Assembly: GCA_902763365.1 (NCBI GenBank)
Contig: CACWRT010000004.1
Span: 1 to 54,680 of the forward strand
Reading direction: 5' to 3'
Source of the DNA: an uncultured Ruminococcus sp.
Lineage (GTDB): Bacteria > Bacillota > Clostridia > Oscillospirales > Acutalibacteraceae
Length of the DNA: 54,680 bases
Shown piece by piece: positions 1 through 54,680 of the stretch; positions within the stretch are counted from its first letter, which is position 1; the number at the start of each line of letters is the position of its first letter. Below the pieces are notes generated by a model, which was not told the origin of the DNA, ran no database searches, and saw nothing but the letters and a program-made list of their open reading frames with translations. A program made the position numbers and the translations under genes.

Positions 1-92
1 TTACTGTGAAACTATCCCTGTCAAAAGCTAAAAAAGCGCAAAAATCCCCTATCAAAAATCCAAAGACACTTTTTTGAGCTTGAATTTAAAGC

Positions 93-1328
93 TTATGAGG
101 CAACTGCATGAGCATTCCAACCAAGCGCTTTTAGTTTTTTAAGGTATGCATTTATCTTGCGTTCTTTGTTAAACTGATTATAGTATTCAGCTCCGAGATC
201 TTTAAAAACCACTCCATCTTTCAGAATATGGTATATGGCTATAAGCATTGAGTGGGCAACTGCAACATAAGCACGTTTTTTACCACGATGAGCACTGATC
301 CTCATAAACTGTGCATAGAAATAAGATTTCTTGTTCTTTACGGCAGAATGTGCACAATTAACCAATGTACTGCGAAGAAGTGAGTTTCCCTTTCTTGTTT
401 TGCCGGATTTTCGCTTTGCAGCACTTTGATTATTGCCGGGACATAACCCCGCCCATGAAGATATGTGTGCATCGGTTTTGAAACGACCCATATCAGTACC
501 GATTACAGAGATAATAGCTTGTGCACTTGTATTCCCAATTCCGGTGACGCTCTGAATCATCTGAGATGCATCTTTTTCTTCTGGTTTCATAAAGTTGTCA
601 ATCTCATCATCAAGATTTTTGATATGAATGTTAAGCTCGTCTAAATGAGAAAGAAGTTCCTTCATCATTCTACGCTGAATCGGTGACATAACACCATTCA
701 AATCATCAATAATCTGTTCCTTGCTTGCTTTGAGATTGTGAGCAATTATTTTTCGATCATACATCTCATCAAACTTTGTTTCATCAAAGCTCTCTCCTGT
801 GAGTACATATTCCAAAATGTTACGTGCACTTTTTCCATTTATATCCCGTACAGTACCAGACAGCTTAATATTTGCCCCCTCCAGCATCTTTTGCAGACGA
901 TTTAACTCTCTTGTTTTTTCACCGACAAGACTTTTGCGATAAATTACAAGTTCTCTCAATTCTCGTTGATCCTTATTGGGAATGTAACTTGGTTGGAGCA
1001 GACCATGCTGAAGAAGATCTGCAATCCACTCCGCGTCTTTAACATCTGTCTTTCTTCCCGGAACAGCCTTCATGTGGCGGGCATTGACCACAATTGCGTT
1101 CAGTTCCGAAGATTCAAAGATGTTGTACAGAGGCTTCCAATACGAGGCTGTGCTTTCCATTGCTATCATCTGACAGCAATTTTCATTAAGCCAGTCAGCC
1201 AATGCAAGAAGTTCTCTGGTTGTTGCACCAAACTCACGTATCTCATGCTTGTTGCCTTTTTGTAAGCATGCTACAATGAGCTTCTTGTGCACATCAATAC
1301 CACAACAAATGTCGTAAACCTTATCCAT
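93..1328 (-). CDS. IS110-family transposase (DEDD recombinase)
   Basis: A 411-residue protein of full family length. The N-terminus has the DEDD/RuvC-like start (GIDVHK, with the first acidic residue in the Asp of that motif). The middle is a charged, coiled-coil-rich linker. The C-terminal half has the IS116/IS110/IS902 domain with the conserved stretch around SVTGIGNTSAQAII and the Gly-Ala-like WAGLCPG motif, followed by GKTRKGNSLLRS, where the catalytic serine is normally found. The family excises and integrates through a circular intermediate guided by an RNA from the element's non-coding end. The start is ATG 11 nt after an AGGAGG site. The frame is intact, so the element could be active. 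Confidence 0.95.
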   Translation of the reverse strand: MDKVYDICCGIDVHKKLIVACLQKGNKHEIREFGATTRELLALADWLNENCCQMIAMESTASYWKPLYNIFESSELNAIVVNARHMKAVPGRKTDVKDAEWIADLLQHGLLQPSYIPNKDQRELRELVIYRKSLVGEKTRELNRLQKMLEGANIKLSGTVRDINGKSARNILEYVLTGESFDETKFDEMYDRKIIAHNLKASKEQIIDDLNGVMSPIQRRMMKELLSHLDELNIHIKNLDDEIDNFMKPEEKDASQMIQSVTGIGNTSAQAIISVIGTDMGRFKTDAHISSWAGLCPGNNQSAAKRKSGKTRKGNSLLRSTLVNCAHSAVKNKKSYFYAQFMRISAHRGKKRAYVAVAHSMLIAIYHILKDGVVFKDLGAEYYNQFNKERKINAYLKKLKALGWNAHAVAS

Positions 1329-1399
1329 AATAGCACCTCCTGGATATATTTACGGCACGGCACCCTGTCTGTTGTCATTTTACTGTACGTCCTTTTGCC

Positions 1400-1560
1400 A
1401 AAAAAGTGGCTGGACAGATGGTGGTGCAAATGAGAGTGCCATAAATCAGTTTAGTTGACGAGCTACAAGCTCAAATTTATAACGATCTTTGCCGTTAATA
1501 CCAGTATAAACGATTGGCGAATTTAAAACAATCCCCTGTACGCTGTCCAGTTTCATTTAT
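1400..1560 (-). ncRNA. Candidate bridge RNA region of the IS110 element
   Basis: This is the non-coding end upstream of the transposase, where IS110 elements encode their bridge RNA. An 8-bp inverted repeat (CTGGACAG 1410-1417, CTGTCCAG 1543-1550) can close a domain of about 140 nt. Inside it are small hairpins: GAGCT/AGCTC at 1460-1472 and TAACG/CGTTA at 1480-1497, the latter with an 8-nt loop. The 10-mer at 1418-1427, inside the domain, is repeated at 1559-1568, as expected if a guide loop copies the element end. RNA limits and loop assignment are inferred. Confidence 0.45.
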
Positions 1561-1757
1561 GGTGGTGCCACATATATGGGGCATGGGGGTTTTCGAATTT
1601 GATAATAAATACCTGATTCCCAACTAAAACAACTTAATTCTTCACTATTCATACTTCACTTTCCGCACTAAAAATAGTTCTGAATTGTAAAAAACATTTC
1701 TGAAAAAATTCTTACAAAATTTTAAGAAAAAAATCGTGAAATACGGCAAAATGATTG

Positions 1758-1786
1758 TTGACATAAAATGATAGGATTAGTATAAT
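1758..1786 (+). promoter_or_regulatory. Consensus sigma-A promoter of the solute-binding-like gene
   Basis: TTGACA (1758-1763), a 17-nt spacer, then TATAAT (1781-1786), a perfect match to consensus 49 nt before the first ATG of the next gene. Strong constitutive expression is expected. Confidence 0.85.
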
Positions 1787-1834
1787 AATATAGTATTATG
1801 AAAATCATGGATATTTATAGGTATCTGGAGGAAT

Positions 1835-3217
1835 ATGATGAGTATGATGAAAAAACTAACAGCTGCATTGCTCACTGTTGCAATGACAGCTTCAATGGCT
1901 GTAATGTCTGCCTGCGGCGATCAGAACGGAAATGAAGAAGAACCGTCTGAGGCGGAATCTTCTGTTGCAGACACCGATACACAGGTGAGTCAGGAATCTT
2001 CCGAAACTATTGAAGATATCAGCGCCATAACTGCTAATCCCGAGCTTACAAAGGATCAGCTCAATAGTCTTAACGACTTTGTATCACAGTATAAAAAAAT
2101 CCCTAAAATCTCACTTCAGGGTGAAAATATTGAGGCTCTCGGCATAGCTAAGGATAAAAAAGTCAGCTTTGTTGCCGATAATTCTAATTTTACTTTTACT
2201 AATCTGGTACTTGACCAGTTCAAGACAGCTTCAAAGATAGTAGGTCTGAAAGAGGTGGTTGCAGACGAATCAAACGGAACCGCCGCATTCTATAACTCTG
2301 CTATCGAAAAAGCAACTAAGAACAAGGATACCGATCTTGTGCTTCTTTACGGCGATATCAATAAAGATCCTCTTGCTACCACAATTGAAACAGCTCAGGC
2401 TAACGGTATCAATATAGTGTCTGGCGGCTATGTGGGCAGAGATATGAAGGATCACTATGTTGATTACACTATTCCCATTGACTACAACCTTGCAGGCAAG
2501 CTTCTTGCAGACTGGGCTATAACAAGCAACAAGGGTAAGGTTAATGCGCTGGCGCTCAACAATTCCGATTCAATGATATCAACTTCCATATATAAGGGCT
2601 TTACGGATGAGTTCGTATCGTACGTTTCCGAAGGTTACTGTACCGTTCTCAGCGGTGCATCAATTGAGATAGGCAACGGACTTTCCACAAAAATAAAACA
2701 GGCTCTTGAAAAGGACAGAAACCTCAATTATATTGTCGTTCTTGATGAGAATATGATAAGCGACGCAGTAAATGCTGTTGAACAGAGCGGCAAAAAGATC
2801 AGTATTATCGCTACGGGCGGTAGTACAGCCGCTTTTAATGCCTGCGAGCAGGAAAAAATAGATGTGCTTGTTGCGCAGAGCTATGAGTGGACTGCATATG
2901 CAATGATGGACTACGTTCTGAGAATTCTTGGTAATAAGACTCTCCCGGAAATACAGAGTGTTCCCGTCAGAGTTGTTGATAAGGATATTATACAGAATGA
3001 AACCAAAAACTCCGAATATACCGAGATAGATGGCTTTGATGAGATATGCTTCGGTTCTAACTTCATCACCGACTACAGAAAAATGTGGGGGCTTGAGGTG
3101 GATACCGAATCAAGCTCTGAAGATGGCGAAAACGGTGATGGCGGAGAAGACTATCAGGATTACACTGAGGAAACCTATGAAGATGACGGCGGCGAAGATG
3201 ATTATTATTACGAATGA
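1835..3217 (+). CDS. Lipoprotein with a type 1 periplasmic sugar-binding fold
   Basis: A 460-residue protein with a lipoprotein signal ending in VMSAC and then a Ser/Glu-rich linker. Residues about 105-410 follow the RbsB/Peripl_BP_4 pattern: two alpha/beta lobes with motifs such as KVSFVADNSNFTFTN, DLVLLYGDIN, VNALALNNSDS and IIATGGSTAAF, like ribose or xylose binding proteins. The C-terminal 35 residues are an acidic Asp/Glu/Tyr-rich tail, unusual for the family. No ABC permease or ATPase genes are adjacent, so it may work with a distant transporter or as a receptor. GGAGG at 1827-1831 suits ATG 1838 (6 nt) better than ATG 1835 (3 nt); the start could be either. The ligand is not predictable. 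Confidence 0.85.
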   Translation: MMSMMKKLTAALLTVAMTASMAVMSACGDQNGNEEEPSEAESSVADTDTQVSQESSETIEDISAITANPELTKDQLNSLNDFVSQYKKIPKISLQGENIEALGIAKDKKVSFVADNSNFTFTNLVLDQFKTASKIVGLKEVVADESNGTAAFYNSAIEKATKNKDTDLVLLYGDINKDPLATTIETAQANGINIVSGGYVGRDMKDHYVDYTIPIDYNLAGKLLADWAITSNKGKVNALALNNSDSMISTSIYKGFTDEFVSYVSEGYCTVLSGASIEIGNGLSTKIKQALEKDRNLNYIVVLDENMISDAVNAVEQSGKKISIIATGGSTAAFNACEQEKIDVLVAQSYEWTAYAMMDYVLRILGNKTLPEIQSVPVRVVDKDIIQNETKNSEYTEIDGFDEICFGSNFITDYRKMWGLEVDTESSSEDGENGDGGEDYQDYTEETYEDDGGEDDYYYE

Positions 3218-3311
3218 TCTTCCCCACTGCTCATCATACAGATAATGCTGTCTGCATTTGTCTTTACTCCTCGTTTGTAAAATATGTAAAAATAATTAAA
3301 GGAGGAAGAAT

Positions 3312-4634
3312 ATGAAAGTATGTGCGTCATGCGGTGCATCGCTTCCCGATGGTGCTGCGTTTTGTATAGCCTGCGGGTCAAAAGAGTTCAAGAGTGAGTT
3401 TATGCCTGATCTTGATGCTCCCCAGCCTGAAAAACCAAAAATAGAGTACGATCAGTATGGTCGTCCTATTGGTCAGCAGTTTGCTCAGCAGCAATATGAA
3501 CAGCCTCATTTTTCGGAAAGCTACGAAGATCAATATGAACAGAAATTTTCCGATCAGGTTGATCATCCTCAGTTCCTTGAGGGATATCAGAGCTCGGGCT
3601 ATAGTCAGTCCCAGTCGTATGATACTCCCCAATACATAGAAGGATATCAGCCACAGTATTCCCAACAATATCAACAGTATCAGCAGCCCGCTTATGATGA
3701 CTCGCAGCAGTATCAGCAGCGGTCTGTGTACGAGCAGTCACAGCAGTATCAGCAGCAGCCTGTGTACGAGCAGTCACAGCAGTATCAGCAGCAGCCTGCG
3801 TACGAGCAGCCGCAGCAGTATCAGCAGCAGCCTGCGTACGAGCAGTCACAGCAGTATCAGCAGCAGCCTGCGTACGAGCAGTCACAGCAGTATCAGCAGC
3901 AGCCTGCGTACGAGCAGTCACAGCAGTATCAGCAGCATCCTGTGTACGAGCAGCCGCAGCAGTATCAGCAGCAGCCTGTGTACGAGCAGCCGCAGCAGTA
4001 TCAGCAGCAGCCTGTTTACGAAGAACCACAGCAATATCAGCAGCCTGTTGTTCCTGAGCCTGAACCTGATCCGAAACCTGTAGAGAAAGAATTTGATCCG
4101 TATGAGGCAGCTAAGGAAAACAGCAACAAAGTTGATCCCCATGAGGCTGCCAAGAACTTCAAATTCGAGAAAAAAGAGCCTTCCGAGCAGCAGGAGGAAA
4201 TACCCGAGAATCCGAAAAATCTTAAAGAGTATATTGCATATTTCAGGAACACAGATGATCATACCAATGAATATGATCCATATAAATTCTCCGAAAAGAA
4301 AAGTATCTGCCGTCTTACGGTACTTGGACCAACATTCTGGCTTCCGTTTGTGGCTGCAAAAGATAGTGCTTCCGCAAGATTTTATGCTAATCAGGGACTT
4401 TTAGTGTTTATCGTTGAACTAATATTACTGATTCCCGAGGTCATTTTCACTACTATCGTTGGTATAGGCTTCTCCCTTGGAGCTCAAATAATTGTAGGAC
4501 TTGTTATCGATGTCATCCTGACCCTGATCATTTATTCCGTTCCCATCTTCATGATCGCTTCCGCCTGGAAAGATATGAATGAGGGCAAAATCAAAGACAT
4601 CCCCTTTATCGGAAAACTGAGGATAATAAAATAA
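3312..4634 (+). CDS. Zinc-ribbon membrane protein with a Q/Y-rich 12-residue repeat array
   Basis: A 440-residue protein. Residues 1-25 are a zinc ribbon (C4xxC7 ... C18xxC21). Then comes a long low-complexity region rich in Gln, Tyr and Pro with nine tandem copies of a 12-residue unit of the type QQYQQQPAYEQS. An acidic/Lys linker leads to a C-terminal domain of about 120 residues with two or three membrane segments (around LLVFIVELILLIPEVIF and VGLVIDVILTLIIYSVPIF), resembling DUF4870/Tic20-like proteins of Firmicutes, which are often fused to zinc ribbons. The cytosolic N-terminal half is intrinsically disordered and prion-like in composition. GGAGG lies 6 nt before the ATG. A terminator follows at 4785. 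Function unknown. Confidence 0.85.
   Translation: MKVCASCGASLPDGAAFCIACGSKEFKSEFMPDLDAPQPEKPKIEYDQYGRPIGQQFAQQQYEQPHFSESYEDQYEQKFSDQVDHPQFLEGYQSSGYSQSQSYDTPQYIEGYQPQYSQQYQQYQQPAYDDSQQYQQRSVYEQSQQYQQQPVYEQSQQYQQQPAYEQPQQYQQQPAYEQSQQYQQQPAYEQSQQYQQQPAYEQSQQYQQHPVYEQPQQYQQQPVYEQPQQYQQQPVYEEPQQYQQPVVPEPEPDPKPVEKEFDPYEAAKENSNKVDPHEAAKNFKFEKKEPSEQQEEIPENPKNLKEYIAYFRNTDDHTNEYDPYKFSEKKSICRLTVLGPTFWLPFVAAKDSASARFYANQGLLVFIVELILLIPEVIFTTIVGIGFSLGAQIIVGLVIDVILTLIIYSVPIFMIASAWKDMNEGKIKDIPFIGKLRIIK
3705..4028 (+). repeat. Nine tandem 36-bp coding repeats
   Basis: Nine contiguous in-frame 36-nt units encode QQYQQ-x-P/S-x-YEQ-S/P, with a partial tenth from 4029. The units are nearly identical at the DNA level and differ mainly at single positions (GCG/GTG for Ala/Val, TCA/CCG for Ser/Pro). 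This is a setting for repeat-number change by slippage or recombination. Confidence 0.95.
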
Positions 4635-4651
4635 GCTGCGTTGCAGCTTAT

Positions 4652-4694
4652 AGCTCAGAGCTAAGAGCTAAGGGCTCAGAGCATGAGGGCTCAG
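4652..4694. repeat. Heptamer array, AGCTCAG/AGCTAAG type
   Basis: Six units with 7-nt spacing (AGCTCAG, AGCTAAG, AGCTAAG, GGCTCAG, AGCATGA, GGCTCAG, the last shifted by one base) just after the zinc-ribbon gene. The same unit types recur at 54350-54380 and 54653-54680. Confidence 0.75.
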
Positions 4695-4784
4695 ACTTTC
4701 TGACGGATTATGTTATTCCTATGCGGTGAGAAGGTTTTCTTAAATCCGACTCAGATTGAGAAGACAATTAAACAGAATATAATT

Positions 4785-4836
4785 TCAGCTCAAAGCTTTG
4801 CAAATTACAGGTTTGCACGCTTTGAGCTGATTTTTT
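4785..4836 (+). terminator. Intrinsic terminator downstream of the zinc-ribbon gene
   Basis: A 12-bp perfect stem (TCAGCTCAAAGC 4785-4796 with GCTTTGAGCTGA 4819-4830) extended by an inner TGCAAA/TTTGCA pairing, followed by six T. The rest of 4635-4975 holds the heptamer arrays at 4652 and 4964 and no gene. Confidence 0.8.
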
Positions 4837-4963
4837 ATTATTTAGTGTGTAAATAGGGAAAAATCATGTTATCTCCATATCGGTATTGACCAGAACGCTG
4901 TATAATATAGCTCTGACATAAATTATAAAAATCCGGTATTGTGCAGAACAGCCATAAACCATT

Positions 4964-4991
4964 ATTCACTATTCACTATTCATTATTCATT
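4964..4991. repeat. Heptamer array, ATTCACT/ATTCATT type, overlapping a stop codon
   Basis: Four exact 7-nt units: ATTCACT, ATTCACT, ATTCATT, ATTCATT. The array overlaps the end of the MBL-fold gene on the minus strand and supplies its last codons (Met-Asn-Asn-Glu-stop). Confidence 0.85.
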
Positions 4992-5785
4992 AAAAAACTG
5001 CTGTGTGTGAAGAGGAAAGTGATTTCGGGGTAGTCTTTTTTGAGGGATTTCAGAGTGTTGAGTGTATCGGAATAATCGTTGGGATAGCACTGGCTTTTCA
5101 GCAGAGCGGAAGATGGTGTGAGGTCGTTTTCTATAGCCGATTCATCAATAGAAGCGTCTGCTGCAAAGAAAATGTTTTTCTCGGGAAGAAAAAAGCCTGT
5201 CATGGCTTTTGCATGACCCGGTAGATCGACTGCAAGTATGCTGCCGTCACCGAAAACATCAAATACCCATTTAAAGTAGTCTTTCAGAATAGTCTGACCT
5301 TCAAAGATACCGGCTGCTTTTTTAGGTACTTCCTGGGGCGGCATAACAGACGGCATAAGACCGTCTGTGGGGTCGCAAAGTATGACCAGAGTCAGAACCT
5401 TTGCACCCGAACAAAGCTCGTATCTCGGAAGGAGTTTCAGCCCTCCGCAGCATTGAGGGTCGCAGTGTGTGAGAAGGACTTTTCTTACAATGCGGGGATC
5501 AAGCTTGTCTTTTTCAAGCTGCTTATCTATAAAATCCTCTTCGGTAAAGGTTACAGAATATTTTGTAAGGAACTTTGCAAATGATACGGGATTATGCTTT
5601 AGTAAATTACTGCATCCCGTATTTATGAGTATAGTTCCGTATTTTCTATGTTCAAGCATAAATACATTTATGGGCAGCTTCTTTTTAGGAATACTGCATT
5701 TTTTGTACAATATAGGAAAATTAAACTCCTCGTAACCGCATATATATCTTTTTAAGCTGATTATTTTATCTTTGTTTTTATTCAT
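4976..5785 (-). CDS. MBL-fold protein with a degenerate metal site
   Basis: A 269-residue protein with the metallo-beta-lactamase fold order of the N-acyl-homoserine-lactonase-like branch: VFMLEHRKYGTILINTGC (normally IDTG), LLTHCDPQCCGG at 105-115, VDLPGHA with H191, FFAAD with D210, FLFTH with H261. The usual T-H-x-H/D-x-D-H motif reads T106-H107-C-D109-P-Q111-C112, so the Asp-His pair is Gln-Cys. H107, D109, H191, D210 and H261 remain, so one metal may still bind, but normal two-metal hydrolysis is doubtful. AGGAG precedes the ATG. It lies 34 nt after the Ser/Glu-rich membrane protein gene and is probably co-transcribed with it. The C-terminal residues come from a heptamer array. Confidence 0.75.
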   Translation of the reverse strand: MNKNKDKIISLKRYICGYEEFNFPILYKKCSIPKKKLPINVFMLEHRKYGTILINTGCSNLLKHNPVSFAKFLTKYSVTFTEEDFIDKQLEKDKLDPRIVRKVLLTHCDPQCCGGLKLLPRYELCSGAKVLTLVILCDPTDGLMPSVMPPQEVPKKAAGIFEGQTILKDYFKWVFDVFGDGSILAVDLPGHAKAMTGFFLPEKNIFFAADASIDESAIENDLTPSSALLKSQCYPNDYSDTLNTLKSLKKDYPEITFLFTHSSFLMNNE

Positions 5786-5819
5786 ACCTACTCCTGTTTA
5801 CTCAATATCTTGGTCGTCC

Positions 5820-6596
5820 CTAATACTTATATTTCTTTCTTCCACCCTTCATGGGTTTGTAAGAATGTTTGTGATAACGTTTTCTGCCGAAAGAGAAATC
5901 TCCGCCGCCTTTAAGATTAAGGATAAGTATGAGCAGTATAAACACTACTACACCGATAACCGACCATATTATTACTCCCATAAGAAAGGATGAATCCTGT
6001 TCTTCGGAATAAAGATCAAGTTCGGAAGAGGATCTGGACAGGGGCAGCGGAGTGTTTATGAGTCCTTTTTCGCCGCCTGTTTCTTTATTCAGAATTACCG
6101 AGTTTTCCTGATTTTTTTTCTTGCTTTCATAATCGGGATCATCGGCGGGAAGAATAAATTGCAAAGCCCTTATTTTTTCAAAGGGATCGGCTACAGACAA
6201 CTCTGATTCTTCCTCGCTGCTTTGCAGATCGCTGTTCTGATCTGATGTTTCTTCTGAATTGCTGCTTTCTTCGCCGTAGGATGTTTCTTCATTGGAGCTG
6301 TCCTGACTGCTTTCGTCCTGAGATAAATAATCAGTGCTTGTTTCATATGAAGTATCATTCTGCGACTCATACGAATATTCCTGTGAATATGATTCTTCAT
6401 ATGATACCTCCGAGGTAAGGGAAGCTTCCTCGCTTACCTCAATACTACTGAACTGTTCAAAAGACTGTTCAGGATCGAATGATGATTCAGACATTGAAAA
6501 ATCAGATTCGCTTTCTGCTTCGGCATAAACAGGTAAAGTCAAAGAAAATATCGCAGCTGCCGCAAGTATTGCTGCGATAACTCTTTTTATGGTCAT
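5820..6596 (-). CDS. Ser/Glu-rich single-pass surface protein
   Basis: A 258-residue protein: signal peptide (1-25), a long Ser/Glu/Tyr low-complexity extracellular region (about 28-130), a short ordered stretch, one membrane helix (around GVIIWSVIGVVVFILLILIL) and a basic Lys/Arg/Tyr cytosolic tail. The topology resembles an extracellular stalk or receptor-like membrane protein, but no known domain is recognised. A minus-strand promoter (TTGGGT, 17 nt, TATAAT) lies at 6636-6664. The RBS before the ATG is weak (GGCGGTG). The MBL-fold gene follows within 34 nt. Confidence 0.75.
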   Translation of the reverse strand: MTIKRVIAAILAAAAIFSLTLPVYAEAESESDFSMSESSFDPEQSFEQFSSIEVSEEASLTSEVSYEESYSQEYSYESQNDTSYETSTDYLSQDESSQDSSNEETSYGEESSNSEETSDQNSDLQSSEEESELSVADPFEKIRALQFILPADDPDYESKKKNQENSVILNKETGGEKGLINTPLPLSRSSSELDLYSEEQDSSFLMGVIIWSVIGVVVFILLILILNLKGGGDFSFGRKRYHKHSYKPMKGGRKKYKY

Positions 6597-6635
6597 TTTG
6601 GTTCACCGCCGTTTTTATCTAATATTCCATTTCAT

Positions 6636-6664
6636 ATTATAACAGAATTTTTCAGTGTACCCAA
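6636..6664 (-). promoter_or_regulatory. Promoter of the Ser/Glu-rich membrane protein gene
   Basis: Read on the minus strand: -35 TTGGGT (6659-6664), 17-nt spacer, -10 TATAAT (6636-6641). The ATG lies 39 nt downstream of the -10 box. Confidence 0.6.
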
Positions 6665-6726
6665 CTGTTATTTTGACAAATTTTGACATTTGGCGTTGTG
6701 CATTTTAATAGAATATGCACAATAGT

Positions 6727-7866
6727 CTATTGTCTTTCTGTATCCTGACTGATATGTTCATTCAAGGTTTCTGCAAGGACTGTTCCGAGCAGATAGCCTG
6801 TATATCGTACCTCGGTTATGGAATTTGAATCCGATCCGACTTCTATCAGCAGCGACCCGGGAGTCAGATCCATATGATAGGTAAAATCACCGAAATCAAC
6901 CGGCCTTGCAAGGTCAGGGAACATAACAGAGGCTTTTTTCTGAATATTCAGCGCAAACCTGAGATTATATTCCCAGTCGGTAAAACCGGGATCATCGTCA
7001 TAGTTATAACCCGCGAGTATCATAAATTGAGCAGCTTTTTTACCGTCAATTGTGCAGACAGGCTTGGAACGGCTGCTTTCGCTGCCAATACCGTCACGGT
7101 GTATATCCAACAGAACCTTTATAGACGGGTATTTTTCAAGATAGTCCGTTACCGTATCATAGCTTTTGTCGTAAGCGTCCGTATAGCTTGCATCATGGAC
7201 GGTAGTATCGTGAATAGTCCGTATACCGTTTTTTTCAAGCACCTTAGTTATTTCTTCACCTACAGCACAGACATTTTCACTGTTATTGCTGCTTCTGGGG
7301 TAGAAGCTTTCATAATAATATCCGGTATCATAAGGAAGAAAGCTTTCGCTTGTATGGGTATGGTATATAAGTACCTGGGGTTCATTGTTTTTTTCTATGG
7401 AAAAACCCAGCCGCCCATGAAGTTCTTCTTCAATATCAATTTCAGCAGAGGAAATATTTTTTACCTGAACTCCGCCGAAGGCTTCGTTTCCCTGAACGGA
7501 AGTAAATTCAAGAACGGGGTATTGTTCTTCGCCTTCGTGATCTGCGTCATACCTGTCAAGCTCGGACTGGGCAGGTTCATAGTATTGAAAATCAATTTCG
7601 GATACTCCTGACGTTTGTGACACTGCCCTTGACTGTTCACCGGGCTTTTCGGCAGCAGAATTTTGTAACTCACTTACCTCGGGAGAAGGCGCTGCGGCGG
7701 CCTGATACTTATAATTTCCCGACGGAAGTACAGTCTGTGCCGCAATTTCATCAAGTGACCCTATAACCCCTGTCTGTCCTATCCTTGTGATCGTACAAAC
7801 AACTGCGAGTGACAGCAGTCCCGCCGTCATTCCTGCCAGCCCGACTTTATGGAGTGTTATTTTCAT
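6727..7866 (-). CDS. spoIIP: Stage II sporulation protein P (SpoIIP)
   Basis: A 379-residue protein with an N-terminal membrane anchor (AGMTAGLLSLAVVCTI), a low-complexity linker and the SpoIIP catalytic domain from about residue 160. Signature motifs are VLIYHTHTSESF, LLDIHRDG and SLLIEVGSDSNS, which carry the zinc-binding His and Glu residues of this amidase/endopeptidase. SpoIIP cleaves peptidoglycan with SpoIID during engulfment of the forespore. ATG 7866 is 7 nt after GAGG; an in-frame TTG at 7872 is too close to it. It is divergent from gpr, while in Bacillus the two genes are adjacent in the same direction. Confidence 0.93.
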   Translation of the reverse strand: MKITLHKVGLAGMTAGLLSLAVVCTITRIGQTGVIGSLDEIAAQTVLPSGNYKYQAAAAPSPEVSELQNSAAEKPGEQSRAVSQTSGVSEIDFQYYEPAQSELDRYDADHEGEEQYPVLEFTSVQGNEAFGGVQVKNISSAEIDIEEELHGRLGFSIEKNNEPQVLIYHTHTSESFLPYDTGYYYESFYPRSSNNSENVCAVGEEITKVLEKNGIRTIHDTTVHDASYTDAYDKSYDTVTDYLEKYPSIKVLLDIHRDGIGSESSRSKPVCTIDGKKAAQFMILAGYNYDDDPGFTDWEYNLRFALNIQKKASVMFPDLARPVDFGDFTYHMDLTPGSLLIEVGSDSNSITEVRYTGYLLGTVLAETLNEHISQDTERQ

Positions 7867-8057
7867 AATCAAACCTCGTTTTTAGTTTATAGTTTTCGTT
7901 TTTTCCTTCTGAACTGCTTATAGTAATTACAATTTACTCTTACTAATTATATTCCTTGTTTTTTACCGTTATGACAGCGCAGTGAAGTTGTTTTAGCCCG
8001 GATTTGGAACCATCAACTATAAACTTATAAATAGTCATAAAAAGGGAAACTATATTA

Positions 8058-8092
8058 AGTGTGAAGTGTGAAGAGTGGAGTGTGGAGTTGTG
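8058..8092. repeat. Heptamer array, AGTGTGA type, between spoIIP and gpr
   Basis: Five 7-nt units: AGTGTGA, AGTGTGA, AGAGTGG, AGTGTGG, AGTTGTG. The same family, reverse-complemented, occurs at 35247-35281. The rest of the 7867-8169 gap must contain both sporulation promoters, but I see no convincing sigma-E or sigma-G boxes. Confidence 0.8.
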
Positions 8093-8169
8093 ATCTAAAC
8101 TCTGATTTTTACTCTGTTTCCGTTTTGTATTACTATTAACTATAAATGAACTACAGGGAGGAAATAAGG

Positions 8170-9024
8170 ATGATATTGAGGACTGATCTTGCAGTTGAAT
8201 CGCATGAGATGAGCGGAGAAGACGGGGAAGGTATAGTATTTGAAAAGGATAATATCAACGGTATGAGTGTACATCGGCTGAGGATATTTACCGAATCGGC
8301 GGCGAAAAGACTTGGAAAGCCACAGGGGAAATATGTAACTATAGATTCTCTTCCATTATCGGATAATTTCAGGGATGTACAGGAGCAGATCGAAACTATT
8401 TCAGAGGAAATATATTCCATGCTGCCCGATAAGGGAACAGTGCTCGTGATCGGAATAGGGAATACAGACATAACATCGGATGCCCTCGGACCTCTTGCGG
8501 CTCAGACTGTTATAGCTACAAGGCATATCAGGGGAGAGATCGCAAGAAGTACCGGCTTATCAATGCTTCGTCCTGCTGCTGTACTGTCCCCGGGTGTTCT
8601 GGGCAAAACGGGAATTGAAACAGGGGAAATAGTATTGTCGCTTATAAACAGCCTTGATCCTGCTGCTATAATTGCTGTTGATGCGCTTGCTTCAAAAAGC
8701 GTATCACGTCTTGGCACTACAATTCAGATAAGCGACAGCGGCATCTCTCCCGGTTCGGGTATCGGCAACAACAGACTGAAGCTGAACGAAAGAACTCTGG
8801 GTATTCCTGTTATCGGCATTGGTATCCCTACAGTTGTGGACGCATATACACTTGTAAGTGATCTTACGGGGCACAGGGCGGATTTTGATCTGAATCGTTC
8901 TCTTATGGTCACGCCAAAGGAAATCGATCTTCTTGCCGAAAGGGGAGCCAAGCTTATCGGCATGGCTATTAACTGCGCATTACAGCGTGACTATTCTTTC
9001 AACGATCTTGTCAAGCTGCTTTAA
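8170..9024 (+). CDS. gpr: Germination protease GPR
   Basis: A 284-residue aspartic-type peptidase (family A25) that degrades small acid-soluble spore proteins at germination. It starts with the RTDLAVE motif, whose Asp-Leu bond is the auto-processing site in Bacillus GPR. Other family blocks are VLVIGIGNTDITSDALGP, LSPGVLGKTGIETGEIV, AVDALASKS, QISDSGISPGSGIGN and VIGIGIPTVVDA. ATG 8170 is chosen because GGGAGG sits 8 nt before it and gives a 6-residue propeptide. An in-frame ATG at 8146 gives a 14-residue propeptide closer to Bacillus length but has no RBS. Confidence 0.93.
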   Translation: MILRTDLAVESHEMSGEDGEGIVFEKDNINGMSVHRLRIFTESAAKRLGKPQGKYVTIDSLPLSDNFRDVQEQIETISEEIYSMLPDKGTVLVIGIGNTDITSDALGPLAAQTVIATRHIRGEIARSTGLSMLRPAAVLSPGVLGKTGIETGEIVLSLINSLDPAAIIAVDALASKSVSRLGTTIQISDSGISPGSGIGNNRLKLNERTLGIPVIGIGIPTVVDAYTLVSDLTGHRADFDLNRSLMVTPKEIDLLAERGAKLIGMAINCALQRDYSFNDLVKLL

Positions 9025-9103
9025 ATTAATGACCGGCGAGCCGTTTTAACAAATAATTCCGCTTTTCGCTTTCAACATTCCGGATTTTATAACAATTCTA
9101 TAA

Positions 9104-9138
9104 TAAAAAAAGCCTTCCATAGCCGAAGCTATGGAAGG
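9104..9138 (-). terminator. Terminator of the amylase gene with a UUCG tetraloop
   Basis: An 11-bp perfect stem (CCTTCCATAGC 9113-9123, GCTATGGAAGG 9128-9138). Read on the minus strand, the loop is C(UUCG)G, a very stable tetraloop, followed by a run of T. It lies 28 nt beyond the amylase stop. Confidence 0.9.
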
Positions 9139-9165
9139 ACAAATTATAAGGGAATGACAGACATA

Positions 9166-12100
9166 TCAGAGAGCAACAACAGTAAATGCTTTTGTAGCAG
9201 TTTTGCCGGTGCTGTCTTTTACGATAGCTCTGACATCATAGGATGTGGAAGTTTTTGGTGTAAAGGTAGCTGTTGTAGCTGTACCGAAAGCTGTGCCTAT
9301 AGTAGTCCAGTTGGAAGAATCGGACCGCTTATAGTAGAAAGCATAGGTATATGGTGATGTACCGCCCTTTGCACCGCCGGTGATCTTTACAGCTGTATTG
9401 ACTGAAACAGCTTCAGAGCTGATCGTGGAGTTATTAGTCAGTGTAGTAGTTGTTGAGGATGAGGCCTCTTTTACAGTTACATTGAAGCTCTTTGTAGCAA
9501 CCTTACCTGCTCTGTCCTTGATGAGAACTCTGAAATCATAGTAGCCTGCTGCGGTGGGAATTACCTTTGCTGTAGAAGCTGTACCCCATTCTGTTCCGAG
9601 AGTCTTCCAGATAACGTTCTTTGTTCTCTTGAAGTAGAATGCGTAGGTGTAGGATGTTTTGCCGCCTGTTGCTGCGCCTGTCAGCTTGACTGCATTGCCC
9701 AGTGTGATTGTAGTGTTGTTTACAGTAGAGCTGTTCTTGAGGGTTGTAGAAGCAGCGCCTGCTTTTACTGTAAAGCCCTTCTTGCTTACTTTTGCTTTTG
9801 CGTCCTTTACTCTTACGATAACATTATAAGTACCTGCTACAGGGGGATAGAATGTAGCGGACTTTGTGCTGCCGTATGCCTCACCGAGAAGGATAAAGTC
9901 TGTATCCGTTGACTTCTTGAAGTAGAATGAATACTTATATGAGCCTGCGCCGCCTGTTGCAGCACCTGTAAGAGTTACAGGATCACAAGCGCCTACTGAT
10001 GTTGAGCTGATAGTAGTAGTATTCTGGAGTTCGGTTGAAGTCTTCTTTACTGTTACAGAGAAGGATTTGACTGCTGTCTTGCTTGCGCTGTCCTTTACAA
10101 CTGTTCTTACATCATAAGTACCCTCTGCGGTAGGTGTAAATGTAGCTGTTGTAGCTGTACCGAATGCTGTACCTATTGTTGTCCAGGAAGAAGCAGTTGA
10201 AAGCTTATAGTAGTATGCATATGTGTAGGGTGAAGTACCGCCTGCTGCCTTTGCAGTGATCTTTACAGCTGTACTCGGAGTAACGGATGTTGCGCTGATC
10301 GTAGCATTGTTTACAAGCTCTTGTGTATCGCTTCCGCCCATGTTCATAACCTCAACAGAGCTTGTCCATGTTGCGGTTGCACCTGTGCTGTCCTTTACGA
10401 TTACTTTTACATCATAAACAGTTTCTGCTTTCGGAGTAAAGGAAGCTGTTGTTGCAGTTCCGAATTCTGTGCCGATCTTGCTCCATGAAGTATTTGCAGA
10501 CTGCTTGTAATAGAAAGCATAAGTATAGGGAGATGTACCGCCTGAAGCCTTAGCTGTCAGAGTTACGCTGCTTCCAAGACTGATAAGGTCGGAATTAACG
10601 GTTGAACTGTTTGTAAGTGCCGTGGTATCTGTTACAGTTACTTTACAGGTAGCAGTTTTACCGTTGGATGTGGTTACTGTGATAGTAGCTGTACCTGCCT
10701 TAACGCCCTTGACTGTACCGTTAGAAACTGTTGCTACAGCTGTGCTGCTGGATTTCCATGTAACAGTCTTGTCGGTTGCGTTTGTAGGTGTAACCGTTGC
10801 TGTAAGAGTTGCTGTCTTGCCCTTTGCAACTGTGAGAGTTGTCTTACTCAGAGTTACCTTTGTAGGCTCAACTACGGTAACGGTTGACTTATAGGTATAG
10901 GTTACAGTAATAGTGTTTTCTGTATATTTACCCGAAGCGTTGCTGGGTGTAGAAGAAAGCTCATAGCCGTCAAATGTTTTTGCAGAGGTTGTGTATGTGT
11001 TTGTGCCGTCAGCCATGCCCTTGAGGACTTCGCTGCCAAGTGTCTTTCCGTCGGTGGAAACATACTTAACGTTTACCTTACCTGTGGGATAAACCTTGCC
11101 GCCGCTTACCCATACTTCGCCTGTTGCCTCATAACCCGGTGTACCTACGCCTGAGGGTTCCTGTGAGCCTGCGCCGTTGTTGTTGAATATGATTGTTGCG
11201 GATTCGGTATCAGGTACTTCTGCGAAATACCAGTTATCGCCTTCGGCAGTCATAGCCTTGCCGGGCCATGCGCCTGTAAACTGCTTAGCAGCGCCGCTTG
11301 ATTCATCATAAGCGTAAAGCGATACAGCAGACCAGCCGTTGCTGTTCTTATAGTGAACCTGAAGATTGGTAGGCTCTACATACTTATAGGTATAAGTAAC
11401 TGTGGTCGTACCCTTTGCAACTGTACCTGTTGCGTTAGAGGGAGTTCCGTCTACTTCATAGTTCTTTATATCGGCAGGTGAAGTAGTATAGGTTGTGCCG
11501 ACCTTTTTAGTTTCTGTTACGGACTCTGCAAGCTCTGCGCCGGAGTCGTCAACAAATTTTGTTACGACATAGCCGTAATTATTTGAGTCAAATGTGTAAT
11601 AGTAGGTTACGGAGATATCGGACTCTGTATAGCTGCCGCTTGTTTTGCCTGAAGTTGATGCTACTGTATAGCCTTCAAGTGAAAGAGCAGATGTCTGATA
11701 GCTTTCGCCTACAAGACCTGTAAGAGTTTCTGTCTTTATAGTTTTGCTTGTATCCTTGTCGATATGGGTTACGATTACCTTACCTCTCTGACCATCGGGT
11801 TCCTGGATAAGGATAGTACCGTGCGCGCCTGCGCTGAAGGATACCTTGCCGCCGCTTACAACAGCTGTTGAGCCGTCATAGAAGTTTTCGAGTGTAGTAC
11901 CGTTGCTCCATATAGCGGATACGTCAACGGATACTGTACCGGAAGCGTTGATAACAGCAGCTGTTTTATCGGATACACCGTTTTTGCTGTAGGTTCTTCC
12001 GAATGCTATGCCGGAAGTAGCGGTAAGCTGAACGTTCTGACCTGCGCCGACTGAGAGGTGGTTCTTACGGAAGTTACCTACCTTGCCCCAGTGAGCAACA

Positions 12101-13575
12101 AGGTTACTGTCGTAGCTGTCCCAGTTCATATCACTTCTCAGTGAGTGACCTGCACCGCCGTCGCCGTCGTTGGGAACACCTGAAACCAGAGGACGGTTTG
12201 TTTCATCACCGTAGTAGATCTGAACTCCGCCGGGGAGAAGGAGAAGTGCGCTTCCTAAATAGTACATATCGCTGGGTCTTGCCAGAGTTGAGTCGTGGGA
12301 AGATACATATGATAGTACATTGAAGCTGTCATCGTTATTGATTTTGCTTGCATAGCTTGCATAGGTGTTTGCTACGCTGCCGGAAGCAATAAGACCGCCG
12401 CCCTGAGTTTCGAAGTTGATCATTGAGTCAAATCCGCCCTGAGTGTAATAGCCGTCCTTGACTACGCCGTGACCCCAGCACTCACCTGTCATCCAGAAGG
12501 GAAGATCATCCATCTTCTTGTCGGGGTTGTTCTGTTTCCACTCTTTAAGAGCGGCTGTACAGGTATCCTTGAGCTGTTTCCATGAACCAAGCTCAACGTG
12601 CTTTGCTGTATCACAGCGGAAACCGTCGATACCATAGGTTCTTACCCAGTCTGCAAGCCAGCTGGATATAAAGCCTGTTACAGTATTGGAAGTACCGTAC
12701 TTTGAAGTCTTAGCTGAAAGTGTGCCTTCCTTCTGCCACTTTGTCTGGAGAAAGGTAGGAACGCCTACCTGCTTTGTCTGTTCTGTCTTGAAGTCGGGGA
12801 GACCTGTCAGAGAACTGGTGTAGTCGTCATTTCCGCCGTTGGTATAACCGGGAAGACCTGAACGTATCCAGTCCGGACCCCACCATCTGCCCCAGTCGGA
12901 TGCGCTGGAGGTATAGTCGATCATTGAGTGATACTGTGAAAGGTTGCCCGAGTTGTAAACGTTTTCCCAGCCCGAAAGCAGTGTTCCGTAATTATACTCA
13001 TTCATGTCTATCATATTATTATAACCGGCGTGGTTCATAACGATATCCATGATGATACGTATGCCGTGCTCGTGAGCGGTATCTACCAGAGTCTGGAATT
13101 CCTCTCTTGTACCGTAGTTTGCGTCAGGCTCGGTGTAGTCTGTTACATAGTATCCGTGATAGGAATAGTGAGCGAAGTTATCGCCCAGGATGTAGCCGTG
13201 GAGCTGTTCATAGGGCGCTGTCATCCAGATAGCGTTGATACCCAGATCGTCAAAGTAACCGTCATTGATTTTCTGAGTGATACCTGCAAAGTCACCGCCG
13301 TGGAATGTAGCTCTGCTGTCGCCTGCAACTGTTTTCATACGACCGTAAGCATTGTCGTTTGAAGTATCGCCGTTTTTGAAACGGTCGATAAGCAGGAAGT
13401 AGACTGTTGCGTTATCCCAGGAGAAAGTGGGCTGATCCTGTGCTACAGCAGCTTTTGCTTCAACAGGTTCGGTTGTAAGCGCTGTTGCACCTGCAAAAGC
13501 TGTTCCGCTCAGAACACAGGCAGCGGAAAGAACACCGCTGAGTGCTCTTTTGAAAAACTGTTTTTTGATTTTCAT
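9166..13575 (-). CDS. Secreted multidomain alpha-amylase (GH13, MucBP, CBM26, Big_2, five Ig-like repeats)
   Basis: A 1469-residue extracellular starch hydrolase. Order: signal peptide (1-30); GH13 catalytic domain (about 45-590) with region I DIVMNHAG, nucleophile D322 in GFRCDTAKHVE, acid E365 in GECWGHG and transition-state D428 in SSHDS; two MucBP-like domains (about 595-735); a CBM26 starch-binding domain (about 737-830, NNGWSA-type aromatic sites, WPG, FNNNG); a third MucBP (832-900); a Big_2 domain (905-983); then five repeats of 92-101 residues (984-1469) with the TYAFYYK motif, like triple-tyrosine Ig-like modules. There is no dockerin, sortase motif or SLH domain, so how it stays at the cell is unclear; the repeats or MucBP domains are candidates. 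Every active-site residue is present. The RBS is AGAAGG and the gene has its own terminator. Confidence 0.95.
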   Translation of the reverse strand: MKIKKQFFKRALSGVLSAACVLSGTAFAGATALTTEPVEAKAAVAQDQPTFSWDNATVYFLLIDRFKNGDTSNDNAYGRMKTVAGDSRATFHGGDFAGITQKINDGYFDDLGINAIWMTAPYEQLHGYILGDNFAHYSYHGYYVTDYTEPDANYGTREEFQTLVDTAHEHGIRIIMDIVMNHAGYNNMIDMNEYNYGTLLSGWENVYNSGNLSQYHSMIDYTSSASDWGRWWGPDWIRSGLPGYTNGGNDDYTSSLTGLPDFKTEQTKQVGVPTFLQTKWQKEGTLSAKTSKYGTSNTVTGFISSWLADWVRTYGIDGFRCDTAKHVELGSWKQLKDTCTAALKEWKQNNPDKKMDDLPFWMTGECWGHGVVKDGYYTQGGFDSMINFETQGGGLIASGSVANTYASYASKINNDDSFNVLSYVSSHDSTLARPSDMYYLGSALLLLPGGVQIYYGDETNRPLVSGVPNDGDGGAGHSLRSDMNWDSYDSNLVAHWGKVGNFRKNHLSVGAGQNVQLTATSGIAFGRTYSKNGVSDKTAAVINASGTVSVDVSAIWSNGTTLENFYDGSTAVVSGGKVSFSAGAHGTILIQEPDGQRGKVIVTHIDKDTSKTIKTETLTGLVGESYQTSALSLEGYTVASTSGKTSGSYTESDISVTYYYTFDSNNYGYVVTKFVDDSGAELAESVTETKKVGTTYTTSPADIKNYEVDGTPSNATGTVAKGTTTVTYTYKYVEPTNLQVHYKNSNGWSAVSLYAYDESSGAAKQFTGAWPGKAMTAEGDNWYFAEVPDTESATIIFNNNGAGSQEPSGVGTPGYEATGEVWVSGGKVYPTGKVNVKYVSTDGKTLGSEVLKGMADGTNTYTTSAKTFDGYELSSTPSNASGKYTENTITVTYTYKSTVTVVEPTKVTLSKTTLTVAKGKTATLTATVTPTNATDKTVTWKSSSTAVATVSNGTVKGVKAGTATITVTTSNGKTATCKVTVTDTTALTNSSTVNSDLISLGSSVTLTAKASGGTSPYTYAFYYKQSANTSWSKIGTEFGTATTASFTPKAETVYDVKVIVKDSTGATATWTSSVEVMNMGGSDTQELVNNATISATSVTPSTAVKITAKAAGGTSPYTYAYYYKLSTASSWTTIGTAFGTATTATFTPTAEGTYDVRTVVKDSASKTAVKSFSVTVKKTSTELQNTTTISSTSVGACDPVTLTGAATGGAGSYKYSFYFKKSTDTDFILLGEAYGSTKSATFYPPVAGTYNVIVRVKDAKAKVSKKGFTVKAGAASTTLKNSSTVNNTTITLGNAVKLTGAATGGKTSYTYAFYFKRTKNVIWKTLGTEWGTASTAKVIPTAAGYYDFRVLIKDRAGKVATKSFNVTVKEASSSTTTTLTNNSTISSEAVSVNTAVKITGGAKGGTSPYTYAFYYKRSDSSNWTTIGTAFGTATTATFTPKTSTSYDVRAIVKDSTGKTATKAFTVVAL

Positions 13576-13615
13576 TTTTTACCTTCTTTCTTAAAAATAT
13601 TGTGATCCGTACAGA

Positions 13616-13669
13616 AGATCCCCTTGATCTGACGGATATGGGTCAAAGGATATTACCCGATTCCATCCG
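13616..13669 (-). promoter_or_regulatory. Structured 5' leader of the amylase mRNA
   Basis: The 447 nt upstream of the amylase (13576-14022) hold no gene on either strand beyond the CopZ terminator. Close to the start, the minus strand folds into CGGAT/ATCCG (13665-13669 with 13633-13637) enclosing GGGT/ACCC, followed by an AGATC/GATCT hairpin (13616-13630). A 14-bp palindrome (AATGATATATCATT, 13817-13830) further up could be an operator. No clear promoter was found. No known riboswitch class is recognised. Confidence 0.35.
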
Positions 13670-13963
13670 TTTGCCCGTATTCCGACGTGATCCATTCTGT
13701 TCGGGATCTGTCAAAAAATGTAAGTACTGTGGTCTTTGAAAGCATAAGTGATGGGTAGATTTTTCTCACATTATTTACCGCCAAAAACCTTACCTTAAAT
13801 TCGGTGTACCTATACTAATGATATATCATTCGGGAAAAAAAGTAAATCGCCTTGGTGAATATTAACATTCATTTTTTACAAAAAAATAAATTTTGTTTGA
13901 AGTGACAAAAACTATATTATTGGCTTGTACAAATTGCTGAATGTTAAAATAGACAGTTTTATA

Positions 13964-14002
13964 AAAGAAAAAGCTGCGCCGATCACAGCGGATCAGCGCA
14001 GC
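13964..14002 (-). terminator. Terminator of the CopZ-like gene
   Basis: GCTGCGC/GCGCAGC stem (13973-13979 with 13996-14002), an inner GATC/GATC pairing, then TTTTTCTTTT on the minus strand, 20 nt beyond the gene. Confidence 0.8.
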
Positions 14003-14022
14003 AGAATTTGTAAAATAATATA

Positions 14023-14280
14023 TCATTTACCGAAAAGGGAGAATAGCTTTTTGTCATATGGGGTACTTTCGGATGAGATGACCTTATATCCGGATTTATC
14101 TATAACTGTTCTCAGATCTTCTTCGCTATATTCTTTTTCGGAAATAATAACTGTTTCATTTTTCTTATGTGATGACTTAACGCTCTGCACTTCGGGAAAC
14201 TCTTTTTTAACAGCTTCGTTTACATGAGTTTCGCACATAGGGCACATCATGCCTTCTACTTTAACAGTTGTTTTAAACAT
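14023..14280 (-). CDS. CopZ-like heavy-metal-binding (HMA) protein
   Basis: An 85-residue soluble HMA-domain protein. The metal site M-x-C-x-x-C reads M12-C13-P-M-C16 in the first loop, and the rest fits the beta-alpha-beta ferredoxin-like fold of copper chaperones. The C-terminal 15 residues extend slightly beyond the usual 68-72 residue domain. No copper ATPase or CsoR/CopY regulator is adjacent. GAGGAGG precedes the ATG. It is followed by its own terminator and preceded at 31 nt by the Big_2 gene on the same strand, so read-through is possible. Confidence 0.85.
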   Translation of the reverse strand: MFKTTVKVEGMMCPMCETHVNEAVKKEFPEVQSVKSSHKKNETVIISEKEYSEEDLRTVIDKSGYKVISSESTPYDKKLFSLFGK

Positions 14281-14310
14281 AGCGTTTTTTCCTCCTCGTT
14301 TAGAGATATT

Positions 14311-15408
14311 TTAATCTACAACTGTAACGATACAGGTAGCGGTTTTTCCGTTGGTACTTGTTACTGTAAGTTTAGTTTTTCCGGCACGCTTTGCGGTAAC
14401 CTTAGCGTAGGATACAGTAGCCACCTTCGGATTGCCTATGGTGCATTTTACCGATTTATCGGTAGCATTTGAAGGTGAAACAGAGGTATGAAGCTGTATG
14501 CTCTCGCCGACTTTCAGAGTAACAGCGGTTTTGCTGATATTTACTTTTGTAACTTCAACGGGCTTAGGATCTGTAACAACAACATCACACTCGGAATACT
14601 TTCCGTTAGCGCTTTTTACTACGATCTTTGTCTTGCCGGGAGCTTTTGCGGTTACTTTAGCGTAAGATACGGTTGCAACGGATGTATCAAGGGAAGAGCA
14701 TTTTACTGCCTGATCGGACGCATTTGAGGGTGAAACGGAGGTATGGAGCTGATAGCTTTCTCCCGTATGGATAGCAATAAAATGAGTGTTGATATTTACA
14801 GCGGTCACCTCTACGGGTTCGCCTACGGTAACCTGACAGGTCGAAGTAATGCCCTTGTCGCTTGTTGCGGTTATTACTGCAACGCCTGCATTATTTGCTT
14901 TAAGCTTGCCGTTTGAATCGACGCTGACTACCTTTGAGTTAGAGGATTTCCAGATGATCTTGCCGGTGCTGTTTTTGAGCTTTGCATTAAGCTTAGCTGA
15001 CTGGCCTATCTTCATTGCAAGCTTAGTCTTATCGAGGGATATTTCCTTTTCTGGCAGCTTTACATCATAGGTGAAGCTGAGCTTTTTGCCGTTATTGAAT
15101 ACAACATTCACAGTACCCTTGCCTTCGGTCACAGCGGTGATCTTACCGTCCTTGTATTTAAGTACTCCGTTATTGGAAACTGTGATCTTGTAGCTGTTGC
15201 CTGTTTTTCCCGAAATATAGGTGGGGATATCGTAGGTCTGGTTTACGGTAAGGGTGCTGCCCGAACCATTAAGAGGGAGTACGGTGCTTACCTCGGTATT
15301 GACTGTTCCGACATCTTTTGCGCTGACTGTCAGTGTGGCAGCGCCTACTGTCATAACAACAGCCATTGCCGCAGAAAGTATTCTTTTAGTTATTGAATTT
15401 TTGTTCAT
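14311..15408 (-). CDS. Secreted protein with Big_2 (bacterial Ig-like) domains
   Basis: A 365-residue protein with a signal peptide ending near VSAKD and an N-terminal domain (about 40-115) of unclear family. Three Big_2 domains follow (about 116-195, 200-280, 285-365), each with the KVGES/QLHTSVSPSNAT, KVATVSYAKVTAK and CxVTV pattern. The last two are close copies. They resemble the single Big_2 of the nearby amylase, which suggests a shared surface or polysaccharide-contact role. No anchor motif is seen, so it may be released or wall-associated. AGGAG lies 9 nt before the ATG. Confidence 0.8.
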   Translation of the reverse strand: MNKNSITKRILSAAMAVVMTVGAATLTVSAKDVGTVNTEVSTVLPLNGSGSTLTVNQTYDIPTYISGKTGNSYKITVSNNGVLKYKDGKITAVTEGKGTVNVVFNNGKKLSFTYDVKLPEKEISLDKTKLAMKIGQSAKLNAKLKNSTGKIIWKSSNSKVVSVDSNGKLKANNAGVAVITATSDKGITSTCQVTVGEPVEVTAVNINTHFIAIHTGESYQLHTSVSPSNASDQAVKCSSLDTSVATVSYAKVTAKAPGKTKIVVKSANGKYSECDVVVTDPKPVEVTKVNISKTAVTLKVGESIQLHTSVSPSNATDKSVKCTIGNPKVATVSYAKVTAKRAGKTKLTVTSTNGKTATCIVTVVD

Positions 15409-15517
15409 TATCGTTTTCTCCTTTCATTTCTGAAGTTACAGATACACATATCTGTTATTACTCAATATCATTATAGCACATTTTTTTGTTTTGTACATAT
15501 ACATCTTAAAAAAATTG

Positions 15518-15606
15518 TCCGCCGAGCCGCCGGTACCATAATGCGGGTATCGTTCCGCTCTGAACTCACCGCTCATGCTGTACTGACCGCGTATCAGGAT
15601 TTTTTA
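15518..15606 (+). repeat. Dispersed structured repeat, copy A
   Basis: Begins with GCCGAGCCGCCGG, continues through ATGCGGGTATCG, CTCTGAACTCACCGCTCATG and CCGCGTATCAGG, and ends in a T-run. The same order of blocks occurs at 54549-54645 (minus) and, diverged, at 35931-36058. It lies between a minus and a plus gene, so its T-run ends no annotated gene. Confidence 0.7.
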
Positions 15607-15773
15607 GCGACTCTTTTTTTCGATACGGACTTATCATCGTTTCCTGTGAATCCCGGAATAATTTTACCAACCGGCGTTAACTGTGACTGAAGGGGCAACT
15701 CGCTGCTCAGCAAATCTGAATGCTACAGGAATCATCGGTATCGTCATAGTAAACAAATTTATTCAAAAAAGTG

Positions 15774-15802
15774 TTGACAATTTACAGAACTTGTTGTATA
15801 AT
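15774..15802 (+). promoter_or_regulatory. Consensus promoter of the free CBM26 gene
   Basis: TTGACA (15774-15779), 17 nt, TATAAT (15797-15802). It overlaps an upstream in-frame ATG (15771), which therefore cannot be the start and points to ATG 15849. The 440-nt gap before the gene holds repeat copy A and nothing else recognised. Confidence 0.85.
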
Positions 15803-15848
15803 CGTGATAATAACGTATACGTTTTGTGAAAATGAAAAGAGAATCAAA

Positions 15849-16193
15849 ATGAAACCAAAGAAATTATTATCAATGATCGTTGCCTGTGCAATAATGCTGT
15901 CGGTTATTGTTATCCCTGCTTCGGCAGTAGGAGATAATGAAGTAACCGTGCATTATTACAACGAAAACAACTGGCAGTTACCCTATCTGTATTATTATAC
16001 GGATGGGAATACCCCTGTACAGTGGCCGGGTGTTGCCATGACTTCGGAGGGAAACGGATGGTACGGCTATACGATAAGCGGCATGAGTTCGGCACAGGTT
16101 ATTTTCAGCAATAACGGGTCGGATCAGAATCCTGCACAGAATGAACCGGGCTATTCCGTCAGCGGAGAAAAATGGTACACACTACAATTTTAA
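15849..16193 (+). CDS. Small secreted protein consisting of one CBM26 starch-binding domain
   Basis: A 114-residue protein: a Sec signal peptide (1-27, ending PASAVG) and then about 85 residues aligning end to end with the CBM26 of the amylase (VTVHYYNENNW, PVQWPGVAM, EGNGWYGYTI, VIFSNNG, NEPGYSVSGEKWY). The Trp/Tyr residues that stack on alpha-glucan are present. No catalytic domain, dockerin or anchor is seen. It would be a free extracellular starch-binding factor. CBM26 usually occurs inside larger amylases or starch-adherence proteins, so a single-domain secreted form is uncommon. The RBS is weak (AAGAGA), but the promoter is perfect. Confidence 0.88.
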   Translation: MKPKKLLSMIVACAIMLSVIVIPASAVGDNEVTVHYYNENNWQLPYLYYYTDGNTPVQWPGVAMTSEGNGWYGYTISGMSSAQVIFSNNGSDQNPAQNEPGYSVSGEKWYTLQF

Positions 16194-16265
16194 TAGACAC
16201 TCTTTTGCAATAACAGGAATTTGCGAAGATCGTATTGCAGGAGAAAACACCATGACTGTTTCTAC

Positions 16266-16358
16266 ATGGGGAAAAAAGTCTATATTGATCTCAATGATTT
16301 TTTGAGATATTCCGGTGTATATTCAGGATTGTATTTTTATCAAAGAAACAACAGATGA
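16266..16358 (+). CDS. Possible 30-residue ORF, perhaps a gene remnant
   Basis: ATG 16266 opens a 30-codon frame (MGKKVYIDLNDFLRYSGVYS...) with protein-like composition. Its stop overlaps the GAGGTGA ribosome-binding site of the next lipoprotein. Upstream codons in the same frame are open for a short way, so it may be the tail of a decayed gene. A competing 17-codon frame from ATG 16252 has a better RBS (CAGGAG). Neither is certain. Confidence 0.25.
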   Translation: MGKKVYIDLNDFLRYSGVYSGLYFYQRNNR

Positions 16359-16372
16359 GGTGACGTGAATTT

Positions 16373-16981
16373 ATGAAAAAATTTGCAGCCTTGATACTCA
16401 TTGCATCATTACTTTTATCCATGACAGGATGCGGGTATATAGTGTCGGATTCGGAAAAGGAACTGTTTAATTCGGATTCGGAAAAGGAACTGTTTAATGA
16501 TGTAATGCAGTTGCTCGAAAGTGAATTGCCGCAAAGTATGAAACTGACAGCTGAGAGTGATTCATATTCGCTTGGAATATCAATAAAATGCGGAATTTGT
16601 TCTTCATCTGATAATGCTTTGTTACAGCAGGAAAAATCAAATGTATCATATCTTTTTAATGAATACGGTAAAAAAATATATGATAAAATACGCCCCAAAA
16701 TAAATAAAAGTTTTGGCATTGATATTAATTATTATTCTCAAAAAAAGGAACATAATGAAATGCTTTTGCATTGGAGCATTATTTTTCCGTCAAATAACGA
16801 GAAGAAAGAGTATTCCAATCCTCATCATGCTGCAATAATAAGCGATATTACTAACAATGAAATATACTATGCAGCTCATACTGATGAAAAATATGATGCT
16901 AAAGTTTCAACATTTCTTAATAAATATGAAGATGGTAAAGTATATATAATTCGTTTAAAGGATTTGATCATTACATCATGA
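16373..16981 (+). CDS. Small lipoprotein of unknown function
   Basis: A 202-residue protein with a lipoprotein signal (LSMTGC). A 9-residue segment, SDSEKELFN, is repeated exactly in tandem right after the anchor. The rest is a mixed alpha/beta, Lys/Asn/Tyr-rich extracellular domain with no family I recognise. GAGGTGA precedes the ATG. It overlaps the next gene by ATGA (translational coupling). It opens an AT-richer cluster (16.2-19.8 kb) with the broken membrane protein, the truncated lipase and another membrane-anchored protein. Confidence 0.75.
   Translation: MKKFAALILIASLLLSMTGCGYIVSDSEKELFNSDSEKELFNDVMQLLESELPQSMKLTAESDSYSLGISIKCGICSSSDNALLQQEKSNVSYLFNEYGKKIYDKIRPKINKSFGIDINYYSQKKEHNEMLLHWSIIFPSNNEKKEYSNPHHAAIISDITNNEIYYAAHTDEKYDAKVSTFLNKYEDGKVYIIRLKDLIITS
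16445..16498 (+). repeat. 27-bp perfect tandem duplication in the lipoprotein gene
   Basis: Two identical 27-nt copies (16445-16471, 16472-16498), in frame, duplicate SDSEKELFN. Perfect identity means a recent event. Confidence 0.95.
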
Positions 16982-17584
16982 AAAATATAAAAAACATAGT
17001 TTATACTGTTCTGAAATATCTGGGAAATTTTTTTTTTTACGGCTGTAGGTTTGCTTCTCATATGGTTTGTTGTGTTTATGTTTCAGAAAAGCCCTGTTGA
17101 TTCATTTTCAGATCAAGCAATCAGATTTATTGTTACAAATTATGAAAGACCGAGTGACAAGATAAAAAGTGAACTTGGCCGTGAGCTTTATGAAATGATA
17201 GAAGAATCATTTATCAATTACGGTGATATTTCTAAGAGTAAATACAAAGACGTTATCTCTCCGAAACATTATGATTTTCTTTATTATATATCCCGGGAAA
17301 GCGAAGATCAGACATCCGGAAAAAGCTATATTGACAGAAGTAATTATGATATACTCATATCCTATCATTCCATGCCTGAAACTGAAATAATATCGGAAAC
17401 CAAGGCTGTTTCAACATACTTTTTAGAATATAAATATTCAGTCGATAAACCCTTTACAGAATATGAAGGGCATAGGTACTATGAATTGCTCGACTACACC
17501 TTGGCAAAGTCACAAGTTACAATAAAATGGGAATATCAGGATGATAAAAGATGGCATATTGTTGGTTATGAAGAGTCAGTTTGA
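16978..17584 (+). pseudogene. Membrane-anchored protein interrupted by a frameshift at an 11-T run
   Basis: ATG 16978 overlaps the stop of the preceding lipoprotein and reads MKNIKNIVYTVLKYLGNFFF into a run of 11 T (17028-17038). In that frame it ends at TGA 17098. With 10 T the reading continues into the frame of 17051-17584, completing a membrane helix (TAVGLLLIWFVVFMF) and an extracellular domain of about 170 residues. The downstream frame has only a TTG start inside the helix. This is either a slippage or phase-variation site, transcriptional slippage, or a sequencing error. The extracellular domain is not recognised. The intact product would be about 200 residues. Confidence 0.7.
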
Positions 17585-17646
17585 TAAATATGTGCAATTT
17601 GTATTACAACATTATTTTTTTAATGTTGAGTGGTACAAATTACGAA

Positions 17647-17692
17647 GAAAAAAGACGTACCCTCGCATCCATCAAAATGCGGGGATAACGTC
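17647..17692 (-). terminator. Minus-direction terminator hairpin in front of the truncated lipase gene
   Basis: GACGT/ACGTC and CCCTCGCAT/ATGCGGGG pairings around an 8-nt loop. Read on the minus strand it ends in six T. The ATGCGGGGATA arm recurs in the comM terminator at 19869-19879. No minus-strand gene that would need it is visible here. Confidence 0.5.
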
Positions 17693-17712
17693 CTGGAAAG
17701 AGGTGGAAGAAA

Positions 17713-19119
17713 ATGCGGTGCAGGGAGAGTATTTGGAGAACAGCAATAACCCAGACAACGATAGATAAGGCAAAAAGCATGGGAGTAAAAATATTCAGCT
17801 TTGCGGCTGGAAACTATGCCGAAGGAGTGGCTGATCTGAAAACCCTTGCATACCGGACAGGCGGAGCATTTTACGGGATGAGCTATTATCTGCATTTTGC
17901 AAGCTACTATGCAAGCCTGATAAATATAGACGTTGACAGCGACACTGACGGACTGCCTGATTATTATGAATCAAACATTCCAATATATAACGGTAACTGC
18001 ATAGTGACCTCACCAAATATACAGGACACAGACGGAGATACTCTGAAAGACGGCGATGAAATAATAATCAGAAAAGAGCATATTCCTCTTACCAATAACG
18101 TGCGTGTATATGCTAAAATGTTGTCTGATCCGAGAGAACCGGATACAGACGGGGATGGATATATAGACGGAGCAGATGAAAACAAAATGGAATGGGATGT
18201 CGGTGACAGGGATCTTGCGATGTTTGCTGCTCTTGCTTATGAAGATGGTTCTCAGTACATAGGCAGATTTTATGACACTATTGTAGGAAATCCTAATGTA
18301 GGTGAGTCCGGACAAAGTTATTACTGGCTTGATTACGCTAATATTGATGAATTATCGGAAAAGTGGATAATAATTGATCATAAAAACATTCTTTCTTGTT
18401 CGCCTTATGACGATAACTTCTGTGCAACGACATATAAGAATGGTGATAACATTGTAATATCTTATCGCGGCACTGATGAAATGCCTGGAGAATGGGTAGA
18501 TAATATTTTAGGTTACGGATTTGCTAATTATCATACCGAAGAAACTTTGGCAGAACAATATGCTATGCAAACCTATAATAGGAATATTGCTGAAAATCCA
18601 AATATCAAAATCTATATAACAGGTCATTCTTTAGGAGGATATTTAGCTCAGATAGGAGCAGCTAAACTTATAAATTCAGTAGACTGGTATCCATTAAAAA
18701 AAGTTGTATATTTCAATGGTATGGGAATGAAATTTAATGATTTTGCGTTTTGGCAGAAAAATGATGAAGTGGATGCCCTTGAAAGATTCGGAAAAAGAAA
18801 TGGTGAACCCAACGGAAAACTGATTTGCTATCACTTGATTGGCGATGTAGTATCCATGCTTGGAACTCACCATGGAGAGGAACGATGGTTTAATGCTACC
18901 GATTCAGCCAAGAACAACCATTTAACAGAGTCTGGAAGGTATCTTGAGGATTTGGTTATATCTTCGACCATATCTGTTACATTATGTATTACTTTTCCAA
19001 TAATTGAAACAATATCTTTTTACTATGGATATTATGGATTTTCTTCTCTTGAACAATATTTTTGGACGACTCATGAAACGGACAGCTTTTTGTATTATCT
19101 TCATCAAGGTGTCAGATAG
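17713..19119 (+). CDS. 5'-truncated vWA / TSP3-repeat / class 3 lipase-like protein
   Basis: A 468-residue frame. Residues 10-60 are the last part of a von Willebrand A domain (TIDKAKSMGVKIFSFAAGN, TGGAFY); the start of that domain and any signal peptide are missing. Next come thrombospondin type 3 calcium repeats (DSDTDGLPDYYE, DTDGDTLKDGDE, DTDGDGYIDGADE). Then a DUF2974/class 3 lipase-like alpha/beta hydrolase with nucleophile S306 in GHSLGG and candidate acid and base in HLIGD and THHGE. In-frame TAA at 17686 blocks upstream extension, so the N-terminus has been lost. An AGGTGG site before ATG 17713 could still drive a cytosolic product. Likely a decayed extracellular hydrolase or effector. 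Confidence 0.7.
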   Translation: MRCRESIWRTAITQTTIDKAKSMGVKIFSFAAGNYAEGVADLKTLAYRTGGAFYGMSYYLHFASYYASLINIDVDSDTDGLPDYYESNIPIYNGNCIVTSPNIQDTDGDTLKDGDEIIIRKEHIPLTNNVRVYAKMLSDPREPDTDGDGYIDGADENKMEWDVGDRDLAMFAALAYEDGSQYIGRFYDTIVGNPNVGESGQSYYWLDYANIDELSEKWIIIDHKNILSCSPYDDNFCATTYKNGDNIVISYRGTDEMPGEWVDNILGYGFANYHTEETLAEQYAMQTYNRNIAENPNIKIYITGHSLGGYLAQIGAAKLINSVDWYPLKKVVYFNGMGMKFNDFAFWQKNDEVDALERFGKRNGEPNGKLICYHLIGDVVSMLGTHHGEERWFNATDSAKNNHLTESGRYLEDLVISSTISVTLCITFPIIETISFYYGYYGFSSLEQYFWTTHETDSFLYYLHQGVR

Positions 19120-19134
19120 GGAGAGGAGCGAATA

Positions 19135-19746
19135 GTGAAAACTTATAGAAACAAGCCTTCAGCTTTATTCATTGTTTTTCTATCTGTTATTTTTCTCCCT
19201 ATAATAATATATAGTTTAGTACAGCTGTTTTTATTTCTGAATTTTGATAGGCAGGATTATGTTATTTCCACTCTTGAAAAAAAGTATTACAGCGAATTTA
19301 TCGTATCATCAGTAAAAGAAACCGAATCGGAAAATAAAACAATATATTATCTGACCCCCACTTCAAGACCTGATCTGACAATAAAGGCTGTATATTGGGA
19401 GGGATGGAATAAAGGTCCAATGCAGGCAGTTCCGTTTAATCTTGACTATCAAAAGGGAGTAAACGATGATTTTTGGCAGCAAATAGTCATTGAAACTAAA
19501 AACAACTGTATAAATGAACCCATAGATCTTTCCGTTATATCTATAGAGAGTGCATCAGAAAATATTTATAATACGATAGAAAAAATCAGTGAACTGAAAA
19601 ACGAATATATGAAATATCCGTATAATCAAATAGAGGTTCTCGATTTTAGTGTCAGTGTTATTAGAAACGGTAAAACAGAGGAACTGTCATTCAACACCGG
19701 TATGAAGAAGTCGATGGTAAGAAATAAATTAAGATTTATTGAATAA
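19135..19746 (+). CDS. Membrane-anchored extracellular protein of unknown function
   Basis: A 203-residue protein: one N-terminal helix (about 10-32) and an extracellular domain of about 165 residues with no family I recognise. GTG start after GGGAGAGGAG, 15 nt beyond the lipase-like gene and so probably co-translated with it. Position and topology would fit an immunity or inhibitor partner of the lipase-like protein, but that is inference only. Confidence 0.7.
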   Translation: MKTYRNKPSALFIVFLSVIFLPIIIYSLVQLFLFLNFDRQDYVISTLEKKYYSEFIVSSVKETESENKTIYYLTPTSRPDLTIKAVYWEGWNKGPMQAVPFNLDYQKGVNDDFWQQIVIETKNNCINEPIDLSVISIESASENIYNTIEKISELKNEYMKYPYNQIEVLDFSVSVIRNGKTEELSFNTGMKKSMVRNKLRFIE

Positions 19747-19840
19747 ACCATACTGCCTTGTAATGTGCGGCTTTTCCATATTGCCGTATTTGTCACTTTT
19801 GTATACGATCAACTATTGATCACTTCATGAAAACAGTAAC

Positions 19841-19882
19841 AAAAAGAACTATCCCCGCATCTGTCAATATGCGGGGATAGTT
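19841..19882 (-). terminator. Terminator of comM
   Basis: A 14-bp perfect stem (AACTATCCCCGCAT 19847-19860, ATGCGGGGATAGTT 19869-19882). On the minus strand it is followed by CTTTTTGTT. Confidence 0.85.
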
Positions 19883-19946
19883 TCTGTGAAGAAACAGATC
19901 TGAGGAATCGGACAGGAATTACAGAAATCCCGGAATAATAAATCGG

Positions 19947-21464
19947 TCACTTCCAGTATTTTCTGTCCAGGTCTCTGTACTGAACTGCTTCAAAAATGTT
20001 TGATTTTTTAATAACCTCTTCGCCTTCAATATCTGCGATAGTTCTTGCGACTTTAAGGATCTTGTCATAAGCTCTTGCGGAAAGTCCCAGCATTTCGTAC
20101 TGATTTTTCATAAAGAACTTAGCGTCATCCGACAAGGGGCACATTTTGTTCAGCAGACCTGCGGTGATACGTGCATTACAGGTTATGCCCGTGCCTTTGA
20201 AGCGTTCGTTCTGGATTTTTCTTACCTTGTCCACTCTTTCTTTTATAGCTGCCGATGTTTCCCCTTTTTTCGCAGATGAAAGCTCGGCAAAATCTACGGC
20301 AGGTACTTCAACATGAAGATCAAGCCTGTCAAGAAGAGGACCGGACACCTTTGCAAGATAATTCACAACTGCCTTTTCACTGCATCTGCATTTTGATGTG
20401 CCGTAATATCCGCAGGGACAGGGATTCATAGCGGCAATAAGCATTATGGAGCATGGATATGTAAGCGTTGCATTTACACGGGATATTGTTACCTGACCGT
20501 CTTCGATAGGCTGACGAAGTATCTCCATGGCGATCCTCGTGAACTCGGGCAGCTCATCAAGAAACAGTACACCGTTATGCGCCAGAGATATTTCTCCGGG
20601 GTGGGGGATGGTGCCTCCTCCCGTAAGACCGGCGGGGGATACGGTATGATGCGGCGAACGGAAGGGACGCTCGGTTACAAGCGACCTGTCACGGCTCAGA
20701 AGACCCGCTATGGAATGTATCTTTGAGGTTTCTATCATCTCGTCAAAGGTCATTTCCGGAAGAATTGTGGGAACTCTTTTGGCAAGCATAGATTTGCCTG
20801 TACCGGGAGGTCCTATAAGCAGAACATTATGACCGCCGCAGGCAGCTATTTCAAGAGCTCTTTTTGCCTGATACTGACCTCTTACATCTGAAAAATCTAT
20901 ATTGTATTCCGAGTGTGGATGGGACGGAACGGCAGGTACAGCGGGTTTTATCGGCTTTCTGCCGCTGAGGTGATCCAGCAGCTCAATAACATTATTTATA
21001 GGATAAACGTTGATATCACGGACCACAGCGCCTTCATAAGCTTTATCGGCGGGAACGTAGAAATCCTTGATACCACGCTTTTTGGCTTCAATAGTCATAG
21101 GCAGTACGCCGTTTACGGGACGGACTTCGCCGCCAAGAGAAAGCTCGCCTATAAATGCGGAATCTTCCGCATTGTCTGCAAGCTGACCTGTCGCAAGCAG
21201 AATTGAGATGAGTATGGGCAGGTCATAGAGCGATCCCACTTTCCTTACATCCGCGGGCGCAAGATTGACTACTATCCGCTGAGAAGGGAATTCGAAGCCG
21301 CAATTCTTCAATGCCGAGCGTACTCGTTCACGCGATTCTTTTATCGACGTATCGGGCAGTCCTACAATATCAAATGCTGCCATGCCTCGTGATATGTCTG
21401 TTTCAACACTGATGCTGAATGCTTCCATCCCCAGAAGCCCCATGCTTTTTACTTTTACAACCAT
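19947..21464 (-). CDS. comM: ComM/YifB family AAA+ ATPase
   Basis: A 505-residue protein, usual length. N-terminal domain with DISRGMAAFDIVGLPD and KESRERVRSALKN. Central Mg-chelatase-like AAA+ core: Walker A GPPGTGKS near residue 217, RSPHHTVSPAGLTGGG, Walker B VLFLDELPEF. Cysteine cluster MNPCPCGYYGTSKCRCS, and a C-terminal helical domain ending with YRDLDRKYW. ComM is a helicase-like protein that promotes branch migration in natural transformation in Gram-negatives; its role in Firmicutes is less clear. ATG 21464 is preferred over TTG 21470. No dprA or other competence gene is adjacent. Confidence 0.93.
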   Translation of the reverse strand: MVVKVKSMGLLGMEAFSISVETDISRGMAAFDIVGLPDTSIKESRERVRSALKNCGFEFPSQRIVVNLAPADVRKVGSLYDLPILISILLATGQLADNAEDSAFIGELSLGGEVRPVNGVLPMTIEAKKRGIKDFYVPADKAYEGAVVRDINVYPINNVIELLDHLSGRKPIKPAVPAVPSHPHSEYNIDFSDVRGQYQAKRALEIAACGGHNVLLIGPPGTGKSMLAKRVPTILPEMTFDEMIETSKIHSIAGLLSRDRSLVTERPFRSPHHTVSPAGLTGGGTIPHPGEISLAHNGVLFLDELPEFTRIAMEILRQPIEDGQVTISRVNATLTYPCSIMLIAAMNPCPCGYYGTSKCRCSEKAVVNYLAKVSGPLLDRLDLHVEVPAVDFAELSSAKKGETSAAIKERVDKVRKIQNERFKGTGITCNARITAGLLNKMCPLSDDAKFFMKNQYEMLGLSARAYDKILKVARTIADIEGEEVIKKSNIFEAVQYRDLDRKYWK

Positions 21465-21613
21465 AATCAATTATAGACCCCTTTTTTTAAATCTGGAATT
21501 TTGAAAGTGGAAATAGTTTTGGCGGTTTGGAATTATTCTATCATATTTAATTATAATGAGTTTTTTGGATAAATCAAGAGCATAATATATTTTGTATTTA
21601 ACTGACTCCTTAT

Positions 21614-21652
21614 AACTATAAACTTAAAGACTGCGAAGCTGCTTTGAGCTTG
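21614..21652. repeat. Heptamer-phased repeat related to 29322-29377
   Basis: Units AACTATA, AACTTAA, AGACTGC, GAAGCTG, CTTTGAG in 7-nt phase. The words ACTATAA, ACTGCGAAG and CTTTGAGCT recur at 29322-29377. The rest of the AT-rich 21465-21926 gap shows only an inverted repeat GGAACA...TGTTCC around 21862-21889. Confidence 0.55.
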
Positions 21653-21926
21653 TTTTTATTTTATAATAAAAATGACTTTTATGCAAGATTAATGTGATGA
21701 TTTCAATGCTATTATTTTTTTATGAAATTATCTGGAATTAAGCCATATTTGGTTGTTTTTTTCTGATTTGGCAACAAAATGTCGGAAAAAAATAAAAATT
21801 GAATTATAATGACATTTTATGTTTATTTGGGCTGTTTCAAAGTTGTTAATCTGACCAAATCGGAACATTGTTTTTTCAGCATTGTTCCAAATTTTGGTAT
21901 AATGGTCATTTGGTATGAAAAATCAA

Positions 21927-21955
21927 TTGACTTAATAAAAAAAATAGTGTATGAT
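21927..21955 (+). promoter_or_regulatory. Promoter of the sigma-factor gene
   Basis: TTGACT (21927-21932), 17 nt, TATGAT (21950-21955), 31 nt before the ATG. Confidence 0.7.
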
Positions 21956-21986
21956 GATATGGTAAAGATAGATTAGAGGTGTGCAA

Positions 21987-22574
21987 ATGCCGGATTTCGG
22001 GATCTCAGAAAAATATAAGCTTATCACCGATGATGAATTGGTTATACTTTATATGAACGGTGTTCAGGATGCCTTCACAGCGCTGTCTGTGCGTTATATC
22101 TATGTCATAAAGAAGCTGGCTTCGGGCTTTAAGGGTATGTCCGTTGAGTACGAGGATCTTATACAGGAGGGGCTTATCGGTCTCAGCGACGCTGTGGGAA
22201 GCTATAGTAAGGATAAGGGCGCTTCATTCAGGACTTATTCCGCAAAGTGTATAAGGAATCGTATGATTTCTGCCATAAGAAAGGCGAACAGTTCCGCTAA
22301 TTCTATTAATAACGAAGTGGTATCTCTGAGCGAACAGTGGGATGTTATGTCTGCTCCGCTTACAGAACCTGAGCTTGCGGTTGACAGCGTTGAGAGAACT
22401 AAGGAGATATATCGTGTTGTACGTGAGAATCTTTCCGAGCTTGAAAGAAATGTTCTGTCTTTATATATAGACGGTAAGCGTTACGAAGAAATAGCAGGGG
22501 ATCTGGGGATAACTGTCAAGACCTGTGATAATGCTATGCAAAGAGTCAGAAAAAAACTCAGACATCTTAAATAA
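21987..22574 (+). CDS. sigH: Sigma-70 family factor, Spo0H (sigma-H) like
   Basis: A 195-residue protein. Region 2: EYEDLIQEGLIGLSDAV and KGASFRTYSAKCIRNRMISAIRKA. Region 4: LSELERNVLSLYIDGKRYEEIAGDLG followed by VKTCDNAMQRVRKKL, closely paralleling the Bacillus Spo0H ending. There is no region 1.1 or region 3. Sigma-H starts the sporulation programme in Firmicutes, which fits spoIIP, gpr and spoVAC in the window. ATG 21987 follows GAGGTG by 5 nt; GTG 21981 lies within the RBS. A different stress-type sigma of the same branch cannot be excluded. Confidence 0.8.
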   Translation: MPDFGISEKYKLITDDELVILYMNGVQDAFTALSVRYIYVIKKLASGFKGMSVEYEDLIQEGLIGLSDAVGSYSKDKGASFRTYSAKCIRNRMISAIRKANSSANSINNEVVSLSEQWDVMSAPLTEPELAVDSVERTKEIYRVVRENLSELERNVLSLYIDGKRYEEIAGDLGITVKTCDNAMQRVRKKLRHLK

Positions 22575-22577
22575 TAT

Positions 22578-22645
22578 GCCCTTGTAGCTTACAAGCAGAG
22601 CGTCGGATTTATCCGGAGACGGCGGTGCGATTCCGTCCGCGGGCG
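22578..22645 (+). tRNA. tRNA-like sequence with a shortened anticodon arm
   Basis: A 68-nt segment with tRNA geometry. Acceptor GCCCTTG/CGCGGGC (six of seven pair with one GU). TA at positions 8-9. D arm GCTT/GAGC. T stem GGCGG/CCGTC (22621-22625, 22633-22637) with a 7-nt loop TGCGATT directly joined to the acceptor 3' strand. Between the D and T arms are only 19 nt that form a CGGA/TCCG hairpin with a 4-nt loop instead of a 7-nt anticodon loop. The T loop has G at the usual T55, and the D loop lacks GG. A run of six T follows. Best read as a tRNA pseudogene or mimic, not a working tRNA. Confidence 0.4.
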
Positions 22646-22678
22646 AAATTTTTTAAATACCAAAGCGAGGTAAAAACA

Positions 22679-22951
22679 ATGTTCGAAGATAAGACTTTAG
22701 TTTGCAGAGAATGCGGTAAGGAATTTGTTTTCACAGCAGGTGAACAGGAATTCTACGCTTCTAAAGGACTCACTAACGATCCTAAAAGATGTAAAGCGTG
22801 CAGAAAACCGGAACGTAAGATGTATTCAGCAATTTGCGCTGCCTGCGGTAAAGAGGCGCTTGTGCCTTTTGAACCCCGTGAAGGAAGACCCGTTTATTGC
22901 AGCGAGTGTCATGAAAAGAACAAGGCTGAAAGAAATAGACCTGTGGAATAA
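22679..22951 (+). CDS. Small zinc-ribbon protein (zf-trcl type)
   Basis: A 90-residue protein with two metal-binding units. Residues 1-45 match the zf-trcl pattern (DKTLVCRECGKEF, FTAGEQEFYASKGL, PKRCKACR). Residues 50-83 carry CAACG ... YCSECH. Four CxxC pairs in total. Such proteins are common in Clostridia and are probably nucleic-acid or ribosome associated; the role is unproven. ATG 22679 follows GAGG by 9 nt; an in-frame upstream ATG at 22625 lies inside the tRNA-like sequence and is rejected. A terminator follows. Confidence 0.8.
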   Translation: MFEDKTLVCRECGKEFVFTAGEQEFYASKGLTNDPKRCKACRKPERKMYSAICAACGKEALVPFEPREGRPVYCSECHEKNKAERNRPVE

Positions 22952-22973
22952 TTTATATATTCTTTCGTATTAC

Positions 22974-23004
22974 AAAAGCGTTTCGTTCGGTCGGAACGCT
23001 TTTT
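22974..23004 (+). terminator. Terminator after the zinc-ribbon gene
   Basis: AAAAGCGTT/AACGCTTTT stem (22974-22982, 22995-23003) and a T-run. Confidence 0.8.
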
Positions 23005-23036
23005 AATGTATGACAGCACTCAGGGGATGAGTTTAT

Positions 23037-23444
23037 ATGACAATACTGATAGAAGAAATTATAAAAGAACTTAACAGCAAGCTTTTTGTAAAGGGCAAGA
23101 CAGAGATCGGTCTGTTTATGGGGCGGTGGATGTCGAGAGATGTGGATCCCGAAGTGGGCAAAAAGTATGTCTGTGAACTGTCACTGCCCGAACTGAGTGT
23201 GGAGGATCTTACTATACTTCATGAGGGCATAAAAAGTCCTGTTTATACCGATATTGATCTTGATGACAAGGTGGTTTTCAAGGGTATGATATGGACTGCC
23301 GAACATGGAGGCATAGTTGTGAGCTTTGCGCCCGACTGGATAGAGTGTTTTGAAATACGCGGAAGCGGACTTAATGCCTATGATTCGGTCCGGTTTGTGC
23401 TTGATAAAGAAGAAATAGGTATATATCCCTATGATGTAGTATAA
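23037..23444 (+). CDS. Conserved-looking protein of unknown function
   Basis: A 135-residue soluble alpha/beta protein with no signal peptide or membrane segment. It starts with an amphipathic helix (EEIIKELNSKLF) and is rich in acidic residues. I do not recognise a family. AGGGGATGAG precedes ATG 23037. It converges with the following minus-strand gene, sharing a bidirectional terminator. Confidence 0.7.
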   Translation: MTILIEEIIKELNSKLFVKGKTEIGLFMGRWMSRDVDPEVGKKYVCELSLPELSVEDLTILHEGIKSPVYTDIDLDDKVVFKGMIWTAEHGGIVVSFAPDWIECFEIRGSGLNAYDSVRFVLDKEEIGIYPYDVV

Positions 23445-23488
23445 AAAACAGACTTGTATGGAAGCTGATACTTCCGCACAGGTCTGTT
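23443..23488 (-). terminator. Bidirectional terminator between convergent genes
   Basis: AACAGACTTGT/ACAGGTCTGTT stem (23447-23457, 23478-23488) with an inner GGAAG/CTTCC pair. It has a strong T-run in the minus direction and a weaker one in the plus direction. Confidence 0.8.
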
Positions 23489-23492
23489 ATAT

Positions 23493-24119
23493 TTATTGAA
23501 TGAAGTATATTATCACAGCTGCTGCAAGCTCTGTAATACCCAGTGATATGAGTATGATAAAAATTATTTTAAGTGTTCCCAGTTTGTTCTTGTTCCGTTT
23601 TTCGGCAGTCGAACCCCGGGGAATAACAGGTGTTCGCATGGTAATGGAACGGTCCTGACCTATTTTTTCATTGACCTTTGAGATGTCGTCTGTTTTCCGT
23701 ATTTCTGCTTTAATATTAAAATGCTTGGTTATAAGCTCTCTTATTCGGGGTTCGAGAGTCGCTATACTTTCAGGCAGGTCGGGCAGAATAAGTATCATCT
23801 GACCGCCGCTTACCATATAATGCAGCGTTATACCGTCTGTGGACGCGGTATTAATTGCAAAAGCGGTTTTTTTATCTTTTGGCCGGAGTATTTTAGAAAG
23901 CAGCTTTTCGGTACTTTCGGAGGAAGAGTCAGTTCTGCCCGTTACTATGATAAGCTTGCGTTTTTTCAACGCCAGTGACATTTTCTCTGCTAATTCCTTA
24001 TTATCGGAAACCGCGCAGGCGGCAGTAAGCTTTCCGCCGAATGGGATTAGTATTTTTTCAAGCTCCTGCTGCAATACGGCAGTTTTTCCTGATCTGTAAA
24101 ATATTATTTCAAAATTCAT
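23493..24119 (-). CDS. MoCF-like domain protein with a C-terminal membrane helix
   Basis: A 208-residue protein. Residues about 1-135 resemble the molybdopterin-binding/CinA-MoaB fold: KLIIVTGRTDSSSESTEKLL in place of the usual GGTG loop, and GQMILILPDLPESI in place of the LPGxP loop. Catalytic and ligand residues of true MoCF enzymes are not evident. A basic linker leads to one C-terminal helix (IIFIILISLGITELAAAVIIYFI). The cytosolic N-terminal part of the sortase encoded just upstream looks like a relative, so the two may act together. ATG 24119 follows TGGAG by 6 nt; the upstream ATG 24131 has no RBS. Confidence 0.6.
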   Translation of the reverse strand: MNFEIIFYRSGKTAVLQQELEKILIPFGGKLTAACAVSDNKELAEKMSLALKKRKLIIVTGRTDSSSESTEKLLSKILRPKDKKTAFAINTASTDGITLHYMVSGGQMILILPDLPESIATLEPRIRELITKHFNIKAEIRKTDDISKVNEKIGQDRSITMRTPVIPRGSTAEKRNKNKLGTLKIIFIILISLGITELAAAVIIYFIQ

Positions 24120-24140
24120 ACTGTACTCCATTTAACAACA

Positions 24141-24170
24141 ACGGGGCTGCCGTAATAAGGACAGCCCCGT
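24141..24170 (-). promoter_or_regulatory. Stable hairpin between the sortase gene and its partner
   Basis: A 9-bp perfect stem (ACGGGGCTG 24141-24149, CAGCCCCGT 24162-24170) with a 12-nt loop and no T-run in either direction. It may tune expression or stability of the downstream mRNA segment. Confidence 0.5.
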
Positions 24171-24179
24171 ATTTACTTA

Positions 24180-26750
24180 TCATTCGGGTTCAACTTGTGT
24201 TTCTTCCGATACTTCAGGTTCTGATGATTCTTCCGGAGGTTCCGGTGAAGACTCAGGTGACGGTTCAACAGACGGTGTTTCTGCATCTATCTGCTGAGCG
24301 GTCTTGACACTCTTTATCTTGTTTGTAGCAGTTGATACATAGCTGTATACATCTGTTGTAGATGTTGCCTTATCTATCAGAGCCTTGTATTCGTTTCTGA
24401 TAGATACTATCTCCTGCTGCTGAGCTTCTTTGTAGTTGTTGAGGTTTACAAGATTATCTATTGTCTGCTTACCCTGATTCTTAGCGTCTTTAAGAGCCTT
24501 TTCCTGCTCTGCCTTCTGCCTGGACTCCTCAGCCTTCTTGCTTTCCTCGGCCTTGCGGCTTTCTTCTGCTTTTCTGGAAGCCTCATCCTTTGAGAGCTGA
24601 GCCTTGATGGATTCTTCTCTCTGCTTCTGTTTCTCACGCTCGGAGGATTCTTCCTTTGATATCTGTTCATCAGTCTTGATCTTAGATAGAGCGTTAATTG
24701 CAGTATCCTTGAGGCTGTTGATCTCATCAACAGACCTTGCCTCGTCTATACGTTTGAAATACTCATTCATAGTAGAATCAACAATACTCTTCTGAGTAGT
24801 ACGGTAATTCTTACCGGCAACAGAGTTCTGAATGTCATCCTTAGCAGCCTGCTTTCTGTCATTCAGTTCCTTCTCGGTAGCCTGACGATTGCTTTCTTCG
24901 ACCTCTGCATTCTTAGTGTCTATTGTTTTTATCTTGCTTATATCATCCACAGCCTTATTGAAGATCTCATTGATCTCTGTACGGCTTCTTGCGCTTTCAA
25001 TAAGCTTTGTATAATCTTCAAGGAGTTTATCAACCTGTTTCTGTTCAGCTTCCTCGTATTTATTCTGTTCGATGAAGTTTTTCAGTTCCTTGACTGCATT
25101 TTCCTTGCCGTCCTTGAGATCCTCAAAGAGTTTTTCATCGTCCTTTTCAGACCAGTCGGTTCTCTTGCCGTCATACCAGTTGATCTTCTTCTTATTGTAA
25201 GCTTCCTGGAATGTTGTAACATCCGGCTTCTGACCGCCGTAGGTGCTGTACCAGATGTCGGGGTAGAGGGTATCGGGATTCTCACGCGCTGTAGATGTAT
25301 CTACCTTTGTGGATTCGCCGTCACGTACCTTTCTTGCTACTACGACAAAACGGAACTGTGAGAAGTCATAAGTACAGGTGGAAAGTGTTACCAGAGTATC
25401 ATTTTCATTTACTGTTACAGGTGTGTCTATTATAGAGCGTTCACGGATCTGATATACGAAGTTAAGGAAATCGTATTCGTTCTCAAAATCGCCTCTGAGG
25501 TAATTGAAGAACTCACCCTGGCTTTCGAGGGTATTGGTTTTCATAATAGAGATGATCTTCCATTCACTCTTTTCATATATGGTATTGAAGGTGAATGTAG
25601 GGTTCTTCTTATAGAAGCTGAGATCCTCAAAATACTTGAGAGTACCGAACATTCTTCCGTCTCTCATATTGTGACCGTGAAGTATGAGGTTCTGAGAATC
25701 AAGATTGCTTCTGTAGTCAAGGAATACTGTACCGTAGGAATCGCTGTTTTTATAGAAATCCCTGTAGAGGTAGTACTCGTGGTCATAATCCTTGGGAGCC
25801 TGACATACAACGTAGTCTATCTTGGTATTGGGAACCTTGATCCAGCCTATAGTATCGCTGTTTTCCTTGACAAGCTTGCTGAAATCCACAAGTGTTCCCT
25901 GAGAACCGTCTATAGGCTTTTTGGTTATTACCTTGCCTGTTGCCGAATCGACTTCATCTTCGTCAACTACGAGCATTTGTTTTATCTGTTCGTTCTGGCT
26001 GTCGTTTACAGCAGGCTTTACAACAAGAAGATTTATAAGCATACAGGATGATACTATAAATGTTACTATTGCCAGCATAAGCACTACTTTTCTGATAACA
26101 TCAAAGGGTGAGTCGCCGCTGCACGGTATGAATCTTTTCCAGAGCTTCGGCTTTGCCTTAGGCTTGAGCAGGCTTTTGCAGACACTGTACAGAATAGTAT
26201 TGAAGTTTTCGCCTGCTGTTTTTTCTTCGGGAAGGAATACTATAAGTATCTGATTATACACAGTCGTGTAGGCTGTAATAAGCTTCTCTTTTTCCTTTTC
26301 TTCCGTTTCTTCTTCCGTATGAGTTTTTTTGGGCTGGCCCAGAACTACCACATTGTCCTCGCCTTCACCGTCGTCGATTTTGAGAGCAGGCATAACGGGG
26401 GTTATCTTATCATTCTTGTGGCGTTCGTCGATCATTGAATCAAGATCTATGACAGGCGCTTCTATCTTTTTGATCTTACCTTCTACGCCGAGTTCACGAA
26501 GACTTTCGATGACTTTTTCCTGATCGTTTTTTCTGAACGCATCGGCAACTGCGACAAGATGTATTTTTTCGCTGCCGCCGGCGCTTTCTTCCAGTGCATC
26601 TGTAAAGCTTTCCTGTGTGAGATTGATCTCTGTTTTATATATAACATTGATATCAATATCACCGAGCATCTTTACGGTATCCTCAAAATCCATTTCTGAG
26701 GTCTTAGCAAAGGATTTTCCGTTTCGGGGAAAATACAATTCGGAATTCAT
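24180..26750 (-). CDS. Unusually large class B sortase with N-terminal MoCF-like and C-terminal helical-repeat domains
   Basis: An 856-residue protein. Residues 1-210: cytosolic region resembling a degenerate MoCF fold. TM helix about 222-248 (VVLMLAIVTFIVSSCMLINLL). Residues about 290-490: class B sortase domain with catalytic H360 (LHGHN), C459 (LSTCTYDF) and R467 (FRFVVVA), all present. Residues about 530-830: three FIVAR-like helical repeats of about 65-75 residues (patterns NKYEEAEQKQVDKLLEDY, KNYRTTQKSIVDSTMNEY, NNYKEAQQQEIVSIRNEY) with a Glu/Lys/Ser coiled segment between the last two. Pro/Glu/Ser-rich tail. Typical sortases have 200-300 residues. AGGAG lies 8 nt before ATG 26750. No LPxTG-type substrate is seen in the window. 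Confidence 0.88.
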   Translation of the reverse strand: MNSELYFPRNGKSFAKTSEMDFEDTVKMLGDIDINVIYKTEINLTQESFTDALEESAGGSEKIHLVAVADAFRKNDQEKVIESLRELGVEGKIKKIEAPVIDLDSMIDERHKNDKITPVMPALKIDDGEGEDNVVVLGQPKKTHTEEETEEKEKEKLITAYTTVYNQILIVFLPEEKTAGENFNTILYSVCKSLLKPKAKPKLWKRFIPCSGDSPFDVIRKVVLMLAIVTFIVSSCMLINLLVVKPAVNDSQNEQIKQMLVVDEDEVDSATGKVITKKPIDGSQGTLVDFSKLVKENSDTIGWIKVPNTKIDYVVCQAPKDYDHEYYLYRDFYKNSDSYGTVFLDYRSNLDSQNLILHGHNMRDGRMFGTLKYFEDLSFYKKNPTFTFNTIYEKSEWKIISIMKTNTLESQGEFFNYLRGDFENEYDFLNFVYQIRERSIIDTPVTVNENDTLVTLSTCTYDFSQFRFVVVARKVRDGESTKVDTSTARENPDTLYPDIWYSTYGGQKPDVTTFQEAYNKKKINWYDGKRTDWSEKDDEKLFEDLKDGKENAVKELKNFIEQNKYEEAEQKQVDKLLEDYTKLIESARSRTEINEIFNKAVDDISKIKTIDTKNAEVEESNRQATEKELNDRKQAAKDDIQNSVAGKNYRTTQKSIVDSTMNEYFKRIDEARSVDEINSLKDTAINALSKIKTDEQISKEESSEREKQKQREESIKAQLSKDEASRKAEESRKAEESKKAEESRQKAEQEKALKDAKNQGKQTIDNLVNLNNYKEAQQQEIVSIRNEYKALIDKATSTTDVYSYVSTATNKIKSVKTAQQIDAETPSVEPSPESSPEPPEESSEPEVSEETQVEPE

Positions 26751-26852
26751 GCTTATCACTCCTGTATTATTTTAAGATTTTGCCGTTACTCAGCAGTGCT
26801 CCTGCTGAAATGATCAAATATATATTGTTAAATGGGGCAATCTCCATCGGTA

Positions 26853-28022
26853 TCATGTTATTTCTGTAATTTTAACATTTTCTACTGCATCTTTGACAAG
26901 AGTTTCCCATTCTATTTTATTTTGTTCGGAAATAACATTTTTAAGAACAGGCCGTGTTCTCGGGTGTTTCGGTGTAAATACCGTACAGCAGTCCTCATAA
27001 GGCTGTATGGAAATATCAAACGTATCTATTTTTCTTGATATCTCTATTATTTCCTCTTTATCCATCCCTATAAGCGGTCTGAAAACAGGCATATTGCAGG
27101 CTGCGTCCGTACAGGCTATGGCGCCTATAGTCTGACTTGCTACCTGACCGAGACTTTCTCCCGTTATCAGAGCCTGGCAGTCATTTTTCAGGGCTATTTT
27201 TTCTGCTATATCCATCATGAATCTTCTCATGATAATGGTGAAATATTCTTCGTGGCATTTGTCCCGTATTTCTTCCTGAAGCTTTGTGAAAGGTACGGTA
27301 TACATTGTCATTCTGCCGCTGTAGGCAGAGACCTTTTCGAGAAGCTGTCTGACTTTTTCTTCGGCTCTTTCGCTTGTATACGGGGGACTTGCAAAATGTA
27401 TGGCAGTAAGCTCTATGCCTCTTTTTGCCATCATATAAGCCGCAACGGGGGAGTCTATTCCGCCGGAAATAAGTATTGCGGCCTTTCCGCCGGTTCCAAC
27501 GGGTATGCCTCCGGCGCCCTTGAGCGAGCCTGCGTGGATATATGCAAAGTCGTCCCTGATCTCTACTGTAACAATAACATCAGGCTCATGCACATCTACA
27601 GCCACATCGGGATAGCGGTCGGCAAGACATCCGCCTACTTCTCTTGCAATTTCGGGAGAGGTAAAGGGAAACTTTTTATCGGAGCGCTTTGCTTCCACCT
27701 TAAAGCTTTTTGCAGCTACGAAGGTATCCTCAAGATAATCGCAGGCAGTCTGCTTAATGCTTTCGATATCCTTTGGCGCAGCGACTGCTCTTGAGAAAGC
27801 AGCGATGCCGAATATCTTTGAGATGCACTCCGCCGCTTCATCCATGTCGATATCATCAAATACGGGAGTTACCGTAATGATGGACTGGGAGTTTTTTACC
27901 TTAAAAGCTCCTATCTTATGGAGTCGGTGCTTAATGCTTTTTATAAGCTTATCTTCAAAGTTTTTGCGGTTAAGACCCTTCAGAACGATCTCACCGAGTT
28001 TGATAAGAATAACTTCTTTCAT
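26853..28022 (-). CDS. thiI: tRNA 4-thiouridine sulfurtransferase ThiI
   Basis: A 389-residue protein, the usual Gram-positive form without the rhodanese domain. Order: N-terminal ferredoxin-like domain (VILIKLGEIVLKGLNRKNFED), THUMP domain (about 60-165), and a PP-loop ATP pyrophosphatase with ISGGIDSPVAAYMM near residue 187 and LITGESLGQVASQT. It adenylates and thiolates U8 of tRNA using sulfur from the adjacent cysteine desulfurase, whose gene lies 74 nt upstream on the same strand. It may also serve thiamine synthesis. Confidence 0.95.
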   Translation of the reverse strand: MKEVILIKLGEIVLKGLNRKNFEDKLIKSIKHRLHKIGAFKVKNSQSIITVTPVFDDIDMDEAAECISKIFGIAAFSRAVAAPKDIESIKQTACDYLEDTFVAAKSFKVEAKRSDKKFPFTSPEIAREVGGCLADRYPDVAVDVHEPDVIVTVEIRDDFAYIHAGSLKGAGGIPVGTGGKAAILISGGIDSPVAAYMMAKRGIELTAIHFASPPYTSERAEEKVRQLLEKVSAYSGRMTMYTVPFTKLQEEIRDKCHEEYFTIIMRRFMMDIAEKIALKNDCQALITGESLGQVASQTIGAIACTDAACNMPVFRPLIGMDKEEIIEISRKIDTFDISIQPYEDCCTVFTPKHPRTRPVLKNVISEQNKIEWETLVKDAVENVKITEIT

Positions 28023-28096
28023 TATTTCACCTTTTTATGATAAAATTATTTTACTGAAAAATATCAAAACATCCACTATTCATTCTATCATACTTA

Positions 28097-29233
28097 TCAG
28101 CTTCTTGCAAGAGTAGAAATTGCGATTTTAAGATTGTTTACAAGAATATTTGCATCATCTTCGTTGTTTTGGTCAGAAAAGCTTATTCTTATGGTCGAAT
28201 CTGCTCTTTTTGCGTCATATTTCATTGCTTCCAGGACATGACTTTTGTGACCTTTGGCGCAGGCCGAACCGCTGGATACAAAAATATTTCTTTCTGCCAG
28301 AAAATGCAGCAGGGTTTCCGAGCGGAATCCGGGGACAGAAAAGCTGATAATATAAGGAAGGCAGTTTTCATCCGAGTTTATGATTATACCGTCTGTTTCC
28401 GATAAGACGCGCCTGAAAAAGCCGTTGAGTTCTTTTATTCTTCCGGCTTCATTTTTGTCGTAAACCTCCACTGCCTTGCCCATAGCGCAGATAAGCGGAG
28501 CAGCCTCTGTACCGGGGCGGAGTTTTCTTTCCTGCATACCGCCGAAATGCAGAGGAACTATCCTTGCGCCCTTGCGAACATACAGTGCGCCGACGCCTTT
28601 CGGAGCGTGTATCTTATGTCCACTGACAGTCATAAGGTCGATACCGTATTTTTTAGGTGACAAGGGCATTTTCATATATGCCTGTACGGCGTCAACATGG
28701 AAGAGTGCCGGAGAATCTGCGGCAGTTATAAGTCTTTTAACAGTACTCAGCGGCTGTACAGAACCCAGTTCGTTATTGACCGCCATTATGCTTACCAGTA
28801 TAGTATCTTTTGTTATGGATTTTTTTATATCTTCCTTTTTCACGCATCCGTTTTCGTCAGGGGGAAGATATATCACTTCAAAGCCCTGCTTTTCAAGCTG
28901 CTGCATAGTTTCGTAGACGGAAGAATGTTCTATTGCTGTCGTAACTATGCGGTTTCCGCGTCTTTTCAGGGCGTTTACTGCGCCGAGAACAGCGGTATTG
29001 TTTCCTTCCGTGCCGCCTGATGTGAAATATATCTCTTCCGCAGACGCTGAAAGAGAGTCGGCTATTATCCTGCGGGCATTAGTTATTTCATGCTCTGCTT
29101 CAAGTCCTTTTGAATGAAGTGAAGAAGGGTTGCCCCATATTTCTGTCATTATCCTATATGCCTCATCGGCAGCAGCCTTACACACTCTTGTGGTAGCGCT
29201 GTTGTCAAGATATACTTCTTTCAACTTTATCAC
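28097..29233 (-). CDS. Cysteine desulfurase (NifS/IscS-like, ThiI partner)
   Basis: A 378-residue PLP enzyme. YLDNSATT start, SGGTEGNN, the PLP-lysine motif SGHKIHAPKGVGAL, and the active-site cysteine C325 in SSGSACAKG. It takes sulfur from cysteine and, by gene position, passes it to ThiI, as the NifZ-ThiI pair does in Bacillus. There are no iscU or other Fe-S assembly genes beside it. GTG 29233 lies 5 nt after AAGGA; an in-frame TTG at 29224 is a less likely start. Confidence 0.93.
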   Translation of the reverse strand: MIKLKEVYLDNSATTRVCKAAADEAYRIMTEIWGNPSSLHSKGLEAEHEITNARRIIADSLSASAEEIYFTSGGTEGNNTAVLGAVNALKRRGNRIVTTAIEHSSVYETMQQLEKQGFEVIYLPPDENGCVKKEDIKKSITKDTILVSIMAVNNELGSVQPLSTVKRLITAADSPALFHVDAVQAYMKMPLSPKKYGIDLMTVSGHKIHAPKGVGALYVRKGARIVPLHFGGMQERKLRPGTEAAPLICAMGKAVEVYDKNEAGRIKELNGFFRRVLSETDGIIINSDENCLPYIISFSVPGFRSETLLHFLAERNIFVSSGSACAKGHKSHVLEAMKYDAKRADSTIRISFSDQNNEDDANILVNNLKIAISTLARS

Positions 29234-29247
29234 CCAATTCCTTTTTT

Positions 29248-29261
29248 AATGAATAATGAAT
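29248..29261. repeat. Short heptamer pair AATGAAT
   Basis: Two exact AATGAAT units followed by AATTATA, same family as 4964, 33014 and 35100. Confidence 0.55.
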
Positions 29262-29321
29262 AATTATATAGGTCCGGAGCTTTTTATCTGTTTTTTACTT
29301 TTTGATTTTTTATCCGGCCAT

Positions 29322-29377
29322 GCTTTGAGCTTTAAACTATAAGCCTTGAACTGCGAAGCCGCTTTGAGCTGCGAAGC
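29322..29377. repeat. Heptamer-phased repeat before spoVAC
   Basis: Eight units in 7-nt phase: GCTTTGA, GCTTTAA, ACTATAA, GCCTTGA, ACTGCGA, AGCCGCT, TTGAGCT, GCGAAGC. They are degenerate but period-7, and they share words with 21614-21652. Confidence 0.6.
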
Positions 29378-29405
29378 ATATTATGACTTCTTTCCGGTGA
29401 TAATA
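29376..29405 (+). promoter_or_regulatory. Possible sigma-F/sigma-G promoter of spoVAC
   Basis: GCATA (29376-29380), 18 nt, GATAATA (29399-29405). This resembles the forespore consensus (G-x-ATA, 18 nt, CATAxTA) and fits sigma-G control of spoVA genes. The leader to the ATG is about 20 nt. Confidence 0.5.
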
Positions 29406-29433
29406 ATAACAGTCAGGAAAGGAGCGGTAATTT

Positions 29434-29877
29434 ATGAATATTACTAAAGAAGAATATGCTAAAATGTTAAACAGAACCGTACCTAAGAGCAAAATGCTCA
29501 GGGATTGTGCCGGGGCTTTTATCGGCGGCGGTATCATCTGTACCATAGGTCAGTTCATCAGCGATATGTATACCTTAGCGGGTTTTGCAGACAAAGATGT
29601 TTCATGCCTTACAAGTATTACACTTGTTTTTTTTGGAACGCTATTTACATTTTTAGGCTGGTACGACAATATAGCCAAATATGCGGGGGCAGGCACTCTT
29701 GTACCTATCACGGGATTTGCCAATGCTGTAGCGTCCCCGTCAATGGAGTTCAAAAGCGAAGGGCTTGTCCTGGGAACAGGCGCAGGTATGTTTTCCATTG
29801 CAGGTCCTGTGATAGCTTACGGTACTGCCGCTTCTGTGATATACGGCATACTTTTGTATATTGCAAGGATGCTGTGA
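29434..29877 (+). CDS. spoVAC: Stage V sporulation protein AC (SpoVAC)
   Basis: A 147-residue membrane protein with three or four helices and family motifs KMLRDCAGAFIGGGIICTIGQ, LGWYDNIAKYAGAGTLVPITGFANAV and GMFSIAGPVIAYG. SpoVA proteins form the inner-membrane channel for Ca-dipicolinate uptake in sporulation and release in germination. Usually spoVAC, spoVAD and spoVAE form an operon; here spoVAC stands alone. AAAGGAG lies before the ATG. Confidence 0.92.
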   Translation: MNITKEEYAKMLNRTVPKSKMLRDCAGAFIGGGIICTIGQFISDMYTLAGFADKDVSCLTSITLVFFGTLFTFLGWYDNIAKYAGAGTLVPITGFANAVASPSMEFKSEGLVLGTGAGMFSIAGPVIAYGTAASVIYGILLYIARML

Positions 29878-29904
29878 CCCTCTTGCCGACGGTTCCGCAG
29901 CACG

Positions 29905-30053
29905 TAATACTGTCAACTAAAAAACAATTGACAAAGTTTCGCTCAAGCCTTTTCAAAGGCTTGCAGGATCCGGGGGCTGCGCCCTTGGTCGCTGCGTTAG
30001 CAGCGAAACAAATTTCCAAATCTTTCGTCAATGTCTTAGGTTGACATTATTGC
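29905..30053. mobile_element. MITE-like element with terminal inverted repeats and flanking direct repeat
   Basis: Ends AATACTGTCAAC (29906-29917) and GTTGACATTATT (30040-30051) are inverted copies matching at 11 of 12. The 10-bp word CCGCAGCACG flanks both sides (29895-29904, 30054-30063), like a target duplication. The interior has GTTTCG/CGAAAC, an AAGCCTT/AAGGCTT hairpin and GCTGC-GTTA-GCAGC. There is no ORF of its own. The core recurs at 33135-33248. Confidence 0.55.
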
Positions 30054-30236
30054 CCGCAGCACGGGTTCGTTCCGGGCTTGTCGATGCTCGTCGATAAAGC
30101 TTAATTATTTTAAACTCAGGATCAAGGCATGATCCGGCGCAGTATAAAAATTTATATAATCGTACATTTTATTGTATATAAAGACACTTTTCAATGCTAT
30201 TTTTGTAAAAAACAATTATTTTTTAAAGATATATTA

Positions 30237-30265
30237 TTGTAAATCGGCGAGAAGTGTGTTATCAT
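30237..30265 (+). promoter_or_regulatory. Promoter of the flavin reductase-rubredoxin gene
   Basis: TTGTAA (30237-30242), 17 nt, TATCAT (30260-30265). A GGATCA/TGATCC hairpin at 30119-30135 lies upstream; the remainder of 30064-30236 is AT-rich and shows nothing else. Confidence 0.6.
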
Positions 30266-30352
30266 TAGAAAAACAGCAAAATTGTTCAGAGTTCGGTCGG
30301 ACCTGATACTTATCCGGCATATTCTTTACTATCGCTGAAAGGAGCTAAAAAA

Positions 30353-31000
30353 ATGTACGACAAGATACTAACCTCCTTATCCTACGGTATGTTTGCCGTA
30401 GGCGTAAGGGGTGACAACGAACCAAACGCCTGCATAGTAAATACAGTAATGCAGATATCGTCCCTCCCAATGACTATTGCAGTCAGTATCAACCACAATA
30501 ATTACACCAACGAATGTATCAAAAAAACAGGAGAGTTCACCGTAAGTGTTCTTTCCGAGAATACATCGGGCACTGCGATAGGCGCTCTCGGATATACCTC
30601 GGGTCGTGAAACCAATAAGCTTGCAAATGTCAGGTACAAGATCCTCAGAGAGGGCGCGCCCGTTATTCAGGAGGATATTTGCTGCTGGTTTTTATGCAAG
30701 GTCGTACATCAGGTAGAAACTGTTACTCATACCGTTTTCATTGCGGAACCTGTTGCGGGCAGCGAAAAAATAAAGGGCAAGCCTATGACATACGATTATT
30801 ACCGTAATGCTATTAAAGGAAAATCCCCTAAGTATGCGCCGACTTATGTTCCCGAAGAGGAAGAGAAAACAGATAAGTATGTCTGCAATATCTGCAAGTA
30901 TGAGTATTCGGACAGTCTTATACCCTTTGATGAGCTTCCGGATGACTGGGTATGCCCGATCTGCGGCGCTCCGAAGTCCGTTTTCAAAAAAGAAACATGA
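30353..31000 (+). CDS. Flavin reductase-like protein with a C-terminal rubredoxin domain (Hrb type)
   Basis: A 215-residue two-domain redox protein. Residues 1-155 are an FMN-binding split-barrel flavin reductase domain ([37 protein letters not shown]). Residues about 170-215 are rubredoxin with CNIC ... CPICG iron ligands ([20 protein letters not shown]). This is the layout of high-molecular-weight rubredoxin of clostridia, which passes electrons from NADH to a flavodiiron protein for O2 or NO removal. No flavodiiron gene is adjacent. AAAGGAG lies 8 nt before the ATG. Confidence 0.9.
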
Positions 31001-31191
31001 ATATTGTCTTTCTGACATAGATTTTATCATATTTCTTTACATATGTCAAGCATACTTGTCAAAATTCACAGTAAACTTGACGAATAATAGGGATTAGTTT
31101 TAGTTTATAGAATTATGTTGACCGATGGCGGCTGATTTGTAAACCGGAACAGCATGACCCTTGCAATAGTTTTGATTTGGAGTTACTTAAT

Positions 31192-32109
31192 ATGAAGATA
31201 AAAGAAATACAGGACGAGATACTTCGTCTTAAAAAAGAAAAGGATATATGTATACTTGCGCACAGCTATCAGGCGCATGAGATACTGGAAGTAGCGGATT
31301 TTACAGGCGATTCCTATGCTTTGAGCAAGCTTGCGGCAACTGTGCCCAATAAGACCGTGATTATGTGCGGAGTAAGATTTATGGCGGAAACCGTTAAAAT
31401 GCTTTCTCCCGAAAAGAAGGTAATACTTTCCTGTCCCTGGGCAGGCTGTCCTATGGCGGAGCAGATGGATAAGGAGCTTATCGAAGGTGTAAAGCCTCAG
31501 TTTGAGGGCTATACAGTTGTGGCTTATATCAATACAACTGCGGAGCTTAAAACCGTATGTGACGTATGCGTTACATCATCCTCAGCTGTAAAAATTGTCA
31601 AAGCAATAGAGAATAACAATATCTTATTCATACCCGACTGTAACCTTGGCGCTTTTGTGGCTGCGCAGGTTCCCGAAAAAAATATACGGTTCCTTCAGGG
31701 CGGGTGTCCTGTTCATGCGGCAGTTACAAAGGCTCATGCGGAAAATGCAAAGGCGCTTCATCCCGATGCAGAGCTTCTTGTGCATCCCGAATGTCGTCCT
31801 GCTGTTGCGCAAATGGCTGACTATATCGGTTCTACCTCAGGCATAATGGAGTATGCGAAAAAATCTGACAGTAAGGAATTTATTATCGGTACAGAAAACA
31901 GTATTGCCGAGCATTTGCAGTATGAATGTCCCGATAAAAAGTTCTATCCGCTTTCTAAGGAGCTTATCTGCCCGAATATGAAGGCTACTACACTTATGGA
32001 TGTTTTGGGATGTGTTCGCGGAGAGCATGGAGAAGAGATCGTAATGAGCGATGAATTAATAGCGAAAGCAAGAAAGTGTATAGATAAAATGATAGAGCTT
32101 GGCGGCTGA
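31192..32109 (+). CDS. nadA: Quinolinate synthase NadA
   Basis: A 305-residue 4Fe-4S enzyme that condenses iminoaspartate with dihydroxyacetone phosphate to quinolinate for NAD synthesis. Motifs are LAHSYQAHEILEVADFTGDS, MCGVRFMAETVKML, VCVTSSSA, HPECRPAV and LGCVRGEH, which contain the three cluster cysteines. nadB and nadC are not next to it, although the three usually form an operon, so they must be elsewhere or the organism uses a partial route. ATG 31192 lies 9 nt after GGAG; the upstream TTG (31177) is rejected. Confidence 0.95.
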   Translation: MKIKEIQDEILRLKKEKDICILAHSYQAHEILEVADFTGDSYALSKLAATVPNKTVIMCGVRFMAETVKMLSPEKKVILSCPWAGCPMAEQMDKELIEGVKPQFEGYTVVAYINTTAELKTVCDVCVTSSSAVKIVKAIENNNILFIPDCNLGAFVAAQVPEKNIRFLQGGCPVHAAVTKAHAENAKALHPDAELLVHPECRPAVAQMADYIGSTSGIMEYAKKSDSKEFIIGTENSIAEHLQYECPDKKFYPLSKELICPNMKATTLMDVLGCVRGEHGEEIVMSDELIAKARKCIDKMIELGG

Positions 32110-32175
32110 AACAAACAATATAGGGCATGACGGGAAACCGTTGTGCCTGTTTTTGACCTTAGGGATGGTGAGAGC

Positions 32176-33006
32176 GTGAGTCGGAACGAAAGATTGAAGG
32201 CTAAAAATGAATTGCAGAGAAGCCGCATAAAACGCGGCGGTTCGGGTCTTGGCGGCAGCTTTGTACCCGAAGGAGAAGCAGGACTGGGGCTTAAAAGAGC
32301 CGTTGTTATAATGCCTGTTGTTATCATTGTGATAATAATAATTACATTATTAGTGGGGCTTCATCAGTTCCGCTCCCTTTATGATGCGGATATGTCTTCA
32401 AGACATGAAAGTGTTGTCAGCCGTGCCGAAAAAGAAACGGATGAGGGTAAGCTTCTTCTGACAGTCTCTCCGTCAGAACCTTTGCCCTCGGATTTTCGTA
32501 CAGATCTTGTTTCTGTAGAAGATATTCAGGTAGACCGCATAATGTTAAACGATCTGAAAGCCATGCTGGCGGCTGCCGAAAAAGACGGGCTTGCACTCAG
32601 GCTTACGGGGGGATATGTTTCTGCCGAACAGCAGCAGGAAATGTTCAGCAGCGAAGTCAGCAGACTCATGAGCAGCGAGGGTCTGACAAACACTAATGCT
32701 ATAGAAAAAGCCGAAAAGACTATTCCCGCCGGTGATCACAGCGAAAGGCAAAGCGGTATGCTTGTAACATTTGCGTCGGGAAAGGACAAGGATTTTTCTC
32801 AGACGGAAGAATACAGATGGCTGATACGAAATTCAATGAAATACGGGTTTATACTGCGCTATCCCGAGAGCGGTGAAAAAAGCACAGGATTTTCCTTTGA
32901 TCCAACAGCCTTCCGCTATGTAGGAAAGGAAAATGCTTCCAAAATAGTAACACTCAACATGACCCTTGAGGACTATTCATCATACCTCAAATCAAGAGAA
33001 AACTGA
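32176..33006 (+). CDS. VanY-fold (M15) membrane protein lacking the zinc ligands
   Basis: A 276-residue protein: basic cytosolic N-terminus, one membrane helix (VVIMPVVIIVIIIITLLVG), and an extracellular domain following the D-Ala-D-Ala carboxypeptidase VanY pattern (LTGGYVSAEQQQEMF, EEYRWLIRNSMKYGFILRYP, FRYVG, MTLEDYSSYL). The zinc motif SxHxxGxAxD reads S189-E-R191-Q-S-G-M-L-V-T198, and the EPWH motif reads D242-P-T-A245. All three zinc ligands and the catalytic Glu are altered, so it should be a non-catalytic peptidoglycan-binding relative. GTG 32176 is close to AGGGATGGTG; GTG 32143 is an alternative. Confidence 0.75.
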   Translation: MSRNERLKAKNELQRSRIKRGGSGLGGSFVPEGEAGLGLKRAVVIMPVVIIVIIIITLLVGLHQFRSLYDADMSSRHESVVSRAEKETDEGKLLLTVSPSEPLPSDFRTDLVSVEDIQVDRIMLNDLKAMLAAAEKDGLALRLTGGYVSAEQQQEMFSSEVSRLMSSEGLTNTNAIEKAEKTIPAGDHSERQSGMLVTFASGKDKDFSQTEEYRWLIRNSMKYGFILRYPESGEKSTGFSFDPTAFRYVGKENASKIVTLNMTLEDYSSYLKSREN

Positions 33007-33013
33007 CAGTATT

Positions 33014-33055
33014 AATGAATAGTGATAAGGAGTTAGGAGTTAGGAATTAGGAATT
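33014..33055. repeat. Composite heptamer array (AATGAAT, then AGGAGTT/AGGAATT)
   Basis: Six units in one 7-nt phase: AATGAAT, AGTGATA, AGGAGTT, AGGAGTT, AGGAATT, AGGAATT. Two heptamer types are joined without loss of phase. Confidence 0.8.
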
Positions 33056-33134
33056 AAATATAGTTTTTTCTTAGATGGCTGATGTAGCAGTTCAGTGCAA
33101 AGATTATGTAAGGAGAAAAATGCATAATAAAGAT

Positions 33135-33248
33135 AAGCGCAAAAGTTTCGTCCATCTTTGGGGAGGTGGCGGAGACCAGAGGCAGAGCCTCTGGTTGCTG
33201 CGTTAGCAGCGAAACAAGTGTCAAAATTGTCCGAAATAGGGTGCGCTT
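33135..33248. repeat. Multi-hairpin element, second copy
   Basis: Outer stem AAGCGCA/TGCGCTT (33135-33141, 33242-33248). Inner GTTTCG and CGAAAC arms. A 9-bp hairpin ACCAGAGGC/GCCTCTGGT, then GCTGC-GTTA-GCAGC. The block GCTGCGTTAGCAGCGAAAC is identical to 29991-30009, while the middle hairpins differ in sequence but keep the shape. Confidence 0.65.
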
Positions 33249-33263
33249 TATAGAAATGGTAAT

Positions 33264-33635
33264 ATGGAGAGAGAAACTGCATATATTAGAGTGATGATAA
33301 AGCTGAATATGCAGGGGATGATGGTGTTGAAGGAAAACGAGAGAGAAGTGTTTGAAGATGATGTTTCATCGGAGTCAGAGGATGAAATGGTCGTTCCAAC
33401 GAAAAAAGAAAGCAGCGGATTGCTGCTTACGGTCATACGTATAGTGATATGTGCGCTGTGTATATGTGCGGCACTTGTGATAAGATGGATCGGCGGTAAT
33501 CTTCATGCGCAGGTGGGAACATGGTTTTATGAACATTATAATAACAGCATTTTTACCGATGAAAGTCAGGGGACTGTGCCGTTTCGTGACGATGTTTCCA
33601 TAAGTGAAACAAGTCTGTTCAGTGATAAGGAATGA
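33264..33635 (+). CDS. Small single-pass membrane protein upstream of an M50 protease
   Basis: 123 residues at most: a short acidic cytosolic part, one helix (LLLTVIRIVICALCICAALVI) and an extracellular tail of about 50 residues. Its TGA overlaps the ATG of the M50 protease gene (ATGA), so the two are translationally coupled. In position and topology it recalls SpoIVFA, the partner of SpoIVFB, but has no LytM domain. The start is uncertain: 33264 has no RBS, and ATG 33321 or GTG 33324 after GGGG is possible. Confidence 0.6.
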   Translation: MERETAYIRVMIKLNMQGMMVLKENEREVFEDDVSSESEDEMVVPTKKESSGLLLTVIRIVICALCICAALVIRWIGGNLHAQVGTWFYEHYNNSIFTDESQGTVPFRDDVSISETSLFSDKE

Positions 33636-34297
33636 AGATCAGAACAGGCGGCATTATATGGGAGATAAGCTTTCCGCTGGCGGCAGTCATGACGCTGGTA
33701 GTTCTTTATGACAGCAGTCTGTCAGTAACAGCTTGCTTTATATCCGTTCTTATACATGAGATGGGGCATATCCTTGTGATGGCTGTGTTCGGGAAAAAGC
33801 CCGAAAGGATAAAGCTTACGCTTTTTGACTTTGCTATTGTCAGCAGTTCAAAAGGTCTGCTGGATCTGCGGCGTGAAATGGCTGTTATACTTGCAGGAGT
33901 CTGTGCCAATTTTACGGCCGCTTTGTTCGGATGGGTGATCTGTTCTTACGGTGTGTCGGAATTTGCGGAAAAATTCATGAATACCAATCTTTCTCTGGCT
34001 TTTTTCAATATTATGCCTATAGAAAGTCTTGACGGCGGACAGGCATTTACGCGTCTTTTGTGCAGCCGTATAAGAACCGAAAAAGCTTTTCTGATCTCGG
34101 ATATAGTGTCGGTGATATTTATTGTTCCGCTGGGAACGCTGGGATTTATTGTACTGATAAGGACAGGATATAACTTTTCCGTACTGCTGACGGCAGTTTA
34201 TCTTGCTTCTTTGCTTATAATGAAAGAACCTCACAAATTCGGTCGTCTGCTAAGATCGGGAGATAAAAAACAGAAGGAGAACACAAATGGAATATAA
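33632..34297 (+). CDS. M50 (site-2 type) intramembrane metalloprotease, SpoIVFB-like
   Basis: A 221-residue protein with several membrane helices. The zinc site HEMGH lies in the second helix (VLIHEMGHILVMAVFG) and the third ligand in FFNIMPIESLDGGQAF. Length and motif spacing fit the SpoIVFB branch, which cleaves pro-sigma-K in the mother cell membrane, but the pro-sigma-K-specific CBS domain is absent. Alternative substrates such as anti-sigma factors are possible. It is coupled to the preceding small membrane protein and overlaps the next gene by 11 nt. Confidence 0.82.
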   Translation: MKIRTGGIIWEISFPLAAVMTLVVLYDSSLSVTACFISVLIHEMGHILVMAVFGKKPERIKLTLFDFAIVSSSKGLLDLRREMAVILAGVCANFTAALFGWVICSYGVSEFAEKFMNTNLSLAFFNIMPIESLDGGQAFTRLLCSRIRTEKAFLISDIVSVIFIVPLGTLGFIVLIRTGYNFSVLLTAVYLASLLIMKEPHKFGRLLRSGDKKQKENTNGI

Positions 34298-35108
34298 AAT
34301 AACACAGCGCGGCGCAGAGCTTTATGCGCCCGTAGAATTTGATCTTTTGAACACGTTTGAATGTGGACAATGCTTCCGCTGGATGAAAGCTGATGACGGA
34401 GCATATACATCTATAGTAAAAGGCAGATTTGTTCGTGTATACCGTGAGGGTGACACCGTTATAATAGACGGGACGGACGAAGAAACATTTGAAACACTGT
34501 GGAGAGAATATTTCGATATTGATACGGATTATGAAGCTCTGCGGCAGGAAATGGTAGGTCTTTGTCCCGATCTGCAAAAAGCGGCAGGAAAGCTGAACGG
34601 TATACGCATACTTCGTCAGGAACCATGGGAAGCTCTCTGCTCGTTTATAATTTCACAAAATAACAATATCCCCCGTATTCAGGGGATAGTTTCAAGGCTT
34701 TGTGAAAATTTCGGGGATGATACCGGTATGGGATATTCTTTTCCTTGCGCGGAAAGGATCGCAGCCCTTGAAGCAGAAGATCTTGCGGTACTCAGAGCAG
34801 GCTTCAGGGCAAGATACATAATTGATGCCGCAAGAAAATGCAGTGACGGCAGAGTTGACCTTGAAAGGCTGAGGGATGCTCCTATTGATGAAGCAAGACG
34901 TGAGCTTATGACTATTACGGGAGTAGGAAACAAAGTAGCAGACTGCACAATGCTTTACGGTCTGCATAAGATGGAAGCCTTCCCCATAGATGTCTGGATG
35001 AAAAAAGCTCTCAGCAGTGAATTCTCAGGCGTAACGCCCGATTCTCTCGGCAGAACCGCCGGCATCGCACAGCAGTACATTTTCCATTACACCAGAAATA
35101 ATGAATAA
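34287..35108 (+). CDS. OGG-type 8-oxoguanine DNA glycosylase
   Basis: A 273-residue protein. OGG_N-like N-terminal domain (FDLLNTFECGQCFRW), then the HhH-GPD domain with SFIISQNNNIPRI, the helix-hairpin-helix LMTITGVGNKVADC carrying the catalytic Lys, and the Asp motif FPIDVWM. It would excise 8-oxo-G and cut the strand (bifunctional, AP-lyase). GGAG precedes the ATG by 9 nt. The last residues (Asn-Asn-Glu) are encoded by a heptamer array, so the natural C-terminus may have been replaced. Confidence 0.88.
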   Translation: MEYKITQRGAELYAPVEFDLLNTFECGQCFRWMKADDGAYTSIVKGRFVRVYREGDTVIIDGTDEETFETLWREYFDIDTDYEALRQEMVGLCPDLQKAAGKLNGIRILRQEPWEALCSFIISQNNNIPRIQGIVSRLCENFGDDTGMGYSFPCAERIAALEAEDLAVLRAGFRARYIIDAARKCSDGRVDLERLRDAPIDEARRELMTITGVGNKVADCTMLYGLHKMEAFPIDVWMKKALSSEFSGVTPDSLGRTAGIAQQYIFHYTRNNE

Positions 35109-35124
35109 TGAATAGTGAATAATG
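35100..35124. repeat. Heptamer array AATGAAT/AGTGAAT at the end of the glycosylase gene
   Basis: AATGAAT, AATGAAT, AGTGAAT, AATG in 7-nt phase. It overlaps the last codons and stop of the glycosylase gene. Confidence 0.8.
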
Positions 35125-35246
35125 TTTAGCTGATTTGTAGCTTCATTCTGTAAATGGGGGAAAGGGGGAAAAGCCTTTGCTTTGTTCCGGTGAAAAAACT
35201 GCGGCGAAAAAATGACAATATGCTGATAAAAGCTGAAGCCGACATA

Positions 35247-35281
35247 ACTCCACTCTTCACTCTTCACACTCCACACTCTTC
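35247..35281. repeat. Heptamer array, ACTCCAC/TCTTCAC type
   Basis: ACTCCAC, TCTTCAC, TCTTCAC, ACTCCAC, ACTCTTC in phase; the reverse complement belongs to the family at 8058-8092. It ends 6 nt before the stop codon of the next minus-strand gene. Confidence 0.8.
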
Positions 35282-35286
35282 AAAGC

Positions 35287-35817
35287 TCAACATTTTTCGA
35301 GGGTTTTAACAGAATTCATAACGTGTTTGTTGCCGGATGTGTCGGTAACGTCTTGTTTATCCTGACTTTTAAGAATAATATTGCCGTCCTTGTCGGTTTC
35401 GATACCGTAGCGTATCTCGGCAGGGGGCATTTTTTCTCTTCTCATATTATCGTCGGATATGTAAAGGACAACTTCCTTGTCGTCGTATTCATAGGTGAAG
35501 TCCTGAGCGTCAAATGAATTGCCGTTCTTTTCATTATATACGGTTATAATGCCTGTGCCTGATTTTGTAAAGGTATATATAAGATCGCCCATATACATGG
35601 GTACGGGGTCTTTGCCCTCACCGGCATCTATCATCAGATATCCGATCTTCTCTTCGGAATACAATTTATCGTCCATGAAAGTTTTGTCGGATGTAAGCTT
35701 CCATTTTCCTATGGGATTAAAGTCAAAATCACTGCATCCCGTCATTGACAGGGACGACAGCGCTCCTATGCTGACAGCGGCAGCTATTGATATAATACGG
35801 CGCAGTATTTTTTTCAT
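35287..35817 (-). CDS. Lipoprotein with a possible lipocalin-like fold
   Basis: A 176-residue protein with a lipoprotein signal ending SMTGC. The exported part begins with IGKWKLTSDKT, the start pattern of small beta-barrel lipocalin-like or DUF5640-type lipoproteins of Firmicutes, and continues as alternating beta strands (YTFTKSGTGIITVY, FTYEYDDKEVVLYI). Ligand unknown. GGAAG lies before the ATG. Monocistronic as far as seen. Confidence 0.75.
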   Translation of the reverse strand: MKKILRRIISIAAAVSIGALSSLSMTGCSDFDFNPIGKWKLTSDKTFMDDKLYSEEKIGYLMIDAGEGKDPVPMYMGDLIYTFTKSGTGIITVYNEKNGNSFDAQDFTYEYDDKEVVLYISDDNMRREKMPPAEIRYGIETDKDGNIILKSQDKQDVTDTSGNKHVMNSVKTLEKC

Positions 35818-35930
35818 GTATATCTTCCTTTACGTTAATATGATATGTGAATTTACAGTCACGGCTGCTCTTTTGATAATAATGATATTATAGCACTATA
35901 TCCGAATATATACAAGAGTGTTATTAACAG

Positions 35931-36058
35931 TCGGCGAGCCGTCGTCCACATGACGCAGGTATTGCTCCGGTGCGTGCCAGCACATGGCTAAATATGGGCA
36001 ATGCTTCGCTCTGATTTGCCGGTTCATACTGTATAGCCTGCAAATCAGGCTTTTTTTA
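35931..36058 (+). repeat. Dispersed structured repeat, copy B, ending in a terminator hairpin
   Basis: Starts GGCGAGCCGTCG and keeps the block order of copy A (GCAGGTATTGCTCCG, CTTCGCTCTGA, GCCGGTTCATACTGTA) with an internal insertion. It ends in a true terminator, AGCCTG-CAAAT-CAGGCT plus seven T (36035-36057). No plus-strand gene lies upstream. The remainder of 35818-36224 shows only the lipoprotein terminator at 36172. Confidence 0.65.
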
Positions 36059-36171
36059 TTGGCTCAGCTATTGCTCTCATTTATTACTTATTGACATATG
36101 TTAGATTTAATAATTCCGGAATAATACTTAACCTTCACCACACAGAGTGATGTATTCCGGTATATATAGAA

Positions 36172-36205
36172 AACGATCACAGCCGAAATACAAGCTGTGA
36201 TCGTT
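36172..36205 (-). terminator. Terminator of the OB-like lipoprotein gene
   Basis: A 12-bp perfect stem AACGATCACAGC/GCTGTGATCGTT (36172-36183, 36194-36205); on the minus strand it is followed by TTTTC. Confidence 0.8.
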
Positions 36206-36224
36206 ATTATATTAATGTCGATCA

Positions 36225-36782
36225 TTATTGATCCAGGGTTTTAATATTTGACGGAAGAACGGTAAGAGCACGTACATCATAATCACCTACTGTTACTACG
36301 CCAAGTACTTCTACTTTTGCATCTTCTGCAGGGTATTCACTCAGGTCAGGATTACCGTCAAGATAATATGTCATGCCGTATCCTGTGCCGGTGGATTCAT
36401 CTCTTTCGATCAAAGCACAATTGCTCATTCTCTTCTGGCTTATACCGGTCACTTTGATTACCTGACCGTCATATTTGCCTGTCTGCATATCTTGTGTAAC
36501 AGTCTGGATAAGTTCGAAATCACCGAACTCAATAGTTACAGCAGGATTGCTGTAATCAGCTGTGGCAAGGTCTACGGATGCTTGTCCGTCAGAACTTTCT
36601 TCAGTCTGGCTTTCCGCACTGTTGTTCTCAACTGTGTTGTTATCGTCAGAAACAGTATCACTTGCGGAGCTTTCGGTGGTATTTCCGCCATTTGAATTAC
36701 CACTGCATCCTGCTGCTGCACAAACAACAATAGCTCCAGCCATTATCAAAAGCAACATTTTACTAAGTTTCTTCAATGTCAT
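36225..36782 (-). CDS. Lipoprotein with a possible OB-fold (tRNA_anti-like) domain
   Basis: A 185-residue protein with a lipoprotein signal (VVCAAAGC), a Ser/Asn/Glu linker (30-70) and a C-terminal domain (about 75-185). Strands such as KYDGQVIKVTGISQKRM, YGMTYYLDGN and AKVEVLGVVTVGDY follow the OB-fold pattern of small bacterial tRNA_anti-like lipoproteins. GGAGGT directly precedes the ATG. The promoter lies at 36830-36859. Function unknown. Confidence 0.75.
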   Translation of the reverse strand: MTLKKLSKMLLLIMAGAIVVCAAAGCSGNSNGGNTTESSASDTVSDDNNTVENNSAESQTEESSDGQASVDLATADYSNPAVTIEFGDFELIQTVTQDMQTGKYDGQVIKVTGISQKRMSNCALIERDESTGTGYGMTYYLDGNPDLSEYPAEDAKVEVLGVVTVGDYDVRALTVLPSNIKTLDQ

Positions 36783-36829
36783 TACCTCCTGCGTTCAGAG
36801 AATTCTATAATAATATATCCATCTATTGT

Positions 36830-36859
36830 ATGATATCATTATTGAACTAATAATGTCAA
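36830..36859 (-). promoter_or_regulatory. Promoter of the OB-like lipoprotein gene
   Basis: Minus strand: TTGACA (36854-36859), 18 nt, TATCAT (36830-36835). Upstream, a 12-bp palindrome TGCACCGGTGCA (36938-36949) and a half copy (36963-36970) could be a regulator site. Confidence 0.6.
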
Positions 36860-37055
36860 TGTGAGATTAATATGTTTATAAAATAATAACGACAGCGTAT
36901 CTATATTTTCCATAATAATTTGGTTATATTAACGATTTGCACCGGTGCAGGAGTAATATGTAACGGTGCATGGAAAATCGGTTAAGCTGACCCGTCCGCA
37001 CTGCGTTTCTTTATACGCTTGTGCGGCAGTTTGTTTTTGGATTTTTTGAAAAATG

Positions 37056-37280
37056 CTATCTGCTTATCTTGGGATTATCCGTTCTCCCGAGAAGATAATC
37101 AATCGAAACGTTAAAATAATCTGCTATAAGTATAAGCGTCTGGTAGTCCGCCTGACGTGTTTCGGTTTCATATTGACTGATAGTGTTTTGTGCAAGATTC
37201 AGATCCATCGAAAGTTTGACTTGAGAAATATGTTTTTGCTTGCGTAATTCTTTTAATAACTGTTTATTCTTCGTTTGCAT
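37056..37280 (-). CDS. Small XRE-family helix-turn-helix regulator
   Basis: A 74-residue protein that is almost only a Cro/CI HTH domain (LLKELRKQKHISQVKLSMDLNLAQNTISQYE), with the usual YFNVSIDYLLGRTDN ending. Likely a DNA-binding repressor. The -10 box (37289-37294) ends 8 nt before the ATG and there is no RBS, so the mRNA may be leaderless. The palindrome at 36938 downstream is a possible target. No partner toxin is seen. Confidence 0.85.
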   Translation of the reverse strand: MQTKNKQLLKELRKQKHISQVKLSMDLNLAQNTISQYETETRQADYQTLILIADYFNVSIDYLLGRTDNPKISR

Positions 37281-37288
37281 GGTGGCTG

Positions 37289-37317
37289 ATTATATCACTG
37301 TATATATTCGTATTTAA
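37289..37317 (-). promoter_or_regulatory. Promoter placing the XRE start codon at about +1
   Basis: Minus strand: TTAAAT (37312-37317, weak), 17 nt, TATAAT (37289-37294), only 8 nt before the ATG. Confidence 0.5.
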
Positions 37318-37398
37318 CGTCGTCAGAGTAAACAGCGATTGATCAGAATTATAGATCGTCTCAAATTAACAGATATTATAAAATGTGATTATAACAAG

Positions 37399-37437
37399 AA
37401 ACTCCCGCAGTTACTGTCAGATCATCTGCGGGAGTTT
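37399..37437 (+). terminator. Terminator-like hairpin with no gene upstream
   Basis: AAACTCCCGCAG/CTGCGGGAGTTT stem and TTTTC. No plus-strand gene lies between 36783 and 37398. It could end an unannotated short RNA or block read-through into the ribosomal operon. Confidence 0.6.
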
Positions 37438-37588
37438 TCATGCTTACACACAGCCGTGTGTTCCTATGTTAAAATACATAAAAATAATTGCATTGTTAAT
37501 TAGTTTTTGTAGCATAATATAAGAAATCGAATGGCATATTAAACAAAAAAATTGGCAAAAATTCTACTAAAATTAACAAAGAAAAAGC

Positions 37589-37617
37589 TTGCAATCGGGA
37601 AACGTATGTGTTATTAT
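37589..37617 (+). promoter_or_regulatory. Candidate promoter of the ribosomal protein operon
   Basis: TTGCAA (37589-37594), 17 nt, TATTAT (37612-37617). It gives a leader of about 330 nt before rpsJ. Confidence 0.55.
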
Positions 37618-37746
37618 AATAAAGCAAGACTGCAACAGATATGCGATGAAGCGGGAGGTTGCGGCAGGTATTGCCGGTTTTTCCGCAGAGTATGTCCGAT
37701 TTTAAACCGGGCGAAACGAATATTAAGTCGGTATTGACGTATCAGG

Positions 37747-37818
37747 ATTCCTATTCAGGCTACAGGTGTGTACAAATTAGGAATGGTACTCTTTGCGGCT
37801 TAAAGAGTTTTGTTTTTT
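37747..37818 (+). promoter_or_regulatory. Putative attenuator in the S10 operon leader
   Basis: An intrinsic terminator, ACTCTTT/AAAGAGT (37788-37794, 37802-37808) with a 7-nt loop and TTTTGTTTTTT, sits in the leader about 135 nt before rpsJ. Directly before it is a long-range pairing ATTCCTA/TAGGAAT (37747-37753, 37778-37784). Earlier in the leader, TGCGG/CCGCA and GGCA/TGCC hairpins occur around 37658-37690; later, CACCC/GGGTG occurs around 37890. The layout suggests transcription attenuation, perhaps by a ribosomal protein. No competing antiterminator helix has been proven. Confidence 0.5.
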
Positions 37819-37953
37819 CAGACCTCACCCGGGATATACAATATAAAGTATTGATATTCCGGTTTTTTAAATGGAAACAGGCGAAACACCCGGTGGGGTG
37901 TGAGGAAATGAAAACGCCCGCCAACTCAAATAATTTTTAAGGAGGCGATTCAT

Positions 37954-38265
37954 GTGGCAGTCAAGGAAAAGATAAGGATCAGAATTAAGGGTTATGATCA
38001 TCAGCTGGTAGATCAGTCTGCTGAAAAAATCGTTGCTACTGCAAAGCGTACAGGCGCAAGAGTATCAGGTCCCGTACCGCTCCCTACAGAAAAGCAGGTT
38101 GTAACTATCCTCAGAGCTGTTCATAAGTACAAGGACAGCCGTGAGCAGTTTGAAACAAGAACCCACAAAAGACTTATCGACATTCTCAGACCTTCAAACA
38201 AAACAGTTGAAGCTCTGCAGAGCCTGGAGCTCCCTGCCGGTGTTGAAATAGAGATCAAACTCTGA
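37954..38265 (+). CDS. rpsJ: Ribosomal protein uS10
   Basis: 103 residues, full length, with the NusE-type sequence ([38 protein letters not shown]). Component of the 30S head; also binds NusB in antitermination. First gene of the operon. GTG start 8 nt after AAGGAGG; an out-of-frame ATG overlaps the GTG. Confidence 0.97.
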
Positions 38266-38333
38266 TTCAACCTACAAGCAGCCGGGGTCATGTCGGATCA
38301 TCCGACCAATAACCTATCAAGGAGGAAAACAAA

Positions 38334-39029
38334 ATGCAAAAGGCAATCATCGGCAAGAAGATCGGTATGACACAGATCTTCGATGAAAAGGGCAAAGTTG
38401 TCCCTGTAACTGTTGTTGAAGCAGGCCCGTGTGTAGTGGCTCAGATCAAAACAGTTGAAAACGACGGCTATGAAGCTGTACAGCTTGGCTACGGCGATAT
38501 CAAGCTGAAGGTTCAGAACGGCTCGGGTAAGGGCAAGAGAGTTCGCAGCGAAAAATTCAAGAACGATCCTGTTAATATCACAAAGCCGCTTCTCGGTCAC
38601 TTCAAGAAGAATGACATTGCTCCCAAGCGCACACTCAAAGAGTTCAGAGTAGCTGATATCAGCGCATATGAGCTCGGTTCGGTTATCAAGGTTGACGCTT
38701 TCGCCGAAGGCGATAAGATCGACGTAACAGGCAAGAGCAAGGGTAAAGGATATGCAGGCGTAATCAAGCGCTGGAATTTCCACAGACTCAAGGAATCTCA
38801 CGGTTCGGGTCCTGTTGCTCGTCACGGCGGTTCTATGGGCGCCTGCTCAACACCTTCAAGAGTATGGAAGGGTAAGAAAATGGCAGGTCACCTCGGTGCT
38901 GAAAGAGTTACTGTACAGAACCTCACAGTTGTAAAAATTGACGCTGAAAACAATCTTATTGCTATTAAGGGTGCCATCCCCGGTCCTAACGGCGGCATCG
39001 TTTCAATTTTCGACAGCGTTAAGGCGTAA
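38334..39029 (+). CDS. rplC: Ribosomal protein uL3
   Basis: 231 residues, about 20 longer than usual. The extra length lies after [19 protein letters not shown] (about residues 60-85), before the conserved KPLLGHFKK. Other blocks ([43 protein letters not shown]) are standard. Binds 23S rRNA near the peptidyl transferase centre. AAGGAGG precedes the ATG. Confidence 0.97.
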
Positions 39030-39046
39030 GGGAAGGAGGAATAACA

Positions 39047-39670
39047 ATGCCTAATATAGAAGTTCTCGATATGGCGGGCAACAAGGTAGGCGACGTAGAG
39101 CTTGCTGAGTCCGTATTCGGTATAGAACCCAATACAGTGGTTATGCACCAGATGGTAGTAAACTATCTCGCAAATAACCGTCAGGGCACACAGTCAGCTC
39201 TTACCCGTGCTGAGGTAAGAGGCGGCGGCAGAAAGCCCTGGAAGCAGAAGGGTACAGGTCACGCAAGACAGGGCTCAACAAGAGCTCCCCAGTGGACACA
39301 CGGCGGCGTGGTTTTCGCTCCGAAGCCAAGAAGCTACAGATTTACAGTCAACAAGAAGGTAAAAAGACTTGCTATGAAGTCAGCTTTCTCAAGCAAGCTT
39401 CAGGACAGCCAGATCGTTGTTGTTGACAATGTGGCAACAGAAAACTACAGCACAAAGACTATCGCAGCTATGCTCAAGGCAGTCGGCGCTGACAAAAAGG
39501 CTCTGATCGTTCTCGACAGCAATGATACAAAGGTAGTAAACAGTGCAAGAAATATTCCCGGCGTTAAGACAGCGCAGGTAAATACACTTAATGTGTATGA
39601 TATCATGAATGCTGACAAGCTCGTTATCGCTAAGGGCGCAATCAGCAAGATCGAGGAGGTATACGCATGA
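39047..39670 (+). CDS. rplD: Ribosomal protein uL4
   Basis: 207 residues with the extended tunnel loop ([32 protein letters not shown]). In E. coli L4 represses the S10 operon through its leader, which makes the leader terminator upstream of rpsJ notable here. GGAGG RBS. Overlaps rplW by ATGA. Confidence 0.97.
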
Positions 39671-39960
39671 CAGCTCGTGACATCATCATAAAGCCGGTCA
39701 TCACAGAAAAGAGCATGACAGGCGTTGCATCCGGTACAAAATATACCTTCAGGGTTGCAAAAAACGCAACAAAGATCGACATTGCAAGAGCAGTTGAAGA
39801 GATCTTTGGCGTAAAAGTATCAAAGGTAAATACAGTAAACGTAAGAGGCCGTCTGCGCAGACAGGGCAGAACACAGGGCTATACTCCTTCATGGAAAAAG
39901 GCTTACGTAACACTGAAAGAAGGCAGCAAGCCGATAGAGTTCTTTGAGGGCATGATGTAA
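39667..39960 (+). CDS. rplW: Ribosomal protein uL23
   Basis: 97 residues ([28 protein letters not shown]). Lies at the tunnel exit and binds SRP and trigger factor. Its ATG overlaps the rplD stop; its RBS is inside rplD. The 76 nt to rplB hold two small hairpins (GCCTG/CAGGC and GGAAAG/CTTTCC). Confidence 0.97.
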
Positions 39961-40036
39961 GCCTGACACAAAGACAGGCAGAAGGAATGGAAAGTTTGCC
40001 GCTTTCCGCAAAGCCATCATGAGGAGAGTGAAATAA

Positions 40037-40870
40037 ATGGCAATTAAGAGTTATAAGCCGACTACACCGTCAAGAAGAAATATGTCGGTAGTAGATTTCT
40101 CGGTTCTTTCTAAGGTTGCACCGGAGAAAAGTCTCCTTGCACCGAAGAATAAAAAGTCAGGCCGTAACAGCTACGGCAGAATTACCGTTCGTCACAGAGG
40201 CGGCGGAAACAGAAAGAAGTACAGACTGATCGACTTCAAGCGTCAGAAGTTCGGCGTAGAAGCAGTAGTAAAGACACTTGAGTATGATCCGAACAGAACA
40301 GCTCATATCGCTCTTATCGAGTACACAGACGGAACAAAGAGCTATATCCTTGCTCCCGTTGGTCTTAAAGTAGGCGATAAGGTAGTTTCAGGTCCTGATG
40401 CAGATATCAAGGTTGGTAATGCACTTCCCCTGAAGAATATCCCCGTAGGTACATTCATCCACAATGTTGAACTGTATCCCGGCAAGGGCGCACAGCTTGC
40501 AAGAAGCGCAGGAAACATGGCGCAGCTTATGGCTAAGGAAAACAAGCTCGCACTTCTCAGACTTCCCTCAGGCGAACTGAGAAATGTACCCGAGAGCTGT
40601 ATGGCTACAATCGGTCAGGTAAGCAATATCGATCACGCTAACGTAAAGATCGGTAAAGCAGGCCGTAAGAGAAACATGGGTTGGAGACCTACAGTAAGAG
40701 GTTCAGTCATGAACCCGAATGACCACCCCCACGGCGGTGGTGAGGGTAAATCCCCTGTCGGCCGTCCCGGTCCTGTTACTCCCTGGGGTAAGCCCGCACT
40801 TGGTTATAAGACAAGAAAGACACACAAGAGTTCTGATAAGCTTATCGTTAAGCGCAGAAACGGTAAATAA
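40037..40870 (+). CDS. rplB: Ribosomal protein uL2
   Basis: 277 residues with [32 protein letters not shown], and the C-terminal [18 protein letters not shown] that contains the conserved His near the peptidyl transferase centre. Standard length. GAGGAGAG RBS. Confidence 0.98.
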
Positions 40871-40897
40871 TAAGGCATACAGAAAGGAGCTTTAAGC

Positions 40898-41170
40898 ATG
40901 AGCAGAAGCGTTAAAAAGGGTCCTTATGTACAGCCTGTGCTGTTAAAAAGGGTTCAGCAGATGAACGAAACAGGAGAAAAGAAGATACTCAAGACATGGA
41001 GCAGATCTTCAACAATATTCCCTGATTTTGTAGGACATACATTTGCAGTCCATGACGGACGCAAGCACGTTCCGGTATATGTAACAGAGGATATGATCGG
41101 TCATAAGCTCGGCGAGTTCGCACCGACCAGAACCTTCAAGGGTCATGCCGGAAGCAAGACATCTAAATAA
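40898..41170 (+). CDS. rpsS: Ribosomal protein uS19
   Basis: 90 residues ([53 protein letters not shown]). 30S head protein contacting S13. AAAGGAG RBS. Confidence 0.98.
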
Positions 41171-41190
41171 GCCGAAAGGAGTGTATGAAC

Positions 41191-41526
41191 ATGGAAGCAA
41201 GGGCAGAACTTAAATACGCCCGTATTTCACCGAGAAAGGTTAAGATCGTTCTCGACCTTATCCGTAATAAGCCTTGTGATTATGCAATGGCTGTTCTCAA
41301 GCACACACCTAAGGCTGCTTGTGAGGATCTTGAGAAGCTTCTCAAATCCGCAATGGCAAATGCTGAGAACAACTATAACATGGACGTTAATAAACTCTAT
41401 GTAGCAGAGTGCTATGTAGGTCAGGGACCTATCCTCAAGAGGATTCGCCCGAGAGCACAGGGTCGTGCATACAGAATAGATAAGAAAACATCACATATCA
41501 CACTGGTGCTCAAAGAGACAGAATGA
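41191..41526 (+). CDS. rplV: Ribosomal protein uL22
   Basis: 111 residues from ATG 41191 ([18 protein letters not shown]), the family's usual start; the ATG at 41185 lies only 3 nt from GGAG, so the second is preferred. The beta-hairpin ([18 protein letters not shown]) reaches into the tunnel and is where macrolide-resistance changes occur; it is standard here. Confidence 0.96.
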
Positions 41527-41545
41527 TCAGGAGGAGGTTAAACTA

Positions 41546-42211
41546 ATGGGCCAGAAAGTAAATCCGCACGGTCTTCGTGTAGGTGTTATCAAGAATTGGG
41601 ACTCACGTTGGTTTGTAAGCGATAAAGACTTCGGCGAGACACTCGTAGAAGACTACAACCTCCGTAAGACTCTCAAAAAGCAGCTGAAGGACGCAGGCGT
41701 TCCGAAGATTGAGATCGAGCGTGACGCAGCTAAAGTAAGAATTCACATTCACTGCGCTAAACCCGGTATGGTTATCGGCAGAGGCGGTTCAGAGATAGAA
41801 AAGCTCCGTGTACAGTGCGAGAAAATGCTCGGCAAGCCTGTAGCAATCAACATCGTTGAGGTAAAGAACCCCGATGTAAATGCACAGCTTATCGCTGAGA
41901 ACGTTGCAGCACAGCTGGAGAGAAGAATTTCCTATCGCCGCGCTATGAAGCAGAGCATAGGAAGAGCAATGAAGTTCAATGCAAGAGGAATCAAGATCAT
42001 GTGCTCGGGACGTCTTGCAGGCGCCGAGATCGCAAGATCAGAGCAGTATCATGAGGGTACAATTCCGCTGCAGACACTCAGAGCTGATATAGATTACGGT
42101 TTCGCGGAAGCAAATACAACATACGGTATCATTGGTATCAAGGTATGGCTGTATAAGGGCGAAGTATTGAGTGATAACCGTAAGCCTCGCAGGGAAGGAG
42201 GCAGCAAATAA
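41546..42211 (+). CDS. rpsC: Ribosomal protein uS3
   Basis: 221 residues with the KH domain ([15 protein letters not shown]) and the S3 C-terminal domain ([19 protein letters not shown]). Lines the mRNA entry channel. AGGAGGTT RBS. It ends 1 nt before the rplP start, and the rplP RBS lies within its last codons. Confidence 0.98.
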
Positions 42212-42212
42212 T

Positions 42213-42638
42213 ATGTTAATGCCTAAGAGAGTAAAGTACCGCAGAGTTCACAGAGGTCGTATGACAGGTAAGGCGCTCCGTGGTAATAAAGTAACATACG
42301 GTGAGTACGGCATACAGGCACTGGAGCCCGGCTGGATCACAGCAAACCAGATCGAAGCTGCCCGTGTAGCTATGACCCGTTACTGTAAGAGATTCGGTAA
42401 GGTATGGATCAAGATCTTCCCGGATAAGCCCGTAACAAAGAAGCCTGCCGAAGTCCGCATGGGTTCCGGTAAAGGTTCACCCGAATTCTGGGTAGCAGTA
42501 GTAAAGCCCGGCAGAGTAATGTTCGAGCTTGCAGGTGTTCCTGAAGAAACAGCAAGAGAAGCACTTCGTCTTGCTGCAATGAAACTGCCGCTCAAGACAA
42601 AGTTTGTAACTAAGGAAGAAACGGAGGTTGATGAATAA
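42213..42638 (+). CDS. rplP: Ribosomal protein uL16
   Basis: 141 residues from ATG 42213 ([17 protein letters not shown]), matching family starts; a longer in-frame reading from 42171 lies inside rpsC and is rejected. Motifs [23 protein letters not shown] and [19 protein letters not shown]. Positions A-site tRNA. The stop overlaps the rpmC start by one base. Confidence 0.97.
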
Positions 42639-42844
42639 TGAAGGCTTCAGAACTCAGAGAAATGACATCGGCTGAGCTTGACAGCAAGCTTCAGAGCCTC
42701 AAAGAGGAACTTTTCAACCTGCGCTTTCAGCTTACAGTCAATCAGCTGGAAAATCCCATGCGTATAAAGGCTGTTAAGAAGGACATAGCAAGAGTACAGA
42801 CTATTATCCGTCAGAATGAACTTTCTGAACAGGCTGACGCATGA
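42638..42844 (+). CDS. rpmC: Ribosomal protein uL29
   Basis: 68 residues of helical hairpin ([38 protein letters not shown]). Lies by the tunnel exit next to L23. Starts within the rplP stop (TAATG). Confidence 0.97.
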
Positions 42845-42864
42845 TCGGGAGGAGGAAACTGACT

Positions 42865-43119
42865 ATGGAAAGAAACCTTAGAAAAACACTTGTCGGCAAG
42901 GTTGTAAGCGATAAGATGGAAAAGACAGCAGTTGTAGCTATTGAGGACAGCGTAAAGCATCCCCTGTACAACAAGATCATCAAACGTACCATCAGACTCA
43001 AGGTTCACGACGAGAACAACGAATGCGGCGTAGGTGACCGTGTAAGGATCATGGAAACAAGACCGCTTTCAAAGGACAAGAGATGGCGCTTAGTAGAGAT
43101 TATAGAGAAGGCTAAATAA
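42865..43119 (+). CDS. rpsQ: Ribosomal protein uS17
   Basis: 84 residues from ATG 42865 after GGAGGAGG ([44 protein letters not shown]). A longer frame from 42841 overlaps the RBS and is rejected. OB-fold 16S rRNA binding protein. Confidence 0.97.
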
Positions 43120-43146
43120 TATAGCCCTGTAAAGGAGGAACGCACT

Positions 43147-43515
43147 GTGATACAGCAGCAGACCTACCTCAAGGTTGCCGACAATACCGGCGCAAAGGAA
43201 CTCATGTGCATCAGAGTTCTCGGCGGTACAGGCAGGAGGTACGCAAATATAGGTGACGTCGTAGTTGCTTCCGTTAAAAAGGCAGCACCCGGCGGCGTTG
43301 TAAAAAAAGGCGATGTCGTAAAGGCAGTAATTGTACGTTCAGCAAAGGGCGTACGCCGTGATGACGGTACTTACATCAGATTTGATGAAAATGCAGCCGT
43401 TATCATTAAGGATGATAAAAACCCGAGGGGTACCCGTATATTTGGCCCGGTAGCAAGAGAGCTTCGTGATAAGGACTACATGAAGATCCTCTCACTCGCT
43501 CCCGAGGTACTTTAA
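43147..43515 (+). CDS. rplN: Ribosomal protein uL14
   Basis: 122 residues, exact family length ([56 protein letters not shown]). Contacts S12/h14 bridges and RsfS. GTG start after AAAGGAGG. Confidence 0.98.
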
Positions 43516-43529
43516 TGGAGGTGCTGACA

Positions 43530-43850
43530 ATGAGTAACAAAGTACATGTTAAAACAGGCGATACAGTCGTTGTTCTCAGCGGCTCCAACAAGGGCAAGCA
43601 GGGTAAAGTAATGGCTGTAAGCCCGAAGGAAGGCAAGGTAATCGTAGAGAAGGTAAACCTTGTATCCAAGCATGTCAAGCCCCGCAGAATGGGCGAGACA
43701 GGCGGTATCGTAGAAGCAGAGGGCGCAATGTATGCTTCAAAGGTAGCAATCGTATGCCCCCGCTGCAAGAAAGCAACAAGAATCGGTCATAACGTTCTTG
43801 AAGACGGTACCAAAGAACGCATTTGCAGAAAATGCGGCGCAGCGCTTTAA
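43530..43850 (+). CDS. rplX: Ribosomal protein uL24, zinc-ribbon form
   Basis: 106 residues from ATG 43530, 7 nt after GGAGGT. N-terminal KOW motif (VKTGDTVVVLSGSNKGKQG). The C-terminus carries two cysteine pairs (CPRCKKATRIG, CRKCGAAL), more than in many species, and could bind zinc. Assembly initiator of the 50S subunit. Confidence 0.96.
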   Translation: MSNKVHVKTGDTVVVLSGSNKGKQGKVMAVSPKEGKVIVEKVNLVSKHVKPRRMGETGGIVEAEGAMYASKVAIVCPRCKKATRIGHNVLEDGTKERICRKCGAAL

Positions 43851-43867
43851 TAGGAGGTAAACTTTAA

Positions 43868-44407
43868 ATGGCAAGACTGAAAGACTTTTATGTAAAAGAA
43901 GCTGCTCCTGCTCTTATGAAGAAGTTCTCCTACAAGAGCGTAATGCAGATTCCGAAGCTTGACAAGATCGTCATCAACGTTGGCGCAGGTGAAGCAAGAG
44001 AAAATTCAAAGGCTATTGACGCTATTTCCGGCGACCTGGCACAGATCACAGGTCAGAAGCCTATGGTTTGTAAGGCAAAGAAATCAGTAGCTAACTTTAA
44101 ACTCAGAGAGGGTATGCCTATTGGCGTAAAGGTTACACTCAGAGGTGCAAAGATGTATGAGTTCATGGACAGACTCTTCAATGTAGCACTCCCCAGAGTA
44201 CGTGACTTCCGTGGTATCAACCCTAACTCCTTTGACGGCCGCGGAAACTACAACATGGGCCTCAAGGAACAGCTTATCTTCCCTGAAATCGACTTCGATA
44301 AGGTAGATAAGGTTCGTGGTATGGATATCTGCTTTGTAACAACAGCTAAGACAGATGAAGAAGCACGCGAGCTGCTCACACTTATGGGCGCTCCGTTTGC
44401 GAAATAA
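43868..44407 (+). CDS. rplE: Ribosomal protein uL5
   Basis: 179 residues ([60 protein letters not shown]). Binds 5S rRNA in the central protuberance. TAGGAGG RBS. Confidence 0.98.
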
Positions 44408-44419
44408 GGAGGGATCACC

Positions 44420-44605
44420 GTGGCAAAGACATCTATGAAAGTTAAACAGCAGAGAGAGCCTAAGTTCTCAACCCGTGCATACAACAGATGCAAGATCTGC
44501 GGCAGACCTCATGCTTATCTCCGTAAATTCGGTATTTGCCGTATCTGCTTCAGAGAGCTTGCTTACAAGGGCGAGATCCCGGGCGTTAAGAAGGCAAGCT
44601 GGTAA
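44420..44605 (+). CDS. rpsZ: Ribosomal protein uS14, type Z (zinc)
   Basis: 61 residues, the short zinc-binding form with [23 protein letters not shown] start after GGAGGGATC. Gram-positive genomes often carry a second, non-zinc S14 elsewhere for zinc starvation; none is in this window. Confidence 0.97.
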
Positions 44606-44634
44606 GTTCAAGTTTTAAGGAGGTAAACTGAATC

Positions 44635-45033
44635 ATGCAGATTACAGACGCTATCGCAGATCTGCTTACGAGAATCCGTAATGCAAATACTGCAAAACAC
44701 GATACAGTAGAAGTTCCTGCTTCCAACATCAAGAAGGCAATCGTACAGATCCTTCTTGACGAAGGTTACATCAAGAGCTTTACAGTTGTTGATGACGGCA
44801 AGCAGGGTATGATCAAGATCGCACTCAAGTACGGCGAGGGCAAGACACCTGTTATCACAGGACTCAAGAGAGTATCAAAGCCCGGTCTTCGTATTTACAG
44901 CGATGTAGAAAATATGCCGAAGGTAATGAAGGGACTCGGCGTAGCTATCATCTCCACATCAAAGGGCGTTATGACAGATCGTCAGGCTCGCAAGGAGAAT
45001 GTAGGCGGCGAAGTTCTGGCATACATTTGGTAA
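44635..45033 (+). CDS. rpsH: Ribosomal protein uS8
   Basis: 132 residues ([55 protein letters not shown]). In E. coli it represses the spc operon by binding rplE mRNA. AAGGAGG RBS 11 nt before the ATG. Confidence 0.98.
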
Positions 45034-45050
45034 TTGGGGGTACAGATAAA

Positions 45051-45596
45051 ATGTCTCGAATTGGAAGAAAACCCGTAAATATTCCCGCCGGCGTTGAAGT
45101 TAAGGTAAGCGACGGTGTTGTAACTGTAAAAGGACCCAAGGGTACTCTTACACAAAAGATTCATCCTAACATGGATGTAAAGGTAGAAGGAACAGAGGTT
45201 ATCGTTACTCGTCCTAATGATGAGAAAGAGAACCGTTCACTCCATGGTCTTACAAGATCACTTATCCACAACATGGTTGTTGGTGTAACAGAAGGCTTCA
45301 AGAAGGAGCTGGAAGTAAATGGTGTTGGTTACCGTGTACAGAAGCAGGGTAAGAACCTTGTTATGAACCTCGGTTATTCACATCAGGTAATCGTATCCGA
45401 CAATGATGATATCACAATCGAAGCTCCGACTCCGAACAAGATCATCATCAGCGGTATCGACAAGCAGAAGGTAGGTCAGTTTGCTGCGGAAGTAAGAGAA
45501 AAGCGTCCGCCTGAGCCGTATAAGGGCAAGGGTATCAAGTACGCCGGTGAATTTATCCGCCGCAAGGAAGGTAAGGCCGGTAAGGGTAAGAAGTAA
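45051..45596 (+). CDS. rplF: Ribosomal protein uL6
   Basis: 181 residues from ATG 45051 ([19 protein letters not shown]) after GGGGGT; the upstream in-frame ATG 45027 overlaps rpsH and is rejected. Two L6 repeats; C-terminal [24 protein letters not shown]. Near the sarcin-ricin loop. Confidence 0.97.
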
Positions 45597-45614
45597 TAAA
45601 GGAGTGAATAAACC

Positions 45615-45974
45615 ATGGTTAAAAAGTCTGATACAAATAAGGCAAGACTTACTCGCCACAAGAGAGTCAGAGGTAAGATCAGCGGTACAGCTGCTCGCCC
45701 TCGTCTCAATGTTTTCCGCTCCACCAATAACATCTACGCTCAGCTGATAGACGATGTCAAGGGTGTAACACTTGCATCAGCATCTACACTGGACAAGGAA
45801 ATTGAAGGTTACGGCGGAAATAAGGACGCTGCTCGTAAGGTAGGCGCGCTCATCGCTAAGAGAGCTGCTGAAAAGGGCATCGAAGAAGTAGTTTTTGACA
45901 GAGGCGGATACATATTCCACGGCCGTGTCAAGGAACTCGCAGAAGGCGCTCGTGAGGGCGGCCTGAAGTTCTAA
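45615..45974 (+). CDS. rplR: Ribosomal protein uL18
   Basis: 119 residues ([64 protein letters not shown]). Binds 5S rRNA. AAAGGAG RBS. Confidence 0.98.
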
Positions 45975-45990
45975 GTAAGGAGGAGTAACT

Positions 45991-46488
45991 TTGGCTTTAA
46001 TCGACGGATCTACATTAGAGATGAAAGAACACGTTGTTGCTATCAACCGTGTATCCAAAACAGTAAAGGGCGGTCGTATCTACAAGTTTGCCGCTCTCAT
46101 AGTAGTCGGTGACGGCAACGGTACAGTTGGCTTTGGTATCGGCAAAGCAGGCGAAGTTCCGGATGCTATCCGCAAGGGTATAGAGGACGCAAAGAAGAAC
46201 CTTATGAAGGTTTCTCTGAAAGGTACCACTATTCCTCATGAAGTCACAGGTATCTACGGCGCAGGTAAGGTTCTTATGAAGCCTGCCGCTCCCGGTACAG
46301 GTGTTATCGCAGGCGGTCCCGTGCGTGCCGTAATTGAGGCAGTCGGAATCAAGGATATCAGAACAAAGGCTCTGCGTTCAAATAATCCCTGCAATGTTGT
46401 AAGAGCAACACTGGCAGGTCTTCAGAGTCTCAGAACAGCAGACGAAGTAGCTGCGGTACGCGGCAAGTCTGTTAAGGAAATATTATAA
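45991..46488 (+). CDS. rpsE: Ribosomal protein uS5
   Basis: 165 residues with the dsRBD-like N-terminal domain ([37 protein letters not shown]) and the C-terminal S5 domain ([20 protein letters not shown]). Start is TTG, 8 nt after AAGGAGGAG; no closer ATG or GTG fits the conserved N-terminus. Confidence 0.97.
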
Positions 46489-46508
46489 TAATTGGGAGGA
46501 GAAGCAGT

Positions 46509-46688
46509 ATGGCACAGATTAAGATAACTCTTAAAAAGAGTTTAATCGGCAGACCTAAGGACCAGATTGCTACTGCACAGTCACTCGGTCTCAGAAAGCC
46601 GGGCAGCACTGCGGTTCAGCCCGATAATGTACAGACCAGAGGTAAGGTGGCTAAGATCAGCCATCTCATCGAGGTTGAGGAAGCTTAA
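46509..46688 (+). CDS. rpmD: Ribosomal protein uL30
   Basis: 59 residues (MAQIKITLKKSLIGRPKDQI, TAQSLGLRKPGSTAVQPD, GKVAKISHLIEVEE). A short gene between rpsE and rplO. GGGAGGAG RBS. Complete and typical. Confidence 0.96.
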   Translation: MAQIKITLKKSLIGRPKDQIATAQSLGLRKPGSTAVQPDNVQTRGKVAKISHLIEVEEA

Positions 46689-46706
46689 TAGAGGAGGTGC
46701 GATAAA

Positions 46707-47147
46707 ATGAATTTGCACGAACTTTCACCTGCTGAGGGTGCAAAAAAAGGTTCCAAGAGAATCGGCAGAGGTCACGGCTCAGGCTGGGGCAAGACAGCCG
46801 GCAAGGGACATAAGGGTCAGAAGGCTCGTTCAGGCGGCAGCATTCGTCCCGGATTTGAAGGCGGTCAGATGCCTCTTCAGAGAAGAATTCCTAAGAGGGG
46901 CTTCAATAATATCTTCGCTAAGAAAATCGTCGCTATCAATGTATCTGCTCTTGAGGCTTTTGATAACGATACTGAGGTAGATGCTAAGGCTCTTATTGAG
47001 AAAGGCATCATCAAGAAGGAATATGACGGTGTCAAGATTCTTGGCAACGGCAACCTCACAAAGAAGCTTAGTGTTAAAGTTGCAGCTTTTTCAGAGTCAG
47101 CTAAGCAGAAGATTGAAGCTGCAGGAGGAAAGGCTGAGGTGATCTGA
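46707..47147 (+). CDS. rplO: Ribosomal protein uL15
   Basis: 146 residues ([59 protein letters not shown]). GAGGAGGTG RBS. Its stop lies 1 nt before the secY TTG; the secY RBS (GAGGTGATC) is in its last codons. Confidence 0.98.
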
Positions 47148-47148
47148 T

Positions 47149-48468
47149 TTGTTCAAAACAATCGCTAATGCCTGGAAGGTACCTGACCTTCGTAAAAAAA
47201 TGCTTTTTACGATCTTTATCGTAATTATTTTCAGAATAGGTTCAAAAATTCCTGTTCCATTTCTTGAAGTCGAAGCGCTTAAAGAGCTTACAAAGAGTTG
47301 GAATGATTCCAACAATATGCTCGCTTTTTTTGATACATTCTCCGGCGGCGCATTTTCTAACGCAACATTGTTTGCGATGTCAGTAACACCGTACATCAAC
47401 TCTTCAATTATAATGCAGCTGCTTGCTGTGGCAATTCCCGCTCTTGAGCGTCTGCAAAAAGAAGGTACGGAAGGAAGAAAGAAGATAGCATCCATCACAA
47501 GATATGTTACCGTTGCCTTGGGTATTATACAAGGATCGGCATACTATGTATATCTGCTTCGCTCGCGTATCACGAGCTACAGCGGATGGAACTTTGAGGG
47601 TGTTTATTCCGCAGTTGTTATCGTTCTTGTATTTACCGCAGGTACAGCGCTTATGATGTGGCTCGGTGAACAGATAAACCAGAACGGTCTCGGAAACGGT
47701 ATCTCTATTCTTCTCTTTGTGGGTATTATAGCAAGATTGCCCTTTACATTCCTCGATCTGTGGAAAAACTTCTATGAACTGGGAATCAAGGCCGGCAATG
47801 TAACAAAGATCATCTATCCTATCGTTTTTGTAGTACTTTTCCTTATCATTATATGGGTAATAGTATTCATGAACGATGCAGAACGCAGGATCCCTGTACA
47901 GTATGCTAAACGTATGGTAGGACGCAAAATGTACGGCGGTCAGAGTTCACACCTGCCGATCAAGGTAGGCCTTTCGGGAGTAATGCCGATCATTTTCGCA
48001 AGCTCTATTCTGTCAATACCGCAGACTGTTCTGCTGTTCCTTGATCAGAATAATCTCAGCGATTTCTGGAAGGGCTTCTTCAATCTCTTCAGCCCGACAA
48101 ACTGGATATATATCGGTCTTTACTTCTTATTGATTATCGGATTCGGTTACTTCTATGTAACGATCCAGTATAATCCGATCGAAATGTCAAACAATCTTCG
48201 TCAGAACAACGGCACTATCCCGGGTATCCGTCCCGGTAAGCCTACAACTGATTTTATAGCTAAGATCATTTCAAGAATCACACTTATCGGTTCACTGTTC
48301 CTTGCATTCATCGCAATTGTACCGCTGATCTTCAGTAACCTGACAGATCTTAAAGGTCTTATGATGGGCGGAACATCCGTAATCATTCTTGTAGGTGTTG
48401 CTCTTGAAACAATGAGGCAGCTCGAATCCCAGCTTATGATGCGTCATTATAAGGGATTCCTTGATTAA
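47149..48468 (+). CDS. secY: Preprotein translocase subunit SecY
   Basis: 439 residues, ten predicted membrane helices. Conserved blocks: RIGSKIPVPF, SGGAFSNATLFAMSVTPYINSSIIMQLL (lateral gate and plug region), NGISILLFVGI, RRIPVQYAKRM in cytosolic loop C4, and FGYFYVTIQYNPIEMSNNLRQNNG before GIRPGKPT. Core of the Sec channel. Start is TTG behind GAGGTGATC, an extended match to the 16S rRNA end, and coupled to rplO. Confidence 0.98.
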   Translation: MFKTIANAWKVPDLRKKMLFTIFIVIIFRIGSKIPVPFLEVEALKELTKSWNDSNNMLAFFDTFSGGAFSNATLFAMSVTPYINSSIIMQLLAVAIPALERLQKEGTEGRKKIASITRYVTVALGIIQGSAYYVYLLRSRITSYSGWNFEGVYSAVVIVLVFTAGTALMMWLGEQINQNGLGNGISILLFVGIIARLPFTFLDLWKNFYELGIKAGNVTKIIYPIVFVVLFLIIIWVIVFMNDAERRIPVQYAKRMVGRKMYGGQSSHLPIKVGLSGVMPIIFASSILSIPQTVLLFLDQNNLSDFWKGFFNLFSPTNWIYIGLYFLLIIGFGYFYVTIQYNPIEMSNNLRQNNGTIPGIRPGKPTTDFIAKIISRITLIGSLFLAFIAIVPLIFSNLTDLKGLMMGGTSVIILVGVALETMRQLESQLMMRHYKGFLD

Positions 48469-48506
48469 TAAACATAAATATCAGAAGACGAAAGGAGCAA
48501 AACTTT

Positions 48507-49139
48507 ATGAACATTATCTTACTTGGCGCACCCGGTGCAGGTAAAGGAACACAGGCAGAAGTTATTTGTGATCGTTTGAACATTCCGACAATTTCAACCG
48601 GAAATATTATCAGAGAAGCGCTGAGAACCGGTACTGAAATGGGTCTGAAAGCTAAGTCCTATATGGACGCAGGTCAGCTCGTTCCCGATGAGGTCGTTAT
48701 CGGCATTATCAAGGAAAGACTTGCAAAGGATGACTGTAAAGCAGGATTCATTCTTGACGGCTTCCCGAGAACCATTCCTCAGGCCGAGGCTCTGGACACA
48801 ATGGGTATCGCGATCGATAAGGTCATTGATATCGAGGTAGCTGATGAGGCTATTATGAAGAGAATGTCCGGACGCCGTGTCTGCGAAAAGTGCGGCGCAA
48901 GCTACCACATTGAGTATAAGCGTCCTGCACAGGACGGAGTTTGCGACAGCTGCGCAGGCGCCCTTGTTCAGCGTAAGGATGACCATCCCGATACAGTAAA
49001 AGCTCGTCTTGAGGTTTATCATAAGGAAACCGAGCCTCTCAAGGATTATTATGACAGGCAGGGCAAGCTTTCAGTAGTTGAGGGTCAGGATACTGTTGAA
49101 TCAACAACTGCTCTGATCATGAAGGCTATTGAGGCGTAA
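48507..49139 (+). CDS. adk: Adenylate kinase, zinc-lid form
   Basis: 210 residues. P-loop GAPGAGKGTQA, NMP-binding STGNIIREAL, GFILDGFPRTIPQAEAL, and a long lid with four cysteines (CEKCGASYH, CDSCAG) that bind zinc, as in many Gram-positives. Interconverts AMP, ADP and ATP. AAAGGAG RBS. Confidence 0.98.
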   Translation: MNIILLGAPGAGKGTQAEVICDRLNIPTISTGNIIREALRTGTEMGLKAKSYMDAGQLVPDEVVIGIIKERLAKDDCKAGFILDGFPRTIPQAEALDTMGIAIDKVIDIEVADEAIMKRMSGRRVCEKCGASYHIEYKRPAQDGVCDSCAGALVQRKDDHPDTVKARLEVYHKETEPLKDYYDRQGKLSVVEGQDTVESTTALIMKAIEA

Positions 49140-49145
49140 CAAAAT

Positions 49146-49898
49146 ATGGTGATCCTGAAAACCGCCCGAGTCATCAGAAAAATGCGTGAAGCGGGCAGAA
49201 TTTCATCCGGAGCTTTGCGTGAAGCAGGCAAGGCTGTCGAACCGGGGGTAAGTACCCTTGAGATTGACAACATCGTCCGTAACTATATCGAGAAGCAGGG
49301 GGCAACCCCCTCGTTTCTCGGGTACGGAGGATTTCCTGCCAGCGCTTGTATTTCGGTTAATAATGTAGTCATCCACGGCATACCGAGTGAAAAACAGATA
49401 TTAAAAGCAGGCGATATCGTGAGTATAGATGTCGGTGCAAAATATGACGGATATCACGGCGACAATGCCTTTACCTTTCCTTGCGGAGACGTATCAAAAG
49501 AAGCAAAGGCTCTTATGGATGCAACAAGGAACTCCCTGATGGAAGGTATTTCAAAGGCGGTCGCAGGAAACAGACTCGGAGATATCGGAGCGGCTGTACA
49601 GAGGTATGTCGAGGCGCGCAGTTACTCGGTGGTTAGAGATTATGTCGGCCACGGAGTAGGTGCGAAGCTGCATGAAGACCCGAGCGTACCTAATTACGGC
49701 ACACCGGGAAGGGGTGTGCGTTTGCTGCCGGGAATGACGATAGCGATAGAACCAATGGTAAACCAGGGGACTCCCAGAGTCCGGGTGCTTGGCGATGAAT
49801 GGACAACAGTCACCGCCGACGGAAAGCTTTCGGCTCATTTTGAGCATACGATTGCAATAACACAGGATGGTCCCGTAATACTTACGCTTCCTGATTGA
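49146..49898 (+). CDS. map: Methionine aminopeptidase, type Ia
   Basis: 250 residues. Metal ligands are visible: two Asp in IVSIDVGAKYDGYHGDNAF, His in VGHGVGAKLHEDP, Glu in IAIEPMVNQG and Glu in SAHFEHTIAIT. Removes the initiator Met co-translationally. It lies 6 nt after adk, with a weak RBS in the adk tail. Confidence 0.97.
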   Translation: MVILKTARVIRKMREAGRISSGALREAGKAVEPGVSTLEIDNIVRNYIEKQGATPSFLGYGGFPASACISVNNVVIHGIPSEKQILKAGDIVSIDVGAKYDGYHGDNAFTFPCGDVSKEAKALMDATRNSLMEGISKAVAGNRLGDIGAAVQRYVEARSYSVVRDYVGHGVGAKLHEDPSVPNYGTPGRGVRLLPGMTIAIEPMVNQGTPRVRVLGDEWTTVTADGKLSAHFEHTIAITQDGPVILTLPD

Positions 49899-49908
49899 GG
49901 TGACAAAA

Positions 49909-50163
49909 ATGGGATATCAAAGGGGAACGGTCGTCAGATCAAAGGCAGGGCATGATAAAGGAAGCTTCTACGCTGTAGTAAAGCTTGAGGGCGATACAGC
50001 GCTGGTGGCGGACGGGAATAAACGTACTGCTGCAAGACCAAAGAGAAAGAAGCTTATTCATCTTGCATATACAAGTACTGTTCTGAATGAACAGATCATG
50101 AATGATGACAGTAAAATACGTCAGGAGATCCTGATCTTCGATAAAAAGGTCAGAGACTGTTAA
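49909..50163 (+). CDS. KOW-domain RNA-binding protein (L14e-like)
   Basis: 84 residues with an N-terminal KOW/SH3 barrel ([31 protein letters not shown]), then a basic PKRKKL segment. Homologues sit between map and infA in many Firmicutes and are annotated as L14e/L6e-like, with unproven ribosome binding. ATG 49909 follows GAGGTG by 6 nt; GTG 49900 would overlap the RBS. Confidence 0.88.
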
Positions 50164-50176
50164 GGAGGCAAATTTT

Positions 50177-50395
50177 ATGTCAAAAGAAGACGTAATTGAG
50201 GTAGAGGGTGTTGTAAAAGAGGCTCTTCCGAACGCGCAGTTCAAAGTAGAGCTTCCTAACGGACATATAATCCTTGCTCATATATCGGGAAAACTCAGGA
50301 TGAATTTCATCAGGATCCTCCCGGGTGACAAGGTAAAGATCGAGATGTCGCCGTACGATCTTACAAAAGGTCGTATAACATGGCGCAGTAAGTAA
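50177..50395 (+). CDS. infA: Translation initiation factor IF-1
   Basis: 72 residues, exact length ([58 protein letters not shown]). S1/OB fold that binds the 30S A site. AAGGAGG RBS. Confidence 0.98.
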
Positions 50396-50429
50396 ATCCC
50401 TGAAGGGGTATGAAAGGAATGATAACACG

Positions 50430-50543
50430 ATGAAAGTCAGACCTTCAGTTAAAAAGATTTGTGAAAAGTGTAAGGTTATAAAGCGTAAGGGCAAAATCAT
50501 GGTTATCTGTGAAAACCCGAAGCACAAACAGCGTCAGGGTTAA
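50430..50543 (+). CDS. rpmJ: Ribosomal protein bL36, zinc form
   Basis: 37 residues: [20 protein letters not shown] ... [12 protein letters not shown], with the C-x2-C ... C-x4-H zinc ligands of the C+ form. Short gene between infA and rpsM. GAAAGGAATG RBS. Confidence 0.97.
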
Positions 50544-50577
50544 TGACGCATTAATACCAACGGAGGTGCAAAGATAA

Positions 50578-50946
50578 ATGGCACGTATTGCAGGTGTAGA
50601 TTTACCCAGAGATAAGAGAGTCGAAATCGGCCTCACTTATATATTCGGCATCGGCCGCAAGACATCAAATGACATTCTTGCAGCAACAGGTGTTAATCCT
50701 GATACTCGTGTAAGAGATCTTACAGAGGAAGATGTTGCAAAGATCAAGGAATATATTGATCATAACTGCAGAGTAGAGGGTGACCTCAGAAGAGATATCG
50801 CATTTGATATCAAGAGACTGATCGAGATCGGTTGCTACAGAGGAATCCGCCATCGTACAAACCTTCCCGTTCGTGGTCAGCGTTCAAAGACAAACGCTCG
50901 TACCAGAAAGGGTAAGAGAAAGACAATGGCTAATAAGAAGAAGTAA
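50578..50946 (+). CDS. rpsM: Ribosomal protein uS13
   Basis: 122 residues ([56 protein letters not shown]). Head protein contacting P-site tRNA and bridge B1. CGGAGGT RBS. Confidence 0.98.
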
Positions 50947-50962
50947 TCAGGAGGGATAACTG

Positions 50963-51367
50963 ATGGCAGTTCAGAAAGGTGCAAAAAAGGCTACTGTACG
51001 CAGACGCCGTGAACGTAAAAATATCGAGAAGGGCGCAGCGCACATTCAGTCAACATTCAATAATACAATCGTAACGATATCTGATGTTCACGGAAATGCA
51101 ATTTCATGGGCAAGCGCAGGTGAGCTTGGCTTCAGAGGCTCCAGAAAATCAACTCCTTTTGCGGCTCAGTCAGCAGCTGAAACAGCAGCAAAGGCAGCTA
51201 TGGAGCATGGTATGAAGTCCGTTGAGGTATATGTAAAAGGACCGGGTGCAGGTCGTGAGGCTGCGATCCGCGCACTTCAGTCCGCAGGTCTTGAGGTCAG
51301 CATGATCAAAGACGTTACCCCGATTCCCCACAACGGTTGCCGTCCTCCCAAGAGAAGACGTGTATAA
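50963..51367 (+). CDS. rpsK: Ribosomal protein uS11
   Basis: 134 residues ([60 protein letters not shown]). Lines the mRNA exit site. AGGAGGG RBS. Confidence 0.98.
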
Positions 51368-51387
51368 TTTAACGGAGGTGCTATAAA

Positions 51388-51984
51388 ATGGCAGTAAACA
51401 GAGATCCAATTCTCAAGAGATGCAGATATCTCGGCATAAGCCCGGCAGTAGTCGGTATTGATAAATCATCAAAGAGAAATCCTAATGCCAATTCCAGAAG
51501 AAAAGTATCTGAGTATGGCATTCAGCTCAAGGAAAAGCAGAAGCTCAAGTTCATCTATGGCGTACTTGAGAAGCCTTTCCATCATTATTTTGAACTTGCT
51601 TCAAAGATGGAAGGTCAGGCAGGTAATAACCTGATCACAATTCTTGAATCAAGACTTGATAACATAGTATTCAGAATGGGTTATGCTCTTACAAGAAGAG
51701 ATGCAAGACAGCTTGCAACTCATGGTCACTTCCTTGTAAACGGACAGAGAGTTGATATTCCTTCATACAGAGTAAAAGAAGGCGATGTAATTACTCTCAG
51801 AGAGAAGAGCAGAAGCAGCGCAAAGTTCAAGGATACGATTGAACAGACAGCAAGCAGAACAACTCCTCTCTGGCTTGAGGTAAATAAAGATCAGTACTCC
51901 GCTAAGGTAGTAAGAATGCCTTCAATCGAGGATATCGATTACGAAGTTGCTCCTCACCTTATCGTTGAGTTGTACTCCAAGTAA
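51388..51984 (+). CDS. rpsD: Ribosomal protein uS4, zinc-free form
   Basis: 198 residues (SEYGIQLKEKQKLKFIYGVLE, RLDNIVFRMGYALTRRDARQLATHGHFLVNGQRV with the S4 RNA-binding domain). The N-terminal zinc knuckle is absent, with a single Cys at RCRY. Assembly initiator of the 30S subunit. In E. coli it represses the alpha operon. CGGAGGT RBS. Confidence 0.98.
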   Translation: MAVNRDPILKRCRYLGISPAVVGIDKSSKRNPNANSRRKVSEYGIQLKEKQKLKFIYGVLEKPFHHYFELASKMEGQAGNNLITILESRLDNIVFRMGYALTRRDARQLATHGHFLVNGQRVDIPSYRVKEGDVITLREKSRSSAKFKDTIEQTASRTTPLWLEVNKDQYSAKVVRMPSIEDIDYEVAPHLIVELYSK

Positions 51985-52011
51985 TCTATTACTTAGTTCG
52001 GTTACACAAAC

Positions 52012-52027
52012 GGCGGCGCAAGCCGCC
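52012..52027 (+). promoter_or_regulatory. GNRA-loop hairpin just upstream of rpoA
   Basis: GGCGGC (52012-52017), GCAA loop, GCCGCC (52022-52027), with no T-run, ending 7 nt before the AAGGAGG of rpoA. A very stable capped hairpin in the rpsD-rpoA gap; it may protect or tune the rpoA message. Confidence 0.6.
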
Positions 52028-52048
52028 TGATGTTAAGGAGGTTAGCTG

Positions 52049-53011
52049 ATGTTCGAATTTCAAAAGCCCAGAATAGAAACAACAGAATTATCCGATGACG
52101 GCAGAATCGGCAGATTTGTCGTAGAGCCCCTTGAGAGAGGCTTCGGCATTACTCTCGGCAACAGCCTGCGCAGAGTACTCCTTTCCTCACTGGAGGGTGT
52201 AGCTGTTACTTCCATCAAGATAGATGGAGTACTGCACGAATTTTCTACTATCCCCGGCGTAAAAGAAGATGTAACTGCAATAGTACTTAATATGAAGGGA
52301 CTTATTGCAAAGCTTCACTGTGACGGTCCCAAGACAGTAGAGATAAGTGCTGAAGGTCCGTGTGTTGTAACGGCAGAGTCTATCAAAAAAGATGCAGAAG
52401 TAGAGATACTGAACCCCGATCTTCATATAGCAACTCTCGGAGAGGGAGCAAAGCTTTATATGGAGATAACACTGAGTAAGGGCAGAGGATATATTTCTGC
52501 TGAGCGCAATAAGGAAGAGCTTGCTCAGAATAACGCAAGTGTTATCGGCATACTTCCTATAGATTCCATCTATACACCTGTACTCAAGGTAAACTATAAC
52601 ATAGAGAATACACGTGTTGGTCAGATAACAGACTATGATAAACTGACGATAGATGTATGGACAAACGGTGTTATATCAGCACAGGAAGCTGTGTCACTTG
52701 CAGCGAAAGTACTGACAGAGCATCTTAATCTGTTTGTTAACCTTTCGGATAAGGGTACAAATACAGAGGTCATGGTAGAGAAGAATGACCAGGGGAAAGA
52801 GAAAGCGCTTGAGATGACAATAGAGGAGCTTGATCTTTCGGTTCGTTCCTTCAACTGCCTCAAGAGAGCGAATATCAATACCGTTGAGGATCTTACAAAC
52901 AAGACCGAGGACGAGATGATGAAAGTAAGAAATCTCGGACGTAAGTCGCTGGATGAAGTTATAGATAAGCTTACAAAGCTTGGATTTACACTTCGCAGCA
53001 ATGAAGAATAA
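52049..53011 (+). CDS. rpoA: RNA polymerase alpha subunit
   Basis: 320 residues. N-terminal assembly domain ([29 protein letters not shown]) and C-terminal domain ([34 protein letters not shown]) that binds UP elements and activators. Standard length. AAGGAGG RBS 8 nt before the ATG. Confidence 0.98.
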
Positions 53012-53041
53012 AATTATTACCAAATAAAGGAGTGAATATCG

Positions 53042-53383
53042 ATGCCCGGAACAAGAAAACTCGGCAGAGAGACAGCTCATAGAACAGCAATGCTCAGAGC
53101 AATGGTAACCTTCCTGCTCGAAAACGGCAAGATCGAAACAACCGTTACTCGTGCCAAAGAAGTAAGTGCTTTGACAGAGAAGTTCATTACTCTTGCAAAG
53201 GTAGAGAACCTTGCAAACAAAAGAGCTGCTATGGCTTTCATTACAAAGGAAGATGTTGTAAAGAAACTCTTTACAGAGATTGCACCTAAGTATGCTGACA
53301 GAAACGGCGGATATACCCGTATCACGAAGATCGGTCCTCGCCGCGGCGATGCAGCTGAGATGGCTGTTATCGAACTCATCTGA
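53042..53383 (+). CDS. rplQ: Ribosomal protein bL17
   Basis: 113 residues ([61 protein letters not shown]). Last gene of the ribosomal operon; a terminator follows 11 nt later. AAAGGAG RBS. Confidence 0.98.
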
Positions 53384-53393
53384 TAATTAATCT

Positions 53394-53427
53394 ACGGCTT
53401 GTCGGTTTTCGCCGGCAGGCCGTTTTT
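53394..53427 (+). terminator. Terminator of the ribosomal operon
   Basis: A 12-bp stem with two GU pairs (ACGGCTTGTCGG 53394-53405, CCGGCAGGCCGT 53412-53423) followed by TTTTT. Confidence 0.85.
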
Positions 53428-53453
53428 GATGTGATACGGGGGGAGATAGTCTT

Positions 53454-53849
53454 ATGAAGAAAAAACGTATCATATATGCCGCTGCTTTTTTAATACTGTT
53501 GGTTACGGAAATACTTATAGGAGCATTTGTTCATGACAGTTTTGTCAGACCGTATCTGGGCGATGTACTTGTGGTCATCCTTTTATATTGCCTGATAAGA
53601 ATAATTATACCGGAAAAGTGCAGACTTCTGCCGCTTTATCTGTTTATTTTTGCAGCAGGAGTTGAACTGTTGCAGGGATTGCAGCTTGCTGATAAACTTG
53701 GAATAACTTCTCAGCTGTTAAGGACAATCATAGGAACCGTATGTGACGTAAAAGATATTATCTGCTATGCGGCAGGCTGTACATTGCTTGGATTATATGA
53801 GCTTCTGATAATAAAAATTGAAAAGAAAAGGAGTATAAACAATGAATAA
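53454..53849 (+). CDS. DUF2809 family membrane protein
   Basis: 131 residues with four membrane helices. Family motifs are FVHDSFVRPYLGDVLVVILLYCLIR and the VELLQ / AGCTLLGLYE regions. Found in many bacteria; function unknown, probably a small integral membrane protein. GGGGGAG RBS. It overlaps the next gene by 8 nt, so the two are coupled. Confidence 0.8.
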   Translation: MKKKRIIYAAAFLILLVTEILIGAFVHDSFVRPYLGDVLVVILLYCLIRIIIPEKCRLLPLYLFIFAAGVELLQGLQLADKLGITSQLLRTIIGTVCDVKDIICYAAGCTLLGLYELLIIKIEKKRSINNE

Positions 53850-54333
53850 TTTCAATAACAATAGTAATCAAAACAGCTACAATAACACCCCTCAAGCTGA
53901 TGCCGGTGGAAATTTGGGAATGGAATTACTTAAAACCATAGGTATAAGCCTTTTAGGCGGTCTGATAGGCGGTGCATTGTGGTTCGGACTTTCATTTTTA
54001 GGGCGTATGGCAGTAATCTCAGGAGTTGCAGCAGGGCTCGGAGGAGCTTTCGGCGGTATGTCAACAGGAAGTAACAGCCGTGCGCTGAAGCTCACATTGG
54101 GAATTGTAATTTCATTAGCCTTATTTTGTGCGGGTGTATATCTCGGAATAGGGGTTGATATATACAAAGCGCTGGAGGGAGTAGTACCTCTGAACGAATG
54201 TATAAATCTTATACCCGATGTATTCACCGATCCCGACATATCACACGGATTTATCTTTGATATTGTCATCGGTATTATTACATATCTTGTAGGTCTTGTA
54301 GCAGGCATAGTTAAACTCAAGGATATTACGTAA
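53842..54333 (+). CDS. Small membrane protein with an Asn-rich N-terminus
   Basis: 163 residues: an Asn/Ser-rich N-terminus (MNNFNNNSNQNSYNN), glycine-rich membrane segments (ISLLGGLIGGALWFGLSFL, AAGLGGAFGGM), then two more helices. No family recognised. The start lies inside the DUF2809 gene behind AAAAGGAG. Confidence 0.7.
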   Translation: MNNFNNNSNQNSYNNTPQADAGGNLGMELLKTIGISLLGGLIGGALWFGLSFLGRMAVISGVAAGLGGAFGGMSTGSNSRALKLTLGIVISLALFCAGVYLGIGVDIYKALEGVVPLNECINLIPDVFTDPDISHGFIFDIVIGIITYLVGLVAGIVKLKDIT

Positions 54334-54346
54334 TCAGCTCAGAGCA

Positions 54347-54568
54347 GCTTCGCAGCTCAGAGCTAAGAGTTCAGGGCTCAGAGCATGGCATCTCATTTTT
54401 CATAGCTGACATTTGTTTTGTTTGTCATTGAGCCACTTAAAAAGCCTGAGACGCGGGCTTCGCAGCTCAGAGCTAAGAGTTCAGGGCTCAGAGCATGGCA
54501 TCTCATTTTTCATAGCTGACATTTGTTTTGTTTGTCATTGAGCCGCTTAAAAAGCCTGATACGCGGGC
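54347..54568. repeat. 110-bp unit duplicated in tandem
   Basis: Two adjacent copies (54347-54456 and 54457-54566, the last two bases GC starting a third) differing at two positions. Each contains a heptamer array (AGCTCAG, AGCTAAG, AGTTCAG, GGCTCAG, AGCATGG), a spacer CATAGCTGACATTTG..., and the CCTGA-ACGCGGG end block shared with the dispersed repeat family. No ORF. Confidence 0.9.
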
Positions 54569-54645
54569 AGTGAAGCCTGAGCGGCGAGTTCAGAGCGGAT
54601 GCGAAGCGGAGCGATACCCGCGTTTAGGGTCCGGCGGCTCGCCGG
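54549..54645 (-). repeat. Dispersed structured repeat, copy C
   Basis: Read on the minus strand: GGCGAGCCGCCGG, ACGCGGGTATCGCTCCGC, CTCTGAACTCGCCGCTCAGG, CCCGCGTATCAGG, then TTTTT. It is clearly homologous to copy A at 15518. A further heptamer array (AGCTCAA, AGCTAAG, AGCTAAG, AGCTCAG) closes the window at 54653-54680. Confidence 0.75.
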
Positions 54646-54680
54646 GGTTCATAGCTCAAAGCTAAGAGCTAAGAGCTCAG

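Follow-up and report, generated by a model that had tools for sequence, protein, structure and literature searches.

Heptamer arrays scattered through the genome of this uncultured Ruminococcus sp. probably represent, at odds we put at roughly three in four, the terminal arrays of a family of small elements of the rRNA intervening sequence (IVS) kind, and those in the window (the whole stretch of 54,680 nt analyzed here) would then be derivatives or remnants at gene borders that lack the gene for the 23S rRNA intervening-sequence protein (IVP, PF05635). This reading is built on the anatomy of the elements, their association with IVP genes, the matching inverted words at their two ends, the higher array density of IVP-bearing than of IVP-less genomes, the occupied or empty state of matching sites, and missing target DNA. 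The full form comprises a heptamer array, an IVP gene (encoding a four-helix bundle), and an inverted heptamer array of like word, spanning 0.4–0.8 kb in seven plasmid copies.

Heptamer arrays in the window and across the genome

The heptamer arrays of the window are real. Using a local lag-7 score (match +1, mismatch −2), we detected 8, 7, and 5 arrays in the window at thresholds of at least 11, 12, and 14, whereas 60 order-2 Markov simulations yielded 0.05, 0, and 0 per window. Eleven 7-nt sites had been listed in the first-pass annotation, and seven of these proved strong, namely 4652 (score 13), 4964 (20), 8058 (16), 33014 (19), 35100 (15), 35247 (15), and 54653 (13), with no other lag from 4 to 11 exceeding 5 at any of them. 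Site 54350 was moderate (its lag-7 score of 6 equals its lag-8 score, and Tandem Repeats Finder does report it), while the sites at 1641 (4), 29322 (5), and 21614 (4) were at chance level, with lag 7 not, or barely, above other lags. One array (29247–29264) was absent from that list.

Most arrays lie at the borders of genes. An array of AGCTCAG/AGCTAAG words (4645–4694, + strand, score 13) starts 10 nt past the 3' end of the gene at 3312–4634, is degenerate beyond 4676, and is faced by an array of GAATAGT/GAATAAT words on the − strand (4963–4992, score 20) that overlaps the 3' end of the gene at 4976–5785. Between divergent spoIIP-like and gpr-like genes is an array of GAAGTGT/GGAGTGT words (8057–8088, + strand, score 16), the polarity of which runs against the rule given below. 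A short array of TAATGAA words (29247–29264, + strand, score 11) is located 13 nt upstream of the 5' end of a nifS-like gene (28097–29233, − strand), and another, in which AATGAAT/AGTGATA words are followed by GGAGTTA/GGAATTA (33014–33056, + strand, score 19 for 33028–33056), comes directly past the 3' end of the gene at 32143–33006. The stop codon of an ogg-like gene (34287–35108) is supplied by an array of AATAATG/AATAGTG words (35097–35124, + strand, score 15), which faces an array of GAAGAGT/GGAGTGT words on the − strand (35251–35278, score 15) situated 8 nt from the 3' end of the gene at 35287–35817; the interior of this facing pair, 129 nt apart (35122–35250), holds no IVP gene. Two degenerate AGCTCAG arrays on the + strand (54354–54384, with 75% matches and a lag-7 score of 6, and 54464–54494), both reported by Tandem Repeats Finder, are the two copies within a 110-bp tandem duplication, and a further array of AGCTCAA/AGCTAAG words (54649–54677, + strand, score 13) lies at the contig end. 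A candidate motif like TATGGCGGCTCAGGCTTTATTCGC was noticed by eye just inside several solo arrays and within one IVP element.

The first-pass annotation was right to propose a genome-wide heptamer family, with a common process behind its different words. In a sample of 854,680 bp (26% of the genome, comprising the window and forty 20-kb contig starts), 34 arrays scored at least 14 at period 7, of which 29 were intergenic by crude gene models; at the same threshold there were none at periods 4, 5, 8, 10, and 19, one each at 3, 6, 11, and 20, and two to seven at 9 and 12–18. Ten intergenic-sized simulations produced no array at period 7. In the plain intergenic autocorrelation proposed as a check, lag 7 was only weakly raised (0.290, compared with 0.278 at lag 6 and 0.283 at lag 8), because arrays make up a small share of intergenic DNA, and lags 2, 3, and 21 were higher.

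Within 60 nt of a gene edge, the G-strand runs outward in 30 of 33 arrays of this genome, window included. This polarity is weaker in relatives (16/22 and 20/29), is reversed beyond 60 nt in 20 genus genomes (6 outward, 13 inward), and is opposite in two plasmid elements. Close array pairs in this genome are facing in 11 of 14 cases, and the facing pairs in the window have unlike words (inverted match of 3.0 and 4.3 of 7). An outer-to-inner T-to-G gradient over units was rejected as a rule, being seen in the genus (23 versus 8, P = 0.011, one of many comparisons) and not across all 110 arrays (54 versus 49). Also dropped was the idea that arrays are part of a GC-rich, high-copy repeat, as the 45-nt flanks of 24 of 45 arrays contain no repeat.

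Association of arrays with IVP genes

Arrays are concentrated around PF05635 genes. Among genus loci of this family, 26 of 28 have an array within 250 bp (on both sides in 13), as do 15 of 18 loci on fetched plasmids (on both sides in 14) and 23 of 29 loci in a Bacillota sample; by lag-7 score, 6 of 29 Bacillota loci and 3 of 18 plasmid loci lacked an array, as did three of four further records. Array density within 250 bp of PF05635 genes is 3.45/kb (genus) and 3.56/kb (plasmid), and more than 600 bp away it is 0.068/kb and 0.158/kb, respectively, with other periods from 4 to 12 almost absent. Arrays occur on both sides within 400 bp at 42 of 77 IVP genes, and the inverted word match exceeds the direct match at 40 of these 42 (means of 5.62 inverted, 3.46 direct, and 3.51 between elements). 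By comparison, only 8 of 2,231 other genes were bracketed by arrays within 250 bp, four of them with well-matching inverted words, a count restricted to non-IVP genes since none of the IVP genes was picked up by the codon-based gene caller. Plain reading frames instead yielded three IVP genes, all bracketed, although these include L039 and L040, which have the same flanking sites and are the cases that first pointed to IVP.

This genome has four IVP genes, each adjoining an array, and its PF05635 matches are confined to contigs 6, 51, 58, and 71, outside the window. The window copies are therefore called derivatives rather than full IVS/IVP members; they also differ from IVP copies in having unlike rather than like words at their two ends. 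Sampled genus genomes with at least two IVP genes contained 48 arrays in 570,895 bp (84/Mb), although two genomes account for 37 of these and the samples of three of the ten genomes had none, versus 3 arrays in 561,319 bp (5.3/Mb) in sampled IVP-less genomes (P = 0.035 for genomes with more than 40 kb sampled). The arrays are more than free-standing or slipped repeats: they flank IVP genes as inverted arrays, occupy gene borders (frequently as facing pairs), and are almost missing from those sampled genus genomes that lack IVP genes.

The idea that the word is tied to IVP type was not upheld: the correlation is low (Spearman 0.16, with 1 of 500 permutations as high), and word similarity is clear only above approximately 70% IVP protein identity (seven pairs); the array word appears to evolve more quickly than the protein. 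PF05635 is described as having structural kin in the Avd proteins of diversity-generating retroelements (PMC10053308). Within the genus, however, IVP genes were not accompanied by a linked reverse transcriptase: RVT_1 was present in 7 of 9 IVP-bearing versus 6 of 9 IVP-less genomes, and these counts lend no support to a reverse transcriptase acting in trans.

Occupied and empty sites, and comparison with known systems

The facing arrays at 35097–35278 fill a gap at which seven relatives have no array, two having the flanking genes 18–20 bp apart. The arrays are not conserved without change among relatives: the matching site was array-free in 12 (ogg), 12 (vanY-like), and 13 (nifS-like) relative rows, some of which represent the same genome twice, in collections holding one genome per species. 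Presence and absence between relatives was also found at Nostoc and rRNA sites, and in such comparisons target DNA was missing at two plasmid sites and at one in rRNA. Four flank joins were tried, of which two from Nostoc gave the sites described, one from Planktothrix found no empty site, and one from Dolichospermum found only a poorly aligned place of 74% identity. No target-site duplication was noticed in the few aligned sites. Three IVP-rich pairs with long shared flanks, at one point taken for transposition, were repeated 23S rRNA genes, and in two other same-genome IVP pairs the element and its flanks did not match as copies. Genome G004 carries an IVP-less copy whose ends are identical to those of one of its own IVP copies.

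The short tandemly repeated repetitive (STRR) heptamers of cyanobacteria are degenerate and intergenic. The arrays here are likewise degenerate and intergenic, although the host is not cyanobacterial, its nearest named relatives being rumen Ruminococcus assemblies. The suspected kinship held: plasmids of Nostoc, Anabaena, Calothrix, and others have such arrays beside PF05635 genes. Similar degenerate intergenic arrays are the TAACTGA repeats of Beggiatoaceae (PMC4679880) and the GGGAATC repeats of Xanthomonas and Nostoc (PMC4692102), and in the terms searched neither of these papers names IVP genes. The latter describes 70 and 75 inverted repeat pairs in two Xanthomonas strains, few paired repeats in Nostoc PCC 7120, and GGGAATC repeats as generally not found with mobile elements. 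X. campestris encodes an IVP protein, XCC0516.

In Coxiella burnetii, the 23S rRNA IVS is described as carrying an IVP-family (S23/IVP) frame in the loop of a stem with inverted ends, preceded by heptamer repeats of 2–3 units depending on strain, and has been termed a selfish element (PMC4990558). Comparable copies occur in our data: genomes G116 and G176 have IVP genes with heptamer arrays inside 23S rRNA, and in G241 a facing array pair accompanies an IVP gene that is split into pieces. Unlike classical IVS, copies here are mostly outside rRNA, as are the intergenic arrays of the window, occur in several phyla, have arrays at both ends, and include many gene-less array pairs. L243 and L159 illustrate a resemblance to miniature inverted-repeat transposable elements (MITEs), in that short pieces lacking a gene have inverted ends that match those of a larger copy carrying one, but target DNA is missing at compared sites, the larger copy has no transposase, and the window pairs have unlike ends.

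Proposed origin and spread of the arrays

Copies occur within 23S rRNA genes, in operons between one gene and the next, and in intergenic DNA. At the RNA level, both arrays of an element can pair to form a long hairpin with the gene in its loop; the predicted stem of an IVP element is 34 bp (z −8.2), and this genome's own element reaches z −8.6. We infer a route of movement in which arrays would pair in the cell and be cut by RNase III, by analogy with the excision published for one rRNA IVS (PMC4990558), IVP would bind the arrays, and insertion would proceed through an RNA or hairpin intermediate. One arm could be copied from its partner, with slips of 7 nt, which would keep the words at both ends alike.

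Polymerase slippage producing ordinary simple-sequence repeats, with 7 nt as the polymerase contact length (an explanation that PMC4679880 credits to Mrazek et al. 2007), fits the near-identity of tandem units, the statement that heptanucleotide repeats are the commonest long-repeat class in most genomes (PMC4679880), and the variation in unit number between strains at one rRNA IVS (PMC4990558). Slippage may well set the unit number inside an array. As a full account it is unlikely, leaving unexplained the like word inverted across the same gene, siting beside one gene family, facing pairs, and the contrast with IVP-less genomes; slippage repeats would have no linked second copy or gene, whereas IVP copies have inverted partners and IVP genes, and this genome has facing pairs. 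Less probable still is telomere-like extension or filler synthesis, in which broken ends each receive a heptamer array and are rejoined, often with loss of DNA. Outward G-strands at gene edges, words that differ between the two ends of window insertions, and missing target DNA fit such repair, yet IVP copies carry a gene and bear like words on its two sides, and the polarity is not universal. Selection for functional cis elements (translation stop in all frames, regulator binding, or transcription end) appears the most improbable of these accounts. Many words contain a stop codon, 7 is prime to 3, and a translation role was suggested in PMC4679880, but compared relatives have no array at the matching site, and words such as GAGTGTG, read by hand, have no stop in any frame. 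Translation stop was dropped as the main cause, because the orientation of arrays tracks the gene border whether the edge is 5' or 3'.

The IVS-like reading can be extended, tentatively and at somewhat less than even odds, to a widespread class of recombinase-free mobile elements, built from inverted heptamer arrays that may or may not enclose an Avd-like IVP gene, that would spread through RNA or a hairpin, replace target DNA, and be the common source of the heptamers of cyanobacteria, Xanthomonas, Beggiatoaceae, and rRNA IVS. Heptamer repeats have so far been reported lineage by lineage, lacking a source, and rRNA intervening sequences have had no known way of spreading. If the two are one family, each explains the other, the repeats being the ends and rRNA one kind of insertion site. 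The search for arrays near PF05635 genes is easily repeated by others, and a protein family of unknown function would gain a testable role. The scattered heptamers appear to be the ends of a small selfish element related to rRNA IVS, an origin that could account for a class of bacterial repeats that has been puzzling.

Heptamer arrays in the window and its genome

Arrays were scored as local lag-k runs (match +1, mismatch -2). The first-pass annotation had proposed eleven tandem-heptamer sites in the window, in four word families (AGCTAAG, GAGTTAG, GTGTGAA and AATGAAT), and seven of these proved strong at lag 7 and one moderate, with the other three not outstanding. Seven lag-7 arrays in the window score at least 12; 60 order-2 Markov simulations produced none. 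Among arrays scoring at least 14 in an 854,680-bp genome sample (the window and forty 20-kb contig starts, draft contigs being prone to break at repeats), 34 had period 7 and none had periods 4, 5, 8 or 10; 80 loci from named relatives together with the window (1.18 Mb) gave 36 arrays at period 7 and one each at periods 5, 6 and 8.

The draft genome comprises 3.31 Mb in 211 contigs, the window being contig 4. Of its relatives with names, rumen Ruminococcus assemblies are the closest, the nearest having an ogg-like protein 80% identical. An S10 leader and sporulation genes are present in the window, as are a gene for an IS110-family RNA-guided transposase (93-1328), 9.4 copies of a 36-bp repeat (3705-4044, within gene 3312-4634), a 27-bp exact tandem duplication within an open reading frame (16445-16498), and an Rfam tRNA match (22578-22645; 41.8 bits) absent from ARAGORN output. 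Degenerate AGCTCAG arrays are held in a 110-bp tandem duplication (54347-54568), followed by a GC-rich dispersed repeat (CCGGCGAGCCGCCGGACCCTAAACGCGGG...; 54568-54650) that recurs in loci L098 (1-551), L102 (14073-14358) and L124 (14870-15380), often at contig ends; in the genome sample a single base is covered by as many as 69 overlapping matches.

Inverted arrays around IVP genes

In two relative loci, L039 and L040, facing arrays of like words enclose a small gene matching PF05635, the 23S rRNA intervening-sequence protein (IVP). PF05635 was found in 27 of 61 genus genomes, including that of the window, which has four copies. Loci were supplied for 30 of the 52 listed matches, and our own profile recovered an IVP frame in 28; an array lay within 250 bp in 26 of these, and on both sides in 13. 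In the window's genome, two copies (contigs 6 and 71) are flanked by arrays on both sides and the other two (contigs 51 and 58) have a single array each, the contig 58 copy starting at the contig edge. At one IVP element (L168, 1350-1950), a piece resembling the start of a tRNA gene lies at either side.

The association extends to other phyla. A plasmid tblastn search with one IVP query returned 33 records, mostly cyanobacterial, with others including Monoglobus, Treponema, Bernardetia, Chlorohelix and Azospirillum; among the 18 fetched, 15 had an array within 250 bp and 14 had arrays on both sides. No array passed the score within 250 bp in the Monoglobus, Nostoc UHCC 0870 and Azospirillum loci, and degenerate repeats below the score were visible by eye in Monoglobus and Azospirillum. 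Of four extra records, comprising two faecal contigs labelled as phage and two plasmids that encode distant IVP proteins, one had an array. In a Bacillota sample, PF05635 was matched in 35 of 199 genomes; 23 of the 29 newly supplied loci had an array within 400 bp, 12 of them on both sides, and the other six had neither an array within 400 bp nor an Rfam match at gathering score. Defence-operon genes flank the IVP gene in four loci (L185, L189, L192 and L199), namely hsdS/hsdR, cas2/cas1 (twice) and a DISARM-like helicase with a BREX-like methylase.

Across 77 IVP genes (28 genus, 29 Bacillota and 18 plasmid genes, plus the array-selected L039 and L040), 42 had arrays on both sides within 400 bp, and the inverted word match exceeded the direct match in 40 of these. 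The mean match, out of seven, was 5.62 inverted and 3.46 direct, compared with 3.51 between elements, and an element's own partner array was the best match of all at 27 of the 42 loci; at least four pairs matched only weakly, and the pairs are not independent because some loci (15 pairs) have common flanks. As a control, well-matching inverted words bracketed 4 of 2,231 other genes.

Sites with and without elements, and predicted RNA folds

In Nostoc, cas2 and cas1 adjoin in two plasmids, and a third plasmid carries an IVP element between the two genes. At a second Nostoc site, about 190 bp of four aligned unoccupied copies are missing from the occupied copy. In genome G241, two 23S genes are near-identical, and at the position of a 16-nt helix tip in one, the other carries facing heptamer arrays totalling 85 nt. 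In the window, a gap of 178 bp separates the ogg-like gene from its convergent neighbour and is bounded by arrays (35097-35278). No array was found there in 12 relative rows (seven different genomes when rows with equal identity values are counted as one), in which gaps between protein matches were 18, 20, 102, 103, 144, 163 and 3,472 bp; in relative locus L005 the two stop codons lie a few bases apart, as judged by eye from the protein ends, automatic alignment being poor there. No target-site duplication was noticed in an unsystematic look at the few alignments compared. We infer the route by which IVP elements may move.

The arrays of a Nostoc element (L195) are predicted to fold into a 34-bp stem (z -8.2), and the predicted fold of the contig 71 element of the window's genome gave z -8.6. 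Array-bearing IVP genes lie within 23S rRNA in genomes G116 and G176, and in G241 (L326, 1453-1769) a facing array pair separates two IVP pieces in 23S rRNA. The IVP of the window's genome matches the solved structures 2gsc (XCC0516, E 1.2e-25) and 2rld. In the Coxiella intervening sequence, heptamers are reported to precede the S23 gene and to differ in number between strains, and RNase III to excise the sequence (PMC4990558). This was the one paper found in the open literature to note heptamers at an S23 gene; none was found there joining heptamer repeats in general to IVP genes, a search that leaves most subscription papers and preprints uncovered and so supports no claim of priority. The literature used also included PMC4692102, PMC5524665, PMC10053308 and PMC4679880.

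Relation of the window arrays to IVP elements

Polarity was assessed against crude gene models (open reading frames with codon scoring) that missed IVP genes. For arrays scoring at least 12 in the window's genome, the G>C strand pointed outward in 21 of 21 within 60 nt of 3' gene edges, in 9 of 12 within 60 nt of 5' edges, and in 9 of 13 farther than 60 nt from called edges. Array-free 30-nt stretches leaned the opposite way at 5' edges (offset 0; 55 outward, 368 inward, 33 ties) and were nearly balanced at 3' edges (216 outward, 178 inward, 55 ties). Within 60 nt of gene edges, outward polarity held for 16 of 22 arrays in named relatives (one tie) and 20 of 29 in twenty genus genomes (two ties), and beyond 60 nt in the latter it was reversed (6 outward versus 13 inward). 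Thus the window's genome follows the outward rule strongly, and the other genomes follow it weakly. Of 14 pairs of neighbouring arrays no more than 700 bp apart in the window's genome, 11 were facing, one of the 11 being an IVP element (L089) and another a low-complexity pair; in the twenty genus genomes 8 of 14 such pairs were facing.

Gene-less hairpins of facing arrays with 8-25 nt spacers were also seen (L282, 4179-4382, tandemly doubled; L243, 10024-10095), as was a short repeat with inverted ends (CAGACYGTG...) and AATTCCT arrays at its borders (L110, 100-233; L115, 14260-14396). One IVP-less pair in genome G004 (L243, 9192-9374) shares its left array with an IVP copy of the same genome (L159), and its right array is identical to the initial 31 nt of that copy's right array.

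Array density was compared in genus genomes, ten carrying two or more IVP genes and ten lacking them, using the starts of contigs 1-4. The IVP-bearing group yielded 48 arrays in 570,895 bp and the IVP-less group 3 in 561,319 bp, with scarcely any difference at other periods; two genomes contributed 37 of the 48, and no array was present in the sample of three of the ten IVP-bearing genomes. For genomes with more than 40 kb sampled (6 versus 6), the difference gave a Mann-Whitney P of 0.035.

Three of the four word families proposed at first pass have kin among the array words at the IVP copies of the window's genome (GGAATTA to GGAAAGT, AGCTCAG, GAATAAT and CATTGCA); the GTGTGAA family has no counterpart among the four copies. 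The window has no IVP gene; the proposed link of its arrays to IVP elements draws on shared words, polarity, facing pairs, the contrast in copy number and one empty site.
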